64,000 bases of DNA from an uncultured Selenomonadales bacterium (GTDB taxonomy: Bacteria > Bacillota > Negativicutes > Selenomonadales > Selenomonadaceae), in NCBI GenBank assembly GCA_946183785.1, contig CAMHCS010000012.1, positions 1 to 64,000 on the forward strand. Reading direction: 5' to 3'. A program made the translations under genes and the position numbers. A model generated the notes under the pieces. It ran no database searches. It was not told the DNA's origin and worked only from the letters and a program-made list of their open reading frames with translations. Below, piece after piece: positions 1 through 64,000 of this stretch; the stretch's first letter is position 1; every line of letters starts with the position of its first letter.

Positions 1-52
1 ACATCCCTTGTACAAAAATTACCCCCTCTGTGTCCAAAATAAGCTTACCACT
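1..52. mobile_element. Possible end of an insertion element at the left edge
   Basis: The coding sequence of the adjacent Rossmann protein stops abruptly at about position 55. The outer 50 bases are AT-rich and hold two related stretches, TTGTACAAAAATTACC and TGTGTCCAAAATAAGC, as seen in the multiple-repeat ends of some insertion sequences. No transposase is visible because the window ends here, so the element type is unknown. The call rests on the loss of homology and the internal repeat only. Confidence 0.3.
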
Positions 53-253
53 TCACCGCGATGTCATAATCACGATTTGATAGGGGGGCAAATTGCTTAG
101 TTCTTCAGGACGATATACGGGAATCCCCTCTTCGCTGTCGCCCAGTTTTGCATTATTGTCAAGATAGGCGACAACATGAAATTCTTTTTGCAGGGCTACT
201 CTTTTAGCCTGATAATATACCCCACGCCCAAAAACTATAATATCCCCTTTCAT
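53..253 (-). pseudogene. Truncated Rossmann-type polysaccharide protein (N-terminal fragment)
   Basis: The 66-residue product begins with a nucleotide-binding fold: IIVFGRG, then VVAYLDNN, then GIPVYRPEEL, then QIVIMTSR. This is the N-terminal pattern of the sugar-modifying or acyltransferase-associated Rossmann proteins found in capsule loci. Such proteins normally continue well beyond the IVI strand, but here a stop follows at once. The gene was probably cut by an insertion or rearrangement at its 3' end. It is the last gene of the leftward polysaccharide operon and follows the propeller gene by 13 bases. The exact enzyme cannot be named from the fragment. Confidence 0.5.
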
Positions 254-266
254 TTCATCGCCACCA

Positions 267-1127
267 TTACCGATATTTATTCAAGAAAACTTGACGCACT
301 CGCTGTTGTGCTTTGTATTCTTCTTCGCTGTAGGTCTGTTCCTTAAGGTCGATAACCGTAATATCCCCTAATTGGTTAAATGTATGCACTCCGCAGTATT
401 TCCCTTTCCATTCCGGATTTATGATTTCCGCATATATGCGCTTTATTTCATGTTCGCGATATTCCGGCCAAAAACTGTCTATTTCGTAGAAAATCAATCC
501 GGTCCCATATGCCGGAATTCCATTTTGCGCAACGCGGATATATTTTCCGTCCTTCTGAATAATATTGCCTCCCGGCCTTGATCCTGCCGGATTATCAGAA
601 ATCAATTTTGTTTCTTGAATAGCGCCATCGACAATCCTGCATAAAAGGCCGCGCCCGTTTACGCCGCTACCGCACCGCTCGTATGCGAACATATACATAT
701 CGTCGTCAATGCGGCAAAACGTCGAATCACAGTATTCCACATCATTGATATATGTTTTGACTTTTCGCCACTGGTCAGGAAACGAGACCAGTTCATAAAC
801 GCTGACCTCTCCACTTTGATACGACTCGGGACACATGTAGAGTTTTCCGTTTTCGACAAATACATTTGGATAAGAAAGATGCCAATGCCGATCCATTGTG
901 ATTGTCCAATCCCCGAACTTTCCATTTTCATATTTGCAATATCCGATTTTTCCATTTCGCTCTGTCTTATAGAGAAATATTTCTGCAAAAAGATAGATAG
1001 CTCCTTCATATTCCACTAGAAAAGGATCGGCCGTCCAGCCATAGGAAGGCGCCGGAACGATTTGGAATTGTTCCATTGCCTTGGTTTTATACGCGATATG
1101 ATAATGCGAAAAAGAAGGCTGTTGCAT
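267..1127 (-). CDS. Beta-propeller protein of a polysaccharide locus
   Basis: This is a 286-residue soluble protein without a signal peptide. It contains repeated short strands of the five-bladed propeller type seen in GH43/GH68-like folds: ADPFLVEYEGAIYLFAE near residues 33-49, SYPNVFVENGKLYMCPES near 85-102, and STFCRIDDDMYMFAYE near 130-145. The same fold is found in the N-terminal domain of glucosamine inositolphosphorylceramide transferase and in stand-alone proteins of bacterial glycan clusters. It lies 4 bases after a GT4 glycosyltransferase and is probably co-translated with it. A role in glycan transfer or recognition is inferred; no catalytic residues were assigned. Confidence 0.6.
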   Translation of the reverse strand: MQQPSFSHYHIAYKTKAMEQFQIVPAPSYGWTADPFLVEYEGAIYLFAEIFLYKTERNGKIGYCKYENGKFGDWTITMDRHWHLSYPNVFVENGKLYMCPESYQSGEVSVYELVSFPDQWRKVKTYINDVEYCDSTFCRIDDDMYMFAYERCGSGVNGRGLLCRIVDGAIQETKLISDNPAGSRPGGNIIQKDGKYIRVAQNGIPAYGTGLIFYEIDSFWPEYREHEIKRIYAEIINPEWKGKYCGVHTFNQLGDITVIDLKEQTYSEEEYKAQQRVRQVFLNKYR

Positions 1128-1131
1128 ATTT

Positions 1132-2259
1132 TCAAAGCTCTCCTCGGTATCCTTTTTCGACTTCTTTGATTTGATAACGAATATTAAATCCTGCCTGCGT
1201 CATGATATCGTACATATTTTCCCTGGCATACAGTTGCCTAGAGGCTTCTAATAACTTTCCCACCCACACTTCCTCTATCAAGGGGAGAAAGCTAACATTT
1301 TTTGTAACATTTGCTTCTTGTGTAATTGAATCGCTGGCATAGCACCGCAATCCAGCCGCTTGCGCTTCCAGTAATGCAAGCGGAAATCCCTCAAAAAAGG
1401 AAGGCAATACAAATACATCAAACGCTTGCAAAATTGAATCTATGTCGATGCGAAATCCCGTAAAGATTACATTTCCCTTCAGGTTATTTTGTTCTACATA
1501 TGTTTCCAACGAGGATTTTTCTTCCCCATCACCGACCAAAAGCAGACAAGCCAAAGGATTTTCCATACTTACTTTCTTTATCACGCGGAGCAAAAATCCT
1601 TGATTTTTCGGATATGCTAGCCTTCCCACATGACCAATGACAAAACGATTCTCAACGCCTAGCTCGGCACGGATTCGCCGACGTTTTTCATTATCAAAGC
1701 TGAAACGCTCTATTTCAATGGCGTTAGGCATAATGTGAACCCGCTTCCGAGGAATACTATCACCAAAAAGGAACTTCGCGGCTGGACACGAACATGCCCA
1801 ATAGTCAGTCGCCAAATCGGGGCGCAATTCGGAAACCATTTTCCAGTGATGCTTTAAATCTTCCTCTTTCCGCTCTATAGCCCCTGTTACTATTCCAGTC
1901 GAATGAGCGTGAACGATGATTCGTTTAATTCCTGCGTCTTTTGCCGAACGTTCCGCTGTCCAGCTTTTCCAAAAGGAAGTATGCAAATGGATGATATCAT
2001 ACTGCTCTTTTTTTATAATATCATAAAAATAATTATAAAAACTCCTGTCGTCATCTTCTGCATAGCGAGGAATATGATACAATTTGCTCCCTTGTTGAAG
2101 GATTTCTTTCTCAAAGCTAACATAGGAGTCCATAACTGCAAAATCAAAATGAAATTTACTATGATCAATAAATTTCCAATTTGAAAGAACATATTGTGTT
2201 CTTCCACCTTTTCGATTTCCTATAGGAAATTGCAAGACTTTAATTTGCATTGTTTTCAT
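1132..2259 (-). CDS. GT4-family glycosyltransferase
   Basis: This 375-residue protein has the GT-B fold of the GT4 family. The N-terminal half is the acceptor domain, and HAHSTG near residue 117 is typical. The donor half shows IGHVGRLAYPKNQ near 208-220, LLVGDGEE near 242-249 and the nucleotide-sugar E-x7-E motif in FFEGFPLALLEAQAAG near 287-302. It would transfer a sugar from a nucleotide donor to a growing surface glycan at the cytoplasmic face. The gene is AT-rich compared with most of the window and sits in a leftward operon with a radical SAM protein upstream and a propeller protein downstream. The sugar specificity cannot be read from sequence. Confidence 0.85.
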   Translation of the reverse strand: MKTMQIKVLQFPIGNRKGGRTQYVLSNWKFIDHSKFHFDFAVMDSYVSFEKEILQQGSKLYHIPRYAEDDDRSFYNYFYDIIKKEQYDIIHLHTSFWKSWTAERSAKDAGIKRIIVHAHSTGIVTGAIERKEEDLKHHWKMVSELRPDLATDYWACSCPAAKFLFGDSIPRKRVHIMPNAIEIERFSFDNEKRRRIRAELGVENRFVIGHVGRLAYPKNQGFLLRVIKKVSMENPLACLLLVGDGEEKSSLETYVEQNNLKGNVIFTGFRIDIDSILQAFDVFVLPSFFEGFPLALLEAQAAGLRCYASDSITQEANVTKNVSFLPLIEEVWVGKLLEASRQLYARENMYDIMTQAGFNIRYQIKEVEKGYRGEL

Positions 2260-2520
2260 AGCATTTTTTCAACTCTTATAATAATTACTCTGAAATATCG
2301 CACGCACCACACTGCGTATTTACCACAATTATGATATCAAGATAGAGCGATAAGTACTCTTGAAAAGAAATAATTAGTGACTGCTCATTAAGCACTGCGT
2401 TTTTCCTCAACTGGCCTCCAGCAGGAAAAAATGCTGCTCCACATATCGTTTATCGCCAGAAAATGCTCATCAATCCCCTAAAGCAAAAGTAACATAGACT
2501 TTAACGGGCAACAGAACATA
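2260..2520. other. AT-rich intergenic gap within the glycan operon
   Basis: About 260 bases separate the radical SAM gene from the GT4 gene, far more than elsewhere in this operon. The stretch is AT-rich and has no convincing open reading frame, strong hairpin or clear -35/-10 pair. It may carry a weak internal promoter or be the scar of a lost gene. Nothing firmer is supported. Confidence 0.4.
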
Positions 2521-3528
2521 TTATCCAATTCTTTTCAAGATCTCTTCCGCCCATGGATCAAGTATATCCTCTTGTGTCGTAATGTCATTCGGCATTACAC
2601 AGTCTTTACACGACGGGTGAAAAAATCTTTTCCCCTGTAATTGCATTTTTAAAAAAGCATGATGCTTCGCTCCGTTCCAGATCTGTGCAACCTTATCTCT
2701 ATAAGCGTTTCCATAAACCACATCACGAGTTGCATCACAACAAGCTGCCGTGATATCCCCGTTGGCCCGAACGGAAAGGCGAAAGAACGGCCGATGGCAG
2801 ACTTTATGTACTTTTAAGGTTGGAACACCCTCTCGCCCCGCAACATAGTTTTTACTTATATGTGTATCAATTGCATCATAAGCAACATTCGAATAAATCG
2901 GAAGTATTGTTTCAATATATAATCGATCTGAAATTGCCCCAAACAATGACTCAAGTCTTCCTTTTCCATCTCGAATGCCTTTGATTGCCACATCGGCAAT
3001 TTTCATATACACGCGTGTTTTGTCACGATGAGCATATAAATAATGTAACGAACGAAGAAATTTTTCAAAATCGATGCTAACTCCGCATGTTTTTTTGTAA
3101 CTATATGCATCAAGACCTTGCAAAGAAATACGAATTATATCTATCCCTGCAGCTAACACAGCATCTATTTTTTCTGGGGTTAATAATATTCCATTGGTAG
3201 TTATATCAATCCGTTCTGCCACATTCGCCATACGAGCTATCCTGACCATGTCTGGAAAACACGGATTCATAAGTGACTCGCCAAATCCAAACATATCTAT
3301 TTTCTTGACTTGCTCAGGAAAGTCCATCATATCCTTTATAACTTTTTGAAACAATTCCATGGGCATATTTCCTTCAAACTGTCCATGCTCAGCCGAATGG
3401 GCACAATACACACAACGCAGATTACATAATGATGATATCTCAAGCCGCATATTATATGGCGTACCAAGTGGGACAACATCTTTTAATGGTGTTCTGTCTT
3501 CGTTTCTCCATTGTTTAAACTTCGCCAT
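2521..3528 (-). CDS. Radical SAM/SPASM domain protein
   Basis: The product of 335 residues has the radical SAM cluster motif C35-x3-C39-x2-C42 in SSLCNLRCVYCAHSA, which binds a 4Fe-4S cluster and S-adenosylmethionine. The C-terminal part is a SPASM domain with further cysteines in CHRPFF, AACC and SCKDC, expected to hold auxiliary clusters. Family members modify peptides or small substrates, and several are found in capsule and glycan loci. This gene follows the CDP-glycerol transferase gene by 16 bases in the same operon, so a modification of the polymer or its precursor is likely, but the substrate is unknown. Confidence 0.85.
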   Translation of the reverse strand: MAKFKQWRNEDRTPLKDVVPLGTPYNMRLEISSLCNLRCVYCAHSAEHGQFEGNMPMELFQKVIKDMMDFPEQVKKIDMFGFGESLMNPCFPDMVRIARMANVAERIDITTNGILLTPEKIDAVLAAGIDIIRISLQGLDAYSYKKTCGVSIDFEKFLRSLHYLYAHRDKTRVYMKIADVAIKGIRDGKGRLESLFGAISDRLYIETILPIYSNVAYDAIDTHISKNYVAGREGVPTLKVHKVCHRPFFRLSVRANGDITAACCDATRDVVYGNAYRDKVAQIWNGAKHHAFLKMQLQGKRFFHPSCKDCVMPNDITTQEDILDPWAEEILKRIG

Positions 3529-3544
3529 TATGAATCCTTTCCCT

Positions 3545-4741
3545 TCATATTCCGCAGATTTTCTCTATCACATCCACTACTCGCTGGCTGGCATGTCCAT
3601 CCTCAATGACGCCATGATGATTCATGAACTGCCTCATCACAGATCGATAAGAGTTATAATCAAAGGCGACAATACGTTCAATAAGCTGATTGTTATTCTC
3701 TGCAGCTGGAAACGGTAATTCTTCCCGTTTCCACATAAACTGCCCCCGACTATTCCGGTAACTTTGTACATCGTCCGCATACAAGAAAACTGGTATCATT
3801 GCGAAGGCGGCATCAAAGGCACAACTGGAATAATCAGTAATCAGAACATCGGATGCCGCTAAAAGTTCACTCATATCATCTTCTTGGCTGACGTCCAGCA
3901 ACCAGTCAAAATGGACTTGAATCGGCATTGACTTTAACTGCGCCGAAAGTTGGGGATGGAGTCGAAGAAAAACCATCCACTTCCCACCAAATTTCTTTTC
4001 CAGAGACTCCTTTAACCTAGGAAAATCAAGGGAAGGCATTTCTGAAAATACTTGTTTCTTTTTGTTTTGGCTACCGCCTCGAAAGGTCGGCGCATACAAG
4101 GCAATACGAATTTCTGCAGGCAAATCAAATTTACTGCGAATTTGTCGATGCAGTATTTCTGCTGAGGTAAATAAACAGTCGCAACGAGGCGACCCTGTTT
4201 TTAATACTGGCCCTTCATATAAAAGCTTTTTCGGATAGATTGCAGTGCAATAATCTGAATTAGAAATCAAATAGTCGATTAATGCAGAATCATTACGGCT
4301 GACCAATTCAGCAATCCTTGGAAAGTTCTTCCCACGGAAAAGACCAACCGCTTTGAACCCCATGCTGGCATGCCATGTCTGTATATATACCTGCCCGGTT
4401 CTCTTTAGGGTTCCATACGGCTTCCGGTAATTGTCAATCCAAATTTTAGCTGTCGACAGATGATAGGCAACATTCAGAAATGAATCCTTTACTTTGCGTA
4501 TTTCATTCGGAAAAGATTTGCCTGTATCATGAAGCAACCAAATCATTTCATATTTTCTTCCCCGACGTATGAGCTCATCCGCAATATATCTAGGATTGCA
4601 GCAGTACCCCCCATCTCCTTCAAATGTTGAAAAAACAATCTTATTTTTTTTCACAGGAAATACACGCATAAGCATAAAAAGGATTTTTAAACACAGCCCT
4701 TTTATTTTACGCCATATAATATACCATGTATCATCCTTCAA
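3545..4741 (-). CDS. CDP-glycerol:poly(glycerophosphate) glycerophosphotransferase-like protein
   Basis: This 398-residue protein belongs to the TagB/TagF/SpsB family, which transfers glycerol phosphate from CDP-glycerol to a glycan or polymer. Visible family signatures are QTWHASMGFKAVG near residues 122-134, RIALYAPTFRGG near 212-223, and LITDYSSCAFDAAF near 303-316, the last forming part of the CDP-glycerol site. It overlaps the upstream cytidylyltransferase gene by 11 bases, which implies translational coupling and fits a donor-maker/donor-user pair. Some family members use CDP-ribitol or act on sugars, so the acceptor is not certain. Confidence 0.85.
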   Translation of the reverse strand: MKDDTWYIIWRKIKGLCLKILFMLMRVFPVKKNKIVFSTFEGDGGYCCNPRYIADELIRRGRKYEMIWLLHDTGKSFPNEIRKVKDSFLNVAYHLSTAKIWIDNYRKPYGTLKRTGQVYIQTWHASMGFKAVGLFRGKNFPRIAELVSRNDSALIDYLISNSDYCTAIYPKKLLYEGPVLKTGSPRCDCLFTSAEILHRQIRSKFDLPAEIRIALYAPTFRGGSQNKKKQVFSEMPSLDFPRLKESLEKKFGGKWMVFLRLHPQLSAQLKSMPIQVHFDWLLDVSQEDDMSELLAASDVLITDYSSCAFDAAFAMIPVFLYADDVQSYRNSRGQFMWKREELPFPAAENNNQLIERIVAFDYNSYRSVMRQFMNHHGVIEDGHASQRVVDVIEKICGI

Positions 4742-5159
4742 CTCGATTCTCCTTCTGAATTCGCATCAATGTTGATGAAATGTCCTTCGTATACGGCAAA
4801 TACATCACCTTAACGGCAAATTTCGCCAAATCCATTTCAGTCTGTTTCCAACGTTCGTTGCCCTTCCAATCGTCTCCAATAAAAACGCAATCAAAATGCA
4901 ACTCCTGCCACAGATCCACTTTGTCCAACGTGTTCACCAAAATACATTGATTAACCGCCTTGATGTTATCAACAATTACCCTACGCTCATTTTCACAAAC
5001 CACTGGATGCTTCCGTTTATACGACCACACCAATGCGTCCCGGTTGACACCGACTATTAGATAATCACAATATTCTTTGGCATGATTGATAAGATTCAAA
5101 TGCCCGATATGAAACATATCAAATACACCTTGTGTATAGCCGATTTTGTATGGTTTCAT
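4731..5159 (-). CDS. tagD: Glycerol-3-phosphate cytidylyltransferase-like protein
   Basis: The product has 142 residues, close to the usual size of TagD/GCT enzymes, which make CDP-glycerol from CTP and sn-glycerol 3-phosphate. The HIGH motif is present in FDMFHIGHLNL near residues 13-23, and the C-terminal SSTLMR resembles the ISTT-type motif. I chose the ATG at 5159, six bases after GAGGG, over a TTG two codons upstream. The gene starts 24 bases after a glycerophosphodiesterase gene and overlaps the transferase gene that would consume its product. Other CDP-alcohols are possible, because this family varies in substrate. Confidence 0.8.
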   Translation of the reverse strand: MKPYKIGYTQGVFDMFHIGHLNLINHAKEYCDYLIVGVNRDALVWSYKRKHPVVCENERRVIVDNIKAVNQCILVNTLDKVDLWQELHFDCVFIGDDWKGNERWKQTEMDLAKFAVKVMYLPYTKDISSTLMRIQKENRVEG

Positions 5160-5183
5160 ATGCAACCCTCATTGTTTCAGCTT

Positions 5184-5921
5184 TTATTCATCCACGACTT
5201 TTCGCCCGTTGTCCGGACAGTCGGTGATGAATGCATCGACGCCCATTGCGATTACGCCGCGCATCATGATGAGATTATCTACAGTCCAAGTATGCACCTT
5301 TAAGCCGTATTCATGGCAACGATCAATATATTTTTTCGTCAAAACGTTTACTGGCGGGTGAACTGCTATTGCACCGAAGCGTTTTGGATAGTCGGGTATG
5401 TCCACGAAAACGTCCCCCATCAGAAGGCCAATCTGCGCTTCGGGGAACTGCGTTTTTAGCTTTTGCAGCGAGTAGTGGTTGAAAGAGGAATATATCACCC
5501 GCTCCTCCATACCGTATTTTTTCACGAGCTGAACCGTTTTTTCCTCCAACTCGTCATAATAAATTACGCCGGTTTTGAGTTCGATGTTGAGCGCCATGTC
5601 CGTCGGTTTCAGCAGCGCCAGTAGTTCTTTCAGCGTCGGGATTTCCACACAGCCGTATTCTGGATGGGGCTTGGCGAAGTTGAATTGCTTCAGTTCGTGC
5701 AGTGTATAGTCCTTGAGCCATCCCGTGCCGTCGCTGGTCCTGTCAATCTTTTCATCGTGGCAGATGACGATTTCTCCGTCTTTTGAAAGCTGCACGTCGA
5801 ATTCGACGCCGTCCGCGCCCATGTCGATCGCTTTTTGAAAGGAAGGCAGGGTGTTTTCCGGCGCGTACTGCACATCCCAGCCGTCAGCCCCCCTGTGCCC
5901 CCAGACCTGCACTCGTTTCAT
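5184..5921 (-). CDS. Glycerophosphodiester phosphodiesterase
   Basis: This 245-residue enzyme hydrolyses glycerophosphodiesters to glycerol 3-phosphate and an alcohol. The GDPD signature is complete: H9-R10 in WGHRG, APENTLPSFQKAI near 20-32, E40 and D42 in GVEFDVQLSKDG, and the catalytic H55 in ICHDEKIDRTSDG. No signal peptide is seen, so it is cytoplasmic, of the UgpQ type. The start at 5921 has GAGGAG upstream and lies 38 bases inside the end of the preceding gene, an unusually long overlap. In this operon it could supply or recycle glycerol 3-phosphate for CDP-glycerol synthesis. Confidence 0.88.
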   Translation of the reverse strand: MKRVQVWGHRGADGWDVQYAPENTLPSFQKAIDMGADGVEFDVQLSKDGEIVICHDEKIDRTSDGTGWLKDYTLHELKQFNFAKPHPEYGCVEIPTLKELLALLKPTDMALNIELKTGVIYYDELEEKTVQLVKKYGMEERVIYSSFNHYSLQKLKTQFPEAQIGLLMGDVFVDIPDYPKRFGAIAVHPPVNVLTKKYIDRCHEYGLKVHTWTVDNLIMMRGVIAMGVDAFITDCPDNGRKVVDE

Positions 5922-7257
5922 CGCTTTTCCGCTCCTCGTCCATAAATTGCTCCATGATTCCGGCCATGGTGATGGACTCTTCCCTTGTCAGCTTGAAATC
6001 TTCCTCGCCGTTGGCGTTCAGTTTGGAGAGGAAGTCGCTGATTTCGTAGCGCAGGCCGAAGTCCAGGAATGGCTCGGTGTATTTTTCCACTTTGTTCGGA
6101 TCTTCGTAGTGAACCTCGAAATAGCTGGTTTTCCACCACGGCGCGCCAACGACGATATAGCCCTGGGTGCCGGATACGAGCAGGCGGCCTTCCGCCTTGA
6201 CGCCCAATCCCACGGTCACGGTCGCGATTCCGTTTGGATAGCGGAAATTCGCTTTTGTGAAAAGGTCGAGTCCGTTGTCGCCGTTGATGGTTTCAAAATT
6301 CAGGCTCTCATATTCCGTGCCGAAGATTTTCATGACCGGGAGCAGCACATAGCTGCCAAGCTCCAGGAAGCTGCCGCCGTATCTCGTATCGGTCAGTTCC
6401 CGGTTCTGCGGGTTTTCCAGCTTCGTGAAGCAGGCTTCGATATTCCGTACCGCGCCGATGCGTCCGCTGAATACAACGCCCAGGAGCTTATGGAATCCCG
6501 GACAATAAGCGGTCTTGATGCCCTCGTACAGGATCAGGTCATGTTCCTTGGCGTATTTGTAGACTTCTTCCGCCTCGCTTTTTTTCAGAACCATCGGTTT
6601 CTCGCAGATGACGTTTTTCCCATGCTCCAGCGCCGCCTTGATATAGCCGTAATGGGTTTCATGGGGAGAAGCGATATAGACCGCGTCCACGTTGTTGTAA
6701 AAGTCCTCGATGTCCCGGTAGGCGTCAAGATCCCACTGTTCGGCGAATTTCAGCGCGCTGACCGGGTGCGGGTTGTAAACACTCTGCACCTCGACGCCGC
6801 TGACGCTGCGCGCTTCGCTCATGAAGCGGCCTGCGATGCGCCCCGTGCCGATGACGCCGATGCGCTGGATTTTGCGTTTCTTCGCCCGGAGCATCGTACT
6901 GGAGATATTTTTCGTCCGCTCCAGATATACGACCTTGCAATGCTCTTTCAGATAGTCGAACTGTCCTTCCCAGTCCGAGCCGACTGTGAATATATCGATA
7001 TGATATTTCTTGATGTCGCTGAATTTCTGGCCTACGGCTTCCTCGATGATAATCTCGTCGGCGAAGCCGGTTTTTTTCACATTCTCGATCCGAGTCATCA
7101 GGGAGTCAATGACGTTCAACTTGCCTCTGGCTTTGTCAAAGCTCTCCGTGGTAACGCCGACAATCAGGTAATCGCCGAGGGCTTTAGCGCGTTTCAACAG
7201 ACGATAATGCCCCTCATGAAAGAGGTCGAATGTGCCGTATGTAATAACCTTGACCAT
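5884..7257 (-). CDS. Cytidylyltransferase fused to a Gfo/Idh/MocA-family oxidoreductase
   Basis: The 457-residue protein has two enzymes in one chain. Residues 1-125 are a TagD-like nucleotidyltransferase with HEGH at 14-17 and SSTMLR near 119-124. From about residue 130 a Gfo/Idh/MocA dehydrogenase begins, with the NAD(P)-binding IGVIGTGRIAG near 133-143 and the family EKP motif at 219-221. A fused reductase and cytidylyltransferase recalls enzymes that make CDP-ribitol, though those use different reductase families. The likely role is to reduce a phosphorylated keto-substrate and activate it as a CDP-alcohol. The substrate is inferred only. It lies between two transferase-type genes in the operon. 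Confidence 0.8.
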   Translation of the reverse strand: MVKVITYGTFDLFHEGHYRLLKRAKALGDYLIVGVTTESFDKARGKLNVIDSLMTRIENVKKTGFADEIIIEEAVGQKFSDIKKYHIDIFTVGSDWEGQFDYLKEHCKVVYLERTKNISSTMLRAKKRKIQRIGVIGTGRIAGRFMSEARSVSGVEVQSVYNPHPVSALKFAEQWDLDAYRDIEDFYNNVDAVYIASPHETHYGYIKAALEHGKNVICEKPMVLKKSEAEEVYKYAKEHDLILYEGIKTAYCPGFHKLLGVVFSGRIGAVRNIEACFTKLENPQNRELTDTRYGGSFLELGSYVLLPVMKIFGTEYESLNFETINGDNGLDLFTKANFRYPNGIATVTVGLGVKAEGRLLVSGTQGYIVVGAPWWKTSYFEVHYEDPNKVEKYTEPFLDFGLRYEISDFLSKLNANGEEDFKLTREESITMAGIMEQFMDEERKSDETSAGLGAQGG

Positions 7258-7282
7258 AGCTCTCGCCTCCTTGACGACGGGA

Positions 7283-9778
7283 TTACTTCGGATTCCCTTC
7301 GTTCAGTTTATTCATCACGAATTGATAGACCTTTTCTCCGCAAGTGCCGTCCAAATTCGCCGCCGCCTCGCCATACGCCCGAAGCTGACGCTCTTTGTTA
7401 AATTGAGGGCCGGTAATATTGCCGTCCAACAAGTCTTCCAAAGAATTGAACGCGTCCTCTTTGCACCCATAGCGCAGCCATTCCGCCAGTTCCCGGAAAC
7501 CCGCGCTGTGTTCCGCCACTTCCGTTTCATCGAAGTCAATAGAGACGGGTGTACACGCACCTGTCCGTATATCCATATCGTAGAGGCGCCGGCTCATGGC
7601 GTGGAAGAAGCGCCAAACGGAATCCTTCACCCGATACAGGAACATCCCGACCGCGCAGGTGAAATAATATCCGGTTTCCCATCGAAGTGACATCTCGACG
7701 GTTGGCTTCCATTCCGTCATCTTTCCGGTCTTGCGGTCGAGCCGGACGAACATATTACCCCAGTATGGCGGCAAGATGACCTGCTCGCCGTCCACCGCCG
7801 GATGCCCGAAAGGCCGCGTGTCGCAAAGAAAGCCGAAGGGAATATGACGGCAGGCAAAGCCGTCGGGCAAGCCGCGGTATGTCTCAATTTTACCGCTGTT
7901 CGGCTGCCAGCAAATGACCGTATCCCCTGCGTAAGGCACGAGCCAAAGCTCATCGCCGTATACGGTAATCTCCATGCACCCGCGGAAAGAAGGCGTCTCC
8001 ATTGTTAGCTGTTGCAGCTCCATCGTCTGCGCGTCGATTACTGCAATCGAATCGTCGACCGGCGACGCTATGACCAGCTTATCCCGCCAGACGCAGCTTC
8101 CGCCGAAGCGCCATTCCCCGTCCACCATTTGCGCAAAAAAAGACTGAAGCCCGTCAACATACCCGACGGCGTCCGAAACCGTATCCAAACGAACGACTGC
8201 GGGATATTGAATTGGCAAGAGAAAAATATATTTTCCGAGCTGCCACGCATTCGCAAATGCGCCCGCCTGCTCCAACCGTCGTTCTAAAGGAATGCGTTTC
8301 TCTATCTTTCCGTCGGCAATTTTCAGAACGTCCTGCGCGTTGAGCGAACATACATATTGGCTGCCGTCCTGTTCGAATACGGGCAAGTAATAACTGCCCC
8401 AGGCGTATCGTGACAAATTGCAGATATATCGGTACCGCGAACCTTCCCGATGGTAGAGGACATTGTACAGCGAAACCAGCCACTCGTCTGTATGCTCCGG
8501 GACAAAATTAAAGACGCCCATATAGTCGCCGGGGTTTGGCTTCGAAAGAATGAAATTGTTCAGCAGGAACAAGGGCTTGCCGGCCACAGCAAACAGGGAG
8601 GTAACGCTGGTACCGTCGTCGCCGATGTAGACGTCGGAAAGTGCAATGGTTTTCTCGATATCCGGCGTATCGTCGTATATGCCGATATTCTCTTCAATAA
8701 ATGTTTTTCGTAATTTGGTGTACTGCGGATAAAATTCCTTCCGCATGGACGAGAAGGTCGACTCCATGAGCGGATGCGGTCTCCAGATCAGGCAGGCGTC
8801 TTTTCGGCCTTTGAACGTCTGAAACACATACTCCATTTTTTGCAGGAATGTCCCCGTGTCGTAGAGCATCCCGCCGAGACTGGTGTTGTAAAAATACACC
8901 TTTCGCCCCCGCATTTTTTTCTCCCATGCCTTCGGAGCTTGCGGGGGATTCATGCACATTTGCAGGCTCCTGTCGAATTTCGGCGAGCCGAAAGGCAGGA
9001 ATTTCTCATCCGGAAGCGACTCGTCGAACAGCTTCCTGAAATATGGCGATTGAATAACGATATAATCGGCGTTCAGATACGCCGGACACATCCGTTGCAT
9101 TTCCGCCATGCCGCCCGTAGTTGCGTAATAGGGAATATATACCAAAAGGTCCGTACACGGTTTCAAATTGGAAGAATAATATCTACTTTCCACAGACGTA
9201 ACGTAATTATGTCCGTCATACGGATTATGAATAAAGATGACGTCAGGGTGAATGTCCTTCAAATCGAAGTCTTCCCATTTCACCGTCGGCACGTCTTTCG
9301 GGAATTGGTCTCTCTCGCAATGCCACTCCGCGACGGTGTGCTCCGGCGTAAGGTCGGCATAAGGAATCGGCATGACATAGGCGATGCAGTGTTCTTTATC
9401 CTCGTCCGCCGCCTTCCAGACGCTCTCAAGGCTGTCCCACATGCTGGCTTTGTATGGCAAGAAGAAGATTTCCTTTTTGAAGGCGGTTTCTTTTTGCGTT
9501 TGCGTGATCATATATTGCAGCAATTCGCTGCACAGGGAGACAATCTCGTCTTTATCCGACGCGTCTGCCGCCAATTGCTCCGCGGCAAGCAGAAGGCCGT
9601 CGTAGGTGTCTTTGTATTCGACAAAGCGATTTTCGGAAAGCCCCTGAAAACACAAATCGCGTGCCTGCACAAGGGCGTCATGAATCGCCCGCAGGTCACG
9701 CGAAATAAAGGGCGGCATGGCGTTCAGGCCGTCCCGGACGATTTGCAGTTGTTTCAGCAATCTTTCCCTGATCGCCAT
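7283..9778 (-). CDS. Large CDP-glycerol-transferase-like protein with a propeller-like C-terminal half
   Basis: The 831-residue protein starts with a helical region, then shows a TagB/TagF-like core from about residue 120 to 430: VYIPYYATTG, KFLPFGSPKFDR, CLIWRPHPL and the nucleotide-site-like SDVYIGDDGTSVTSLFA near 385-401. From about residue 450 the sequence changes to repeated short strands such as WQLGKYIFLLP, VWRDKLVIASP and VYGDELWLVPY, which look like a beta-propeller. I know of no standard family with this combination. The start at 9778 is preceded by GGAGG. It is the first gene of the leftward glycan operon and probably transfers an alcohol-phosphate; the propeller may bind the acceptor. 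Confidence 0.65.
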   Translation of the reverse strand: MAIRERLLKQLQIVRDGLNAMPPFISRDLRAIHDALVQARDLCFQGLSENRFVEYKDTYDGLLLAAEQLAADASDKDEIVSLCSELLQYMITQTQKETAFKKEIFFLPYKASMWDSLESVWKAADEDKEHCIAYVMPIPYADLTPEHTVAEWHCERDQFPKDVPTVKWEDFDLKDIHPDVIFIHNPYDGHNYVTSVESRYYSSNLKPCTDLLVYIPYYATTGGMAEMQRMCPAYLNADYIVIQSPYFRKLFDESLPDEKFLPFGSPKFDRSLQMCMNPPQAPKAWEKKMRGRKVYFYNTSLGGMLYDTGTFLQKMEYVFQTFKGRKDACLIWRPHPLMESTFSSMRKEFYPQYTKLRKTFIEENIGIYDDTPDIEKTIALSDVYIGDDGTSVTSLFAVAGKPLFLLNNFILSKPNPGDYMGVFNFVPEHTDEWLVSLYNVLYHREGSRYRYICNLSRYAWGSYYLPVFEQDGSQYVCSLNAQDVLKIADGKIEKRIPLERRLEQAGAFANAWQLGKYIFLLPIQYPAVVRLDTVSDAVGYVDGLQSFFAQMVDGEWRFGGSCVWRDKLVIASPVDDSIAVIDAQTMELQQLTMETPSFRGCMEITVYGDELWLVPYAGDTVICWQPNSGKIETYRGLPDGFACRHIPFGFLCDTRPFGHPAVDGEQVILPPYWGNMFVRLDRKTGKMTEWKPTVEMSLRWETGYYFTCAVGMFLYRVKDSVWRFFHAMSRRLYDMDIRTGACTPVSIDFDETEVAEHSAGFRELAEWLRYGCKEDAFNSLEDLLDGNITGPQFNKERQLRAYGEAAANLDGTCGEKVYQFVMNKLNEGNPK

Positions 9779-9940
9779 TTCCCTCGCCTCCGAATCCTTT
9801 CTTCAGAGAAGGTCTGCGAAGACAGACTTCACCTCGTCTGAAGGAAGCGTTTAAAAACTCGACAGTGTCACGCACTGCCTTATTCATCGCTTCCTCTGAA
9901 TACAATTAATTTTACAACGAATCGGTGGTTCTGTCAAACG

Positions 9941-9977
9941 AAACCTCCCCCGTAACGATGCGTTCGGGGGAGGTTTT
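9941..9977 (-). terminator. Hairpin terminator after gdpP
   Basis: AAACCTCCCCC and GGGGGAGGTTT pair across a 14-base loop, with a short T-rich run on either side. It lies 12 bases beyond the gdpP stop codon and separates gdpP from the glycan operon. The run of five Ts on the plus strand means it could also act in the other direction. Confidence 0.75.
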
Positions 9978-9988
9978 TGTCTTCATTT

Positions 9989-11983
9989 TCAGCCGTTTTC
10001 TTCGATATACTTCCTGGCGATTTCCACGGCTTTTGCCTGGATTTCGTCGAGGTTGCCGTTTTTGATCTGGGCGCCTGCCACGTTTTGGTGGCCGCCGCCG
10101 CCGAACTCTTCCATGATGACCTGCACGTTCAGCTCGCCTACGGCTCTCGCGCTGATGCCGACGATGTCCGGGGTGAGCTGGAATACTACGATGCTCATGC
10201 GGGCTTCCTCGATGTAGAGCAGCGAGTCCGCCACCTGCGCGGCAACAGCCTGGATATTCGGCTGGATGTCACGGCATGTGGCGACGATCAGACCTCCTTC
10301 GTACAGAGTCGAGGCCGCCATCGCTTTCGATAGCGTCAGATTGGTCGCATAGTCTTCGCGGAAGAGCTGGCGCACCATGACCGGATCGGCTCCGGCCTTT
10401 CTGAGGTAGGCCGCCGCTTCCAATGTGCGGACGCCGGTCTGCACGCCGAAGTGCTTGGTGTCAACGACGATGCCCGCGTACAGCGCGGTTGCGTCGAAGC
10501 GCGTCAGCTTCAGGTCGTCTGCATAATAAATCGTCAGCTCCGACACCAGCTCGCTGGTCGAGGAGGAAGACGGCTCGATATAGGAAAGCTGCGGATTCTC
10601 GATCGCTTCCTCGCTGCGCCGGTGGTGGTCGATGATGATCCGGCGCTGCACCGCCGCCAGCACACGCGGCGAGGCGACCATGTGCGGGATATGGGTATCA
10701 ACAATGACCAAAAGGGGCTTGTTCCCGGTGATGACTTCGGGCAGCTCGCTTTCGTGGACGAAAAGATGTGCGTATTCCGGCTTGTCCAGGATCAGGTCCG
10801 TAAACTTGTCGATGCCTTCATTCATATCGGACAGCACAATCTTCACGGGCTTTTTCGAGAAAAGCGCGAGCCGGGCCACGCCCATGGCCGAACCAAGCGC
10901 GTCGAAGTCCTCATTCTTGTGGCCCATGATGTAGATTTCGTCGGAGGCCTCGATCTGCTCGCGGAGCGAATGGGCGACGACGCGGACCTTGACCCGCGTG
11001 TGTTTCTCCACCGCCGGGGATTTGCCGCCGAAAAACTGCGTCTTGCCGTCGATGCAGACCGCGGCCTGGTCGCCGCCGCGGGCGAGAGCCAGTTCCAATG
11101 TTTTCAGGGCTTGCCGTGCCGCGTCGTGAACCGACTGCTGATCCACCGTCACGACGCCGAAGGACAGCGTGACCGGCAGCTTGTTCGAGCCCAAGAGCGA
11201 ATGGACGCGGTCGAGAATGTCGAATTTGCTCTGCACCGCCTGGTCGAGCGCGCGCCGTTCCATGACCGCCACGTATTTTTCCTCGTTGAGCCGCTGGATC
11301 AGGAATCCCAGTTCATTCGCCCAGGAATCCAGCATGTTCGTGATTGTCGAGGACAGCGTCGAGCGCTCCGCCTCCACGAGGCCCTGCAGCGCCTCGTCGT
11401 AGTTGTCGATCTGGATATAGGCGAGCACCGTCTGCCCAGCCGCGAGGTCGGCGCGCATCTGCTCGAAATCCGTCACGTCTGTAACGTAAAACGCCATCAG
11501 GAGGCGGTCGTCTTCCAGCGGCACGGGACGATACTCGGCGCGGTATGCCGTCTCCCCCGCGCGGAACATGTATTCGCCTGTCATACCCCAGATCGGCTTC
11601 AGGATCATTTCCGGCCAGAAATTCTTGACCGGCGTGCCGTGTTCCGGATGCGGAGCCGGGGCTATGCACCGCGCCAACTCGGCGTTCGACCATTGGAGGC
11701 GACCCTCCTCATCCACGATCAGGATCGCCACCGGCAGCCGCTCTATCGCGTAGTTCGTCACCGGCTTGATATGGCTGACGACGTCGCGAAAATAGGCGTC
11801 AAGGTCGCGCTCGCGCCGAATCTGCCGCCCCCGCACGAAAAAGGCGAGGCAAAGGAAAAGCACAGCCGCGCCGATCCCAAACAGCGGGTTGAACGCGAAA
11901 ATCGCAGCGGCGAGCAGCCCACAGGCTGTCAGTAAAACGCAAATGTCAGGCCACGCTGAAGTATTGCGAGGCAAGGAAATCAC
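9989..11983 (-). CDS. gdpP: Cyclic-di-AMP phosphodiesterase, GdpP/YybT family
   Basis: The 664-residue membrane enzyme hydrolyses cyclic di-AMP. Two membrane helices span about residues 12-50, a PAS-like sensor follows near 80-170, then a degenerate GGDEF domain near 175-305, and a DHH-DHHA1 catalytic region from about 345. Metal ligands are visible in GHKNEDFDALGSAMG (354-368), IVDTHIPH and IIDHHRRSEE, and the C-terminal GGGGHQNVAGAQ is typical of DHHA1. The start is a GTG that overlaps the TGA of the DUF2232 gene (GTGA), so translation is coupled. The usual downstream neighbour rplI is absent; a terminator follows instead. Confidence 0.93.
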   Translation of the reverse strand: MISLPRNTSAWPDICVLLTACGLLAAAIFAFNPLFGIGAAVLFLCLAFFVRGRQIRRERDLDAYFRDVVSHIKPVTNYAIERLPVAILIVDEEGRLQWSNAELARCIAPAPHPEHGTPVKNFWPEMILKPIWGMTGEYMFRAGETAYRAEYRPVPLEDDRLLMAFYVTDVTDFEQMRADLAAGQTVLAYIQIDNYDEALQGLVEAERSTLSSTITNMLDSWANELGFLIQRLNEEKYVAVMERRALDQAVQSKFDILDRVHSLLGSNKLPVTLSFGVVTVDQQSVHDAARQALKTLELALARGGDQAAVCIDGKTQFFGGKSPAVEKHTRVKVRVVAHSLREQIEASDEIYIMGHKNEDFDALGSAMGVARLALFSKKPVKIVLSDMNEGIDKFTDLILDKPEYAHLFVHESELPEVITGNKPLLVIVDTHIPHMVASPRVLAAVQRRIIIDHHRRSEEAIENPQLSYIEPSSSSTSELVSELTIYYADDLKLTRFDATALYAGIVVDTKHFGVQTGVRTLEAAAYLRKAGADPVMVRQLFREDYATNLTLSKAMAASTLYEGGLIVATCRDIQPNIQAVAAQVADSLLYIEEARMSIVVFQLTPDIVGISARAVGELNVQVIMEEFGGGGHQNVAGAQIKNGNLDEIQAKAVEIARKYIEENG

Positions 11984-12945
11984 CCCCGGGATTTATCTTC
12001 CGCCCAGTATCTCGTCCTATAGTCGAGCACCATGTCAAACAAACCGATGAGGCAGAGAATGCGAAGCAGGAAACTGTTCAGTGTCACGAAAAACAGGAAG
12101 CCCATCGAGAAGAGCTTCGGCCAATGGAAATGGCGCGACGCGTACATATAGACGGACAGCCCTTCCACCCAGCCGGCGAAGGTCGCCAGCATGGAAAAGT
12201 TCAGCGACGCCTGATACAGAAGCGGGATCTCGCGCGTCGATCCCCAATAGGCGCCGACGAGGGAAAAGCCGAACACATAGACAAATACCGACGGCAGCCG
12301 CCACTCGGCAAAGGGCGGGAGCATCCGCACATCGTGACCGAGACGGCGAAGCACCGCGCCGCCGACGAAATAGTTGAGCATCGTGTCCATCAGACCCATG
12401 ATAACCACGATCAGCGGCAGCAAGAGCCGAACCAGTGACAGGTTCTCGGTGAAAATCTTCCGCGATTCCTCGATCTGCGCTTCGGACATGCCCATGCTCC
12501 TGTATATTTCCGCGGAGCTGTCGAAGGATTCTTCCATGACGTCGAACTGCATGGAAAACGGCTCGACGCCCGTCAGCGCGAAAAGCAGCGCCATCGCCGC
12601 GAGCTTCGCCGCCATCGAGCAGACGATGCCTGTGGTCAGCGTCCGCACCGAGGACCAGTCGTTCCGAAAGCCGAGTCCCAAAGCGATCCCGCCCGGCGCG
12701 AAGGCCAGCGCGAGGCGCAGCGAGACCGCCGGCTCCACCAACGCTGCCGTCAGCACCCCGGCGACAACGACAGCCATGACGCCCCATTTCAGGCCGTGCC
12801 TCACAATCAGCACAAGAATCGGCAGCGGCCACATCAGTACCGCCACCGTGCCGAGGAGCGGCACATAGACGCCGATCAGCGCCATGACGACGGTAACAGC
12901 GGCCAAAAGCCCGCTTTCCGTCATCGAAGTAACGCGAGTTGCCAT
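11980..12945 (-). CDS. DUF2232 (YybS-like) membrane protein
   Basis: This 321-residue protein is almost entirely hydrophobic, with about eight predicted membrane helices, including ESGLLAAVTVVMALIGVYVP near the N-terminus. Its size, topology and place directly before gdpP match the DUF2232/YybS family, whose gene is often paired with the c-di-AMP phosphodiesterase in Firmicutes. Its function is not established; a transport or regulatory role beside GdpP is often assumed. The ATG at 12945 has AAAGGA upstream. The gene is preceded by a palindromic promoter element that recurs in front of hsdM. Confidence 0.85.
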   Translation of the reverse strand: MATRVTSMTESGLLAAVTVVMALIGVYVPLLGTVAVLMWPLPILVLIVRHGLKWGVMAVVVAGVLTAALVEPAVSLRLALAFAPGGIALGLGFRNDWSSVRTLTTGIVCSMAAKLAAMALLFALTGVEPFSMQFDVMEESFDSSAEIYRSMGMSEAQIEESRKIFTENLSLVRLLLPLIVVIMGLMDTMLNYFVGGAVLRRLGHDVRMLPPFAEWRLPSVFVYVFGFSLVGAYWGSTREIPLLYQASLNFSMLATFAGWVEGLSVYMYASRHFHWPKLFSMGFLFFVTLNSFLLRILCLIGLFDMVLDYRTRYWAEDKSRG

Positions 12946-12983
12946 ACAGTCATCCTTTCAAAACAGAGTAAAATCATTTGAAT

Positions 12984-13041
12984 ATTATAACGCCTTAGAT
13001 CAGATTTTGTCGATAGACAAAATCTCCTCTGTCGGCGTTTC
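12984..13041 (-). promoter_or_regulatory. Palindromic promoter element, copy 1
   Basis: Read on the minus strand, TCGACA (-35) and TATAAT (-10, plus-strand 12984-12989) are separated by 18 bases, 39 bases before the DUF2232 start. The -35 lies in a palindrome with perfect 10-base arms, AGATTTTGTC and GACAAAATCT, enclosed by outer arms AACGCC and GGCGTT. The same arrangement, with the same spacing, occurs upstream of hsdM at about 32001-32060. The palindrome could be an operator, a hairpin at the end of the preceding transcript, or a small mobile element carrying a promoter. Confidence 0.7.
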
Positions 13042-13042
13042 C

Positions 13043-14557
13043 TTAATTCTTTGTCAGCGGCGTCAGGTCGAGGCCGGAAACGCCGGACAGGAATTTGGAC
13101 AGACGCTTCGAAATGCGCGCCACCGAGCCGGGCTTTCTGCCCTCAACGTTCAGCGGCATTTCCGGATCGTGCAGCGACATGCGCAAGAGCGCCCAGCCCT
13201 CCGGAAAGATCAGGCGCACGCCCTCATATGACGGCTCGGCGACGGGAACGCCCTTCGCCCGCGCCCGGCTCTCGAATTGTTTCAAAGCCTTGGCGCCTAC
13301 GGTTTGCGGATTATTCGTCCCATAGATGCGGAGCCGGTATTCGCAGCTTTCCGCCGGACGCCCCAGCGACGCGATCAGCGAAGAGAGCGTCTTGCCTTCC
13401 CGCCGCAGCTTTGCCGCCGCGATCAGGAGCTTTACTGCCAGATACGCGCCGTCGTCGAGGAAATAATTTTCCGCCATCGCGCCGTGCCCCGACGTCTCAA
13501 TGGCCAGCGGCGAATCGACGCCTTCCTTTCGGAGCCGGATACTCTCGTTGATGACGTTCTTATAACCGCGCTTGAAGCGGTGATGCTTCAGGTGCAGCTC
13601 ATTCTCGAGGAATTCCGTCAGCTCGTCCGACGTCACCGAGTCTGTGACGATCACGCCGCCCGGGTGCTCGGGCGCAAGGATCGCCGCCATCATCGCGATC
13701 AGTTCATTGCGGCTGATGGCCGTGCCGTCAGACAGTACTGCGCCCATGCGGTCCACGTCCGTATCGAAAATCAGTCCGAGATCGGCGTGGCTTTCCGTCA
13801 CCGCATTTCGGATCGCCGCCATCGCCTCCGCATTTTCCGGGTTCGGCGTATGGTTCGGGAAATGGCCGTCCGGCTCCAGAAAAAGACTGCCCGTGACGTC
13901 GGCGCCCAGCAGCTCAAGGACCTCGGAAGCGAAAAAGCCGCCCGCTCCGTTTCCCGCGTCCACAAGGATTTTCATGCCCTCGAACGGCCTCGTGCCGAGC
14001 TCCGGCAGTGCGCTCTTGATCCTGTCCCGCAAGAACCGTGTGTACCGGGTAATCAGCGCACAGGGACGCGCCGTCGCCTCGGCGGTTTTAATCGTCGGCG
14101 TCTCTTCGGCAGCCATTTGCAGAAGCTTCGTGATATCCGCCTTCTCCAAGCCGCCCGTCGGCGTGAAGAATTTCATACCGTTGCGGTTTGACGGCAAATG
14201 GCTCGCCGTCAGCATGATGGAAGCGTCGGCCCGCGTCTCGTCAAATTGCAGCGCCATGAACATCGCCGGCGTCGAGGCCATGCCGCAATCCAGTCCTTTC
14301 GCCCCCGCCGCGAGAATCGCCGAAAGCGCTTCCTCCTTCAAGGGTTTCGCCGTCAGCCGCGAATCCGTCCCTACGGCGATTGTCAGCTCCCGGGGCTGTT
14401 TTCCCTCCCGGGCGGCGATGAAACGCACGAAGGCGCCCGCGATACGATGTACGGCGGCGGGCGGCAGCGTCACCGGCTCGCCCGTCTCGCTCTCCATCGC
14501 CACGCCGCGAATGTCGCTCCCGTTTTGCAGCTTCAGCAGATCCTTTTCCTCCAACAT
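13043..14557 (-). CDS. Phosphomannomutase/phosphoglucomutase
   Basis: The 504-residue enzyme belongs to the alpha-D-phosphohexomutase family and interconverts hexose 6- and 1-phosphates in the cytoplasm, feeding nucleotide-sugar synthesis. All four signature loops are visible: the phosphoserine loop TASHLPSNRNG with S119, the metal loop FDTDVDRMG, the sugar-binding loop ETSGHGA, and the phosphate-binding RMSLHDPE near the C-terminus. The start at 14557 follows AAGGAGAG. The upstream aldolase gene ends 12 bases before it, so the two are probably co-transcribed. Mannose or glucose preference is not decided by the sequence. Confidence 0.9.
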   Translation of the reverse strand: MLEEKDLLKLQNGSDIRGVAMESETGEPVTLPPAAVHRIAGAFVRFIAAREGKQPRELTIAVGTDSRLTAKPLKEEALSAILAAGAKGLDCGMASTPAMFMALQFDETRADASIMLTASHLPSNRNGMKFFTPTGGLEKADITKLLQMAAEETPTIKTAEATARPCALITRYTRFLRDRIKSALPELGTRPFEGMKILVDAGNGAGGFFASEVLELLGADVTGSLFLEPDGHFPNHTPNPENAEAMAAIRNAVTESHADLGLIFDTDVDRMGAVLSDGTAISRNELIAMMAAILAPEHPGGVIVTDSVTSDELTEFLENELHLKHHRFKRGYKNVINESIRLRKEGVDSPLAIETSGHGAMAENYFLDDGAYLAVKLLIAAAKLRREGKTLSSLIASLGRPAESCEYRLRIYGTNNPQTVGAKALKQFESRARAKGVPVAEPSYEGVRLIFPEGWALLRMSLHDPEMPLNVEGRKPGSVARISKRLSKFLSGVSGLDLTPLTKN

Positions 14558-14569
14558 CGGAATCTCTCC

Positions 14570-15226
14570 TTATTTCATCTTGATCTGATCCGGATAATGC
14601 AATGCGAACGCTTCCGGCGGCAACGGGGAAACGCCTTCCTCTCCCGCCATCGCCGCCGCTCGAAAGGCGACCGCCGCCAGTTCCTCGATATAGGCCGCTT
14701 TCAAGAGCGCGTCTTCCGGCGACGCACCGACAGCCAGCGCGCCGTGACGAGCCAGGAGCAGCGCGTCTCCCGTCCGGAGCGGCTCCCGCACCGAGTCCGC
14801 CAGCGCGTTCGTTCCCTGCGGCGCAAAAGGCGCCACGGGAATCGTCCCGCCCTCGCAGCGAAGGTGCGCCGCTTCCAGTACGAGGCCGGGAATCGGGCGC
14901 TCCAACGCGGCGAAAACCAACGCGAATGGCGAGTGGGTGTGAACGACGGCGCGGATATCGGGGCGCGCCTCATAAGCCGCGATATGCATCAGCGCCTCGC
15001 TGGACGGCTTCCGTCCCTCTGCCGCCTCGACTACGCGCGCGTCCCTATCCATGACCACGACGTCCGCCGGCGTCATCGTACGACGCTCGACGCCCGACGG
15101 CGTCACGCAAATCAAGCCTGAGTCCTCGTCCAGCGCGCTGAAATTCCCCGACCGCCAGCGGCAAAGCCCTTCCGCCTCCGCCGCCTGCGCGCATCGCACC
15201 ACAGCGGCCCTGAGCGTCTCCAGCAT
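14570..15226 (-). CDS. Class II aldolase/adducin family protein (fuculose-phosphate aldolase-like)
   Basis: This 218-residue protein has the zinc-dependent class II aldolase fold. RSGNFSALDED near residues 25-35 forms the phosphate site, E77 is the likely catalytic acid, H96 and H98 in VVHTHSPFA are zinc ligands, and ARHGALAVG near 160 supplies the third histidine. Family members cleave fuculose 1-phosphate, ribulose 5-phosphate or methylthioribulose phosphate. It is paired with phosphohexomutase in one operon, but that does not fix the substrate. GGAGG lies directly upstream and a TATAAT box lies further up. Confidence 0.82.
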   Translation of the reverse strand: MLETLRAAVVRCAQAAEAEGLCRWRSGNFSALDEDSGLICVTPSGVERRTMTPADVVVMDRDARVVEAAEGRKPSSEALMHIAAYEARPDIRAVVHTHSPFALVFAALERPIPGLVLEAAHLRCEGGTIPVAPFAPQGTNALADSVREPLRTGDALLLARHGALAVGASPEDALLKAAYIEELAAVAFRAAAMAGEEGVSPLPPEAFALHYPDQIKMK

Positions 15227-15257
15227 TCGCCCGCCTCCTTTTTCGAAAACAAAATAT

Positions 15258-15263
15258 ATTATA
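15258..15263 (-). promoter_or_regulatory. -10 element for the aldolase-phosphomannomutase operon
   Basis: A minus-strand TATAAT lies 32 bases before the aldolase start in a very AT-rich divergent intergenic region. No good -35 is seen at the usual distance, so the promoter is tentative. The rightward gene at 15383 must be transcribed from the same 156-base region. Confidence 0.45.
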
Positions 15264-15382
15264 TATTCGCGATGCGAGGCAAAAAATCCTTGTCATGCAC
15301 GACAATAATTTTCACTTTCTAACTTTTGCAGGAAAAATCACCAAACCGGCGAATATTCACAATGCAAACAGGAGTGATAGAA

Positions 15383-16993
15383 ATGAAGGCTTCGTCCCCC
15401 AAAAACGGGTGGAATTCCATATTAAAAAGCAAGGCGTATCTTTACGCGACGGCGTTTTTCTCCGGCATGTCGGTGATGGCGGTCGAGATCGGCGCGAGCC
15501 GCCTGCTGGCGCCTTATTTCAGCGCGTCGCAGATCGTCTGGACCATCATCATCGGGGTCATCATGATCGCCCTCGCCCTCGGCAACGTATGGGGCGGGCA
15601 CCTTGCCGACCGCGACCCTGATCCGGCGCGGCTCTATCGGCGGCTGATGGTCGCCGCCCTTTGGATCGCAGCGATTCCCGTGCTGGGAAAATATGTGATT
15701 GCCGTCGTCTCCGGCCTTCTGATTGTCGCCATCGAGACGAACCTCCTTGTGACGGCGGCGTTTATCTCCTGCGCCGCGATCTTCGTCTTCCCGCTGCTGC
15801 TGCTCGGCACGGTCACGCCGTCTCTCGTCAAGTACGCGACGGAAAGCCTCGACGAGAGCGGGCGCGTCGTCGGAAATATCGGCGCGTTCAACACGGCGGG
15901 CAGCATCATCGGCACGTTCCTTCCGACCTTCGTGACCATCCCTGCGGCGGGCACGGCGGCGACGTTTCTCGTTTTCGCGGGCGTCCTGCTGCTGCTGGGG
16001 ATCGGTTATTTCTTTTGCGCGGGCACGGGGAAACGCCTTTGCGTGACCTCCCTCATAGCCTTCCTGCTCTTCGCGGTTTTCGGCGCGAGCAGCAGCCCCG
16101 CCTTTTGGGAAACGGCGCTGGCCTACGAAGGCGAATCCGTCTATAACTATCTGCAGGTCAAGGACGACGAACGGAAGACCGTCTTTTCCACCAACGTGAT
16201 GTTCGGCGTCCAGTCGAAGCGCGTCAAGGACGGCTCTCTGACCGGCATGTACTTCGACTACGCGCTGGCGGCCCCGACGCTGACGGGGGGCGGCGACGTG
16301 CTGGTCCTCGGCATGGGCACGGGCACTTTCGCCGAGCAGTGCCGCCGCTATTTCCCGTCGTCGCGGATCACGGGGGTCGAGATCGACGAGAAAATCATCG
16401 CGCTTTCCCGGACGTATTTCGAGCTGCCCGAGGAAATCCCCGTCGTCGCCTACGACGGGCGGGCGTTCCTGCAGGCGGACGAAAACCGCTATGACGTGAT
16501 CATGGTGGACGCGTTCCGGGATATCACGATTCCCTTCCAGATGAGCTCCGTGGAGTTTTTCCGCATGGTGGAGGACCACCTTGCCCCCGGCGGCGTCGTG
16601 TCGGTGAATTTCAATATGCGCGCCAGCGGCAAGGGCAATATCAACGAGCGGCTGATCGATACCATCGCCGCCGTGTTCCCGGCAATCCGCGTCGTCCCGG
16701 TGGCGGGGGACACGAATTTGGCGCTGTTCGCCGCGAGGGATGAGGCGACGCTGGATGCGCTGCTTCCGAAGGCGGCCGCCCTGCCGGACGTAGTGCTTTC
16801 CTCGCTGATGCGTCATGTGGCGGCGCGGTGGCAGTCTCCCGCGCGGGGCGGCGAGCCGCTGACCGACGACAAGGCCCCGGTGGAACTCCTCGGCATGAGG
16901 GCCATCGACGGCATCATACAGGAGGAACTTCGATATTATAAGGAAATTTACAGGCGTGAAGGCTTCGAGGGCCTCAAGAAATCGTTGACGTGA
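15383..16993 (+). CDS. Membrane-bound spermidine synthase-like protein
   Basis: The 536-residue protein has seven or more hydrophobic segments in its N-terminal half (residues 20-230), followed by a polyamine-synthase-type Rossmann domain. The nucleotide-binding motif is VLVLGMGTGTFAEQC, then ITGVEIDEKIIALS, AYDGRAFL, and the catalytic-loop sequence VDAFRDITIPFQMSS. This matches the family annotated as fused MFS/spermidine synthase; activity on decarboxylated SAM has rarely been shown. I chose the ATG at 15383, preceded by AGGAG at 15370-15374, over upstream ATG and TTG codons. An SLH-protein gene follows 25 bases downstream. Confidence 0.82.
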   Translation: MKASSPKNGWNSILKSKAYLYATAFFSGMSVMAVEIGASRLLAPYFSASQIVWTIIIGVIMIALALGNVWGGHLADRDPDPARLYRRLMVAALWIAAIPVLGKYVIAVVSGLLIVAIETNLLVTAAFISCAAIFVFPLLLLGTVTPSLVKYATESLDESGRVVGNIGAFNTAGSIIGTFLPTFVTIPAAGTAATFLVFAGVLLLLGIGYFFCAGTGKRLCVTSLIAFLLFAVFGASSSPAFWETALAYEGESVYNYLQVKDDERKTVFSTNVMFGVQSKRVKDGSLTGMYFDYALAAPTLTGGGDVLVLGMGTGTFAEQCRRYFPSSRITGVEIDEKIIALSRTYFELPEEIPVVAYDGRAFLQADENRYDVIMVDAFRDITIPFQMSSVEFFRMVEDHLAPGGVVSVNFNMRASGKGNINERLIDTIAAVFPAIRVVPVAGDTNLALFAARDEATLDALLPKAAALPDVVLSSLMRHVAARWQSPARGGEPLTDDKAPVELLGMRAIDGIIQEELRYYKEIYRREGFEGLKKSLT

Positions 16994-17018
16994 TTATTTC
17001 CTGTAAGGGGGAACCGAT

Positions 17019-18431
17019 ATGAAAAGACAATCCGCCGCCGTATTCGCGGTGTTCCTGCTGACGCTTTTGCTGCTGCCGCTCAGGGTCATGGCGGCGCCGA
17101 AAATCGTCGGGGAGTTTTTTCCGTCCGGGGAAATCACCGCGCCGCAAGCGCCGTTCCTGCAATACGAAGGCAAAAAAGACGACGGCGACTCCATCACCAT
17201 GTGGTATGTCCTGCCGAAGGACGTGCTGGCGCTGGCCGGCGCTTACAATCGCTGGGGTGATGCGAACGACGGGCGCGACGGCTTTGCCGCCTGCTTCGGC
17301 GTCGAGGATTACCACCTGTATCTCCAGACCGACGCCAGCATCGACGACGGCCCGTGGCAGTATGACGCCGAGTGGGACGCTGCGGATTGGCCCGGACTGG
17401 ACGTGCCGCACAATTTAGCCTTCCACGTCAATGAAGGACTGAGCAACAATCCGCGCAAAGCCCGCGACAATATGGAATTGAGCTGGCTGACCTATCTGGA
17501 GAAGGGGAAAGAAGGCTTCCTCGCGCCGATTGTCGCCCCGTTTACCATGAGCGACGGCGGCGTCAACTATCATTACGACTTGACGAACCACACGCTGACC
17601 GTTCGCTGCCGTCTGGTGCTTGAATACTGGGGGGACAGCGAAGAAAAGCAACGCATTTTCTCCCCGTGGTCGCCGGAAACCTCCATCGGACTGAACGGCA
17701 CGCAGAAGGAAATGCCCGCGCCGGAAGCCGAGGCTCCGCCCGTGCTGCCCGACGCCACCAACGCCGTCAATACCACCGACGCCACGGAAAATGAAAAGCC
17801 CGATAATGCGGGAGAGGCGTCCGCCTTCACCGCGTCCGAATGGGCGAAGAGCGAGCTGGAAGAAGCCGCGGCCCTCGGGCTGATCCCCGACCGCCTGAAG
17901 GGCGCGGATCTGACCGCTCCGATTACTCGCGCGGAATTCGCCGCCGTCAGCGTCAAGTGCTACGAGGCGCTGACCGACATGAAGGCCGAACCTTACGCGC
18001 CCAATCCCTTCACCGACACCACGGACGCCGAGGTATTGAAAGCCTACAATATCGACGTGACAAACGGCACAAGCCCGACCAGCTTCTCCCCGGAGGAATT
18101 GCTGAACCGCGAGCAGGCGGCGACGATGCTGACCCGCCTTTACAAGAAGATCGCCATCGACGGCTGGACGCTGGAAACCGACGGAAACTATGCCGGGACC
18201 TTCCGGGGGATGTACGAGACGCCCGCGCCCTTTGCCGACGACAAGAACATTTCCGGCTGGGCGAAGGACAGCGTTTATTTCATGAAAGCGAAAAGCGTCA
18301 TCGACGGCGTCGGCGGCAACAAGTTCGCGCCCCGCGCGACGACCGAATCCGAAGAAGCCGCAGGCTACGCCCAGGCCACCCGCGAGCAGGCGATCCTGAT
18401 TGCCAAGCGCATGGTCCAAAAACTCGGATGA
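17019..18431 (+). CDS. Secreted SLH-domain protein
   Basis: This 470-residue protein starts with a signal peptide (LLLLPLRVMAAP, cleavage near residue 26). A unique beta-rich domain of about 210 residues follows, then an acidic Pro/Ala-rich linker, then three S-layer homology repeats in the last 190 residues: SEWAKSELEEAAALGLIP, then PITRAEFAAVSVKCYEALT and NREQAATMLTRLYKK, and finally ISGWAKDSVYFMKAKSVIDG. In diderm Firmicutes SLH domains bind peptidoglycan-linked polyamines or tether the outer membrane. The neighbouring spermidine-synthase-like gene is suggestive in this respect, but a link is only inferred. The role of the N-terminal domain is unknown. Confidence 0.87.
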   Translation: MKRQSAAVFAVFLLTLLLLPLRVMAAPKIVGEFFPSGEITAPQAPFLQYEGKKDDGDSITMWYVLPKDVLALAGAYNRWGDANDGRDGFAACFGVEDYHLYLQTDASIDDGPWQYDAEWDAADWPGLDVPHNLAFHVNEGLSNNPRKARDNMELSWLTYLEKGKEGFLAPIVAPFTMSDGGVNYHYDLTNHTLTVRCRLVLEYWGDSEEKQRIFSPWSPETSIGLNGTQKEMPAPEAEAPPVLPDATNAVNTTDATENEKPDNAGEASAFTASEWAKSELEEAAALGLIPDRLKGADLTAPITRAEFAAVSVKCYEALTDMKAEPYAPNPFTDTTDAEVLKAYNIDVTNGTSPTSFSPEELLNREQAATMLTRLYKKIAIDGWTLETDGNYAGTFRGMYETPAPFADDKNISGWAKDSVYFMKAKSVIDGVGGNKFAPRATTESEEAAGYAQATREQAILIAKRMVQKLG

Positions 18432-18536
18432 GAGGCACCAAAGAGCCATCAGATAACGGCTTTGGAATTAGCCGGGTTTGATCAGAACGCATATAGGATG
18501 ACAGCAAATAAGGTTGGTTTGTGAATGACCGGGATA

Positions 18537-18572
18537 TTGACAAAATGTAATACAACGTATACCATGTAATAC
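18537..18572 (+). promoter_or_regulatory. Promoter and putative operator of a toxin-antitoxin operon
   Basis: TTGACA at 18537-18542 and TACCAT at 18560-18565 are spaced by 17 bases. The direct repeat TGTAATAC occurs at 18546-18553 and 18565-18572, with the palindrome GTATAC at 18557-18562 between them, so the repeats flank the -10 box. This is a good place for autoregulation by the ribbon-helix-helix antitoxin encoded next. Confidence 0.65.
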
Positions 18573-18589
18573 GAAAGGGAGTGAAATTT

Positions 18590-18823
18590 ATGGCAATGAC
18601 AGCAACGGCGAGCTTCCGGACAACTCCGGAATTAAAAGAACGAGTGAATTTCCTTGCAAAGAAAACCCATCGTTCCACAAGTTTTTATTACAATCTGTTG
18701 CTGGAGGATTACCTGGACGAGATTGAGGATATTTACCTTTCCGAAAAAATCCTTTCCGAGATCAGAAGCGGAAAACAGAAAACATATCCGGCGGAAGACG
18801 TATATAAGGAGTTGAGGATTTGA
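18590..18823 (+). CDS. Ribbon-helix-helix antitoxin (RelB-like)
   Basis: The 77-residue product has an N-terminal beta strand TATASFRTTPELKERVNFLA followed by two helices, the ribbon-helix-helix DNA-binding pattern of CopG/RelB-like antitoxins. The C-terminal half is acidic and likely wraps the toxin. I chose ATG 18590, eight bases after GGGAG, rather than the GTG at 18581. The toxin gene overlaps the last codon. It should neutralise the RelE-like toxin and repress the operon through the repeats just upstream. Confidence 0.82.
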   Translation: MAMTATASFRTTPELKERVNFLAKKTHRSTSFYYNLLLEDYLDEIEDIYLSEKILSEIRSGKQKTYPAEDVYKELRI

Positions 18824-19095
18824 AGATCGAATACTCCGAGCAGGCGTTCAGGCAGCTTTCAAAATTGGATAAGCCGGTGCAAAAACAAATCAAGAATTAT
18901 ATGGACGAGGTTGCGGCGCTTGACGACCCGAGATCAAGAGGACGGGCGCTCAAAGGGACTCTTTCCGAATTATGGCGCTATCGGTCCGGGGATTACAGGA
19001 TTATATGTAATATACAGGACGATAAAATCTTAATAACAATCTTGCGGCTCGGACATCGAAAAGAGGTATATAAGACGAAAAAGAAACCGGAATAA
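18820..19095 (+). CDS. RelE/ParE-family toxin
   Basis: This 91-residue protein has the compact RelE fold. MKIEYSEQAFRQLSKLDKPVQKQI at the N-terminus gives the first strand and two helices, LSELWRYRSGDYRIICNI near residues 50-67 gives the basic central strands, and ITILRLGHRKEVY gives the final strand with basic active-site residues. It probably cleaves mRNA on the ribosome. The start is a TTG at 18820 whose sequence overlaps the antitoxin stop by four bases, with AGGAG upstream, so synthesis is translationally coupled to the antitoxin. Confidence 0.85.
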   Translation: MKIEYSEQAFRQLSKLDKPVQKQIKNYMDEVAALDDPRSRGRALKGTLSELWRYRSGDYRIICNIQDDKILITILRLGHRKEVYKTKKKPE

Positions 19096-19174
19096 GGGGT
19101 TTTCGCAAAGCCGCAAAAAACAACCCGCGCGAGGATTTTTCCCCACGCGGATTTTCGTTTTGGTCAGTTTTTAA

Positions 19175-19334
19175 GGAAACACTGATTAAGTCAATTCGTG
19201 CATCTGTCGAGGGATTTTTTCGACTGTCTAGGAAAATCCCTCGAAGGCGTAGCATCGCTACGTCGAGAGGGATTTGACAACGACAGGCGGAAAAAGACCC
19301 GGCAGAGGCGCGGAGGGACTTATTCAGTGGTTCC
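19175..19334. mobile_element. 160-bp MITE-like element, subtype B, copy 1
   Basis: The element begins GGAAACACTGATTAAGTC and ends GACTTATTCAGTGGTTCC, imperfect terminal inverted repeats. It is flanked by TTAA at 19171-19174 and 19335-19338, a 4-base target duplication. Inside, a long inverted repeat centres on GGCGTAGCATCGCTACGTC. It has no coding capacity of its own. A second subtype B copy at 36910-37233 is split by another element. It sits between the relE-like gene and the terminator of the AGCS gene. Confidence 0.88.
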
Positions 19335-19401
19335 TTAACTATTTTTTCAATTTAAATGGCGGCGGGGTGTTTTCCCATTGCCGTCAACAGAGCGTTCCCG
19401 T

Positions 19402-19431
19402 AAAAAAGAGAGCCGCCCGGCTCTCTTTTTT
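19402..19431 (-). terminator. Rho-independent terminator of the AGCS symporter gene
   Basis: AAAAAAGAGAGCCG and CGGCTCTCTTTTTT pair almost perfectly across a short loop, giving a strong hairpin with T runs on both strands. It begins 10 bases after the symporter stop codon and probably also stops rightward transcripts from the toxin-antitoxin operon. Confidence 0.9.
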
Positions 19432-19441
19432 GCAGACGCGA

Positions 19442-20797
19442 TTAATCCTCGCCGTGGGTTTTCCTGTGCTCCATATAGAGCTTCGTCTCCGCGACGATGA
19501 CCGACGAAAGCATGATCAGCGCGATTAGGTTCGGAATCGCCATCAGTCCGTTCACGATATCGGCGAGAATCCAGATCGCCTCGAGCTTCAGGAACGCGCC
19601 GGACGCGATCAGCACGATGAAAATCAAACGGTACGGCATAAGCCCCTTGGTGCCGAAAAGATAAATCGCCGCGCGCTCGCCGTAATAATTCCAGCCGAGA
19701 ATCGTCGTGAACGCGAAGAGCACCAGCGAAATCGTCAAAACCACAGCGCCCGAAGGGCCGAAGGAGGCCGCGAAAGCGTCGGAAGTCATCTGTGCGCCCG
19801 CCGCGTCGCCGCACCAGACGCCGGTGAAAATCAGCGCAAGGCCCGTCATCGTGCAGATGATGATCGTGTCGATAAAGGTGCCCGTCATAGAAATCAGGCC
19901 CTGCTCCGCCGGCCATTTCGTTTTCGCGGCGGCGGCGGCGATCGGCGCGGAGCCGAGACCGGACTCGTTGGAGAACACGCCGCGGGCGATCCCGCTCTGC
20001 ATCGCCATCATCATCGTCGAGCCGGCAAAGCCGCCCACAGCGGCATGGCCCGTGAAAGCGTCGGACAGGATCATGCCGACGGCGGCGGGAATATCGCCGA
20101 GATGCGCGATAATCATGCCGACGCCGAGCACGACGTAAACGGCGGACATGAACGGCACGACCTTATCGGCGACGTTCGCGATGCTCTTGAGACCGCCCAA
20201 GGTGACGGCGGCGACCAGTACGGTCAGCACAGCGTCTGTCACGAACTTCGATATGCCGAAGGTCAGATGCACGGAATCGACGATCGCGTTGACCTGCGGG
20301 AACGTACCGATACCGAAATACGCTACGAGGATACAGGCGGCCGCAAAGAAGGTAGCGAGAGGCCTCCACGCCTCGCCCATACCGTTCAGGATGTAATACA
20401 TCGGGCCGCCGGCCACCTCGCCGTTCTCGTCCTTCGAGCGATACTTGATCGCCAGGAGTCCCTCGGCGTACTTCGTCGCCATGCCGAAAAACGCCGCCAT
20501 CCACATCCAGAAAAGCGCGCCCGGGCCGCCGACCTTCACCGCCGTCGCGACGCCGACGATGTTGCCGGTGCCGACCGTGGCGGACAGCGCCACGCAAAGC
20601 GACTTGAAGCTGCTGACGTCGCCCTCGCCGCGGTTCTTCGCGCCGAGAATCAGCGAAAGCGCCAGCGGCAGCCGAAACACCTGAATCAATCCGAGGCGCA
20701 CGGTCAGATAGATGCCGGTGCCGACCAAAAGCGCGATCAGCGGCGGTCCCCAGACGATCGAGTCGATGCTGTTCAGCATCGGGATAAAACTTTCCAT
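19442..20797 (-). CDS. Alanine/glycine:cation symporter, AGCS family
   Basis: This 451-residue membrane protein has about eleven hydrophobic helices. The AGCS signature region is clear: FKSLCVALSATVGTGNIVGV near residues 64-83, GGPGALFWMWMAAFFGMATK near 89-108, and NESGLGSAPIAAAAA near 276-290. Family members import alanine or glycine with sodium or protons across the cytoplasmic membrane. The length is normal. It is a single-gene unit with its own promoter (TATAAT 59 bases upstream) and its own terminator. Confidence 0.93.
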   Translation of the reverse strand: MESFIPMLNSIDSIVWGPPLIALLVGTGIYLTVRLGLIQVFRLPLALSLILGAKNRGEGDVSSFKSLCVALSATVGTGNIVGVATAVKVGGPGALFWMWMAAFFGMATKYAEGLLAIKYRSKDENGEVAGGPMYYILNGMGEAWRPLATFFAAACILVAYFGIGTFPQVNAIVDSVHLTFGISKFVTDAVLTVLVAAVTLGGLKSIANVADKVVPFMSAVYVVLGVGMIIAHLGDIPAAVGMILSDAFTGHAAVGGFAGSTMMMAMQSGIARGVFSNESGLGSAPIAAAAAKTKWPAEQGLISMTGTFIDTIIICTMTGLALIFTGVWCGDAAGAQMTSDAFAASFGPSGAVVLTISLVLFAFTTILGWNYYGERAAIYLFGTKGLMPYRLIFIVLIASGAFLKLEAIWILADIVNGLMAIPNLIALIMLSSVIVAETKLYMEHRKTHGED

Positions 20798-20855
20798 GAA
20801 CAGAATCCCTCCTGCGTCCGTTCACAGCGGACAATGGTATGATGAAAGCGACGCT

Positions 20856-20861
20856 ATTATA
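20856..20861 (-). promoter_or_regulatory. Extended -10 promoter of the AGCS gene
   Basis: The minus strand reads TGTTATAAT, a perfect TATAAT with an upstream TG one base away, 59 bases before the ATG. The -35 is weak, as is usual for extended -10 promoters. No riboswitch-like fold is seen in the short leader. Confidence 0.6.
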
Positions 20862-20973
20862 ACACATTCTCGCTGACTTGTCGCGCAAAAAATATCGCCG
20901 CGTCCCATTTCCTGCCGGACAAAGGAAAAGCCGGAGCCCGCTGCGCGGCGGTCTTCGGCTTTTTGCGCGTATA

Positions 20974-21133
20974 GGAAGCACTGAATAAGTCCCGCCGCGC
21001 CCCTGACGGGTCTTTTTCCGTCATGCTGCGTCAAAGTGCTCTCGACGTAGCTCTGCTACGACTTCGAGCACTTTTCCTTGCTTGACGAAAAAATCCCTCG
21101 ACAGGGCCACGACTTGACTTAATCAGTGCTTCC
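20974..21133. mobile_element. 160-bp MITE-like element, subtype A, copy 1
   Basis: Terminal repeats are GGAAGCACTGAATAAGTC at the left and GACTTAATCAGTGCTTCC at the right, 17 of 18 matching. The flanking target duplication is TATA at 20970-20973 and 21134-21137. A central hairpin is formed by AAAGTGCTC and GAGCACTTT, with inner arms CGTAG and CTACG. No gene is encoded. It lies between the AGCS promoter and the nitroreductase gene. Confidence 0.9.
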
Positions 21134-21193
21134 TATAGGACAGCTTCACGGCTGCACGAGGGCCGTCATTCCCACAGGCGTATCTTCCGCACC

Positions 21194-21784
21194 TTACAGG
21201 AACGTGACCTCGTTTCCTTTCCGCTCCAGGGGCTTCCGGCTGGGAAGGCCGTCCCCGGTGGCGGCGTAGCCGAGCGCCATCGAGGCATAGACGCGCTCGT
21301 CTTCCTTCAGGCCGAGTTCCCGCAGCGCCGCCAGCAGGGAGGGTTCCTCGTTCAGCCAGTAAAGCTGATTGATATAGCAGCTCCCGAGGTCGAGGGCGTT
21401 GGCGGCGATCATCATGTTCTCGACGGCGGCGACGGCGTCGGCCATGTTGTTGCCGTAATCCTTCCGGTTCGCGACGACGATCAGCACCGGCGCGCGGTAT
21501 GTGAACACATAGCCGCCCTTCTTCGACGCGAGGATGGAATTGCGGAGGCTTGGATAGGTGTTCTCGTCCGCCTCCATCTTCGCGAAGGCGGCTTCCGCGA
21601 GCCCGACGAGCTTCTCCGCGACGTCGGGGCTTTGCACCACGAGAAAATGATTCGTCTGGTTGTTCCCGCCGCTGGGCGCATAGCGTCCCGCCTCGACGAC
21701 CTTTTGCAGGATTTCCGGCGCCACCGGGTCCGCTTTGTATTTCCGCGTGCTCCGCCGCGTGAGGATTGCTTCATAAGCGTCCAT
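21194..21784 (-). CDS. Nitroreductase-family FMN oxidoreductase
   Basis: This 196-residue protein has the nitroreductase fold. The FMN phosphate site is visible in ILTRRSTRKYKADPV near residues 7-21 and RYAPSGGNNQTNHFLVV near 34-50. Residues DAVAAVENMMIAANALDLGSCYI near 115-137 form the dimer helix. Such NAD(P)H-dependent enzymes reduce nitroaromatics, quinones or unknown electrophiles. The start is preceded by AGGAGG and lies only 11 bases after the hsdR stop, so it may be read from the restriction operon, although functionally it looks unrelated. Confidence 0.88.
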   Translation of the reverse strand: MDAYEAILTRRSTRKYKADPVAPEILQKVVEAGRYAPSGGNNQTNHFLVVQSPDVAEKLVGLAEAAFAKMEADENTYPSLRNSILASKKGGYVFTYRAPVLIVVANRKDYGNNMADAVAAVENMMIAANALDLGSCYINQLYWLNEEPSLLAALRELGLKEDERVYASMALGYAATGDGLPSRKPLERKGNEVTFL

Positions 21785-21795
21785 TTTTCTGCCTC

Positions 21796-24700
21796 CTAAT
21801 CGTTTTTGCGCCTGTCTGCGCCGTTTCCGTAACGCGCCCGCGCTTCCGCCGCCATCGGAAGCTCCTGCTCGCCGACGTTTTCATAGCGCAAGCCCATCTC
21901 CTGATTGTCCGTCCAAAGCTCGCACTGCGCCATCACCGTCTGCACCGCATCCTCCATTCCTTCCGGCGGATAGCGGTGCTTTTTTAATAACTTCTTGATG
22001 AGCATCCGCATTTTCGCCCGCGCGCTGGAACGCTCCTGCCAGTCGATCGTGCGGTTTTTCCGCAGCGCGTCCGTCAGCTCCTTCGTGATGGCGATCAATT
22101 CCTCGTTCTCGTAAAAGTCTTTGATGGCGTCGGGCTTCGTCAGCGCGTCGTAAAAAGCCAGCTCGTCGGCAGTCAGTCCTAACTTTTCCCCGTCCTTCTG
22201 CGCCTCGGAGATTTGCTTCGCCAGCTTCAAGAGCTCCTCGATGACCTGCTCGTTGGTCAGCATCCCGTTCAGATAGGCGTTCATCACCCGTTGGATAATC
22301 TCGCTGAACTTCTCCGACTTCACCACGTTCGTGCGGCGGTAAATATGCACCTGCTCGGCAATCAGCCGTTTCAACAGCTCGACGGCGAGATTCTTCTCCT
22401 TCATCCTGGAGATTTCCTCCAGGAATTTCGGGTCGAACAGCGAAAAGCCCGTCTTCACGTCGGAGAAAAGGTTGATGACGCCGTCGCTCTTGACGCTCTG
22501 CTTCAAAAGCTCGTTGATGCGCTTGTTCATCTCCGGCAGGGAAATCTTCTCGCCCTCGCCTTGATGGGCGAGCCGCAGGACGAGCACGCGCACCGCCTCG
22601 AAAAACGCCGCCTCAAAGCGCAAATCCTCCGCTGCGATGGACGAGCAGAGGGAAAGCGCCTGATGCAAGAGCAGCGCTTCCTTGATGAAAGCGTCCTTTT
22701 CTTTGTCCTTTTCCCGCGCCACGATGAAATTGACCGCGCCCGTGATGACCTTGGCCCGCTCCAGGTCCGTACCGTTTGCGAATTTCGAGTAATCATAGCC
22801 GTGGAACATGTCGCGGCAGACCGAAAGCTTTTCAAGGAACTTCGGAAAGGCGGCCTTGGCGATGTCGGTGTCGCCGTAGTTTTTCCTGTCGCGGACCGTG
22901 TAGTCGTTCATCGCCTGTTTCAGCGCCGAGGCGATTCCCACATAATCCACGACAAGGCCGCCCGCCTTGTCGCCGAATACGCGGTTCACGCGGGCGATGG
23001 CCTGCATCAGATTGTGGCCGCTCATGGGCTTGTAAACATACATCGTCGCCAGCGACGGCACGTCGAAGCCCGTCAGCCACATATCCACCACGATAGCGAT
23101 TTTCAGCGGACTGCCGTTGTCCTTGAAAGTCTTAGCCAGTTCGTCACGGCGGCGCTTGTTGCCGATGACCTTTCGCCATTCCTCCGGGTCCTTGTTGCTC
23201 TCGGTCATCACCACGGCGACCTTTTCGGTCCAATCGGGACGAAGCTCCAAGATCCGTTGGTAAATCTTCATCGCAATGGCGCGGGAATAGGCCACAATCA
23301 TCGCCTTGCCCGTCAGGAGATTGGCGCGGAAATTTTCATAGTGGTCTAAAATATCCGTGACGAGGGAATCAATCGTCTTGTCGTTGCCCAGCACGGCCTC
23401 CATCTTTCCGAGGTCGCGCTTGCTCTTTTCGATCGTCGCGGGGTCGGCGTTCTGCGCCATCAGTTCGTACTCCGCGTCGATCAGCTTCAGCGTCGCCTCG
23501 TCCAGCTTCAGCTTGATGACGCGGCTCTCGTAGTACACGGGCCGCGTCGCGCCGTCCTCGACGGCCTGCGTCATATCGTAAATGTCGATATAGTCGCCGA
23601 ATACCTCGCGGGTGTCCCTGTCCTTCGCGGAAATCGGCGTACCCGTGAATCCGATATACGTTGCTTTCGGCAGGCTGTCGCGGATAATCCGCGCCGTGCC
23701 GACGACGCGCTTCGCCACTTCCTCGCCCGCTTCGTTCCGCGTCATCCGGATGGTCTCGGTCAGCCCGTACTGCCCGCGGTGCGCCTCGTCCGCCATCACC
23801 ACGATATTGCGCCGCGCGGACAGCGGCCCGTCGGACTCTTCGAATTTCTGCATCGTCGTGAAAATAATGCCGTTGGCCTTCCGCCCCGCCAACAGCTTTT
23901 TCAAATGCTCGCGGCTCTCGGCCTGTATCGGCTCCTGCCGCAGAAATGCCTTGCACTTCGCGAACTGTCCGAAAAGCTGATCGTCGAGATCGTTCCTGTC
24001 CGTCAGCACGACGATCGTGGGACTGTTCAGCGCCGCTTGCAGGAGATGGGCGTAAAACACCATCGAAAGCGACTTGCCGCTGCCCTGCGTATGCCAGAAT
24101 ACGCCGCCCTTGCCGTCCGTCTCCGCAGCGCGCGCCGTGGAGGCCGCCGCCTTCCTGACGGCAAAATACTGATGATAGCCCGCCAGTATCTTGAAGGACT
24201 GCAAGCCCTCGTCGGAAAAGCAGATAAAATTTTTCAGGATGTCCAACAGCCGCGCCTTTTGGAAAATCCCCTCGAAGAACGTATCGAACTGCGCGTGCTG
24301 CGTGTTCTCATAGCTACCGTCCTTCGTCTTCCACTCCATGAAGCGGTCCTCGCCGGAGGTAATCGTCCCCGCCTTCGACGTCATCATGTCGCTCATCACG
24401 CAAATCGCGTTGTAAACGAACGCGGACGGGATTTCCTGCATATAGTTCCGAAGCTGGAGAAACGCCTCCGAAGCGTCGGTTTCCTCCCGCGACGGAGATT
24501 TCAGTTCCATCAGGACGACGGGCAGACCGTTCAGAAAGAGAATCACGTCCGGGCGCTTCGTGCTGTTTTCCACGATCGTCCACTGATTCGCGACGATAAA
24601 GGAATTGGCGTCAGGGTTCTCATAGTCCACGAGATAGCAAATTGCGGAACGCTGCTCGCCCTTGACGGTAAAACTCACGGGAACGCCGTTTTGCAGATAG

Positions 24701-24951
24701 TCCATGAAGACTTCGTTCCGCTGCACCAGCTCGCCGTTCTCGAAATTCCGCAGCTTGAAAAGCGCGTCGGCGATAGCGTCGGCGGGCAAATCGGGATTCA
24801 GCCGCGCAAGGGAATCTTCCAGCACCGCGTCATAAAGAGGGCTGCGAAAATCCCGCTCCACGTCCGGCCCGTAGACATGAGTGTAGCCCATGCCTTCAAA
24901 AACCTCGATGATGGAGTTTTCATAATCGGCTTCTGTGTAAGCGGTGGACAT
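21796..24951 (-). CDS. hsdR: Type I restriction enzyme R subunit
   Basis: This 1051-residue protein is the translocase/endonuclease of a type I restriction-modification complex (R2M2S). The N-terminal PD-(D/E)xK nuclease has D135, E149 and K151 in RPDVILFLNGLPVVLMELK. The SF2 motor follows with Walker A TQGSGKS at 290-296, DEAH at 388-391 and motif III TGTPI. A coiled C-terminal part probably contacts HsdM. Length is normal and no frameshift is seen. It is separated from hsdM and hsdS by about 4.4 kb of accessory and toxin-antitoxin genes. An N-terminal remnant of a second hsdR lies at 28108-28337. Confidence 0.95.
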   Translation of the reverse strand: MSTAYTEADYENSIIEVFEGMGYTHVYGPDVERDFRSPLYDAVLEDSLARLNPDLPADAIADALFKLRNFENGELVQRNEVFMDYLQNGVPVSFTVKGEQRSAICYLVDYENPDANSFIVANQWTIVENSTKRPDVILFLNGLPVVLMELKSPSREETDASEAFLQLRNYMQEIPSAFVYNAICVMSDMMTSKAGTITSGEDRFMEWKTKDGSYENTQHAQFDTFFEGIFQKARLLDILKNFICFSDEGLQSFKILAGYHQYFAVRKAAASTARAAETDGKGGVFWHTQGSGKSLSMVFYAHLLQAALNSPTIVVLTDRNDLDDQLFGQFAKCKAFLRQEPIQAESREHLKKLLAGRKANGIIFTTMQKFEESDGPLSARRNIVVMADEAHRGQYGLTETIRMTRNEAGEEVAKRVVGTARIIRDSLPKATYIGFTGTPISAKDRDTREVFGDYIDIYDMTQAVEDGATRPVYYESRVIKLKLDEATLKLIDAEYELMAQNADPATIEKSKRDLGKMEAVLGNDKTIDSLVTDILDHYENFRANLLTGKAMIVAYSRAIAMKIYQRILELRPDWTEKVAVVMTESNKDPEEWRKVIGNKRRRDELAKTFKDNGSPLKIAIVVDMWLTGFDVPSLATMYVYKPMSGHNLMQAIARVNRVFGDKAGGLVVDYVGIASALKQAMNDYTVRDRKNYGDTDIAKAAFPKFLEKLSVCRDMFHGYDYSKFANGTDLERAKVITGAVNFIVAREKDKEKDAFIKEALLLHQALSLCSSIAAEDLRFEAAFFEAVRVLVLRLAHQGEGEKISLPEMNKRINELLKQSVKSDGVINLFSDVKTGFSLFDPKFLEEISRMKEKNLAVELLKRLIAEQVHIYRRTNVVKSEKFSEIIQRVMNAYLNGMLTNEQVIEELLKLAKQISEAQKDGEKLGLTADELAFYDALTKPDAIKDFYENEELIAITKELTDALRKNRTIDWQERSSARAKMRMLIKKLLKKHRYPPEGMEDAVQTVMAQCELWTDNQEMGLRYENVGEQELPMAAEARARYGNGADRRKND

Positions 24952-25037
24952 AAGAACTCTCTCCTAATACAATCACATCAAATTAAATACGGCTTTCACG
25001 CAAAGGGATAGCTTTTTTTCAAATTCAGCCGCTTCTT

Positions 25038-25913
25038 TTAATTATTTGAGCGAAGTAGTTCCTCAATTTGCTGTTTCCATACAGGTAAACATTGTTCAGA
25101 AAAGAAACCGTCTATTTTAGTCGCATTTATAACCCCGCATAACGCTTGGCCAGCTTTTGTGAAAATTACATTTCCACACTTGAACTTACGCATCTCATTT
25201 GGTAATTGAAAGGTTTCATCAAAATAGTGAATGGTTATAGGAACAGTATCATTTATCGTCTGACTATATGCGTTGTCGTGCATTGAAATAGAGGCTTCTA
25301 TTAATCCTAAAGATTGTAAATTAGATAATGCCTCATAGTTTATTCCAATTTTCCCGTAGAAGCTATTTAGCTTTGAAGAAATAATCATGGGAATATAGCT
25401 TTTATGTCCCATGGTCATTGTATATAAAGACACCGAGCACAATTTATTGAAAGTCTTCGCATCATTTTTATCCATTCGCTCCAAAATATACAAAAGAGAA
25501 ACGGGAACACTAGACGGCGTGTTACATTCCTTTGCCAATAGGTATCCCCATATCAGTTGGAATTCTTTATTTGAAATAAGACGTGACTTATCCATTAACT
25601 TTGCGATCCAATCATCATCAAGCAATTCAGGCTTTGCATCTGCCTTCATGTGTTCAATAGCAATCTGCACTATGTCGTTTTGGTTGTTATATTCTTTCAA
25701 TATTTTCTTTGTATTAGAGATTATTGCGGCTTTTTCCAAAGGCGGTAAATTGCTTTTTTGAATCTCTTCTATATAATTTTTTACAGCCAATCGTTCTGGT
25801 GTTTCATGATTTGCCGCCCAACCAGCAGCAGCGGATAATTTATCTATCAAATTATTAGCTACAGTGCATACAGGATTCAAATCAATATTTACCAGATTAT
25901 CCAAAACTGTCAT
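25038..25913 (-). CDS. DUF2806-like protein of a restriction island
   Basis: The 291-residue protein is AT-rich in codon use, has no signal peptide or membrane helix, and is mostly helical in its first 160 residues (EEIQKSNLPPLEKAAIISNT). EFQLIWGYLLAKECNTPSSV near 134-153 matches what I recall of DUF2806 proteins, which occur near restriction and other defence genes; biochemical function is unknown. It sits 86 bases upstream of hsdR and may be co-transcribed with it. The family assignment is from memory and moderately sure. Confidence 0.55.
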   Translation of the reverse strand: MTVLDNLVNIDLNPVCTVANNLIDKLSAAAGWAANHETPERLAVKNYIEEIQKSNLPPLEKAAIISNTKKILKEYNNQNDIVQIAIEHMKADAKPELLDDDWIAKLMDKSRLISNKEFQLIWGYLLAKECNTPSSVPVSLLYILERMDKNDAKTFNKLCSVSLYTMTMGHKSYIPMIISSKLNSFYGKIGINYEALSNLQSLGLIEASISMHDNAYSQTINDTVPITIHYFDETFQLPNEMRKFKCGNVIFTKAGQALCGVINATKIDGFFSEQCLPVWKQQIEELLRSNN

Positions 25914-25935
25914 CCCCTCTAATTTTGGAAATACT

Positions 25936-26010
25936 CTATTTGAATTTAATATTAGTCACATCGATTTCGCCAGACATCAGACAAGGAAGGCGCGCATCGT
26001 TTGCATTGCT
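25936..26010 (-). pseudogene. 3' remnant of an hsdS gene
   Basis: Read on the minus strand, the last codons before a TAG give ARLPCLMSGEIDVTNIKFK, which matches the C-terminal end of type I specificity subunits (compare LLPRLISGEIDVSKVEI at the end of the intact hsdS here). Nothing upstream of it encodes HsdS; the hepT stop codon borders it. It is therefore the tail of a deleted hsdS copy. Confidence 0.75.
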
Positions 26011-26344
26011 AAATCAATTTCTCCATTTGCTCAACCAGAATCGGCAATTCATCAAACACAACTTCAACAATCATATTCCAATTAGTACCATCGTAGTCAT
26101 GTACCAAGCGATGGCGTAGCCCTGATACCATCGGCCAAGGAATTTCGCTATGCTCTGCTTTATATTCCGAAGATATATTATATGCATGTTCGCCAATGTT
26201 ATATAACGGTGTCGTCACCAACCATTGCAAGGAAAAATCTGTCAACAGAGCTTCTCTGGCAATATTATTGTCCTGCACATATTGATTCAAGCGGCTGGCG
26301 TATTCATATATTTTGTTGATTCGCTGTTGATCTGAATATTTCAT
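26009..26344 (-). CDS. hepT: HepT-like HEPN ribonuclease toxin
   Basis: This 111-residue all-helical protein carries the HEPN R-x4-H motif in LRHRLVHDYDG near residues 81-91. The preceding TTPLYNIGEHAYNIS is typical of the HepT (DUF86) family. HEPN toxins cleave RNA. The gene overlaps the 3' end of the nucleotidyltransferase gene by four bases, the normal order for MntA-HepT modules, where the nucleotidyltransferase silences HepT by adding AMP to it. It lies inside the type I restriction island. Confidence 0.87.
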   Translation of the reverse strand: MKYSDQQRINKIYEYASRLNQYVQDNNIAREALLTDFSLQWLVTTPLYNIGEHAYNISSEYKAEHSEIPWPMVSGLRHRLVHDYDGTNWNMIVEVVFDELPILVEQMEKLI

Positions 26345-26640
26345 GCCACCAAAACCTTTTCTTTCATAATCGTTTTATAAAAGTCGCTGTCTTGATTCAC
26401 TTCACGAATTTCAAAGACGTCAACTTTTTTCTTCAGAACTTCCCGCAATTCCTCGCCAAGTGCCAATATATTCGTCAGCTTAAAGCCCTCGCCGCCATAG
26501 ACAAGAAAATCCAAATCGCTGTCCTCGTCAGCCTCGCCTCGCGCATAAGAGCCAAAGAGATATATTTCTTTCACACGGTACTTGTCTGCAAGAGGCTTAA
26601 CGAGTCGATTGATATTTTCCAATGTGAATATAGTTTTCAT
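26341..26640 (-). CDS. mntA: MntA-like minimal nucleotidyltransferase antitoxin
   Basis: The 99-residue protein has the minimal nucleotidyltransferase motif GSYARGEADEDSDLDFLV, that is G-S-x10-D-x-D, near residues 36-53. It partners the downstream HepT toxin and probably AMPylates it on a tyrosine. I chose the ATG at 26640, which has GGAGG eight bases upstream, instead of an in-frame start ten codons further up. The four-base overlap with hepT ensures coupled translation. Confidence 0.87.
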   Translation of the reverse strand: MKTIFTLENINRLVKPLADKYRVKEIYLFGSYARGEADEDSDLDFLVYGGEGFKLTNILALGEELREVLKKKVDVFEIREVNQDSDFYKTIMKEKVLVA

Positions 26641-26666
26641 CACATACGCCTCCTTTTCTTCAACAA

Positions 26667-26930
26667 TCACTGCTTGAAATAATCATACCACTGGGCAATA
26701 ATGCTGTCGCGGTTTAGGGCAATCATTTTCAGGATACGTTTCAGCTCTTTATCCGGTATGTTGCTGTTATTGTTCGCCAATATCGGATTGCTTTCCGGCG
26801 GGAGCCATATCTTGGTGGCGTTCGCCGTTGGCTTCCCCTTGCAAACGTGAACAGGCTCGCCTGTCTCGTTCGACCAGAAGAACACCCGATAACCATATAT
26901 CTCAAACAGGGTCGGCAATGATCTCACCAT
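26667..26930 (-). CDS. DUF4160 protein
   Basis: This 87-residue protein matches the DUF4160 pattern: LPTLFEIYGYRVFFWSNE near residues 5-22, then EPVHVCKGK and a C-terminal helix NRDSIIAQWYDYF. DUF4160 proteins occur in small gene pairs within toxin-antitoxin-rich islands and have no proven activity. The start lies 29 bases inside the end of the upstream 94-residue gene. A decayed second copy of this gene is found at 27785-27838 after the duplicate of that same neighbour. Confidence 0.75.
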   Translation of the reverse strand: MVRSLPTLFEIYGYRVFFWSNETGEPVHVCKGKPTANATKIWLPPESNPILANNNSNIPDKELKRILKMIALNRDSIIAQWYDYFKQ

Positions 26931-27186
26931 CCTCGCGGGCCATTTCCCAAATCAAGGGGCTGTTATTCTTCACAAACTGGCGCAAGCCGTATTCCTCGTC
27001 TTCCTGAAAACCCATGCACTTTTTCAAGAGACAAGCGGGCAATATATACTCCGCAACGTCAAAACCGTGCTCCGAAGGACGTTCCAAACAGACACTCAGG
27101 CTCTCGCCGGACGAAGGGGATTCGTGTATATCCGTGAATGTGACGGTGATATTTTGCGGAACGAGTTTCATATATTCGTGTCGCAT
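26902..27186 (-). CDS. Small acidic protein paired with DUF4160, copy 1
   Basis: The 94-residue product is acidic and has no signal peptide. Two regions stand out: the beta-like KLVPQNITVTFTDIHESPSS near 7-26 and the helical LLKKCMGFQEDEEYGLRQFV near 51-70. I do not recognise the family. It is about 95 percent identical to the gene at 27810-28094 and overlaps DUF4160 at its 3' end, so the two probably form a functional pair. The ATG at 27186 was chosen because GGGG lies upstream and because the duplicate begins at the same residue. Confidence 0.65.
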   Translation of the reverse strand: MRHEYMKLVPQNITVTFTDIHESPSSGESLSVCLERPSEHGFDVAEYILPACLLKKCMGFQEDEEYGLRQFVKNNSPLIWEMAREDGEIIADPV

Positions 27187-27202
27187 GATTTTATCCCCCT
27201 TT

Positions 27203-27481
27203 CTATTCTCCAAACAAATCGGCATGGGTTCCCGTTGCTGTCGCAGATAAAATCAAAACATCTTCAAAAATCTGATACATCAGCAACCAATCGGACTCAA
27301 TATGACATTTTCGAAAATCCTTCAATTCGCCGCTCAGTGAATGATCGTGATATGTCTCCGGCATAGGAGTTCCTCTTTGCAACAATTCCAATACATGAAT
27401 CAACTTATTTATATCTTTGCCACGCTTCCTGGCACGACGAACGTCTTTTTTCATACGGTTCGTATAAACGATCTTGTACAC
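27203..27481 (-). CDS. yafQ: YafQ-family mRNA-interferase toxin
   Basis: The product of about 92 residues follows the RelE/YafQ fold: VYKIVYTNRMKKDVRRARKRG at the N-terminus, DHSLSGELKDFRKCHIESDWLLMY near 45-68, and ILSATATGTHADLF at the C-terminus with the conserved final histidine. YafQ cleaves mRNA on ribosomes. The start is a GTG at 27481, six bases after GGAGG and one base after the stop of the dinJ-like antitoxin gene. Longer in-frame starts upstream run into the antitoxin gene and are rejected. Confidence 0.85.
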   Translation of the reverse strand: MYKIVYTNRMKKDVRRARKRGKDINKLIHVLELLQRGTPMPETYHDHSLSGELKDFRKCHIESDWLLMYQIFEDVLILSATATGTHADLFGE

Positions 27482-27482
27482 G

Positions 27483-27746
27483 TCAATCCTCCAACATAGA
27501 AGCCACGGCCTCATCTGCAGAATCGAACGGGCCGCATAGATTGCGCCGCTCACGGCTATCGGAGACGGCTTCCATCAAGTCGCTCGGCAATGAGCGATGC
27601 CGCACGGGAAACGGAATCCCTTTATGCTCGATAGCCGCCTGCAAGAAAATCTTGATTGCGGTAGACGTATCCAACCCAAGACTACCAAATAGTTGATCTG
27701 CGTTTTGCTTCATGGCGTCGTCAACGGTTACTTGCAATGTAGTCAT
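27483..27746 (-). CDS. dinJ: RelB/DinJ-family antitoxin
   Basis: This 87-residue protein shows the DinJ ribbon-helix-helix: TLQVTVDDAMKQNADQLFGSLG near 3-24, then LDTSTAIKIFLQAAIEHKGIPF near 25-46. The acidic C-terminus (SADEAVASMLED) should wrap the YafQ toxin encoded next. The ATG at 27746 follows GAGGAGG. The pair appears to have landed inside or next to the second copy of the 94-residue/DUF4160 cassette, because the upstream DUF4160 copy is broken off here. Confidence 0.87.
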   Translation of the reverse strand: MTTLQVTVDDAMKQNADQLFGSLGLDTSTAIKIFLQAAIEHKGIPFPVRHRSLPSDLMEAVSDSRERRNLCGPFDSADEAVASMLED

Positions 27747-27784
27747 AATCTTTCCTCCTCTAAAAAATCCTCTTCCCAAAGCAG

Positions 27785-27838
27785 CGATTATCGCCGATAG
27801 CCTTATATCTCAAATAGTGTCGGCAATAATCTCACCAT
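27785..27838 (-). pseudogene. Remnant of a second DUF4160 gene
   Basis: The minus strand from 27838 reads MVRLLPTLFEI, then a stop, then GYRR and another stop. This matches the start of the intact DUF4160 gene, MVRSLPTLFEIYGYR. It overlaps the end of the 94-residue copy 2 gene exactly as the intact pair does. The remainder is missing and the dinJ/yafQ genes follow. Confidence 0.7.
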
Positions 27839-28094
27839 CCTCGCGAGCCATTTCCCAAATCAAGTGGCTGTTGTTTTTCACGAACTGGCGCAAGCCGTAC
27901 TCCTCATCTTCCTGAAACCCCATGCACTTTTTCAAGAGGCAAGAGGGCAATATATACTCAGCAACGTCAAAGCCATGCTCCGAAGGACGTTCCAAGCATA
28001 TGCTTAGGCTCTCACCGGATGACGGAGATTCGTGTATGTCAGTGAAAGTAACGGTGATGTTTTGAGGAACAAGTTTCATGTATTCGTGTCTCAT
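27810..28094 (-). CDS. Small acidic protein paired with DUF4160, copy 2
   Basis: This 94-residue protein differs from copy 1 at only a handful of positions (for example SICLE for SVCLE, PSC for PAC, NNSHLI for NNSPLI and DTI for DPV). The reading frame is intact although its DUF4160 partner is a remnant, so either the duplication is recent or this gene is under selection alone. AGAGG precedes the ATG at 28094. Its function is unknown. Confidence 0.6.
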   Translation of the reverse strand: MRHEYMKLVPQNITVTFTDIHESPSSGESLSICLERPSEHGFDVAEYILPSCLLKKCMGFQEDEEYGLRQFVKNNSHLIWEMAREDGEIIADTI

Positions 28095-28107
28095 GGTGTA
28101 CCTCTTA

Positions 28108-28337
28108 TCATATTTCAACACTCGACACATCAATCTCGCCGGACAGGAGGCGAGGGAATAGCGCGTCGGCGGGCAAGCCGGGATTCAAACGCACAAGGGA
28201 ATCTTCCAGCACCGCGTCATAGAGAGGACTTCTATAATCGCGCTCCACGTCCGAGCCGTAGAGATGGGTGTAGGCCATGCTCTCAAAAAGCTCACTAATG
28301 GAATTTTCATATCGGCTTCGATATAGGTGGTGAACAT
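28108..28337 (-). pseudogene. Chimeric remnant: hsdR N-terminus joined to hsdS C-terminus
   Basis: From the ATG at 28337 the frame reads MFTTYIEAD, then after a one-base loss it resumes as YENSISELFESMAYTHLYG and continues to LNPGLPADA. This aligns with residues 1-58 of the intact HsdR (YENSIIEVFEGMGYTHVYG). It then switches directly to LFPRLLSGEIDVSSVEI, the tail of HsdS. A deletion has therefore joined an hsdR 5' end to an hsdS 3' end. The shared A-L-F stretch at the junction may have served as microhomology. Confidence 0.8.
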
Positions 28338-28354
28338 AGGTTTTCGCTCTTTTG

Positions 28355-29329
28355 TTATCCCTTAAACAAATTGGCGCACTTCTCACAATACTGTTTTACT
28401 TCTTTTAACCAATTATCATACCAATACCAAGTAGTTGCAATTTGGATTCCATAGTGATATTTAGGATTTTTGGCATCTCGACTCTTCCAAAGCTCAATAT
28501 GTCTCTGCATTGAAAATTTTTCATATCCTTCAGCCTTCATTTTAGCGACAATTTCCCCCGGAAGGTACTTTGCCTTTTCTGTTTCTTTAATAAACGCATA
28601 TTCTTTCTTTAATCCTTCAGCAAGCGGAGAATCAATCGGAACAAATTCTATAACCTTATCCGCTTGTCCTACACGTTTAGCGTTATACGCTGTAAACAAT
28701 ATCCTATATGCATATTTTGAACTGCTAATCAATTCATCTGTTAAATTCTTTTCAAATTCGACTATAAAATTTTTGACATTTGTAGCAATATGTGAATTAT
28801 TTTGTAGAAATTCTTGTTGTTCAATCGATAATGGTGAAAATTGAATCACTAACGCTGATTCATTGCTTATGTTATATTTCTCACCAAATAGATTAACAAT
28901 ATAATAATTAAAATTGATAGCACAAGCCTGTAATTTTGCGCTAATATATTCGTCTATTTTGTTTGTCATTTGATGTTCAATTTCATGTCTAATACCAATT
29001 AAAAACCTCAAATTACTCGTTGTTTCATTATCCAAAGGACACCTTCTATCATTTAGGCATCGTTCCAATTCCCAATGTTTATATGCCCCTTGTTTTGTTT
29101 TAGCATATATCTTCCGTTTCTTTCCGGGCGTAAAATATCTGTAATCTATTTTTTCCTTTCGGAAATATGCATGTAACAAATATGTCCAAGCAATAATAGA
29201 TAATGTAATGAAAGATTCTGTCTTAAATGTAATTTGTGGATTGTTATAAAGTTGTACAGCTGCCAACATTGCTTCTCTTGATTTTTTTATCAACTCATCT
29301 TTAACTGATTTTACACTCCTTTTGCGCAC
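28355..29329 (-). CDS. DUF3644 protein
   Basis: This 324-residue protein is AT-rich in codon use and mostly helical. LIKKSREAMLAAVQLYNNP near residues 13-31 and SFITLSIIAWTYLLHAYFRKE near 39-59 match what I know of DUF3644, a family common beside type I restriction genes and other defence genes. NLRFLIGIRHEIEHQM near 106-121 has an R-x4-H pattern reminiscent of HEPN nucleases, so an RNase role is a fair hypothesis. It lies 24 bases after hsdS and is probably in the same transcript. Confidence 0.7.
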   Translation of the reverse strand: MRKRSVKSVKDELIKKSREAMLAAVQLYNNPQITFKTESFITLSIIAWTYLLHAYFRKEKIDYRYFTPGKKRKIYAKTKQGAYKHWELERCLNDRRCPLDNETTSNLRFLIGIRHEIEHQMTNKIDEYISAKLQACAINFNYYIVNLFGEKYNISNESALVIQFSPLSIEQQEFLQNNSHIATNVKNFIVEFEKNLTDELISSSKYAYRILFTAYNAKRVGQADKVIEFVPIDSPLAEGLKKEYAFIKETEKAKYLPGEIVAKMKAEGYEKFSMQRHIELWKSRDAKNPKYHYGIQIATTWYWYDNWLKEVKQYCEKCANLFKG

Positions 29330-29352
29330 TATGAATCCTCCTCCGGTAGGAA

Positions 29353-30567
29353 CTAAATCTCAACCTTCGACACGTCGATTTCGCCAGATATGAGGCGAGG
29401 AAGGAGAGTGTCGCGCAGTGCGGAAAGTCGAATAATCATTTGCTGATTAGATAAAATAAGCTCAAACACAGGATTTAATGCATCATGAAAAGACTTCATC
29501 ACTTCAACACTGGGAATTGTTGCTTCAATCTTAGCGAACTGACTTTTATTCAAATTAACAATCGTGCTTCCACTTGCACCTAACTGACGAATGGTCTCGG
29601 AAAGTGATTTCATCAAAAAATAAACATAATATGGAGAAATACTATCTTTGGGAGTAATGGAATTAATCTGCTGGTTGGTTTGACTATCTCTCGAAATCAG
29701 AGAAACAAGTCCTGCTGTTCCAATACAACTAACGCAAACACTATTCTTTGCCAATGTTTTAGTTGGTTGAGATTCTGCTCCCTGGTTGGAAAGATACCTT
29801 TCAGTTTCGGTAATAAATATTTGATCGTGCATATCAGGTATGGTCACAAAAGGTATTTCTCCATCATAGTACTCTTTTCGTTTTGTAGAAGGAGTTTTCC
29901 CACAAACTATATTATTACCCAAATCTTCTAATGTGCCAAGGCTCCAATCTGACGGCTTTTCGCCACCAAACGGCTCAAAATCCACAAACCACGACTTAAA
30001 AATCGCCTGTGCTTGCTCTTCCAAATTCTTGTTTATGGATTCATTTGTTTCTATTTTTCCATCTAATTCTTCCAAAATAGTAGCTATTTTCTTTTGTTGA
30101 ATCATTGATGGACATACACATGGGAGTTCTCCCATCAGCTTTGTGTTGATGGATGGCATCGTGGCGCCAACGGCAATATTCCGAATAAATTGTTTTGTAC
30201 TCCCTGCGGTCAAATAATAATATAAATAGAGCGGATATACATTTTCTCTTGGACGTATTCTCAAACAACGACCTGAAAACAGCCATCCACTATTTTCTCT
30301 ATTAACGTAAGAACATCTATCTACTGCCCCCACACGACTAAAAACCGTATCGCCGTATTCCATGGTATATTTTGATAATCGTTCCGCATCTTCATCAGAA
30401 ACAAACGGCAAATTTTGTGTCGCAAATTTTCGTTTACCCAAATGCTCTACCGTGACGATGGGAGTTCCCGATTGTACATAATCGTCTTTATGTAACTGAC
30501 TGCCGAAAGGGCCTGTTTGAATATCTGCGATTTTATCTAATGTGACATTTTTTACATCAAATCCCAT
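29353..30567 (-). CDS. hsdS: Type I restriction-modification specificity subunit
   Basis: The 404-residue protein has the two-target-recognition-domain layout of HsdS. Target domain 1 covers about residues 5-165 (LDKIADIQTGPFGSQLHKDD), the conserved helix KIATILEELDGKIETNESIN lies near 163-182, target domain 2 covers about 210-370, and a second helical end leads to LLPRLISGEIDVSKVEI. It sets the DNA sequence methylated and cut by the complex. I chose ATG 30567 with AGGGG upstream; the frame overlaps the end of hsdM by 11 bases. Its base composition is lower in GC than hsdM. Confidence 0.93.
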   Translation of the reverse strand: MGFDVKNVTLDKIADIQTGPFGSQLHKDDYVQSGTPIVTVEHLGKRKFATQNLPFVSDEDAERLSKYTMEYGDTVFSRVGAVDRCSYVNRENSGWLFSGRCLRIRPRENVYPLYLYYYLTAGSTKQFIRNIAVGATMPSINTKLMGELPCVCPSMIQQKKIATILEELDGKIETNESINKNLEEQAQAIFKSWFVDFEPFGGEKPSDWSLGTLEDLGNNIVCGKTPSTKRKEYYDGEIPFVTIPDMHDQIFITETERYLSNQGAESQPTKTLAKNSVCVSCIGTAGLVSLISRDSQTNQQINSITPKDSISPYYVYFLMKSLSETIRQLGASGSTIVNLNKSQFAKIEATIPSVEVMKSFHDALNPVFELILSNQQMIIRLSALRDTLLPRLISGEIDVSKVEI

Positions 30568-31966
30568 ACCCAATCGCCCCTAAATTCTTGCGAATCTTAT
30601 CTTCCAGCTCATGTGACTTGGCGAACAGTCCCGAAAGCTCGCCCGTCAGCCGCTTCATTTTTTCGTCGAAGGGCTCGCCGTCGTCCTCCTGCTCCTCGAT
30701 GCCGACGTAGCGCCCCGGCGTCAGGATATAGTTCTGCTTTTCAATCTCCGCGAGGTCGGCCACGGCGCAGAAGCCTTTGACGTCTTCCAACTTACCCTCT
30801 TGGAACGCCGCAAAGGCATCCGAGAGTTTCTGGATGTCCTCGTCCGTGAAGTCGCGGTGCTTCCTGTCCACCATGTGCCCCATATTGCGGGCGTCGATGA
30901 AGAGCGTCCTGCCTTTTTGCTTCTTGTTTTTCGTGATGAACCAAAGCGTCACGGGAATCGTCACGCTGTAAAAGAGCTGCGTGGGCATGGCGATAATGCC
31001 TTCCACAAGGTCGTCTTCGATGATGCGCTTTCGGATTTCGCCTTCGCCGCCGGACTGGGTGGACAGCGCGCCGTTGGCCAGTACGAGGCCGATTTTCCCG
31101 TTCGGCGCCAAGTGATGGATCATGTGCTGAATCCACGCATAGTTGGCATTGCCCGCCGGAGGCGTGCCGTACTTCCAGCGCACATCGTCCTTCAGCTTGT
31201 CCTGTCCCCAGCCGGAGAGATTGAAGGGAGGATTCGCCATGATGAAGTCCGCTTTGAGCGTGGGGTGCAGGTCGTTGAAGAAGGTGTCCGCCTGATACTC
31301 GCCGAGGTTCGCGTCGATGCCGCGAATCGCTAAGTTCATCTTCGCCATTTTCCATGTGTCGGCATTGGATTCCTGCCCGTAGACGGAAATCGTGCCTCGC
31401 TTACCGCCGTGCGCCTGGATAAATTTCGCGCTCTGGACGAACATGCCGCCGCTGCCGCAGCAGGGGTCATACACCCGACAATTCGAGAACGGGCGCAGAA
31501 TGGCGACGATGGTTTTGACGACGCTGGCGGGCGTATAGAACTCGCCGCCCTTCACGCCTTCATAGGCGGCAAACTGTGCGATGCAGTATTCGTAGGTTCT
31601 GCCGAGCAAATCCTTGTTTCCCTCGGTATCGCTCATGTCCATGTTGGTGAAGAGGTCCACCACGTCGCCTAAAACGCGTTTGTCGAGGTCGGGGCTGGCG
31701 TAGTTTTTCGGCAGCACGTTTTTGAGCTTTTTGTTATCGTCTTCGATGGCTCGCATGGCGTCGTCGATGACCGTGCCGATTTCCGGCGTGTGCGCGGCGG
31801 CGGCGATTTTTCCCCAGCGGGCGTTTTCCGGCACGAAGAAGATGTTTTCTTCCTCGTAGGCGTCGGCGGGAATATGCCCCCACAGCACGCAGGCCGCGTC
31901 CCATATCTGTTTTTCAAATCCGATGTTGGCGCTCGTTTGGTTTGCTTTCTTCGAGGTCTTTGCCAT
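30557..31966 (-). CDS. hsdM: Type I restriction-modification DNA methyltransferase subunit
   Basis: This 469-residue N6-adenine methyltransferase has SAM-binding motif I VYDPCCGSGGMF near residues 165-176 and the catalytic NPPF at 245-248. The N-terminal helical HsdM domain (residues 15-130) is complete. It methylates host DNA as M2S and joins HsdR for restriction. GGAGG precedes the ATG. A palindromic promoter element with TATAAT 35 bases upstream drives it, the same element as in front of DUF2232-gdpP. A GC-rich gene, it contrasts with the AT-rich hsdS that follows. Confidence 0.95.
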   Translation of the reverse strand: MAKTSKKANQTSANIGFEKQIWDAACVLWGHIPADAYEEENIFFVPENARWGKIAAAAHTPEIGTVIDDAMRAIEDDNKKLKNVLPKNYASPDLDKRVLGDVVDLFTNMDMSDTEGNKDLLGRTYEYCIAQFAAYEGVKGGEFYTPASVVKTIVAILRPFSNCRVYDPCCGSGGMFVQSAKFIQAHGGKRGTISVYGQESNADTWKMAKMNLAIRGIDANLGEYQADTFFNDLHPTLKADFIMANPPFNLSGWGQDKLKDDVRWKYGTPPAGNANYAWIQHMIHHLAPNGKIGLVLANGALSTQSGGEGEIRKRIIEDDLVEGIIAMPTQLFYSVTIPVTLWFITKNKKQKGRTLFIDARNMGHMVDRKHRDFTDEDIQKLSDAFAAFQEGKLEDVKGFCAVADLAEIEKQNYILTPGRYVGIEEQEDDGEPFDEKMKRLTGELSGLFAKSHELEDKIRKNLGAIGYGI

Positions 31967-32000
31967 AGGGGTTTCCTCCGCTTATCTCTTCTTTTATATG

Positions 32001-32060
32001 ATTATAACGCCGCAGAGCAGATTTTGTCGACAGACAAAATCCACCCTGCGGCGTTTCAAA
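32001..32060 (-). promoter_or_regulatory. Palindromic promoter element, copy 2
   Basis: The minus strand carries TCGACA, an 18-base spacer and TATAAT (plus-strand 32001-32006), 35 bases before hsdM. The -35 falls within the palindrome ATTTTGTC/GACAAAAT (32021-32028 and 32033-32040), enclosed by perfect outer arms AACGCCGCAG and CTGCGGCGTT. Copy 1 at 12984-13041 has the same arms, spacing and boxes. Confidence 0.72.
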
Positions 32061-32141
32061 GACGTTCTTCAAAAATAGCGTGGGCAGCGAAACTGCTGCC
32101 AGTTCTTTATTCCTTGAAAAATTCAACGCTTTTTCTACATG

Positions 32142-32270
32142 TTACTCCACTTTCTAAACCATCAGCTTCGGCGGTTCCGCGTCATAGACCGGAATTTACG
32201 TATATTTCATTCTATCGTGCGTCTTCCAAAGCCCCTTGATAAGCGGCTTTTCTCCGTGACTACCTTCGCG
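32142..32270 (-). pseudogene. Decayed fragment of the 235-residue secreted protein family
   Basis: On the minus strand one frame reads KPLIKGLWKTHDRMKYT, a stop, IPVYDAEPPKLMV, a stop and KVE. This matches two separate parts of the intact protein at 40580-41287, LPRIEGVWKTKDRMDYT and QIPVYDAESPQLVFEKVE, with the roughly 70 residues between them deleted. It lies between hsdM and the diguanylate cyclase gene and marks a lost paralogue. Confidence 0.75.
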
Positions 32271-32298
32271 CCGGAGCTTTCACCTGCTGCGTTCAGTC

Positions 32299-33927
32299 TC
32301 ATGCTTCCCCTTCCTGCGTCTTTCTTATGCGCTTGTTTTCGTACATATTCTTGTCCGCGCGGCGCACCACGTCGATTACTGCTCCGTCCTGCTCCGGGTC
32401 GTACTCCGCGATGCCGAACGAGACCCGCACCTGTTCCCACGGATTTTCCGCCGCGGCGTTGGTTTCCGCCATGGCCTTGTGGAACTCGCGGATCAAGTCT
32501 TCCCTGTCCCGGAACGCGTCGTTTTGCATAATCACGGAGAATTCGTCCCCACCGATCCGGAATACGGGGCTGTGCTGGAACACATGACACATCAAGTGGC
32601 TGGCCTTCTTCAGGTAGATATCGCCTTTGTCATGGCCGTACTTGTCATTGACCAGCTTGAGGTCGTCGCAGTCGAACACGCCCACGGCAAATTGCATCTG
32701 TCCGTCGTCCGCGTCCAGGCATGTCTGCAAATCGTCGATAAAGCTGGCATAGGCCCATTTGTTCCGGACGGAGGTCAGAGCGTCAATATAGGCCCGTCGA
32801 TTCAGAGTAGTGATATTTTCCTTCATGTGAGCGGTCAAACCCTTGAAGGTGCTCGTCAGTCTGCCGACCTCATCGTTCCCGCTGTAATCCAGGGCGATAT
32901 TGTAGTTGCCCTTGTCCACCTGCTCCGCGGCTTCGGTCAATTCCTCCAACGGTTTTGTGATGTGTTTTGTGTAATACATGGTAAAGATGCTTGACACCGC
33001 CAGCACGCCGAGGGCGACGAGCAGCATATTTCCAATCAGCTTCTGCCAGTCCCCCTCCGTTTCGGAAAGCGGCACCACGACATTCAGACGCATGCCGTTG
33101 CTGAGCGGCAGCCACGCTGCCTGCTTTTCCACGCCGCCGAAACTGTATTGGATGAAAGTGCTTGTGCTGAGAATGCCGTCCGGAACCGGAATCTGCGTCT
33201 CTTTGGTCATCTGCGCGACGTCGATGCGGGGATGGTAGAAGAGATTTCCCTCCGCGTCGCTCAAAAACGCATATCCATCGTTGCCGAGCCGGATGCTGTC
33301 CACCTGCTCCGCCATAGTGGAATAGTCGATTTCGATGCCCACCACCCCGACAAACGTTCCCTTGAAATAAATCGGGCCGTTGTAGGAAATGACGCGTTTG
33401 TCCAGATTTTCCGTGATATACGGCGGAAGCCAGATCGCTTCGCCCGTAGCCTTCGGAACGGTAAACCAGACCAGGCGGGTGGTATCCTTCGTATCATAAA
33501 GCGTGATATCGGTCACTTTGTGCTCGACAAAGCCTTCCCCGTCCAGGTTTGTGTACCAGAACCCCTTGACCGTGTTCGAGACTGTCGGGTCAATGCGGTA
33601 ATAGTAGGTCAGCACGCCGTTCGTCTTGGAAGCCATTTCATCGAAATACTTTCTCACGCGTTCCATGTGACGTTGAAGCTGCTGCTCCTCCAATCCATCC
33701 AGGTCCGACGTCACAAAGGATTCGACCTTCCGGATCGACCGCTGCACGCTGTTGAAGTAATAGTCGAGATTGCGCTCTCCCGTCTCGCACAACAGCAGAA
33801 GAAGCTGCTCGGACTTGTGGTGTTCGTTTGTCCGGATAAAGATGACGCTGAAAAGCATGACGGCAGTAAGCGTGAAAAGGATCACGCACACTGTCATCAG
33901 CGTAATTTTTGTTCGCAGCGAACGCAT
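32299..33927 (-). CDS. Membrane diguanylate cyclase with Cache sensor
   Basis: The 542-residue protein has a membrane helix near residues 8-30, a large extracytoplasmic double-Cache sensor (about 35-290, with WYTNLDGEGFVEHKV and VGVVGIEIDYSTMA), a second helix near 300-320, a HAMP-like segment (KHITKPLEELTEAAEQVDKG) and a GGDEF domain from about 380. The active site is canonical, RIGGDEFSV, so it should make cyclic di-GMP in response to an external ligand. It is encoded just downstream of an EAL protein, so the pair may act as opposing enzymes. GAGGTG precedes the ATG. Confidence 0.92.
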   Translation of the reverse strand: MRSLRTKITLMTVCVILFTLTAVMLFSVIFIRTNEHHKSEQLLLLLCETGERNLDYYFNSVQRSIRKVESFVTSDLDGLEEQQLQRHMERVRKYFDEMASKTNGVLTYYYRIDPTVSNTVKGFWYTNLDGEGFVEHKVTDITLYDTKDTTRLVWFTVPKATGEAIWLPPYITENLDKRVISYNGPIYFKGTFVGVVGIEIDYSTMAEQVDSIRLGNDGYAFLSDAEGNLFYHPRIDVAQMTKETQIPVPDGILSTSTFIQYSFGGVEKQAAWLPLSNGMRLNVVVPLSETEGDWQKLIGNMLLVALGVLAVSSIFTMYYTKHITKPLEELTEAAEQVDKGNYNIALDYSGNDEVGRLTSTFKGLTAHMKENITTLNRRAYIDALTSVRNKWAYASFIDDLQTCLDADDGQMQFAVGVFDCDDLKLVNDKYGHDKGDIYLKKASHLMCHVFQHSPVFRIGGDEFSVIMQNDAFRDREDLIREFHKAMAETNAAAENPWEQVRVSFGIAEYDPEQDGAVIDVVRRADKNMYENKRIRKTQEGEA

Positions 33928-33947
33928 TTGCGTATCACCTCATACAT

Positions 33948-36878
33948 TCACAATGAAGACTCATTTATCGTTCCCCGAAGGAATTTTGCTTCGAACGCAG
34001 TGGGATGCAGCGGCGGAGAAAAGTAATATCCCTGCACCAAATCGCAGCCCAGTTCTTTCAGTATCCTGAGCTGTCCCTCTGACTCCACGCCTTCAGCGAT
34101 AGCCGGGATCTTCATGTTCTTAGCAATGCCGAGAATCAGGGCCACGAGCTGGACGTCCTTGTCGTCGCGCTCGATGTTCCGGACAAACGAACGGTCGACC
34201 TTCAGTACGTCCACCGGCATGGCGGAGAGCATGTGAAGCGAAGAATACCCGGTGCCGAAATCGTCCATTTCCACCTCATATTTCTTTTGGCGCAAATGCT
34301 CCACGACCTGAATCACCTGATCCGCGTTTTCCGTGTACGCAGACTCCGTGATTTCCAGCTTCAGCGCGTCATGACCCAACCCATGCTGTAAAAGGATGCC
34401 GTCCAACGTTTCCTCCAGCGTCGAATCGAACACGTCCACACGGGACAGATTGACGGAAATCGGGATGGTCACGCCGTACTCCGTCCGCCATCGGGCAATC
34501 TTCCTTGCCGCCTTGGCCCAAACGTATTTATCCACCTCCCCGATTTTCCCGTTGCGTTCAAACAGCGGAATGAAAACATCCGGGGCGATCATGCCCAACT
34601 CCGGATGCTGCCATCGGATCAGCGCTTCCGCGCCCACGAGCTTCGGCGGCTCGGTCTGGATATTGAACTTCGGCTGATAGTAAACCTCAAACTCATAGCT
34701 GTCCAACGCGCGGCGCAAATCGTTCAGCAGCCGTTGTTCCAGCAGCTCCCGCTCGAGCACCTTCTTGTCAAATACGATCAGGTGGTTTTTGTAATGGCCC
34801 CGGGCCATCGAGCAGGCCGTCCGCGCCCTGTCGAAAAGCTGCACCGGCTCCAGATCGGGCTGGAAGGGCATGACGCCCATGCGCAGGCGGATACTGGCGT
34901 TCGGCGCCAAAGCGTCAAGCGTAGTCTGCAAACGGTCAAAAATGCCCTGGTAATCATCCGTATGCTGGCAGTAAATGTCGAAACGATCCGCCCCGAACCG
35001 GCCCGCAATCCCCCCGAACTCATATGCAACCCCACTGATCTTGTTTCCGAGGACGCGCAGGACCCGGTCGCCGAATTCCCTCCCGTTCAAAGCGTTCACG
35101 GAATGGAACTGCTCAATGTTCAGAACGATGGCGTCCATCGGCTTTTTTTTGCGCCCCCGGTATATGCGGTTGGCATACTGGAAAAAGTAATCGCGATTAT
35201 ACAGCCCGGTCAGGGCGTCAATCTCCGTGGCGGAAATCAGCATTTGGGCCCGGTTCTCCGCCCGCATGCTCCGCGCCATCAACAGCAGGATCAGAAGCAG
35301 CACGGCGCAGGTTCCGAGCATCACAGGCGTCAGATTGTCCACGACAAAATCGGCAAGGGTGCGCTTGGAGTCCTCGGCAACATAGTAGGACAATTCCGCG
35401 TTGACCGTGGAGGTCGGGACAAGGCCGACAGCCTTGGACAGGATGGAATACAGCTCCGTTTCCCCTTTTGCCACTGCAAAGCAGTAGTCCATCCCAACGC
35501 CGGTGGCAAACGCCGTCAGGCGGTACCTCTCGCACTGCTTGGAAATATTGTTGTATCGGTAGCTGGCGACCAGGACGCAGTCCGCCACGCCCTCGGCCAC
35601 CGCCTTCATACACTCCGCTGTATTTGCGTAATAAACCTTCCGCCAGTTCGGGTAATTGTCAAGCAGGAACGTTTCGTAATTCGGGTTGCCTTCCGTCACG
35701 GCCACGATCACATGCTCTTTGTTGGCGAAGATGCTTTTGTCCGCCTGACGCACGATCGCATAGATGTCCGTGCGGATCAGCGGCTGCGTCATGAAAATGT
35801 CCATCGTCTCGCCGTCAAAGCAGGCAAGGTTTGCCGGAAAAACACAATCCACCTCTCCCCGCTTCAGCGCCTTCAAAGCCTCCGCCGAAGTGGGAAACGC
35901 CTTAGCCTCAAAGTCGATATGACTGCCCTTGAAGCAGCCGGAAGCGGCAGCCAGATAATCCTTCAAAGCGCCCGTCAGTTCTCCCGTCGCCGTATCCCTG
36001 GCGCAAAAAGCGAGATAATTGTCCTGATATCCCACCCGGATAGCGCCGTGGGCGGCCAGCCAGGATACTTCCGACGAAGACAGGAATGCGTTCGACCCGA
36101 AGCGCCGGACATGCTTTTCAAACATTCTCTGGTTATAATACGGGTTTTCATCCTGTATCCGTTTCATCGCCCTGTTCAAATCGACCAGCAGATCGGGGCG
36201 GCTCTTGCTGACGGCGAAGAAGAAATCGGAAGCGCCGATCTTGCACACCGGCATCAGTCGATCCGGATAGCCGTAGGCGTTCAGCGTGATATAGGCGTCC
36301 AGTTTTCCGGCGTCGAGCATATCCAGCGAATCGACCTCCGTGGCTGTGAGTTCCACGACCTCCGCCTGGACGCCGTTCTGCTCCGCCCACTGCCGAAAGA
36401 TATCCGCCTGAATGCTGCCCTTGTTCACGCCGATCCGTTTGCTGTTCAGGGTCGACAAATCTTCCGGGGTGATTTCCTGATTGCCCGGAGATATGAAGAT
36501 CGTGTATTCCTCCGTTCCCATCGGTATTTCCGGGAACAGCATTTTCTCCGCGCGTTCCCCGGTATAGGAAACGTCGCTCAGCAAGTCAATCTTGCCGTCG
36601 GCCAGCATCTGCATAAGCTCCGGCCAGCTTCCGCTCACATAAGTATACGTCCAGCCGGAATAGGCCGCCAGCTTTTGCTGATACTCATAAGCATAACCGG
36701 ATCGCCGCCCGGATTTGTCCGTGGAATTGAACGGCGATTCAAACCATCCGACGCGTACGTTTTTTCCCGCGCCGTGCGCCGTAACCGGCAGCGAAAAAGC
36801 AGCGGCGGTCATGAAAAAACAAAGCAGGAGCGCGGCAAACCGCCGCAAACGATATATTACCGTTTCGCGTGGTTTCAT
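33948..36878 (-). CDS. EAL phosphodiesterase with two periplasmic binding domains
   Basis: The 976-residue protein starts with a signal-anchor helix, then two family-3 solute-binding domains in tandem (about residues 37-260 and 275-500; NVRVGWFESPFNS and AIRVGYQDNYLAF begin them), a membrane helix (VMLGTCAVLLLILLLMA), a degenerate GGDEF domain in which GADRF replaces GGDEF, and an EAL domain with GAEALIRWQHP and DDFGTGYSSL. It probably degrades cyclic di-GMP, the GGDEF part serving as a regulator, in response to amino-acid-like ligands. I chose ATG 36878 after AGGAGG; upstream codons run into a mobile element. Confidence 0.88.
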   Translation of the reverse strand: MKPRETVIYRLRRFAALLLCFFMTAAAFSLPVTAHGAGKNVRVGWFESPFNSTDKSGRRSGYAYEYQQKLAAYSGWTYTYVSGSWPELMQMLADGKIDLLSDVSYTGERAEKMLFPEIPMGTEEYTIFISPGNQEITPEDLSTLNSKRIGVNKGSIQADIFRQWAEQNGVQAEVVELTATEVDSLDMLDAGKLDAYITLNAYGYPDRLMPVCKIGASDFFFAVSKSRPDLLVDLNRAMKRIQDENPYYNQRMFEKHVRRFGSNAFLSSSEVSWLAAHGAIRVGYQDNYLAFCARDTATGELTGALKDYLAAASGCFKGSHIDFEAKAFPTSAEALKALKRGEVDCVFPANLACFDGETMDIFMTQPLIRTDIYAIVRQADKSIFANKEHVIVAVTEGNPNYETFLLDNYPNWRKVYYANTAECMKAVAEGVADCVLVASYRYNNISKQCERYRLTAFATGVGMDYCFAVAKGETELYSILSKAVGLVPTSTVNAELSYYVAEDSKRTLADFVVDNLTPVMLGTCAVLLLILLLMARSMRAENRAQMLISATEIDALTGLYNRDYFFQYANRIYRGRKKKPMDAIVLNIEQFHSVNALNGREFGDRVLRVLGNKISGVAYEFGGIAGRFGADRFDIYCQHTDDYQGIFDRLQTTLDALAPNASIRLRMGVMPFQPDLEPVQLFDRARTACSMARGHYKNHLIVFDKKVLERELLEQRLLNDLRRALDSYEFEVYYQPKFNIQTEPPKLVGAEALIRWQHPELGMIAPDVFIPLFERNGKIGEVDKYVWAKAARKIARWRTEYGVTIPISVNLSRVDVFDSTLEETLDGILLQHGLGHDALKLEITESAYTENADQVIQVVEHLRQKKYEVEMDDFGTGYSSLHMLSAMPVDVLKVDRSFVRNIERDDKDVQLVALILGIAKNMKIPAIAEGVESEGQLRILKELGCDLVQGYYFSPPLHPTAFEAKFLRGTINESSL

Positions 36879-36909
36879 CTCGTTCGCCTCCTGCCGAATC
36901 CTTATTTTA

Positions 36910-37233
36910 GGAAACACTGATTAAGGAAGCACTGATTAAGTCAAGTCGTGGCCCTGTCGAGAGATTTTTTCGTCAGGCAAGGAAAAGTGCTCGAAGTCGT
37001 AGCAGAGCTACGTCGAGAGCACTTTGACGCAGCATGACGGAAAAAGACCCGTCAGGGGCGCGGCGGGACTTATTCAGTGCTTCCTTAAGTCAATTCGTGC
37101 ATCTGTCGAGGGATTTTTTCGACTGTCTAGGAAAAGCCCTCGAAGGCGTAGCATCGCTACGTCGAGAGGGATTTGACGACGACAGGCGGAAAAAGACCCG
37201 GCAGAGGCGCGGAGGGACTTATTCAGTGGTTCC
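36910..37233. mobile_element. 160-bp MITE-like element, subtype B, copy 2, split by a nested copy
   Basis: The outer element begins GGAAACACTGATTAA at 36910 and ends CAGTGGTTCC at 37233. It is flanked by TTTA at 36906-36909 and 37234-37237. Its length is 324, exactly 160 plus another 160-base element plus a 4-base TTAA duplication. With the insert removed it matches copy 1 at 19175-19334 almost base for base. Confidence 0.9.
36925..37084. mobile_element. 160-bp MITE-like element, subtype A, copy 2 (nested)
   Basis: This copy lies inside the subtype B element and is inverted relative to the other subtype A copies. It begins GGAAGCACTGATTAAGTC and ends GACTTATTCAGTGCTTCC, with TTAA at 36921-36924 and 37085-37088 as the target duplication. 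That TTAA is part of the host element's own end sequence, so it records the insertion directly. Confidence 0.92.
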
Positions 37234-37297
37234 TTTATTTCTATACCAAGTATACCAAAGCTCACCGAAGATTTCCAGCCATAAAACGCAAATTAAA

Positions 37298-37337
37298 ACA
37301 GGGGATATATGCGTCGATGAAGACGATACTCCCCTGT
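37298..37337 (-). terminator. Terminator of the first DUF3298-like gene
   Basis: ACAGGGG and CCCCTGT enclose a loop with a smaller internal stem (CGTC/GACG). Read leftward, TTTTAATTT follows the stem. It lies 27 bases beyond the stop codon of the gene at 37365. Confidence 0.7.
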
Positions 37338-37364
37338 GCAGATTATAACAGCCGTTTCTTCTCG

Positions 37365-38672
37365 CTATTGGATGACCTCAATGACTTCCGGCGCGCCGTT
37401 TGCTCCCACGCGGCAGCGGCGATGCGCTTCGCGGAGAGGAACCCCGGTGACGTTCAGCTTGAAATTCTCCGGGTCGGTCATCACGAACCAATCCTTCGGC
37501 GTCTCTTCGGCGAAAATCAATTCGTTCCGAAGCGTGAAATTGCTGTCGCAATCGACGCGACGAACGGCTCCGTCCGTCAGGTCATAGACCCGAAGTTCGT
37601 GTCGGTTTTCCAGTTCCGTCATGGTCTGTGCGTCATAGCCTTTTTCGTAGTCTTCCGGCGCAGGTGCGATCAGGACGTCCACATAGAGATATTTCCGCCC
37701 GTCCCTCATTTTCACCAGCACGGGATGGATGCCGTTGGACCGCACGGAATCGGTGAACACAGTTTCCTCCTTGCTGAGGATCCCGTCGCTGCCTGTCGCC
37801 GCCGCGCTTCCGCGAATGATATGGATCCCGTTGGCGTCGCCTTTGACCTCGATCGTGCTCAGCACGGAATCGCCGAGGAAAGCCCGCATCGGCGTTCTCG
37901 GCTCGATCTCCATGCACCACTGGTCGGGGGCATGGCGGTATTTCTCCTGGAAGCAGAAGCCGTTGACGTCGAAGGTCAGGCTCGCCGTGTAAATCGGGGC
38001 ATAGGGGTCATCGGAAAGACTGAACATGTTGAAGTAAAACGTCGCGCCGCAGGGGTCCAAGGTCCACGAGCAGCCGCCTTCCTCCATGATTTTCAGCACC
38101 TTGACGGCCAGATCCGTCACGGTGCCCGAAACGAAGGGACCGTCGGGATAATTGCGGCGCAGCACGATGGCTACCTCGTTGGCGAGCATCGGCTTATTGA
38201 TGAACACGTCGTCCAGGGTCAGCGCCGCCCCTGTGGCGGTATCGTAGTTCCGCCCTATGACGGCGAAACGCCCGCGCATCCCGCCTCCGTACGCGGCTTG
38301 TGATTCGGCGAAGCTCACGGCCAGGGAATCCGCGCGATGGACATAAAGGGATTCGATGACGTCCGGTCCTTCTTCATCTCCCACCGCCGACGCTTCCACA
38401 CCGTAGCCCTCCAGCGTCACCGTCAGAGGGAGCCATGAATCCGACGGCCCGTCGATCAATATGCCCGAAAAATGTCTTTTTTCCGCCGCCCACTCCGGTT
38501 TGGAATACACGGAATAGGTCCGGAGGGGAATCGGCGTCCCAAGGTCCGTTTCAAAGTCCGACGCCTCCGCCGCAGTGCAGAACGGCGCGAAAGATTGCGG
38601 CGCGTCGGAAACGGCCCCGAAAAGGGCAAAGGACGCCGCCAGCGCGAGTGCTAACTTTTTATGTCTTTTCAT
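37365..38672 (-). CDS. Secreted DUF3298/RsiV-like protein, paralogue 1
   Basis: This 435-residue protein has a signal peptide (LALALAASFALFGAV). Its centre matches the DUF3298 pattern: HRADSLAVSFAESQAAYGGG, GRNYDTATGAALTLDDVF near residues 142-159 and the FYFN motif in DPCGATFYFNMF. DUF3298 is the lysozyme-binding part of the anti-sigma factor RsiV, but this protein has no membrane anchor or cytoplasmic anti-sigma segment. A unique C-terminal part contains DGRKYLYVD and ends CRVGANGAPEVIEV, a motif shared with three paralogues in this window. It is closest to paralogue 4 at 52380. Function unknown. Confidence 0.7.
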   Translation of the reverse strand: MKRHKKLALALAASFALFGAVSDAPQSFAPFCTAAEASDFETDLGTPIPLRTYSVYSKPEWAAEKRHFSGILIDGPSDSWLPLTVTLEGYGVEASAVGDEEGPDVIESLYVHRADSLAVSFAESQAAYGGGMRGRFAVIGRNYDTATGAALTLDDVFINKPMLANEVAIVLRRNYPDGPFVSGTVTDLAVKVLKIMEEGGCSWTLDPCGATFYFNMFSLSDDPYAPIYTASLTFDVNGFCFQEKYRHAPDQWCMEIEPRTPMRAFLGDSVLSTIEVKGDANGIHIIRGSAAATGSDGILSKEETVFTDSVRSNGIHPVLVKMRDGRKYLYVDVLIAPAPEDYEKGYDAQTMTELENRHELRVYDLTDGAVRRVDCDSNFTLRNELIFAEETPKDWFVMTDPENFKLNVTGVPLREAHRRCRVGANGAPEVIEVIQ

Positions 38673-38689
38673 ATATGCCTGCCTCCTGT

Positions 38690-38757
38690 TTCCATTGCAG
38701 CCATCTCCCTCATGAAGGGAAGGCAGTTAATAGCCCCACTCTACGAGGGGAGTATGG
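38690..38757. repeat. Intergenic palindromic repeat fragment
   Basis: CTCCCTCATGAAGGGA and CCACTCTACGAGGGGAG are short inverted sequences of the kind found in several gaps between 38 and 61 kb. They resemble ends of the larger element at 50513-50699. No gene is seen. Confidence 0.4.
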
Positions 38758-38760
38758 TTT

Positions 38761-40485
38761 TCACTTTCCGCCCAATTCTGCCGGTCTCGGCGGGACCGGA
38801 TTCTGTTCGTCCTTGAAGAGGCGAACGAAGGCCGCGCCTCCCCGGTCGAAGTAGAAGGAACCGACGGCGATGGACAGGAGATGACGGCCCGAGACGTCAT
38901 AGTAGTAAATCTCGTTGTCGTTCCAGACCAGATCGAAATACTTGTCCCATACGCGCATGTAGCCGGTGCCGTCCGGCTCCAGCACATACCATAGATCGAC
39001 GCCGTACTTGCGGGCGTCCTCGCCGTAAGTGAAACGCTCGTCGATGAGCTTTTGCAGCGCCTCGACGGTGGCTGCCTCCGCCGGACCTTTCGGCGCTTTC
39101 TCCCGTTCCTCTTTCGTCATCGGCGTTTTCACGAAATCCTTGTAGCCCTGGATTCGGTCGAGACGCCAGAATCCCGCTTTCGTGCGCGGCCCTTCGGGAA
39201 TCCCAAAGCTCTTGCGGCTGTTCGCGGGGCCGACGGCGATATGGCTGACGGGCGGCTTTTCGCCCTCGGCCAGCTCATATTCGAGGCAGAGGTCCGTCCT
39301 GATTCCGCCGAACCAGCGCGGATACCATTTCACGATCCTGCCGCTTACCTCGATGCGGCCGTACTTAATCTCCGTGCCGTAGCCGGGGCGCTCGATGTAC
39401 CAGTACTCGGTCAGGCCGTCCCGATTGTCCCAATAGAAGAACATATCGTGCAGGAATGCGAAAGCAATATCCTTCTTCTGCTTGCGGTATTTGTCGTCTT
39501 CGCCCAGCGGGAAGAACCACTTGTCCTCGGTATCTCCGCTGCGGACATAGCCGTAGCCGCCGCGCTCGCCGGTCGGCACCAGCACGATAAAATGATCGGC
39601 GGGGTTCGTCGTCGGGTCGCCCGCGTCGGCCTTCGTCACCTTGCCGCCTTCGGTCCACTGCTTCAGGCGATAGACCTGTCCCGGAAGCTCCTTGCCGAGG
39701 TCGGGGCCGTCGATGATCGCGTTGGACGAGAACGCCGTGTCGCTGACCGAGCCGCCCAGCTGGAGCACCATGCCCGGAGACAGCGGCGACTTCGCCATGA
39801 AGTCGCTCTCGCGCTCGAAGACGTAAACCTCTTCGATGTTTCCGCGCATCTGCTGGCAGTAGATCAGGCGGTTTCCCTCGAGGCTGTAATGGCCGGACGT
39901 CTCATGCGGAAAGGTCAGCGTGATCGTCCTGTCGTTCCATTTGACGGGCTTGACGTAGTTGTCGCCATCTACGGCGCCGTACTTGTCAAAGGTGCCCGTG
40001 CCGTCCTCCTTCAGCACTAAATGGTAGCCGTTGGCGATGTGGCCGATCAGCATGCCCATGCCCGGATAGATATATTCCTGCACCTGCACCCAGCGGCCCG
40101 CAACTTTCTTCATATCGACGGGGCCTTTCGCGCTCTGCATTTCCCCGTCGCGGTAATGGTATTTCTTGTTGTGGTACTGATTGTCGTAGCTGGCGTGTTT
40201 CAGTTCCCTCGGCAGCTTCACGTTGTCGGGGTGGTTCGGCTGCTCGGTCTGCATGATGTCGCCGAGCCGCAGGAACGCTTCGGAAAACGTGCCGTTCCGC
40301 TTCAACGCTTCCTGCCAGGCCGCGTCTACCGGCTCCTTGTCCGGCGTCCCGCGCGACGCCTGCACCGACGATTTCCCGCCGCCGCTTCCTCCGCCCGTTT
40401 GGCCGCCGCCTCCGCCGCAGCCGAATATCGGCACGACCAAGAGCGCCGCGAACAGCGCGCATAAACATTTTGCTTTGAGATTCAT
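38761..40485 (-). CDS. Large lipoprotein with lipocalin-like repeats
   Basis: The 574-residue product has a lipoprotein signal ending in PIFGC (cysteine near residue 23) followed by a poly-Gly stretch and a Gly/Ser linker. Two similar beta-rich blocks are visible: YHLVLKEDGTGTFDKYG with VKWNDRTITLTF around residues 155-190, and WYVLEPDGTGYMRVWDKYF with LVWNDNEIYYYDVSG near the C-terminus. They look like lipocalin-type repeats. It should be anchored in the outer or cytoplasmic membrane. I chose ATG 40485, which has GGAGGG upstream. No family name is assigned. Confidence 0.7.
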   Translation of the reverse strand: MNLKAKCLCALFAALLVVPIFGCGGGGGQTGGGSGGGKSSVQASRGTPDKEPVDAAWQEALKRNGTFSEAFLRLGDIMQTEQPNHPDNVKLPRELKHASYDNQYHNKKYHYRDGEMQSAKGPVDMKKVAGRWVQVQEYIYPGMGMLIGHIANGYHLVLKEDGTGTFDKYGAVDGDNYVKPVKWNDRTITLTFPHETSGHYSLEGNRLIYCQQMRGNIEEVYVFERESDFMAKSPLSPGMVLQLGGSVSDTAFSSNAIIDGPDLGKELPGQVYRLKQWTEGGKVTKADAGDPTTNPADHFIVLVPTGERGGYGYVRSGDTEDKWFFPLGEDDKYRKQKKDIAFAFLHDMFFYWDNRDGLTEYWYIERPGYGTEIKYGRIEVSGRIVKWYPRWFGGIRTDLCLEYELAEGEKPPVSHIAVGPANSRKSFGIPEGPRTKAGFWRLDRIQGYKDFVKTPMTKEEREKAPKGPAEAATVEALQKLIDERFTYGEDARKYGVDLWYVLEPDGTGYMRVWDKYFDLVWNDNEIYYYDVSGRHLLSIAVGSFYFDRGGAAFVRLFKDEQNPVPPRPAELGGK

Positions 40486-40535
40486 GAACAACCCTCCAAA
40501 TCTCTTATAGAAATCGTACCACAAAAACTCCTTCC

Positions 40536-40573
40536 GTCATGCCTTCGGCATGCCACCTCCCTCATGGAGGGAG
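40536..40573. repeat. Palindromic intergenic repeat
   Basis: GCCTTCGGCATGCC and the inverted pair CCTCCCTC/GAGGGAGG form two small hairpins in the gap between two secreted-protein genes. It belongs to the same loose family of repeats as at 42345, 43494 and 50513. Confidence 0.45.
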
Positions 40574-40579
40574 GCTAAA

Positions 40580-41287
40580 TTATTCCACTTTCTCAAACAC
40601 CAGCTGCGGGGATTCCGCGTCGTAGACCGGAATCTGCGTATGGAGCTTTCCGTCCCGGTAGTCGAAGGTTGTGAACCCGGTAAAATAATCTACCGCGGGA
40701 TTCTTGGGGCGGATTTTGAACTTGTCCGGGTCGGTTTCCCAGTTCTCGTGAATCACGGCAAATTCCACCGGGCCTTCCCATTCGTACTTCGCAAACCGCC
40801 AGGAAATCTTTTCGCCCTCGATTTTCAGCGTGTAATCCATCCTGTCCTTCGTCTTCCAGACGCCTTCGATGCGCGGAAGCTCTTTCTCCGTGACCACCGT
40901 TACATTTCCGTAACGGCTTTCTGTCGTCGGCAAAAGGACCTCGGACTTCTCCCCTGCGATGTCGAAGACCTTGACAAAATGCATCTGGCCGTCCTCGACC
41001 CAAAGGCCCGTAATCTGCGCGTAGTCCTTCTGATCCCCGCGCTCCCTGAGACCCGTCTTTTCGAGATGCAGCACCGTCTTCCCGTCCTCTTCCGTGACGG
41101 TGAACGTCGTTTCCAGCTGGGGGCGGTTCATCCAAAGAATCAACATGTGATTGCCGTCGATCTCGATACGCGTGCCGTAGTCGCGGGGTTTCCACGCGCC
41201 GTCGAGGGACGCGCCGCCCGCGAAAGCAGTCGAAAAAGCGCCGAGAAGAAAAAGCGAAATGAGAGAAAGCATCGCCGCTGTTTTCAT
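40580..41287 (-). CDS. Secreted beta-rich protein of unknown function
   Basis: This 235-residue protein has a clear signal peptide (LSLISLFLLGAFSTAFAGG, cleavage near residue 23). The mature part is rich in alternating strands, with two related stretches, ASLDGAWKPRDYGTRIEI and LPRIEGVWKTKDRMDYTLKI, suggesting an internal lipocalin-like duplication. I do not recognise the family. It lies in the secreted-protein array between two lipoprotein genes. A decayed paralogue is present at 32142-32270. AGGAGTGC precedes the ATG. Confidence 0.65.
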   Translation of the reverse strand: MKTAAMLSLISLFLLGAFSTAFAGGASLDGAWKPRDYGTRIEIDGNHMLILWMNRPQLETTFTVTEEDGKTVLHLEKTGLRERGDQKDYAQITGLWVEDGQMHFVKVFDIAGEKSEVLLPTTESRYGNVTVVTEKELPRIEGVWKTKDRMDYTLKIEGEKISWRFAKYEWEGPVEFAVIHENWETDPDKFKIRPKNPAVDYFTGFTTFDYRDGKLHTQIPVYDAESPQLVFEKVE

Positions 41288-41311
41288 CGGTGCACTCCTT
41301 TCATAATACTA

Positions 41312-41341
41312 AGGGCGGGCAATAAAAGTGCTGCCCGCCCT
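41312..41341 (-). terminator. Strong inverted repeat between two secreted-protein genes
   Basis: AGGGCGGGCA and TGCCCGCCCT form a perfect 10-base stem with a 10-base loop, 8 bases beyond the stop of the gene at 41350. A run of Ts follows only in the rightward direction; leftward the tail is TTAGTATT. It probably attenuates or terminates between the two genes. Confidence 0.6.
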
Positions 41342-41349
41342 ATACTTTT

Positions 41350-42312
41350 TTAGAAGTCGATACGATACAGTTTTTTCGCGCTCTCGTCGTACGCAATAAT
41401 GCTGTTGCCCTTGACTGTAGCCAGCGCGAAGACGCCGAAGGTGATTTTCCCTTCGCCCAGCTTCTTGCCGGACTTTTTCTCAAAGACGCGGAAATTGCCG
41501 TCTGGATCGATGAAAATCACATACTTGTCCGTGACGCAGAAGCCCTTGCGGCTGCCCTCCATGCCTTCATAGCGGCGAAGCTCCTTGCCCTTCTTGTCGA
41601 AGGCGACGAGCACGGGAACTTTCTTGTTCTGTCCGGGCTTCTGGAGAACCGAGCGCACAAAGATCTCGTCCTTGTCGGAAGCCACCGGGAAAAACTGCGC
41701 GTTCTTGAAGTCCGGGCTGGTCGCCGTCAAATCCGGGATAATCTCCTGCACGTCCTTGATGGAGCCGTCCTTCAGCTTGCCCATCTTCAGCTTTTTGCCG
41801 CCGAGGAAATAGAACTCATCCCGCCCGGAAATGCCGCCGCCGACTTTCGCAAGCAGCTGTCCCGGCCACTTGCCGCCGACTTTGGTCGTCTTGCCGTCAT
41901 AGACGACGAGGGCGTCTTTCGGACCTTTCCAAAGCACCACTTTGTCGTTCATGGCGATCGTATGGTTGTCATCCGTCTCCCCGAGGTCGGTAAAGTCGGA
42001 AATCGTCTCGCCCTTCATCGTGACCTTGCCCATGTGGGGCGGTTTGCGCCCGCACTGGAAATAAACGTCGTTGCCCAGCACGCCGAGCTCCCATGTGTTG
42101 ATGTTGTTCCGAAGGTCGACGCCTGTCAGCTCGTAGACCTTTGCCTCATGCGAGCCGAATTTGAAGGTCATCGTCGGCGCCGTCTTCGGCGTCTCGACTT
42201 TCGGCGCGCCGCTGCCGCCGCTGTTTCCTCCGCCTCCGCCGCAGCCCGCCAGTAAGGACACCGTCAGCAGTGCAGCCGCCGCCACGCTCAAAAGCTTTCC
42301 TTTCAGGTTCAT
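41350..42312 (-). CDS. Poly-Gly lipoprotein with propeller-like repeats, paralogue 1
   Basis: The 320-residue lipoprotein has the lipobox LLAGC near residue 23, then five glycines and a Pro-rich linker. The rest consists of repeated short strands with VYELTGVDLRN, DKVVLWKGPKDALVVYDGK, LVAFDKKGKELRRYEGMEG and AYDESAKKLYRIDF, which suggest a beta-propeller. It is clearly homologous to the next gene upstream, with identical endings, so the two arose by tandem duplication. ATG 42312 was chosen, with AGGAGG upstream. A binding or sensory role at the cell surface is only a guess. Confidence 0.7.
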   Translation of the reverse strand: MNLKGKLLSVAAAALLTVSLLAGCGGGGGNSGGSGAPKVETPKTAPTMTFKFGSHEAKVYELTGVDLRNNINTWELGVLGNDVYFQCGRKPPHMGKVTMKGETISDFTDLGETDDNHTIAMNDKVVLWKGPKDALVVYDGKTTKVGGKWPGQLLAKVGGGISGRDEFYFLGGKKLKMGKLKDGSIKDVQEIIPDLTATSPDFKNAQFFPVASDKDEIFVRSVLQKPGQNKKVPVLVAFDKKGKELRRYEGMEGSRKGFCVTDKYVIFIDPDGNFRVFEKKSGKKLGEGKITFGVFALATVKGNSIIAYDESAKKLYRIDF

Positions 42313-42344
42313 CAAAAGATTTCGCCTCCTGTATTTTTTCTGAA

Positions 42345-42436
42345 AACTCCCCCCCGTCAGCTTCGCCGCCTTTCTCATGGAGGGGGCTTGCCTTGCCTCC
42401 CTCATAGAGGGAAGTGCCCGAAGGGCGGAGGGAGTT
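42345..42436. repeat. Inverted-repeat element between tandem paralogues
   Basis: The block begins AACTCCCCCC and ends GGAGGGAGTT, with internal inverted pieces (CTTCGCCGCC, GCCCGAAGGGC, CCTCCCTC/GAGGG). It fills the whole gap between the two lipoprotein genes and has no coding capacity. Confidence 0.5.
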
Positions 42437-42442
42437 CACACA

Positions 42443-43468
42443 TCAGAAATCAATCCGGTACAGTTTCTTCGCACGATCGTCATAGGCGATGACGTCGTTG
42501 CCTGTCTTCGTCCAGAGCACGAAGGGACGCATCTCGATCTTCGCCTCCCCCAGGAGCTTTGCGGTCTTCCTGTCGTAAACGCGGAAGTCTCCCTTCGAGC
42601 CGGAATGGATGACATAGTTATCCGTGACGGCCCAGCCCCGCGGCAGGTCCTTTATGCCCTCATAGCGGCGAAGCTCCTTGCCGTTCTTATCGAAAGCGAT
42701 GAGCATCGGCGTATCTTCCTTTTCGTTGTCCTTTTTCGGCAGGAAATAGCGGATATAGATCTCGCCATCTTTGACGCAGACGGACTTGAAGGACACGCGC
42801 CCAAATTCCGGATCGATTTTCTGGTAGTCTTCGATCAGCTTCTTGCCGATCTTCCATTCGCCGTTTTCGAGTGTCTGCTCCCGCAGCTCATGCCCCCAGA
42901 GTACGTAGAAATTGTTGGAATCCGGGTCGCCCGACGGGGAGCCGGACCACTTGCCGGCCACCTTGGCCTCTTTGCCGTCGTAGATCACCAGCTTGTCCTT
43001 CTCGGTGGCTTTGCGGTTGGACTGCCAAAGGACGATCTTGCCGTTCGTCGTCATCTCGTGGATGTCGCCGCTGGGGCCGAGATCGACGAGGTTGGAAATC
43101 GTCTCGTTTTTTAAGGTGACCTTATTCACATGCTGCAATTTGTCTTCATAATGCTTGGTATCGGTGTGGAAGAAGATATCGTCGCCCAGCATCACGATCC
43201 GATTCGTGCGGATGATATTCTTGAGATCGACGCCCGTCAGCTCGTAGACCTTCGCCTCGGTCTCGCCGAACTTGAAGGTCATGGTCGGAGGCGTCGAAAC
43301 CGGCGCCCGGGCGGGAGTCTCGATTTTCGGCGGGTTGTTCGCCGCGCCGCCGCCGCTGCCGCCGCTCGACTTGCCGCCGCCACCGCCGCAGCCCGTAACA
43401 AGAGCCGCCGAGACCAGGCCCGTCAAAAGCCCCGCCGCGATCCGTTTTGCCAAGATGCCTTTCTGCAT
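42443..43468 (-). CDS. Poly-Gly lipoprotein with propeller-like repeats, paralogue 2
   Basis: This 341-residue lipoprotein has the lipobox LVTGC near residue 27 followed by GGGGG and a Gly/Ser/Pro linker. The mature part matches paralogue 1: TMTFKFGETEAKVYELTGVD, KIVLWQSNRKATEKDKLVIY, LIAFDKNGKELRRYEGI and IAYDDRAKKLYRIDF. Repeated strands suggest a propeller. GGAGAGG precedes the ATG. Both copies keep the C-terminal half best, while the segment after the linker varies. Confidence 0.7.
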   Translation of the reverse strand: MQKGILAKRIAAGLLTGLVSAALVTGCGGGGGKSSGGSGGGAANNPPKIETPARAPVSTPPTMTFKFGETEAKVYELTGVDLKNIIRTNRIVMLGDDIFFHTDTKHYEDKLQHVNKVTLKNETISNLVDLGPSGDIHEMTTNGKIVLWQSNRKATEKDKLVIYDGKEAKVAGKWSGSPSGDPDSNNFYVLWGHELREQTLENGEWKIGKKLIEDYQKIDPEFGRVSFKSVCVKDGEIYIRYFLPKKDNEKEDTPMLIAFDKNGKELRRYEGIKDLPRGWAVTDNYVIHSGSKGDFRVYDRKTAKLLGEAKIEMRPFVLWTKTGNDVIAYDDRAKKLYRIDF

Positions 43469-43493
43469 AAAAATCCTCTCCTTTTCTTTATAG

Positions 43494-43512
43494 CCTTCCC
43501 CTTTGGGGAAGA
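43494..43512. repeat. Small perfect hairpin
   Basis: CTTCCCC and GGGGAAG pair across TTT in the gap between pyrimidine-nucleoside phosphorylase and the lipoprotein gene. The same core is repeated at both ends of the element at 50513-50699. Confidence 0.55.
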
Positions 43513-43520
43513 CCAGACTT

Positions 43521-44864
43521 TTAATATCTGACGACTTTATCTTTCTCCACCCGCGCGTAAATCAGCTTGCGCGGCGCGGGCGGCTCTTTGCCTACGGAAA
43601 TCGCTTCGAGGAAACGCTTTTCCGCCCCGTCGATTGCTGCCTCCCTTGAGGTGAAGAGAACAGCGATGGGCTCGCCCTTTTTCATTGGCGCGCCGTACTT
43701 CTTCTTCAGCAAGATGCCTGCCGCCGGGTCTATGGCGTCATCCAGCGTCTCTCGACCCGCGCCGAGCATGACCGACGTCTCGCCGATGGATTCCGCGTCC
43801 ATGCCGACGATATACCCGTCCGCCGGCGCCAACACTTCCTGGACGATCGGCGCCTGCAGGAACATCGACGGATTGCGGATCACGTAATCGTCGCCGCCCT
43901 GCGTCGTGACCATAGCGCAGAGCTTTTCCAGGGCCTTCCCGGAATTCAGCGTTTCTTCCGCAATGCTGCGGCATTCCCCGCGGTCGCCGCGCCCGGAAAG
44001 ATACAGCAGCTCCGCCGAGAGCATGAGGCTCTCCTCCCGCACGTCCTCGGGGCCGTTTCCATGCAGCACCTCGACGGCCTCCGCCACCTCCAGCGAATTG
44101 CCGACGGCAAGGCCGAGGGGCTGGTTCATGTCCGTGATCAGCGCCTCTGTGCGCTTTCCCGCATGTTCGCCGATATTGACCATGGCCCGCGCCAGCTTCT
44201 CCGCATCCTCGGTGGTCTTCATGAAAGCGCCGCTCCCCACCTTGACGTCCAGAAGAATCACGTCGGTGCCGGCAGCCAGCTTCTTGCTCATGATGGACGA
44301 AGCAATCAACGGAATGCTGTCCACCGCCGCGATCACGTCGCGCAGCGCATAGAGCTTCTTGTCGGCGGGCGCCAACTCTCCCGTCTGCCCCATCAGAGCA
44401 AGGCCGTTCTGACGCACGCCGTCGAAGAACTCATCCATCGTCAGCGACGTGCTGAAGCCGGGAATCGATTCCAGCTTGTCGATCGTGCCGCCGGTATGGC
44501 CGAGACCGCGCCCGGACATCTTCGCCACGGTGAGCCCCGCGGCCGCCGTCAGCGGGGCGACGATCAGCGTCGTCTTGTCGCCCACGCCGCCGGTGGAATG
44601 TTTATCCACCTTGACGCCGGGCAGAGAGGAGAGATCCATGGTCTCGCCGGACTCCGTCATGGCGACGGTCAGCTCCGCCGTCTCCGCGTCCGTCATGCCC
44701 TGAAACCAAATCGCCATCAGCAGCGCGGCCTGCTGTTCCTTCGGAATATCGTCCGTCACGCAGCCTTTGACGAAATAACGAAGTTCCTCCTTCGTCAGCT
44801 CGCCGCCGCGCTTTTTCTTCGTGATGAGGTCGTACATGCGGGGCGTGCGGACCCCATTTTGCAT
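43521..44864 (-). CDS. pdp: Pyrimidine-nucleoside phosphorylase
   Basis: The 447-residue enzyme splits uridine or thymidine with phosphate in nucleoside salvage. The thymidine/pyrimidine phosphorylase signature MSGRGLGHTGGTIDKLES is complete near residues 109-126, and the phosphate-binding KHSTGGVGDKTTL lies near 80-92. Length and C-terminal domain (MKKGEPIAVLFTSREAAID) are normal for the family. I chose ATG 44864 with GGAGGG upstream. It stands alone functionally within the secreted-protein array; the small upstream gene ends 49 bases before it. Confidence 0.93.
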   Translation of the reverse strand: MQNGVRTPRMYDLITKKKRGGELTKEELRYFVKGCVTDDIPKEQQAALLMAIWFQGMTDAETAELTVAMTESGETMDLSSLPGVKVDKHSTGGVGDKTTLIVAPLTAAAGLTVAKMSGRGLGHTGGTIDKLESIPGFSTSLTMDEFFDGVRQNGLALMGQTGELAPADKKLYALRDVIAAVDSIPLIASSIMSKKLAAGTDVILLDVKVGSGAFMKTTEDAEKLARAMVNIGEHAGKRTEALITDMNQPLGLAVGNSLEVAEAVEVLHGNGPEDVREESLMLSAELLYLSGRGDRGECRSIAEETLNSGKALEKLCAMVTTQGGDDYVIRNPSMFLQAPIVQEVLAPADGYIVGMDAESIGETSVMLGAGRETLDDAIDPAAGILLKKKYGAPMKKGEPIAVLFTSREAAIDGAEKRFLEAISVGKEPPAPRKLIYARVEKDKVVRY

Positions 44865-44913
44865 GAAAATCCCTCCTTTTCCATCCATTTCCGAAAAACT
44901 GCACAAAAAGACT

Positions 44914-45150
44914 TCATCCTGTCGTCCGGATTCGGGAAGCCTGTTTTGTCCTTTCCACGATCAGTGCGGCGGAGCCGTCTTCCAGAGCATTGGATTCGTC
45001 GAGGTGAAGATGGCTGCCCGGCGCTTCCTTCGCCAAAGCGGCGAAATGCCCCGCCAGCGACAGCAGCCCCTCCCGGTTCGCGGACAGAACCACCGTGCCG
45101 TCCTCCGCCCTGACGCTTATCTCGGCGCCTTCTACCCATTCGAGCTCCAT
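44914..45150 (-). CDS. Imm32-like small protein
   Basis: This 78-residue protein resembles the Imm32 family: a first strand ELEWVEGAEISVRAEDGTVV, then the helix NREGLLSLAGHFAALA near 27-42, then SHLHLDESNALEDGSAALIVE. Imm32 proteins are listed as immunity proteins of polymorphic toxins, but many occur without a toxin. No toxin gene is visible nearby. I chose ATG 45150 because GGAGGAG precedes it. The gene overlaps nothing and follows the small membrane protein gene by 11 bases. Confidence 0.65.
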   Translation of the reverse strand: MELEWVEGAEISVRAEDGTVVLSANREGLLSLAGHFAALAKEAPGSHLHLDESNALEDGSAALIVERTKQASRIRTTG

Positions 45151-45161
45151 AGGCTCCTCCT

Positions 45162-45515
45162 TCAGGAAAAAACGGCGAAAATCCACCTCTCCAAAAACGC
45201 GAGAATCACCCAGCCGACGCCGGCGACAGGGATATAGAGGAGCAGCGCGAGGAAGAAGTGGCGCGCCCGCTTACCGTCTTTCGGCAGGAAAAACACGGCG
45301 CTCAAGAGGTCGGCAACGAGGAACGCAAGGAGACAGAGACCGCCGACGATGGCCAACAGCAGAAAGAACTCCACCGGGGTCGGGTGCCCCATCCGCGGGG
45401 CGGCTGCCGCGCCGATGGGAAACTCTTCCATAATTTCTTCTACGCATTCGCCCATCAGCACGGGCGTCGCAAGCCCCCAGGCCGCCGCCGCGAGGTAATG
45501 CATCCAGTGCCGCAT
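45162..45515 (-). CDS. Small membrane protein of unknown function
   Basis: The 117-residue protein has three hydrophobic segments: HYLAAAAWGLATPVLMG, FFLLLAIVGGLCLLAFLVADLLS and FFLALLLYIPVAGVGWVILAFL. A loop of about 25 residues follows the first. I do not recognise a family. AAGGAG precedes the ATG. It is co-oriented with the Imm32-like gene 11 bases downstream and lies 12 bases after a DUF3298-like gene, so the three may form one transcript. Confidence 0.6.
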   Translation of the reverse strand: MRHWMHYLAAAAWGLATPVLMGECVEEIMEEFPIGAAAAPRMGHPTPVEFFLLLAIVGGLCLLAFLVADLLSAVFFLPKDGKRARHFFLALLLYIPVAGVGWVILAFLERWIFAVFS

Positions 45516-45527
45516 GTTCCCAACTCC

Positions 45528-46862
45528 TTATGATTCGCCCTGCACCCAAAGCACTTCCGGCGTGCCGTCCGCGCCGACGCGGCACTGGCAGAGCTCCGCC
45601 TTGCCCGTCGCCTCGTTCAGACGCGTCATATAGAAGTCCTCGGGGTTCGCCATGACAGAGAAAGCCTTGTCCCGTTTCTCATCGATCATGATCGGGCCGC
45701 GCTCCGCCTCGGCGAAGTCCTCGTCCACGTCCGCCCGGCGCGTGAACTGCTGCTGCATCGGGACGAGCACCGGCTGATTGCCGTTGACGTCATAGATGGT
45801 CGTCCGCTCCCATGCGTCCCCGGCGCCAAGACCATCGACATACAGATACCGCCGCCCGTCGGCGAGGCTCACCAGCACCGGACGTAGGTCGTAGGTCTCG
45901 CCCCAATCGTCCAGGATCGCACCGTCCAGCACGATTCGCAGACCGCCGTCCGTGGTCGTGACTTTCACCAGTGCGCTGTCGCCGTTCGCGAAGGACGCCC
46001 GTGTGGGAATATACGGGCGAAGCTCCATGCAGTAGGATTTCGGGGCGCGGCAGTAGGTTTCGATGAAAAGCTCCGGGTGCTCGTCGAACAGCACCGTCGT
46101 GGCAAAAATCCCCTCGGAATAGGAGCCGATCAGGTACGGATTGAAATAGAAAGACACGCCGGTGGGATCCAGCGTCCAGGCGATATTGCCGGCGCCCATC
46201 AGGAGATTGACGTTTTCCGCGCCGTTCGCCGCAAAGGAGGCGTCCGGGTATTCGCGGCAAAGCTGCGCCCTGATGACCTCCGCCAGTTTGGGCAGGTCGG
46301 GGCACACGTCGGACAGCATAAGCTCCCGACCGGTCTTCGAGTCGAAATTTCGTCCGCGAACGCCGGACATGCCGTGGACGCCGCCCTCGTAATTAAAGCT
46401 CCACTCCAGAAGGCTCACCGCCAGGGTGTCGGCGCGGCGGATAAAAACGTCGTTCACGTCTTCGTAGGCGGAGAAAGACGTCGCTCCGGCCGCTTTCCTT
46501 TCCGCCCTGTCCTGCTTCGCTTGCGCGACCAGCTTCTCGCGGAATTTCAGCCCTTGCTCCGCCGTTTCCTTGTTGTAAGCCCAAAGCGCTTTCTGCAATT
46601 CCTCGACGCCCTCGGCGACGGCGGAGCCGGTAAAGACCACCATGATCTCGGAGGAGCGCAAAAGCTCGCCCTGCTCGTCGGCGTCCATCATGCGGTGGTT
46701 GCTGACGGCGAGCTGAATCGGACGGATCGATTCGTCGATATGCGAGGCCGCCTGGCAGACGGCAGCAGGCGCGACAACCGGCGTAAAATATTGCACGGGC
46801 AGCCCTGCCCCCAGGGAAAACGCCGCCATGGCAGTCAACGCGGTCATCCGAAGCTTCTTCAT
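45528..46862 (-). CDS. Secreted DUF3298/RsiV-like protein, paralogue 2
   Basis: This 444-residue protein starts with a signal peptide (LTAMAAFSLGAGLPVQYF). The DUF3298 core shows RRADTLAVSLLEWSFNYEGG, GRNFDSKTGRELMLSDV and FYFNPYLIGSYSEGIF, close to the classical family motif. The C-terminal part includes DGRRYLYVDGLG and ends CRVGADGTPEVLWVQ. It pairs best with paralogue 3 at 48280. I chose ATG 46862 with AAGGAG upstream rather than a long N-terminal extension. Confidence 0.7.
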   Translation of the reverse strand: MKKLRMTALTAMAAFSLGAGLPVQYFTPVVAPAAVCQAASHIDESIRPIQLAVSNHRMMDADEQGELLRSSEIMVVFTGSAVAEGVEELQKALWAYNKETAEQGLKFREKLVAQAKQDRAERKAAGATSFSAYEDVNDVFIRRADTLAVSLLEWSFNYEGGVHGMSGVRGRNFDSKTGRELMLSDVCPDLPKLAEVIRAQLCREYPDASFAANGAENVNLLMGAGNIAWTLDPTGVSFYFNPYLIGSYSEGIFATTVLFDEHPELFIETYCRAPKSYCMELRPYIPTRASFANGDSALVKVTTTDGGLRIVLDGAILDDWGETYDLRPVLVSLADGRRYLYVDGLGAGDAWERTTIYDVNGNQPVLVPMQQQFTRRADVDEDFAEAERGPIMIDEKRDKAFSVMANPEDFYMTRLNEATGKAELCQCRVGADGTPEVLWVQGES

Positions 46863-46933
46863 TGGGTCATTCTCCTTTCTTTTCATACTAATCTCAGGCC
46901 AAAATTTTAAATAAAAAGTTTGAACTGAGATAC

Positions 46934-47020
46934 GCCTGCTGCGCAGGCTACATTTGCGCCTTCGGCGCAAATGACGTCTCATGCAGTCTCAGTAAAGATT
47001 TAAAAATCTTAACTGAGACT
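46934..47020. repeat. Three adjacent hairpins between ASST-like and DUF3298-like genes
   Basis: GCCTGC/GCAGGC (46934-46948), CATTTGCGCC/GGCGCAAATG (46951-46973) and a long palindrome AGTCTCAGTAAAGATTT/AAATCTTAACTGAGACT with a single mismatch (46985-47020) follow one another. The last one starts 20 bases beyond the ASST-like stop and may serve as a terminator, though it lacks a T run. Confidence 0.6.
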
Positions 47021-47039
47021 AGTATCATTGCCGTTTGCG

Positions 47040-48251
47040 TCAATCATAGTATACGCAGCGGTAGGTGACATTTTGGGGATTTTCCAGAGTAATGGACATC
47101 AGTTTTTTCCCTTTGGAAAAATCGTAGACGGACATGCACTCCGGATCCCGGACTGCCAATCCCCAGCCGATGACGCAGAGATCCCCCGGAAGCATCTGGG
47201 CGGAACCGCAGGCGTAGGAGAACTTGCCGGGGAATGCGTAAGAGCGGACAGCCACCACTTGCCGGCGGTCGGTGTCAACCGCGTAGGAACTGACGCGGGA
47301 GGCTTTCCTGAGATTGTTGTTGTCAAAAACCGAAATCCAGCCATCGTCCAACGTTACATAATGCTGGCAGGAGGTTTTCTGGCTTTCGGCAAGACCGAAT
47401 TCGTCCCCGCCGCCGGACAGTTTCCATAAAATCTGGTCGCTTTTCCTGGTGCGGTCCAAACACAGAATGGAGTTGAGATGGCGTAAGGAGCAGATCAGCC
47501 GGCCATCCGCGTCGAGGCGCATGGCGTTGAAATGGACATAGTCCGGTACGTCGGACTTCTCATTCGCGAAGTCGTTGGCGGAGTCCACCGCGTCGGTAAC
47601 AGAAAGGGCATAAAGCTCCGGATAGTCGATGCTCTTCCAGTCCCAGACCACTTTTCCGTGGTCGACTTCCTGCAGGTAGGAATAGACAACTTTCGAGCCC
47701 TGCTCATAGCCGGGGATATTATAGACCGTGTCGTGCAGATAGCCGGACAGGATGTAGTGGTCCAAATCCAGCATCAGGAAATCGTGGCCGTCCAGCGGCG
47801 CGCCTTTGGCGGTGACGTCCGAAGCCTCAAAGGTGATCCGCTTCACTTCGTTGAAGTTTTCGTCCAGAATGACCCGTTCTCCCGGCGCATAGCCGGTAAG
47901 CCCATAGGTGTCATAGGCGCCCGTCTGGTCATGGTAGCTGTAATAGGTCTTGCCGTTCACCACATGCTTTTTGAAATCCCACCAGCCGGTGTTTGCGCCT
48001 TCATTCGGCTGCTCTTCGTGCTTCGACCATACGATGTTGCCTTTTCCGTCCAGCATGATCAGGTTGCGGCTGAACGCGAAGGAAAGGTAGAAGTTCCCTG
48101 GAAGATCGGTTGTCCCTGAGACGGCAATCTTGGCAAGCCCCTCCGCGACGACCGGGGTCTGCGCCGACGGAGCCGCCTGTCCGAAACTGCTCCAGGCTGC
48201 CAGCATAAAGGCAGCCAGTGCCATGATGATTGTTTTTTGTATGCGCTTCAT
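47040..48251 (-). CDS. Secreted arylsulfotransferase (ASST)-like protein
   Basis: The 403-residue protein has a signal peptide (IIMALAAFMLAAWSSFGQAAP) and a six-bladed propeller pattern of ASST-like enzymes, with NFYLSFAFSRNLIMLDGKGNI near the start, APLDGHDFLMLDLDHYILSGY near 170-190 and DYVHFNAMRLDADGRLICSL near 255-275. ASST enzymes transfer sulfate between phenols in the periplasm through a histidine. No disulfide-bond partner genes (dsbA/dsbB-like) are seen here. The substrate is unknown, and loss of the catalytic site cannot be excluded. Confidence 0.75.
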   Translation of the reverse strand: MKRIQKTIIMALAAFMLAAWSSFGQAAPSAQTPVVAEGLAKIAVSGTTDLPGNFYLSFAFSRNLIMLDGKGNIVWSKHEEQPNEGANTGWWDFKKHVVNGKTYYSYHDQTGAYDTYGLTGYAPGERVILDENFNEVKRITFEASDVTAKGAPLDGHDFLMLDLDHYILSGYLHDTVYNIPGYEQGSKVVYSYLQEVDHGKVVWDWKSIDYPELYALSVTDAVDSANDFANEKSDVPDYVHFNAMRLDADGRLICSLRHLNSILCLDRTRKSDQILWKLSGGGDEFGLAESQKTSCQHYVTLDDGWISVFDNNNLRKASRVSSYAVDTDRRQVVAVRSYAFPGKFSYACGSAQMLPGDLCVIGWGLAVRDPECMSVYDFSKGKKLMSITLENPQNVTYRCVYYD

Positions 48252-48279
48252 TGCATACCATCCTTCCCTTCGTCGCTTA

Positions 48280-49620
48280 TTATCCCATGCCCTGTATCCA
48301 TGTCGCTTCCGGCAGCCCGTCCGCTCCTATGCGGCAGCGACGCAGCGGGCGAAGGCCTTCCGGAAGGTCCAGCGCGTTGATCAGAAAATTCTCAGGGTCG
48401 GACAGAATGTAGAAGATGTCTTCACCCGAACTTCCCGGCGCGGCCGTTCGGAAAGCCGCGTGACGCGTCATCGGCCATTTCGTCGGAATGCGCGTCGGTT
48501 CGTCGCCGTTCAGGTCGTAGATATACGTTTCATATTCTTTATCGTCGGACAGGATATCTGCGTAGATATACCGCCGTCCGTCTTCGAGGCTCACCAGCGT
48601 CGCCTTGACGTCCCTGGCGAATCCCGGCTCGATATGCTTCGCGCCGCCGCAGATGACGGTCAGCTTTTCGGCGGTGGCGGAAGTCTGCTGCACCTGCACC
48701 GCTCTGGCGCTGCCGTTGGCGAAGGCCGTGCGGACAGGCGTCCATGGACGAAGCTCCATGCAGTAGGACTTCGGGGCGCGGCGATATTCGTCGTTAAAAA
48801 GCTCCGGCCTCTCATCAAAGAGGATCGTCGTCGTGAAAATACCCTCCTTGAAGGCGCCGATAGCGTGAGGACTATGAACAGACGGCGAGTCGGGATTGAA
48901 GTAGAATGTCGCTCCGCAGGGATCTAAAGTCCAGTTCAGATTCCCTTCCCCGGCGAGGGCCTCAATTTTTTCCATCATGGCGAGGCCGCCGTCCTCCATG
49001 AAGGAAGCGCTCGGATAATCGCGACGAAGCTGCTCGCCGACGGCGCCCGCCAGTCCTTGCATATCCGTGAACACGTCGGACAGGAAAAGCGCTTCTCCCG
49101 TGCGCGCGTCATAGTTTTTCCCAAAGACGTAGCGCATTCCCCAGCCGTCGCCTTTATCGATCAGAACGCCTTCCAGGAAGCTCATCGCCAATGTGTCGGC
49201 GCGGCGAACGAAGACGTCGGCGAGCCAACGGTGTTTGCCCACATAAGGCGTACCCGGCTTGGCGGTCTGGGCGCGGGCAATCCGTATATCCTGCGTCGCT
49301 TCGAGAAGGATGTCTTTCACGCCCTGCGACGCGTTCTCGCTGTATTTTTTCAGGGCATTATTGAGCGCCGAGAATTCCCCCGGAGCGCCCGCGACGCGCA
49401 CTTCGTTCCAGCGCGCGAGCAGAATCTCTTCCCCCGCGTCCGTGTCGATGGAATCGTAGGAAGTCACCATCGGCTGGATTGGGCGCAGGCTCTCGTCGAT
49501 ATAAGACGCCGCCGCTTCACAGATTGCGGAGGACGGCACGGCAGACCGCAGAGAAACCGGCGCGATGCAAAAGGATAAAACCGCGAGAACAGCGGCGAAG
49601 AGCTTTTTTCCCTTTATCAT
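48280..49620 (-). CDS. Secreted DUF3298/RsiV-like protein, paralogue 3
   Basis: The 446-residue protein has a signal peptide (LFAAVLAVLSFCIAPVSL). The DUF3298 core reads RRADTLAMSFLEGVLIDKGD, GKNYDARTGEALFLSDVF and DPCGATFYFNPDS. DGRRYIYADIL and the ending CRIGADGLPEATWIQ are shared with the other paralogues. Like them it lacks the transmembrane and cytoplasmic parts of RsiV. ATG 49620 was chosen, with GGAGG upstream. The two genes on either side are also secreted proteins of unknown function. Confidence 0.7.
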   Translation of the reverse strand: MIKGKKLFAAVLAVLSFCIAPVSLRSAVPSSAICEAAASYIDESLRPIQPMVTSYDSIDTDAGEEILLARWNEVRVAGAPGEFSALNNALKKYSENASQGVKDILLEATQDIRIARAQTAKPGTPYVGKHRWLADVFVRRADTLAMSFLEGVLIDKGDGWGMRYVFGKNYDARTGEALFLSDVFTDMQGLAGAVGEQLRRDYPSASFMEDGGLAMMEKIEALAGEGNLNWTLDPCGATFYFNPDSPSVHSPHAIGAFKEGIFTTTILFDERPELFNDEYRRAPKSYCMELRPWTPVRTAFANGSARAVQVQQTSATAEKLTVICGGAKHIEPGFARDVKATLVSLEDGRRYIYADILSDDKEYETYIYDLNGDEPTRIPTKWPMTRHAAFRTAAPGSSGEDIFYILSDPENFLINALDLPEGLRPLRRCRIGADGLPEATWIQGMG

Positions 49621-49636
49621 GTCATTCCTCCCCATA

Positions 49637-50491
49637 TCAGTACACTATGGACGGGCGGTCCCCTGTCGGGTCGTACCCCTGCGGCACGTTGCCGAAGCGG
49701 AAGCCCTGCCATGATTTTTGAAGCACTTCCCAGGTCTCGTCCCGTCCGAGGCCGATGGCCTTTTCCAATTCCGCGACGGGGATCCAGAGGAAAGTCGCCT
49801 CCACCTTCTCCGCGTTCACGATATAAACGTCCGCCGAACGATCGAAGGTTTCCTTGCCGATTTCCGCGCCGTTTGGATCCATATATTTTTCCGGCCTAAA
49901 ATCCAGCATCCCCGGTCTGGTTTCGGACTCTTTGATCACGCCCTGCTCCGTCGCGGCAAGATACGTAAACAGCATATCGTTCGACTTGTTGAGGAGCTGC
50001 CGGGCTACGATATATTCCCCGTCCTGAAGCCGAGGAAGGCTCGTTTTCCTGTAAGACGTGTCGATATGATAATAGCGCTCCTCGCGACTGCTTTCGTCGA
50101 TCACGCGATAGGCCGTCAATTTGTTTTCGCCCGCCATCCCGACGAACCTCGGCTTGAACCCGGCCTCCGGCGGCCGGATCTCGATCGGCTTCAATACGTC
50201 CTCGCTCTCCGAGTCATATTCATAGCACGCATAATCCAGATACATCCCGGTCTCGTCCATTTCCGCGACAGTGAATTCCAGCCATCCGTTGCCGTCCATG
50301 TCGCTGACGCAAAAGCAGGCGTTTTTCGCTTTCGCGTCTTCGAAGTCGATGCCGTTGACGACGGGACTGTTTTGCAGCCCGACAAGCTCCAGCCCGTATT
50401 CGTAAGGCTTCGCGAAAGCCGTGGCGGAAACGGCCATAGTCCCGGCCGCAAGAAAAGCAAGAGTCTTCGCAAGTTTTTTGAAATGCTGCAT
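49637..50491 (-). CDS. Secreted protein with a Ca-binding-like DxDGxxE motif
   Basis: This 284-residue protein has a signal peptide (TLAFLAAGTMAVSATAFA). A short loop VSDMDGNGWLEFTVAE near residues 65-80 resembles the aspartate-rich calcium loops of FG-GAP or EF-hand-like repeats. The C-terminal segment ends with VAELEKAIGLGRDETWEVLQ. The gene at 53644 has the same layout (VTDLDHDGRLEIF and a similar C-terminal helix) and is a distant paralogue. Both follow a DUF3298-like gene on the strand, so the pair order is repeated. Confidence 0.6.
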   Translation of the reverse strand: MQHFKKLAKTLAFLAAGTMAVSATAFAKPYEYGLELVGLQNSPVVNGIDFEDAKAKNACFCVSDMDGNGWLEFTVAEMDETGMYLDYACYEYDSESEDVLKPIEIRPPEAGFKPRFVGMAGENKLTAYRVIDESSREERYYHIDTSYRKTSLPRLQDGEYIVARQLLNKSNDMLFTYLAATEQGVIKESETRPGMLDFRPEKYMDPNGAEIGKETFDRSADVYIVNAEKVEATFLWIPVAELEKAIGLGRDETWEVLQKSWQGFRFGNVPQGYDPTGDRPSIVY

Positions 50492-50512
50492 TTTCTTTTC
50501 TCCATCCTTATA

Positions 50513-50699
50513 GCCCTCCCCTTTGGGGAGGAGCGAAATGTGCCAGTGGCACATTTCGGGCGAAGACGGTGGGTGAGGTCTCACAACGTTTCGCTTATGT
50601 CAAGCGTTACGTAACAAGACCTCATCCGTCGCGCTTCGCGCGCCACCGTCCGGGGAGTCCACTGGACTCCCGCGCAAAGCGCCCCCAAAGGGGAAGGCT
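50513..50699. repeat. 187-bp inverted-repeat intergenic element
   Basis: The left end AGCCCTCCCCTTTGGGG and the right end CCCCAAAGGGGAAGGCT are inverted copies with few mismatches. Inside are the hairpin AAATGTGCCA/TGGCACATTT, then AGACCTCATCCGTC and CGCGCTTCGCGCG. There is no reading frame of note. Fragments of the same sequence occur at 43494 and 60471. Confidence 0.65.
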
Positions 50700-50707
50700 C
50701 ATTAAAC

Positions 50708-52312
50708 TCAATCCGGCGTCAATATCGCGGCCAGAGTCCCGAGGAACATGAGCAACAGGAAGCCGCCCACGGCCAAGAAGGGGCCCCAGCCCGCAATTTC
50801 CTTCAGGTCCTTGATAAGTCCCCAGATGGAAGTGCTTCGCGCGTTGTCCGACTTCACGGGCTTCGTCTTTCCGTCGGGCAGGATCATTCGGAAGACCGGG
50901 TAGTTGTAGACGCGGATTCGCCCGACGGCAATCCAGAGGATGATGGTGACGGGAACGGTGAACACCATCCAAACCCCGTTATACTGGTATTGCGCAACGC
51001 CGTCGAAGTCCAGCATCCACGCGCAAATTGCCGGCAGCCCGTTGAACACGATGGCGCCGAGCAATGTCATGATAACGCGGAAGGGCGTATAGAACGCCAT
51101 CTTGACTGGAACCATCTCGCCGTTCACCGGCTCCATAAAGACGGCTCTCGTCGTCGTGTCCTCGATGGTGTCCTCACCTTGCGTGACACTGAGCTTTGAT
51201 TGCACGCGCTCGGCACGGCTCTTTTCCGTCTTGAACACGACGCGCCGGAATTCCTCGCCGCGCCCGTCGCTGAACGCCGTGAAGAAAATCGCGCCAAAGA
51301 CCATCGCCGTCATGCCTGCCAGCTCGAGATTCGGCTGCCAAAGCCACATCATGAACGTCACCAGCAGCGTCATGAGCGTCGGCTCGATGAGCCACGAAAG
51401 CACTTTTTCCTCTTTCGTCTTCGAGACGGCGACGCGGCCCGTCTGGCCGTTGACCACCGCCAGCACCGGACCGATCTTCAGCACATAGGCGGGCAGCAGC
51501 GCGGGCAGGCGCAGGATGTCCCCCGCGTGCATCCTCATCGTAACGCCCGTGGTCTGGAGCTGTTTTTCCACGTCGGGGCGGAAGCCCTCTCTGACTTCCT
51601 CCAGCACCCGAGCTTCCGTCTGTTTCGCGTCGATGTCCGAGAGCTTGACCCGCTGGCCCGCGATGAAGGCGAACTCGAAGGTGCGCGCCTCCGTCCACTC
51701 GAAGGGTTCCATAGCGTCCAGCACTAAGTTGTCAAGCTGTTTCGAGGTGTTGACAGCGAGGCCGTTCAAAAAGCCGCCCACATGATATTTGTAGTCGGAA
51801 AAGGTTTCCATGCGCTCCGCCTCGGCGCTCACCGGCCCGCGGATCAGCTCATAGGGGAGATAATAGCCGCGCAGGTTCTTGATGGACGCCAGCACGGTCT
51901 TGGCTTCTTCCTGCTTCTGGTTTTTCTGCGCCCATTCCTGAAGCCGCGCCCGGGCCTCGTCCTCGGTCAGCACAAACGGGATGATGACCTCCGGCAGCTC
52001 CGATATGGCAAAGGCCCGCCGCGCGAACTTGCCTCCGCAGAATTCGCAGTTTCCCATGGCCTCGCCTTCGGGAATCACGACTTCGGCGCCGCAGTTCTGG
52101 CACACGCATTTTTCCTCGGCGACGCTCTTGTCCCGCAGCACTTCCTTCTTGCGGGCGTCCCGCCACTCGCCGAGCCGCTGCACCGGCTCATGGATGTCCG
52201 TAGTGCCGCCGCAATACCCGCAGTGATACTCCTGATGCACGATGTCGTATTCCGCCGGCGCTCCACAGTAGGAGCAGTAAACGGCAAGCGGATTGTTCTT
52301 CGTCTCGCTCAT
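50708..52312 (-). CDS. Zinc-ribbon membrane protein
   Basis: The 534-residue protein begins with two zinc ribbons: CSYC and CGYC near residues 12-36, then CQNC and CEFC near 71-93. A middle part of about 220 residues is predicted to be cytoplasmic and beta/alpha mixed (FIIPFVLTEDEARARLQEW-like region near 110-130). The last 230 residues hold four or five membrane helices, including MTLLVTFMMWLWQPNLELAG and GPFLAVGGFLLLMFLGTLAAI. Proteins of this type are seen with TPM-domain or LemA-like genes but none is present here. Function unknown. Confidence 0.7.
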   Translation of the reverse strand: MSETKNNPLAVYCSYCGAPAEYDIVHQEYHCGYCGGTTDIHEPVQRLGEWRDARKKEVLRDKSVAEEKCVCQNCGAEVVIPEGEAMGNCEFCGGKFARRAFAISELPEVIIPFVLTEDEARARLQEWAQKNQKQEEAKTVLASIKNLRGYYLPYELIRGPVSAEAERMETFSDYKYHVGGFLNGLAVNTSKQLDNLVLDAMEPFEWTEARTFEFAFIAGQRVKLSDIDAKQTEARVLEEVREGFRPDVEKQLQTTGVTMRMHAGDILRLPALLPAYVLKIGPVLAVVNGQTGRVAVSKTKEEKVLSWLIEPTLMTLLVTFMMWLWQPNLELAGMTAMVFGAIFFTAFSDGRGEEFRRVVFKTEKSRAERVQSKLSVTQGEDTIEDTTTRAVFMEPVNGEMVPVKMAFYTPFRVIMTLLGAIVFNGLPAICAWMLDFDGVAQYQYNGVWMVFTVPVTIILWIAVGRIRVYNYPVFRMILPDGKTKPVKSDNARSTSIWGLIKDLKEIAGWGPFLAVGGFLLLMFLGTLAAILTPD

Positions 52313-52379
52313 GGCAGTTTCCTTTCCTCAAATAGAACTTGCAGCAATATCCTATCTTATGCGAAAGGCCGGTGTCCCG

Positions 52380-53624
52380 TCACGGGCGGACGGAGGCGTG
52401 GCCTAAAACCACGGGCGCGCCGTCCGCGCCTACCTTGCAGTCGACGTAGTCTTGCAGGAACGGCGTATTCGTGCGGGTCAGCGTGAACCCGTCCGGGTCG
52501 GTCATAACATGCCAAATGCGCTGGACTTCTTCCGCCGGCTCGGTGGCGAGCATCGTGAAATTGCTGTCGCATTCCACGCGGAAGATTTTGTCGCCGTTCA
52601 GATCGTAGACGCGAAGCTCATGCTGCGGATGCATCGCGGCAGTCGCGCAGTCCGCATAGAGATACTTCCGCCGGTCGCGCGTCATGACGAAGACCGGACG
52701 AATGCCTTCCAGTTCGCCGGGGTCGATAAATTCTTCCCCGTTCCGCCGGATGACGACGCCCTTCGTATGAACCGCAACCTCGGTCAGCTTGTCGCTCGAC
52801 TCGTCGAAGCAAAGCATCGTCGGCAGCCGCGGCTCCACGTCCATGCAGAACGATTCGGGGCAGGAGCGGTACTTCGTCTGGAAATGGTACGGCGTATAGG
52901 CGAAGCAAAACGTCACTGAATAAATGTCGTCGTAAGGGTCGGACGTCAGCGAGCCGGGGTTGAAGTAAAACGTCGCGCCGAAGGGATCGAGGCTCCACGA
53001 GAACTCGCCGCCTGCCATGACGCGCTTCACTTTTTCGCAGAAGGCGTCGTAATCGCCGCTGCCCAATTTGTCGGTGGGAAACCGCCCGGGATAGAGTCCG
53101 CCCAGCCGATAGGCGATTTCATTGGCAAGCTGTTCCCGATTGACAAATACGTCGTCAAAGGACAATTCCTTGCCCATGGCGGTATCGTAGTTCCTGCCGT
53201 AGACGCCGAAGCGCCCGCGCATCCCGCCGCCATAAGCGGCGCAGGACTCGACGAAGCTGACGGCGCGGCTGTCGGCGCGGCGGACCCGAATCGTCTTGAT
53301 GACGTCCAGACCCTCCTCTTCCGCAACCTTCGACTCGTCCACGCTGTACCCTTCCAGCGCGCCCGCAATGGGGAGCCATTTTTCCCCGACCTCCCCTTTG
53401 AACATGATGCCCGGGAAATGGCGCCTGACCGTCGTCCACTCCGGCCCGGAATACGACTGGAATACTCTGAGCGGCAGCCCCCAGCCCAGATTTTCCATGA
53501 AAAGCGGTCCCGTCGCCTCCGCCTCCGCCACGGCGGGAGGATAAAACGCAGGCGTGCCGGGGAACGCGCCAAAAAGCGAAAGGGACGCGGCAAGCATGAC
53601 TGCGAGTTTTTTGCTCTTCTTCAT
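52380..53624 (-). CDS. Secreted DUF3298/RsiV-like protein, paralogue 4
   Basis: This 414-residue protein has a signal peptide (LAVMLAASLSLFGAFPGTPA). It is the closest relative of paralogue 1: PEWTTVRRHFPGIMFKG, AAYGGGMRGRFGVYGRNYDT and LDPFGATFYFNPGSL match that protein nearly word for word. The C-terminal half has DRRKYLYADC and ends CKVGADGAPVVLGH. The ATG has GGAGGGG upstream. Function unknown; the absence of an anchor argues against an RsiV-type anti-sigma role. Confidence 0.7.
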   Translation of the reverse strand: MKKSKKLAVMLAASLSLFGAFPGTPAFYPPAVAEAEATGPLFMENLGWGLPLRVFQSYSGPEWTTVRRHFPGIMFKGEVGEKWLPIAGALEGYSVDESKVAEEEGLDVIKTIRVRRADSRAVSFVESCAAYGGGMRGRFGVYGRNYDTAMGKELSFDDVFVNREQLANEIAYRLGGLYPGRFPTDKLGSGDYDAFCEKVKRVMAGGEFSWSLDPFGATFYFNPGSLTSDPYDDIYSVTFCFAYTPYHFQTKYRSCPESFCMDVEPRLPTMLCFDESSDKLTEVAVHTKGVVIRRNGEEFIDPGELEGIRPVFVMTRDRRKYLYADCATAAMHPQHELRVYDLNGDKIFRVECDSNFTMLATEPAEEVQRIWHVMTDPDGFTLTRTNTPFLQDYVDCKVGADGAPVVLGHASVRP

Positions 53625-53643
53625 CAGTCGGTCCCCTCCATCG

Positions 53644-54453
53644 TCAATCGTATTGCCCGCCGTTCAGGAATGCCTTGTACGAATTTTCCAGGACGAGAGG
53701 CAGCTCCGCCAGTCCGATGCGCTTCTGTATTTCCTCGGCCCTGTACCATGAGAGAGGCGCCGTCTGTCCCGATTCGACGCCGAACCGCGCCAGCTCAATA
53801 TCCGCGTACCGCTGAAGGTCGATTTCCTCCGGCGTGCCGATCTGCCCGCTTTCCGCTTCCACCTTCAGCCACCCGGGCAGGAAGAATTTCCGCGCCGCCA
53901 GATCGGAGCCCGGCGACGGCATCTTCACCGTCATGAAGGCGAGGTCCTCGATAATCAGGTCGCCGTGCATCGTCAGCGCGACTTTCGTATCGACGAAGTC
54001 CCATTCGTCTCCGTCCGCTTTCTTCGAGCTGACAAAGACGTAATGGTAGTCGTCGCTGCCCTGTTCATGATACATCATGGGCGCGGTCGCAGACTCGCCG
54101 CTCATGATGTCGGGCACGTCGGAGCCGCCCGCGAAGAAGAGGCCCCAGGTCCGTTTGTCGCAGCTGTCGTTCAGTTCCTCGCAGCGAATCTCCGGCGCGA
54201 TTCCCTCGCCGCCGCGCTTTGCCTTGAAAATCTCCAGCCGACCGTCGTGGTCGAGATCGGTCACGGCGTAAAACCAGCGGTTCCAGTCCGCGTCCTTTTC
54301 CGGAGAGACGAACCAGCCGCCCTCCTGCCCGGAGTTCACCGTCTCCGCGAGAATCTGTATCTGCTCCGAAGGCGAACGCGGCGCGGCAAATGCCGTCGCC
54401 GAAAGCGCGAGGGATGCGAGCAGCGCAGAAAGGATTTTCTTGCCTTTTGTCAT
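53644..54453 (-). CDS. Secreted protein with a Ca-binding-like DxDGxxE motif, second member
   Basis: The 269-residue protein has a signal peptide (ILSALLASLALSATAFAAP). The loop VTDLDHDGRLEIFKAKRGGE near residues 63-82 resembles calcium-binding FG-GAP/EF-hand loops, and EEIQKRIGLAELPLVLENSY closes the protein. It is a distant paralogue of the gene at 49637. I chose ATG 54453 because GGAGGAAA precedes it; the 26 codons upstream are rejected. It lies 19 bases downstream of paralogue 4's promoter side and is read in the same direction. Confidence 0.6.
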   Translation of the reverse strand: MTKGKKILSALLASLALSATAFAAPRSPSEQIQILAETVNSGQEGGWFVSPEKDADWNRWFYAVTDLDHDGRLEIFKAKRGGEGIAPEIRCEELNDSCDKRTWGLFFAGGSDVPDIMSGESATAPMMYHEQGSDDYHYVFVSSKKADGDEWDFVDTKVALTMHGDLIIEDLAFMTVKMPSPGSDLAARKFFLPGWLKVEAESGQIGTPEEIDLQRYADIELARFGVESGQTAPLSWYRAEEIQKRIGLAELPLVLENSYKAFLNGGQYD

Positions 54454-54469
54454 GATGGTTTCCTCCGAA

Positions 54470-54865
54470 TCATCCAAAGTAGTCTTCCCAAAGTTCGGCA
54501 AGGATCCTGCCGCCATAAAACAGGACCGCATAGCCGACGAGGAGCATGAAAAAGTCCCGGATCGGGGCTCCGGCGGACAGTTTGGCCAGCGCCGCCCATC
54601 CGACCAGCGTGAACACGCACAAAGCGACCGCGAGGAGCACGGGCGAAAACACCAGCTTGTGAGAGTCGTGCTCGTCGGGATGCATCGCGTAGATATGCAC
54701 CGAATGCCAGCCGGGCGCGAACTCGATCGTGATCTCGCCGCCGTGGCTTCGATAGCTCCATTCGAGATAATGTCTCTCCTGATAGGCCCGGTAATTGACG
54801 TACATACTGGCGAAACAGACGACGAGCGACACGGCGAATGCGACGGTCAGATTCCTGGATATCAT
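54470..54865 (-). CDS. Small membrane protein with three helices
   Basis: This 131-residue protein has hydrophobic segments LTVAFAVSLVVCFASMYVNY, LVFSPVLLAVALCVFTLVGW and FFMLLVGYAVLFYGGRIL. A hydrophilic loop of about 45 residues with several histidines (APGWHSVHIYAMHPDEHDSH) lies between the first two and should face outside. The ATG at 54865 forms a four-base ATGA overlap with the stop of the upstream small gene, which decides the start over one nine codons earlier. Family unknown. Confidence 0.6.
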   Translation of the reverse strand: MISRNLTVAFAVSLVVCFASMYVNYRAYQERHYLEWSYRSHGGEITIEFAPGWHSVHIYAMHPDEHDSHKLVFSPVLLAVALCVFTLVGWAALAKLSAGAPIRDFFMLLVGYAVLFYGGRILAELWEDYFG

Positions 54866-55062
54866 AGCGGCTGTCCCTTTCTCAGTATCCATCCTTTGTA
54901 GCCATTGGCGCCCTCAGCCGCGGAATCGCAGCCCGGCCAGCCCAAAAGAATATTGGTGACATCCTGCTTCGGCCTCATGCGGAAAATGACCCTGGCGCGG
55001 AACTTTTGGTCCATGATATGGATTTTCTCGGCGATCGAGACCGGAGCCTGTGTTTGTCCCAT
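54862..55062 (-). CDS. Small hypothetical protein
   Basis: The 66-residue product (MGQTQAPVSIAEKIHIMDQK at the start) is basic in its middle part and has no signal peptide or membrane helix. AGGAG lies a little far upstream of ATG 55062, so the start is not fully sure. The four-base ATGA overlap with the membrane protein gene supports it as a real gene. I do not recognise it. Longer versions of the frame run into the terminator and mobile element further right and are rejected. Confidence 0.5.
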   Translation of the reverse strand: MGQTQAPVSIAEKIHIMDQKFRARVIFRMRPKQDVTNILLGWPGCDSAAEGANGYKGWILRKGQPL

Positions 55063-55163
55063 TCTTCTTTTAGCACTCCTTCGATATTCTAATACCAAGC
55101 ATATTATAAAATGGGAAAGAATGAAAATCAAAAATTTTATGAACTTTTGGCAAAATGTCCCAA

Positions 55164-55195
55164 AAAACCCCCGAGCCATAAAACTCGGGGGTTTT
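55164..55195 (-). terminator. Terminator of the FAD oxidoreductase gene
   Basis: AAAACCCCCGAG and CTCGGGGGTTTT form a perfect 12-base stem around an 8-base loop. Read leftward it is followed by TTTTTT. It lies beyond a mobile element that separates it from the gene at 55379. Confidence 0.85.
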
Positions 55196-55202
55196 CGTAT
55201 AA

Positions 55203-55362
55203 GGAAGCACTGAATAAGTCCCGCCGCGCCCCTGACGGGTCTTTTTCCGTCATGCTGCGTCAAAGTGCTCTCGACGTAGCTCTGCTACGACTTCGAGCAC
55301 TTTTCCTTGCCTGACGAAAAAATCCCTCGACAGGGCCACGACTTGACTTAATCAGTGCTTCC
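55203..55362. mobile_element. 160-bp MITE-like element, subtype A, copy 3
   Basis: The sequence is nearly identical to copies 1 and 4, with ends GGAAGCACTGAATAAGTC and GACTTAATCAGTGCTTCC. Flanks are ATAA on the left and TTAA on the right, so the target duplication is imperfect by one base. It lies between the FAD oxidoreductase stop and its terminator. Confidence 0.88.
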
Positions 55363-55378
55363 TTAAACTTTCCTTCAA

Positions 55379-56542
55379 CTATCTTACGATAGGTTTTCCG
55401 ATTTTTTGGACGAAGCTGCGGGCGACGGAAAAGAAAAATTCCCCATGAGCAGCGTTTTTCTTCACGAAGTCCACTTGGGAACGCATGGCTGTTTCGTACG
55501 GCTCGCCTCCGACCAGGTCATCGGCCAGCGCTTTAGCGGAGATCAGCGCGTAATGGATGCCGCCGCCTGTTAGCACATCGATGAGCCCGGCGGCGTCGCC
55601 GACGAGGAAGGCGTTTTTCCCGGCACGCAGGAGAACGTCGCCGTTTGTCGGAATCAACGCGCCACGGAGGTTTGACGAAAGTGAAGTTCCCACCTCCGAA
55701 GAGAATGCGGATAGGCGTTCGCGGCAAATGACGTCCGCATTATCCGTTAAGTCATGATAATAGCAGCCTACAGTGGCGTCCTCGCCGCGCGGGATGTACC
55801 AGCAATATCCATTGGCGCCCTTCGTGAGCCGGATGACGGCTTCTTCGCCAGACAAGGGGACCCTTGCTTCCAGTGCCAGCGTCGAGCGCTGCCTCCGCCC
55901 ATCCAGCAGGCTCCGCACGATGGAAGCCGCGCCATCCGCACCAACAAGCTTCTGGTACTGCACGTCAAAAGTTTCCTTTGTGACGAGATTGACGCACCGC
56001 GCGACGCAGCGCTCCTCGTCAATGGCCCGCACCGTGCTGTGATCGAGGAGTTCTCCGCCTGCTGACAAATAACGGCCCAGGATGTAGTCGTCCAGCCGTT
56101 TGCGCGGCAAGCACCGGACGGTATAGCCTTCCTCTGGGTGCAGTCCCATAGCATGACGAAGCGCCAGCCGCGCCACCTTCCTTCCACCAGAACGGAAAAG
56201 ACTCCGAATGGAGGCGACGATGCTCCGGGGTTCGGGCGGCGGCGTGACCTGACCGCCTGGCGTCCAGCGGGAAAGGACCTTGGACAGTTCGTATCCCCCG
56301 AAGCGGGCACGCACCGCTTCCAACCGCGCCGGCGCAAGCCCCGCCTCATCCACCGTCGCGCCAAACACGGCAAAAAACGCCTTTTCCGCCCGCCCTTCCA
56401 GCGCTCCCGCACAGAGCTTGCTCTTTTTCCGGGCGTCCTGCATTTCCAACAGGAGCGTCTCCTTTCCCGCTCTCTTCAGCATAAAGCCCAACGCCGCCCC
56501 GGCAGCTCCCGCACCGACCACAAGCACATCGGTTCTGATCAT
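55379..56542 (-). CDS. FAD-dependent oxidoreductase, geranylgeranyl-reductase family
   Basis: This 387-residue flavoprotein has the FAD-binding dinucleotide fold VLVVGAGAAGAALGFML near residues 6-22, the second FAD motif LVGADGAASIVRSLL near 199-213 and FLVGDAAGLIDVLTGGGIHYAL near 308-329. This layout matches the geranylgeranyl reductase family, which reduces isoprenoid chains or related substrates; in anaerobes the real substrate is usually unknown. CAGALEGRAEK near 43-53 is a family-typical cysteine region. It stands alone between two terminators. Confidence 0.82.
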   Translation of the reverse strand: MIRTDVLVVGAGAAGAALGFMLKRAGKETLLLEMQDARKKSKLCAGALEGRAEKAFFAVFGATVDEAGLAPARLEAVRARFGGYELSKVLSRWTPGGQVTPPPEPRSIVASIRSLFRSGGRKVARLALRHAMGLHPEEGYTVRCLPRKRLDDYILGRYLSAGGELLDHSTVRAIDEERCVARCVNLVTKETFDVQYQKLVGADGAASIVRSLLDGRRQRSTLALEARVPLSGEEAVIRLTKGANGYCWYIPRGEDATVGCYYHDLTDNADVICRERLSAFSSEVGTSLSSNLRGALIPTNGDVLLRAGKNAFLVGDAAGLIDVLTGGGIHYALISAKALADDLVGGEPYETAMRSQVDFVKKNAAHGEFFFSVARSFVQKIGKPIVR

Positions 56543-56568
56543 TTCCCGCCCATTCCTTTCACAAACGG

Positions 56569-56603
56569 AAAAGAGGCCGTCGAATTACTGCGAGGCCTCT
56601 TTT
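56569..56603 (-). terminator. Terminator of serS
   Basis: AAAAGAGGCC and GGCCTCTTTT form a perfect 10-base stem around a 15-base loop, starting 9 bases beyond the serS stop codon. T runs are present on both strands. Confidence 0.9.
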
Positions 56604-56611
56604 GACGTGAT

Positions 56612-57901
<1,290 letters not shown>

Positions 57902-57962
57902 CTATGAATGCGAATTATCCATTCAATTATATAAGCATGGCGCGGGACTGTCAAACAGAAAA

Positions 57963-57994
57963 CCGCCGCGCAAACACGCACGGCGGCTGTCGTT
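57963..57994 (-). terminator. Terminator of the M23-bactofilin operon
   Basis: CCGCCG (57963-57968) and CGGCGG (57981-57986) form a GC-rich stem; leftward it is followed by TTTTCTGTTTG. As with the terminator at 55164, a 160-bp element separates it from the gene it serves. Confidence 0.7.
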
Positions 57995-58004
57995 TTTCAA
58001 TAAA

Positions 58005-58164
58005 GGAAGCACTGAATAAGTCCCGCCGCGCCCCTGACGGGTCTTTTTCCGTCATGCTGCGTCAAAGTGCTCTCGACGTAGCTCTGCTACGACTTCGAGC
58101 ACTTTTCCTTGCCTGACGAAAAAATCCCTCGACAGGGCCACGACTTGACTTAATCAGTGCTTCC
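58005..58164. mobile_element. 160-bp MITE-like element, subtype A, copy 4
   Basis: The ends are GGAAGCACTGAATAAGTC and GACTTAATCAGTGCTTCC, flanked by TAAA at 58001-58004 and 58165-58168. It is almost identical to copy 3 and lies between the bactofilin stop and its terminator. Confidence 0.92.
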
Positions 58165-58173
58165 TAAAAGATT

Positions 58174-58578
58174 TCAATTTGCGGGGGATAAACTCGGAGT
58201 CGCGTGAGCTGTCGTCCCCAAATGCGTGTCCATCTCGCTGCGCCCTTTGAACACGCCCCCGTCGGCGATGTTCAGACTGCGGACGCGAACGTCTCCGACG
58301 AGCTGTCCCGTGGAATGAATGCTGAGGTTGCCGTCGCAGTCCACGTTGCCCGTGACCGTCCCGGCGACGGTCAGGCTGCCGGCCTTGATATCGCCCTGCA
58401 CGGCGCCGCTCTCGCCGATGACCACGTCTCCGGTAATGGAAATGCCGCCGTCGACGTGCCCGTCAATACGGATATTTCCGGATCCGCTAATTTTTCCGTT
58501 AATCGTCGTATCCCGGCCAACGATTGTCTCGATGTCTGCAGCGGGATTGTCAACTCGTTTTTTCATGCTGCCAAACAT
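58174..58578 (-). CDS. Bactofilin
   Basis: This 134-residue cytoskeletal protein has the bactofilin (DUF583) beta-helix: repeated short strands TTINGKISGSGNIRIDGHV, GGISITGDVVIGESGAV, GDIKAGSLTVAGTVTGNV and LVGDVRVRSLNIADGGVF. Unstructured ends of about 20 residues flank it. Bactofilins polymerise without nucleotide and often position cell-wall hydrolases. Its gene follows an M23 peptidase gene after about 30 bases. I take ATG 58578 (MFGSMKKR) as the start, though a start eight codons upstream is possible. Confidence 0.9.
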   Translation of the reverse strand: MFGSMKKRVDNPAADIETIVGRDTTINGKISGSGNIRIDGHVDGGISITGDVVIGESGAVQGDIKAGSLTVAGTVTGNVDCDGNLSIHSTGQLVGDVRVRSLNIADGGVFKGRSEMDTHLGTTAHATPSLSPAN

Positions 58579-58608
58579 ATAGCATGCGCCTCTCTTATCC
58601 AATGATGC

Positions 58609-59562
58609 TCATTCGCCGCCAAGATACAGGATCGGGTTGACGAGCTCGCCGTTCACATGGACCTCGTAATGGACGTGAGGACCGGTGGAAAAGCCGGTGC
58701 TTCCCATGTAGGCGATCAGCTGCCCTTTCTGTACCGTCTCGCCGACAGTGACGACGACGGCTTCCGCATGGCCGTACCGCGTCCAGATGCCGTTGCCGTG
58801 GTCGATGTCCACCATGTTGCCATAGCCGCCGGAGTTCCAGCCTGCGGCCGTGACCGTGCCGCTGGCCGCCGCGACGATGGGTGTCCCATAGTCGTTCGCG
58901 ATATCCACGCCCGGATGGAAATCCGAACCGCCCCAGCGCAGGCCGTAAGGCGAGCTGAGCTCGCCGCCGGCGGGCCAAAGTGACGGAACCGCCGCCGAAA
59001 GCCGATTCTGGTAGCCGATCATGCGCTGCTGCTCCTGCAGGGCTTCATGCACACGCTCCAGATTGGCGCGGCTTTTCTCCAGACGCTCCCGAATGTTGTC
59101 CAATGCATTGCCCACATAACGGGCGTTCGGCTCGATCCACGGGCCGCCCTGTCCGCCCGCAGGATCGCCGGAAGGATTCGCGGACTGTACCGCCGTGTCT
59201 TTCGGCTCTTCCACAGGATCGGCGCCCGCCATCTGGCGAAGCTCCCGCTCGATCTCATTGACTTTTTCCATCTCGTCCTGCAGCTCGTTGGCCTTCTTCG
59301 CGAGATGGGTCAGCTGCTCCTGCTGCGCCGCGTTGACCGAGCGCAGGTCGTGAAGCTCCTGCTGGTCGCTGGCCGCCGAAAATGCGCTGTAAACAGAATA
59401 CCCGAAAGACCCGACAAAAAGAACGGACGCAGCGGCAAGAGAATACAGCCCATATCGAAGCAGTTGCTTCGACAGGCGAATGCTGTGCATCTTGGCGCCT
59501 CGGTCGGGAATGATCTTGATGACATAATTCCCGCGCTCGTCCGTCGATGAACGATTACTCAA
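58609..59562 (-). CDS. M23-family peptidoglycan endopeptidase
   Basis: The product of about 317 residues has a cytoplasmic N-terminus, one membrane helix (LYSLAAASVLFVGSFGYSVY), a coiled-coil region of about 120 residues and a C-terminal LytM/M23 domain with zinc motifs H-x3-D in FHPGVDIA and H-x-H in GPHVHYEVH. It should cut peptide crosslinks in the wall. The start is probably the TTG at 59562 (MSNRSSTDERG), with GGGGGCG upstream; the 24 codons before it have no good start. Pairing with bactofilin is a recurrent arrangement in cell-shape systems. Confidence 0.88.
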   Translation of the reverse strand: MSNRSSTDERGNYVIKIIPDRGAKMHSIRLSKQLLRYGLYSLAAASVLFVGSFGYSVYSAFSAASDQQELHDLRSVNAAQQEQLTHLAKKANELQDEMEKVNEIERELRQMAGADPVEEPKDTAVQSANPSGDPAGGQGGPWIEPNARYVGNALDNIRERLEKSRANLERVHEALQEQQRMIGYQNRLSAAVPSLWPAGGELSSPYGLRWGGSDFHPGVDIANDYGTPIVAAASGTVTAAGWNSGGYGNMVDIDHGNGIWTRYGHAEAVVVTVGETVQKGQLIAYMGSTGFSTGPHVHYEVHVNGELVNPILYLGGE

Positions 59563-59655
59563 AAATAACGCCCCCAAAACGTCGTGTTGCCTACAAACAA
59601 TCAAATAAACCGGATACCGCAGGGGGCGCCCCAACGCCCACCGCGAAGTATTGAT

Positions 59656-59661
59656 ATTATA
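59656..59661 (-). promoter_or_regulatory. Extended -10 promoter of the M23-bactofilin operon
   Basis: The minus strand carries ATGATATAAT, a perfect TATAAT with TG one base upstream, 94 bases before the TTG start. The -35 is weak. The long leader has no recognisable riboswitch. Confidence 0.55.
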
Positions 59662-59713
59662 TCATAAAAGTACAAGGCAAGGAACTGCGCCTTTCGGCCT
59701 ATGTTGCGAAAGT

Positions 59714-60388
59714 TTAAAGGTCAGGAAGCTGCCAATCAATGGGCTTTTCTCCTATATTTTCCAAAAAGTCGTTTACCTTTGAAAACGGCCGGCTGCCGAA
59801 AAAGCCGTAGCTCGCCGAAAGGGGACTCGGATGCGGGGATTCGACGATGAAATGGCGCGGGTTCGTGATCATGGATTTTTTCTTTCGCGCGGGGCCGCCC
59901 CAGAGAATGAAGGCCATCGGCTTTTCGCGCTCGTTCAGGAGCGAGATGATCTTGTCGGTGAAAATTTCCCAGCCGCGCCCGCGATGGGAATTCGCCTGAT
60001 GCTCGCGCACGGTCAACACCGTGTTCAGGAGCAGCACGCCCTGCTCGGCCCACGGCTTCAGGCAGCCGTTGTTCGGCATCTTGCACCCGAGGTCGGAAGC
60101 CAGCTCCTTGAAGATATTGATGAGGGACGGCGGCGGCTGTACGCCCGGCTGCACGGAAAAGCTCAGCCCGTGCGCCTGCCCCGGCCCATGGTACGGGTCC
60201 TGCCCGAGGATGACGACCTTCGTGTCGGCGTAGCTTGTATAATGAAGCGCGTTGAAGATCGCGTACATGTCGGGATAAATACGCGTCGTGCGGTACTCGT
60301 GGATCAGGAACGCGCGAAGTTCACGGTAATAGGGCTTCTGCAGTTCCTCGTCCAGATACTTCGCCCAGTCGTTATGAAAGATTTCCAT
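59714..60388 (-). CDS. ung: Uracil-DNA glycosylase, family 1
   Basis: The 224-residue enzyme removes uracil from DNA. The water-activating motif [18 protein letters not shown] lies near residues 62-79, the minor-groove loop HPSPLSA near 185-191, and [17 protein letters not shown] in between carries the uracil-binding asparagine. Length is normal. ATG 60388 was chosen, 9-14 bases after GAAGGA. A TATAAT box lies 31 bases upstream. Confidence 0.96.
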
Positions 60389-60418
60389 ATTACAGACCGT
60401 CCTTCTGCTTTTTCCCAG

Positions 60419-60424
60419 ATTATA
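60419..60424 (-). promoter_or_regulatory. -10 element of ung
   Basis: The minus strand reads TGTGCTATAATC, a perfect TATAAT with a weak upstream -35, 31 bases before the ung start. Confidence 0.5.
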
Positions 60425-60470
60425 GCACATAATACACGCACGCTCTATGCCCCTCCTGCGTTGCGCTGCA

Positions 60471-60727
60471 AGACCTCATCCCCCTAGGGAGATTGGAGAA
60501 GCGACAGCTTCAGATACATATCCGTCGAAGCACCGATTATTGTCCGCCCCCTGGGGGGCGGGGGACCGCGAAGCGGTGGTGGGGGGATTCCTCTTACGAT
60601 GAACATTTACGCGACGCTTACGTTGTCGCATTCTCCCCCGAAGGGGCGGAGGGGTTCTTCCCACGGCACGTCTTTGACGTAAGCGTTACGTCGTGGTAAA
60701 GGGGCGCTGCCCCTTTGCGATGAGGCT
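60471..60727. repeat. Inverted-repeat intergenic element next to a broken toxin gene
   Basis: The segment begins AGACCTCATC and ends GATGAGGCT, inverted ends. Inside are GC-rich repeats: CCCCCTGGGGGG, CCCCGAAGGGGCGGAGG, ACGTAAGCGTTACGT and GGGGCGCTGCCCC. It shares AGACCTCATC and the AAGCGTTACGT core with the element at 50513-50699. It carries no gene and directly precedes the yoeB remnant. Confidence 0.55.
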
Positions 60728-60748
60728 TTAGAACGAAAACAAAAAAGG

Positions 60749-60844
60749 AGCCGTCGCATCGATCAAAAGAACCGTCTGCTGTATGAGGTGGACGGCGAAA
60801 ATCTTCTGATACATTCCTGCAAAGGCCATTACGGCGACAAATGA
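60749..60844 (+). pseudogene. C-terminal remnant of a Txe/YoeB-family toxin gene
   Basis: The frame reads SRRIDQKNRLLYEVDGEN and LLIHSCKGHYGDK before a TGA. This matches the last third of Txe/YoeB toxins (typically SRRI, then HRLVY, then CRYHY), including the conserved basic residues and the C-terminal H-Y. The first two thirds of the gene and any YefM antitoxin are missing, replaced by the repeat element upstream. Confidence 0.75.
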
Positions 60845-60852
60845 ATCAAGGC

Positions 60853-60890
60853 ATTCCCGCCGAGTACGCTGCTTCGGCGGGGATTTTTTT
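60853..60890 (+). terminator. Terminator of the former yoeB operon
   Basis: ATTCCCGCCGA and TCGGCGGGGAT pair across a 10-base loop and are followed by seven Ts. It is oriented with the toxin remnant and survived its decay. Confidence 0.9.
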
Positions 60891-61018
60891 GCCCTTTCCC
60901 GACGCCGAAAAACATACTGATCTATTGAGTGTCATAATCGGCGAAAAAATATTATATACTTTCTATGCTTCTTATTTGATATTTTATCACGCCCCTTTGC
61001 GTGCCGCAATAATCGGAA
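60891..61018. other. AT-rich spacer without gene
   Basis: The stretch between the terminator and the TetR stop codon has AT-rich runs (AAAATATTATATACTTT) but no reading frame, hairpin or convincing promoter. I see nothing else in it. Confidence 0.4.
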
Positions 61019-61672
61019 TCAAATTTTATCGTTCGTGTACATGCGCAGGATCATGGCTTTCAGAAGCTCCAGCTCCCCCGTCATATCCTTCTCGCGCTCC
61101 GGCGGGTAGACCAGTCCTTCCGCGAATTTTTCCGCGGCGGACAGCATGATGTACATGATGGCGGGGAAGAATTCCGTTTCCGGCAGTCCGAGCTTCAGGG
61201 TGCCGTCCTGCTCCGCCTTTTGGTACACCGCGTGGAATTTCCGGGCGAATCCGTCGACGACCTCGTTGTAGACGCCCAGTTCCTCCTTCGACACGTTCTC
61301 GTGCCGAATATAGGTCTCGAAGTTGCGGATAAACCGCAGGATGTCCTTGTGATTCTGGTAGAGATCGATGAAGCAGTCGAGGAAGAAGGCCAGCTCCTCG
61401 GCGGCGGTCATGGCGTCGCCGCCCCGGGCGCGGTACATTTTCTCCACCTTGACGGCGTATTCCTTCCAAACTTTCGCGCCGATGGCGATGACGAAGGCGG
61501 TCTTCGTCCCGAAATACCGGAACATGGTCTTATAGCCGAGGCCGCAGGTTTTAGCGATCTCTTTCATAGTGGCGAGTTCGATGGTCTTTTGGGAAAAGAT
61601 GCGGAAGCCGACGGTCAGCATTCTCGCCCGCCGTTCGGCCATTTCGATTTCGTCTTTTTCGAGGTTGCGCAT
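61019..61672 (-). CDS. TetR-family transcriptional regulator
   Basis: The 217-residue protein has a TetR helix-turn-helix near residues 12-60: GFRIFSQKTIELATMKEIAK, then TCGLGYKTMFRYFGTKTAFV. The rest is a helical ligand-binding and dimer domain. ATG 61672 was chosen, with AAGGAG upstream; the upstream 29 codons are not supported. It is divergent from the two-component system starting at 61870, with about 200 bases between, so it could control that promoter or itself. Its ligand is unknown. Confidence 0.88.
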   Translation of the reverse strand: MRNLEKDEIEMAERRARMLTVGFRIFSQKTIELATMKEIAKTCGLGYKTMFRYFGTKTAFVIAIGAKVWKEYAVKVEKMYRARGGDAMTAAEELAFFLDCFIDLYQNHKDILRFIRNFETYIRHENVSKEELGVYNEVVDGFARKFHAVYQKAEQDGTLKLGLPETEFFPAIMYIMLSAAEKFAEGLVYPPEREKDMTGELELLKAMILRMYTNDKI

Positions 61673-61869
61673 ATCGTTCTCCTTTTCGTATATACTTTGG
61701 TTTATTTTCCTATGGAACCGCAAAAAAATCAAGGGGCATGTTGCTGTGTGCAAGAGCAAGGCCTTGTTTCTTGCCCGAATCTTAAAATTGCCTTAAAAGT
61801 CGCGCAAATCCCTTCCCTTTTCCTCGCGAAAACGATAAGATATAAAGGAACGACAGGGAGGGATCATTA

Positions 61870-62559
61870 ATGGACGAAAAGACGCGGGTCTTGATTGTTG
61901 AGGACGAGAAACGCATCGCGCGCTTTTTGCAGATGGAGCTGGAGCACGAGGGCTTCGTCACGGCGACGGAGTCCAACGGTCGGCGGGCCTATGAGCGGAT
62001 CTTGCAGGAATCCTACGATCTCGTGCTGCTGGACCTGATGCTGCCGGAGATGGACGGGCTGGCCATCTGCCAAAACGTGCGGAAGCTGTCCGACGTGCCG
62101 ATCATCATGCTGACGGCGAAGGACGACCTGGAGGACAAGGTACAGGGGCTCGACATCGGGGCCAACGATTACATGACGAAGCCCTTCGCCATCGAGGAAC
62201 TCCTGGCCCGGATCCGCGCGGTGCTTCGGGCGCACAAGCCGGCGGAGCCGGAGAGCGGCGGCGAGATCCTCGTGTCGCGCAACCTCGTGATGTACCCGGA
62301 GCGGTACGAGGTGAAGGTCAAGGGCGAGCCGGTGGAACTGACGAAAAAGGAATACCAGCTCCTCGAGTATTTGCTTCGGAACAAGCGCGTAGTGCTGTCC
62401 CGGGACCAGATCCTTTCGACGGTCTGGGGCTATGATTACATCGGCGATACGAACGTGGTAGACGTTTATATCCGCTATTTGCGCGCGAAGATCGACGAAC
62501 GGTTCGGCGAGAAATACATTCACACCATGCGGGGCGTCGGCTATGTCATCAAGGATTAA
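61870..62559 (+). CDS. OmpR-family response regulator
   Basis: The 229-residue protein has a receiver domain (residues 6-118) with acidic residues E11-D12, phosphoacceptor D55 in LVLLDLMLPEMDG, T86 in IIMLTAKDD and K105 in YMTKPF. A winged-helix DNA-binding domain follows (about 130-227) with LTKKEYQLLEYLLRNK and VYIRYLRAKID. GGGAGG lies upstream of the ATG. It overlaps the histidine kinase gene by 17 bases. Confidence 0.95.
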   Translation: MDEKTRVLIVEDEKRIARFLQMELEHEGFVTATESNGRRAYERILQESYDLVLLDLMLPEMDGLAICQNVRKLSDVPIIMLTAKDDLEDKVQGLDIGANDYMTKPFAIEELLARIRAVLRAHKPAEPESGGEILVSRNLVMYPERYEVKVKGEPVELTKKEYQLLEYLLRNKRVVLSRDQILSTVWGYDYIGDTNVVDVYIRYLRAKIDERFGEKYIHTMRGVGYVIKD

Positions 62560-64000
62560 GAATCTCCGCGTCTCGACGAAGCTGATGCTCGTCAACGCGG
62601 CGATTCTCATCAGCATTTTACTTTTGACGAGCCTCCTGACGATCGCGGGGCTGTATTTTTCCCTCTACCATCAGGCGGAAGTCGAGCTGGAGCGAAGCGT
62701 CACGGAGGTGCGCCGTTCCGTCGCGCGCTCGGAGACTATGAGCGACGCGGAGCTCCCCGAGCCCATGCCGCCGGAAGCAAAAGAGTGGGCGCTTCGGCAA
62801 AATCCGGACTGGGTGCCGCCGCCGCCGTTCCTTCGGCTGCTGTACCGCGAGGGAGTGCTGACGCCGGGCGTCGTACTTCGGGTCGTAGACGCAAGCGGGC
62901 GGAAAATCTTCGACAGCGCGCTGCATTACCCGACGGTGCAAGAGGTCGAGGAACATATCATTTCCGATCCTCCGTTTTGGGCGAACAAGGAAATGCAGGT
63001 CGCGCGATTCGAGAATTTCTACATGTACTATGAACCGCTGACGCTGACGTGGCGCGGCGAGGCTTATCAGCTTCACTTTATCCGCATGATCACGGCGGAG
63101 CGCGACTTCCTGCGCGCGCTGGGCAACGGGCTCCTGCTGACGAACCTCCTGGGCGTCGCACTCGCGCTCTGCGCCTGCTACTATGTCAGCCGCCGCGCCC
63201 TGGCGCCGATCCGCGCCATCACCGAGGCCGCCCGCGCCATCGAGGTCACCGATCTCAGCCGCCGCGTCGAGACGCCGCCGGCGAAAGACGAGCTCTCAGA
63301 GCTGGTGCAGACCATCAACCACATGCTCGACCGTTTGGAATCGGGCTTTGAGCAGCAGCGGCGATTCGTCTCCGACGCTTCCCACGAGCTGCGCACCCCG
63401 GTCACGGTCATGCTCGGCTACTCGGATATGCTGAGCCGCTGGGGACGCGAGGACGCGGAAACGCTGGACGAGGGCATCTCCGCGATCCGTACCGAGGCGG
63501 AAAACATGAAAGCGCTGATCGAGCGGCTGCTCTTCCTCGCCCGCGCCGACCAAAAGCGTCAGGTGCTGAACAAAGAGCCGATCGACTTTCAGGCGCTGGT
63601 CGCCGACGTGGCAAAGAAGGCGGATCTGGTCAAGGGCGACCATGAACTGACGCTGGAGGCGAACGAGCCCGGCACGATTTTCGCGGACGAGGTGACGATG
63701 CGTCAAATGCTCCGCATCTTCATTGAGAACGCGTTCAAGTACACGCCGGCGGGCGGCGCCATCACGCTGTCCTCCCGCCGCGAGGGCCGCGCGCTTCGCG
63801 TCGAGGTCCGGGACACCGGCGTCGGCATCGCCCCCGAGCATCAGGCAAAGGTCTTCGACCGCTTCTATCGCGTGGACAGCTCCCGCTCCAAGATCGGCGA
63901 GAGCACAGGCGCGGGCGGTACCGGCCTCGGCCTCTCCATCGCCCGGTGGATCGCCGAGATCCACGACATAGACATCCAGCTTGAAAGCGAGCCGGGAAAA
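62543..64000 (+). CDS. Sensor histidine kinase (3' end beyond the window)
   Basis: At least 486 residues are encoded; the frame is open at the right edge. The start ATG at 62543 lies inside the response regulator gene. A membrane helix (LVNAAILISILLLTSLLTIA) is followed by an extracytoplasmic domain of about 150 residues, a second helix (LLLTNLLGVALALCACYYVS), a HAMP domain, the H-box RRFVSDASHELRTPV, the N-box MLRIFIENAFKYTP, and ATP-lid motifs DTGVGIA, FDRFYRVD and GTGLGLSIARW. Only the last strands of the ATPase domain are missing. It should phosphorylate the regulator encoded just before it. Confidence 0.95.
   Translation, partial: MSSRIKNLRVSTKLMLVNAAILISILLLTSLLTIAGLYFSLYHQAEVELERSVTEVRRSVARSETMSDAELPEPMPPEAKEWALRQNPDWVPPPPFLRLLYREGVLTPGVVLRVVDASGRKIFDSALHYPTVQEVEEHIISDPPFWANKEMQVARFENFYMYYEPLTLTWRGEAYQLHFIRMITAERDFLRALGNGLLLTNLLGVALALCACYYVSRRALAPIRAITEAARAIEVTDLSRRVETPPAKDELSELVQTINHMLDRLESGFEQQRRFVSDASHELRTPVTVMLGYSDMLSRWGREDAETLDEGISAIRTEAENMKALIERLLFLARADQKRQVLNKEPIDFQALVADVAKKADLVKGDHELTLEANEPGTIFADEVTMRQMLRIFIENAFKYTPAGGAITLSSRREGRALRVEVRDTGVGIAPEHQAKVFDRFYRVDSSRSKIGESTGAGGTGLGLSIARWIAEIHDIDIQLESEPGK

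Follow-up and report, generated by a model that had tools for sequence, protein, structure and literature searches.

The closest described counterpart of the genes considered here is RsiV, the anti-sigma-V factor of Bacillus subtilis (PDB 5jen), whose ectodomain has the PdaC/DUF4163 plus DUF3298 fold and, when purified, by itself inhibits lysozyme (PMC5014341). The same fold is found in proteins of Fervidobacterium (3cyg), Bacteroides fragilis (BF2082, 3s5t) and Pseudomonas (PA4972, 4e72), which have a T-G-G-A-H-G loop and stop at the DUF3298 domain. A weaker likeness exists to the N-terminal domain of PdaC, a B. subtilis peptidoglycan deacetylase with a NodB catalytic domain, while the periplasmic lysozyme inhibitors PliI, MliC and Ivy share the property of being small, exported and beta-rich. 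DUF3298 domains are widespread, and in the literature found no ligand is known for them apart from that of RsiV; no general function is known for the class.

The window, a stretch of 64,000 nucleotides from an uncultured Selenomonadales bacterium (CAMHCS010000012.1, here contig 12), a rumen organism of the genus Schwartzia, holds eleven genes for exported proteins within 37365-54892. Every one of them is on the minus strand, and four are paralogues in a single DUF3298-like family (Table 1). A previous inspection of the letters, here called the sequence-only reading, had described at least ten exported proteins in a single direction over about 17 kb. Every open reading frame it named is present, whereas it had omitted the non-exported members of the run, namely the phosphorylase, the Imm32 protein, two small membrane proteins and the zinc-ribbon membrane protein. 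When the seven family genes were placed uniformly, four of them fell within 16.3 kb in 6 of 200,000 placements. At several junctions the genes lie 1-28 bases apart, which suggests that they are co-transcribed. BLASTP gave 44-46% identity between the two poly-Gly lipoproteins, and a relative of the small membrane protein at 45162 adjoins a DUF3298-like gene in another genus (genome L064). B. subtilis YdjG, considered as a candidate identity for the zinc-ribbon protein, gained no support from sequence. NCBIfam, PADLOC and Rfam searches added nothing.

Table 1. Genes and features of the array, in window coordinates
Feature	Position	Strand	Remarks
DUF3298-like paralogue D	37365..38672	minus	435 aa; signal peptide, RsiV-type domain, C-terminal module ending CRVGANGAP; homology to other three; no Pfam match
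Large lipoprotein	38761..40524	minus	Likely FGC lipobox, then poly-Gly; 96-98% identity between species; no Pfam or NCBIfam match
235-aa exported protein	40580..41287	minus	No family match over cut-off (Pfam, NCBIfam)
Poly-Gly lipoprotein 1	41350..42405	minus	Lipobox LAGC
Poly-Gly lipoprotein 2	42443..43468	minus	Lipobox VTGC
Pyrimidine-nucleoside phosphorylase	43521..44906	minus	Cytosolic enzyme amid array; three Pfam domains, E 2e-44 to 4e-18
Imm32-family small protein	44914..45186	minus	PF15566 E 1.7e-13, above cut-off
Small membrane protein, recurrent in array	45162..45515	minus	Hydropathy; conserved position
DUF3298-like paralogue A	45528..46982	minus	PF11738 E 8.4e-7, above cut-off; likely start 46862, because homologues begin there
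Exported ASST-like protein	47040..48251	minus	Arylsulfotran_2 PF14269 E 3.5e-19; PF05935 E 9.7e-15
DUF3298-like paralogue B (modelled protein)	48280..49635	minus	pLDDT 82.7, pTM 0.83; RsiV Z 15.7
C-terminal module of paralogue B	48283..48774	minus	Predicted three propeller-like blades; module model pLDDT 84
DxDGxxE exported protein 1 (DxD1)	49637..50584	minus	Motif DMDGNGWLE; likely start 50491, because the first 31 residues fall within a dispersed DNA repeat
Zinc-ribbon membrane protein	50708..52312	minus	Cys pairs in sequence; hydropathy
DUF3298-like paralogue C	52380..53624	minus	45% identity to D; no Pfam match
DxDGxxE exported protein 2 (DxD2)	53644..54531	minus	Motif DLDHDGRLE; likely start 54453, because homologues begin there
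Small membrane protein, upstream end of array	54470..54892	minus	Conserved position; hydropathy

The four DUF3298-like proteins are mutually homologous (31-45% identity, E 1e-42 to 1e-116, BLASTP). As had been proposed, all of them end in a common motif, C-x-[VI]-G-A-[DN]-G-x-P (more broadly C-x-[VI]-G-x-x-G-x-P), which was absent from every other window protein tested. The lack of the membrane and anti-sigma parts of RsiV is likewise borne out: each protein begins with a signal peptide region, beyond which hydropathy showed no hydrophobic segment, and there is neither a transmembrane helix nor a cytoplasmic anti-sigma part. Unlike 3cyg, 3s5t and 4e72, three of the four copies fail the Pfam DUF3298 cut-off (PF11738, gathering threshold 24.1 bits); paralogue A is the sole window copy above it, with 30.3 bits, and B reaches 16.8. 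Across the family, 9 of 20 members match Pfam DUF3298 and 9 of 20 match PdaC, the best of the latter at 7e-8 and paralogue A weakly, under the cut-off, at E 0.0024.

Although paralogue B lies below the Pfam cut-off, its kinship with DUF3298 is settled by its fold. The structure comparison proposed by the sequence-only reading was run, and it agrees with an RsiV-like ectodomain: residues 53-286 of the confident AlphaFold model superpose on RsiV 76-285 with Z 15.7 over 199 residues (rmsd 3.3). Residues 51-290 match 3cyg with Z 16.0 (Foldseek and VIA-align), and 3s5t (Z 15.1) and 4e72 (Z 14.9) follow; after these four DUF3298 structures the next row falls to Z 8.3 and covers the other module of the protein. 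The fold was computed for B, and A, C and D are assigned to it via homology. Profile searches by sequence matched the family to 3s5t and 3cyg; comparing the family profile directly with the RsiV sequence gave no match, and sequence searches with the family did not return RsiV even at E 10. The relation to RsiV is visible by fold, as modelled, and for some members via Pfam.

In contrast to RsiV and to the structures that stop at the DUF3298 domain, all four proteins carry an additional C-terminal module of ~155 residues, predicted in B as three propeller-like blades. It belongs to no Pfam family, and Foldseek matched it to nothing at or below E 0.001; its top structural rows are mostly beta-propellers with Z 6-7.3. 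PliI appears among the weak rows at Z 6.0, a value that is tied with many propellers and does not discriminate, and no sequence relation to PliI, MliC or Ivy was found. A weak relative of the module occurs in a membrane protein without DUF3298 from a different family of the same phylum, so the module is not strictly confined to Selenomonadaceae. It represents an unlisted domain and a candidate addition to domain libraries.

The fold and the inhibitory activity of the isolated RsiV ectodomain raise the possibility that the proteins are lysozyme inhibitors or decoys, soluble ectodomains blocking the c-type lysozymes of the ruminant, or those of ciliates, phages or rival bacteria, with several paralogues serving several lysozyme types. 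The residues that carry the binding in RsiV tell against it. S169, P259 and Y261, the lysozyme contacts of RsiV (its sequence read from 5jen), occur in none of the four paralogues, and the proposal that a lysozyme-binding core had been kept is not supported: P259 is replaced by S/A/S/D and Y261 by S/K/P/P in A/B/C/D, and S169 by G, or by H/W/R one column away, when the first loop is placed via 3cyg. An apparent S169 match in a MAFFT alignment, which set the first RsiV loop on the wrong strand (ADTLAVS), was rejected because the 3cyg bridge places the loop at G-G-x-H-G; the paralogue A equivalent of the T-G-G-A-H-G loop is E-G-G-V-H-G. Furthermore, C and D have a loop without an equivalent of Y-x-x-x-P-x-Y, and lysozyme binding is not known for other proteins of this fold. 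With the contact residues replaced, the anti-sigma part absent and no linked ECF sigma gene, the suggested lysozyme binding is not supported, and an inhibitor role is decidedly unlikely. Since the fold is retained without the signalling half or the lysozyme-gripping residues, other partners are probably bound.

Conservation of the two RsiV-equivalent loops is specific to the orthologous group, in comparisons that drew on 5-7 sequences for each group, most of them from metagenome bins. In A and D the loops vary less than the remainder of the domain: 0.06 vs 0.157 in A, with a value this low in 11 of 230 shifted controls, and 0.083 vs 0.309 in D (13 of 204). They show no conservation in C, and in B they form the most variable part of the domain (0.563 vs 0.233; 1 of 240 controls as high), variable surface loops being common anyway. 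Loop sequences are unlike between paralogues, and two loop classes exist within group B. Judged from such alignments, loops kept in A and D, differing between paralogues and variable in B would fit a reused binding saddle with paralogue-specific ligands. Gene-wide dN/dS was 0.41 or lower in every comparison, so positive selection was rejected and there is no sign of an arms race.

This purifying selection, together with the PdaC matches and the lack of a linked sensor or effector, would suit ordinary envelope proteins that help to maintain the wall by binding peptidoglycan or a different wall polymer, a role that the non-catalytic part of PdaC may have. In none of the four, however, did Pfam detect a NodB polysaccharide deacetylase domain or any other catalytic one, and a single maintenance function would not call for six to seven divergent copies in each genome, with loops specific to each group; such a role is a possible but doubtful explanation.

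The proteins could also do the sensing in a split signalling system, with a separate membrane protein of the array, e.g. the zinc-ribbon protein at 50708, as relay. That protein is a conserved neighbour, and another part of the genome has a distant paralogue of it (22% identity), flanked on either side by a further DUF3298-like gene. Nevertheless, the anti-sigma part is absent, no ECF sigma gene lies on contig 12 or on contig 11 (sigma-70 region 4 had twelve matches genome-wide), and most other genera have the DUF3298-like gene by itself amid unrelated genes, which makes a relay very improbable. PADLOC models, covering anti-phage defence systems described by 2023, gave no match at E 0.01 among ten array proteins, with paralogue D as the DUF3298-like protein among them. 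The notion of a defence or signalling set is not supported, since a linked ECF sigma factor and a PADLOC match are both lacking and purifying selection is of the ordinary kind.

The family is spread across Selenomonadaceae, usually with 1-3 copies, and reaches six or seven in the more complete Schwartzia genomes. In the tree the orthologous groups A-D separate, and A, B and D are present in a second genus too. The order of the array is conserved genus-wide across Schwartzia species and partly in another genus, so that the neighbourhood does recur in other genomes, as the sequence-only reading had asked. The location of paralogue D takes two forms depending on the species, with D beside C in other congeners, and synonymous divergence between array neighbours differs about tenfold, which shows piecewise exchange. 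Both observations, and the phosphorylase in mid-array, favour the view that tandem copies and unrelated envelope genes gathered here neutrally and serve no common function; the order kept over several species and the short spacing speak against it, and we regard it as unlikely.

The DxDGxxE genes had been thought to follow DUF3298-like genes as part of a repeated unit. In the direction of transcription both precede them. The repeated unit is real in part: the pairing is seen again with several DUF3298 paralogues, yet some genomes lack it. Paralogue B is present without DxD1 in one (G001), and relatives of DxD2 in two other genera lie on contigs other than that of the DUF3298-like gene, which weakens the idea of a fixed unit. 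DxD1 and DxD2 have no BLASTP match to each other; both weakly match a third protein (contig 2, near 30,700), and judging by these matches they may at most be distant relatives.

The reading preferred here, to which we assign a probability of about 0.45, is that the four proteins are exported and soluble and act by binding, with a saddle that holds a protein or polymer ligand, and that they are encoded with other envelope proteins in one long co-directional run. They would act in the periplasm or outside the cell, where the saddle-shaped face of the RsiV/PdaC-type domain would probably hold its ligand, plausibly an envelope-related one such as a wall-active enzyme or wall polymer, and each paralogue may bind a different partner. 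The second beta-rich module behind this domain could, as a conjecture, dock to a partner, e.g. the neighbouring DxDGxxE protein or a lipoprotein. A more specific scenario, unlikely in its entirety, is that in Selenomonadaceae, and especially Schwartzia, an RsiV-type fold was turned into free secreted recognition proteins, their two lysozyme-gripping loops re-cut in each paralogue, and even into two classes within B, for different wall-active rumen proteins, with the three-blade module coupling them to envelope partners encoded alongside.

With six or seven copies in which the fold is kept and the saddle loops differ, Schwartzia offers a natural comparison of the binding range of this fold. If even one copy proved to bind a wall hydrolase, this would show a diderm rumen bacterium using the RsiV receptor fold as a family of soluble inhibitors.

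The array is real and conserved. Contig 12 of a draft genome of 2.93 Mb carries sixteen closely spaced minus-strand genes between 54892 and 37365, separated at several junctions by 1 to 28 bases, and eleven of their products are exported: four DUF3298-like proteins, two DxDGxxE proteins, two poly-Gly lipoproteins, a large lipoprotein, a 235-residue protein and an ASST-like protein. Membrane proteins account for three of the other five, two of them small and one with a zinc ribbon; the last two are a pyrimidine-nucleoside phosphorylase and an Imm32 protein. Within the limits of the available contigs, genomes G005, G007, G001, G004, G006, G009 and G010 keep the order; some loci of congeners are recorded from rumen or omasum samples. 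In several congeners paralogue D adjoins paralogue C, but in G005, as in the window, its neighbour is the EAL gene. Other genera retain the order in part: DxD2 directly precedes paralogue A in locus L056 and paralogue D in L059, L064 has the small membrane protein together with a DUF3298-like gene and two lipoprotein relatives, and elsewhere the DUF3298-like gene stands alone. No description of the array was found in the open-access literature searched, where the papers naming DUF3298 that concern its function are those on RsiV, the anti-sigma-V factor of B. subtilis.

Features of the array, its surroundings and related loci (window positions unless another locus is named)
Feature	Position	Strand	Remark
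Paralogue A	45528-46982	minus	
Paralogue B	48280-49635	minus	
Paralogue C	52380-53624	minus	
Paralogue D	37365-38672	minus	
DxD1	49637-50584	minus	DxDGxxE protein
DxD2	53644-54531	minus	DxDGxxE protein
Zinc-ribbon protein	50708-52312	minus	membrane protein
Large lipoprotein	38761-40524	minus	
Imm32 protein	44914-45186	minus	no obvious toxin gene adjoining
GGDEF-EAL protein	33948-36917		two SBP_bac_3 solute-binding-protein domains; directly beyond array
167-bp repeat	36921-37087, 37085-37235, 55200-55366, 58003-58168		nearly fully palindromic
Hairpin repeat	50495-50620		dispersed; between zinc-ribbon and DxD1 genes
Second locus	G000:C11:25046-29805 (L029 6999-11809)		two DUF3298-like genes flank a distant zinc-ribbon paralogue; also in G005 and G007
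Paralogue B of G007	L026 13328-14703		split over two overlapping frames; frameshifted gene or assembly error
Module relative, G293	L078 4310-5695		membrane protein of another family of the phylum; part of C-terminal module, VGEDGMP, without DUF3298 domain

Imm32 proteins are usually immunity proteins of polymorphic toxin systems. The 167-bp repeat, present at both array ends and in about 40 genome copies at 99-100% identity, folds at -78 kcal/mol (z -10), matches no Rfam family and looks like a recently active MITE. Several more copies of the hairpin repeat occur in the genome at 78-88% identity, and because of this repeat the mechanical ORF of DxD1 starts too early.

The four DUF3298-like paralogues are one family, with pairwise identities of 31-45% and a shared C-terminal end, C-x-[VI]-G-A-[DN]-G-x-P. 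Only one exceeds the Pfam DUF3298 cut-off, while members elsewhere match both DUF3298 and PdaC, and the family profile also recovers two solved DUF3298 structures, 3s5t and 3cyg. An AlphaFold2 model of paralogue B, built with 18 family sequences, is confident (mean pLDDT 82.7), and its residues 51-290 match 3cyg, RsiV (5jen), 3s5t and 4e72 at Z 14.9-16.0; the next structural match (Z 8.3) covers the other module. The likeness to RsiV proposed in the sequence-only reading is thus borne out at the level of the fold.

Every paralogue carries about 155 further residues after the RsiV-type domain. Modelled alone, this module is all beta (pLDDT 84); it belongs to no Pfam family and gave no Foldseek match at E 0.001 or better. 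A second structural comparison returned mostly beta-propellers (110-128 residues aligned) at Z 6.0-7.3, values which, by the tool's own warning, may mean only a common arrangement, and the predicted module may be read as about three propeller-like blades. A survey of 249 genomes from the whole phylum recovered it only from Selenomonadaceae, apart from a weak match in another context in one other family; shorter relatives lacking it are present in other Selenomonadaceae genera.

The same reading had also suggested binding of lysozyme or another wall-active host factor. RsiV binds lysozyme through S169, P259 and Y261, and its ectodomain inhibits the enzyme by inserting loops into the active site (PMC5014341). 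Compared with the residues read from 5jen, none of the three is kept in the four paralogues, the second loop has no counterpart in C and D, and neither the array's contig nor that of the second locus carries an ECF sigma gene; a lysozyme receptor is therefore not supported by these sequences. The three DUF3298 matches above cut-off in the genome all belong to the exported family.

Variability within each orthologous group was computed for the two loops matching RsiV's lysozyme grip, which differ strongly between paralogues. Both are more conserved than the remaining domain in groups A and D (shifted controls as low: 11/230 and 13/204) and somewhat more variable than the rest in C. In group B no other part of the domain varies as much (controls as high: 1/240), and the loops fall into two distinct classes in which both change together. 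This pattern, suggestive because few sequences were compared and the loops were looked at with the fold already known, fits a binding face that is kept but re-tuned.

The family occurs in 11/11 genomes of the genus, with seven copies in G000 (the genome of the window), G001, G005 and G007, six in G006 and fewer in less complete bins, split genes being counted once; in the wider family Selenomonadaceae it is present in 71/151 genomes, mostly as one to three copies. In the tree, A, B, C and D are distinct groups, and so are three more whose genes lie at two other loci of the genome. Since A, B and D include members from a second genus, the duplications are older than the species of the window's genus. 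Gene-wide dN/dS nowhere exceeds 0.41. Orthologous DUF3298-like pairs lie at about 0.10-0.37, the zinc-ribbon protein at about 0.09 and seryl-tRNA synthetase at 0.04. Between the same two species, dS along the array ranges from 0.07 to above 0.5, so segments were exchanged separately; for paralogue D and the large lipoprotein (37365-40524) against L042 of G005 it is 0.07, with most neighbours at 0.2-0.8, which suggests a recent segmental exchange.

Fold, gene order and loop patterns were computed here; a ligand, the location and a joint function of the array are inferred. The best explanation, held at slightly below even odds (roughly 0.45), is that the DUF3298-like family has expanded in this lineage and consists of soluble, exported proteins with a binding role, whose RsiV/PdaC fold would have been joined by an added beta module.
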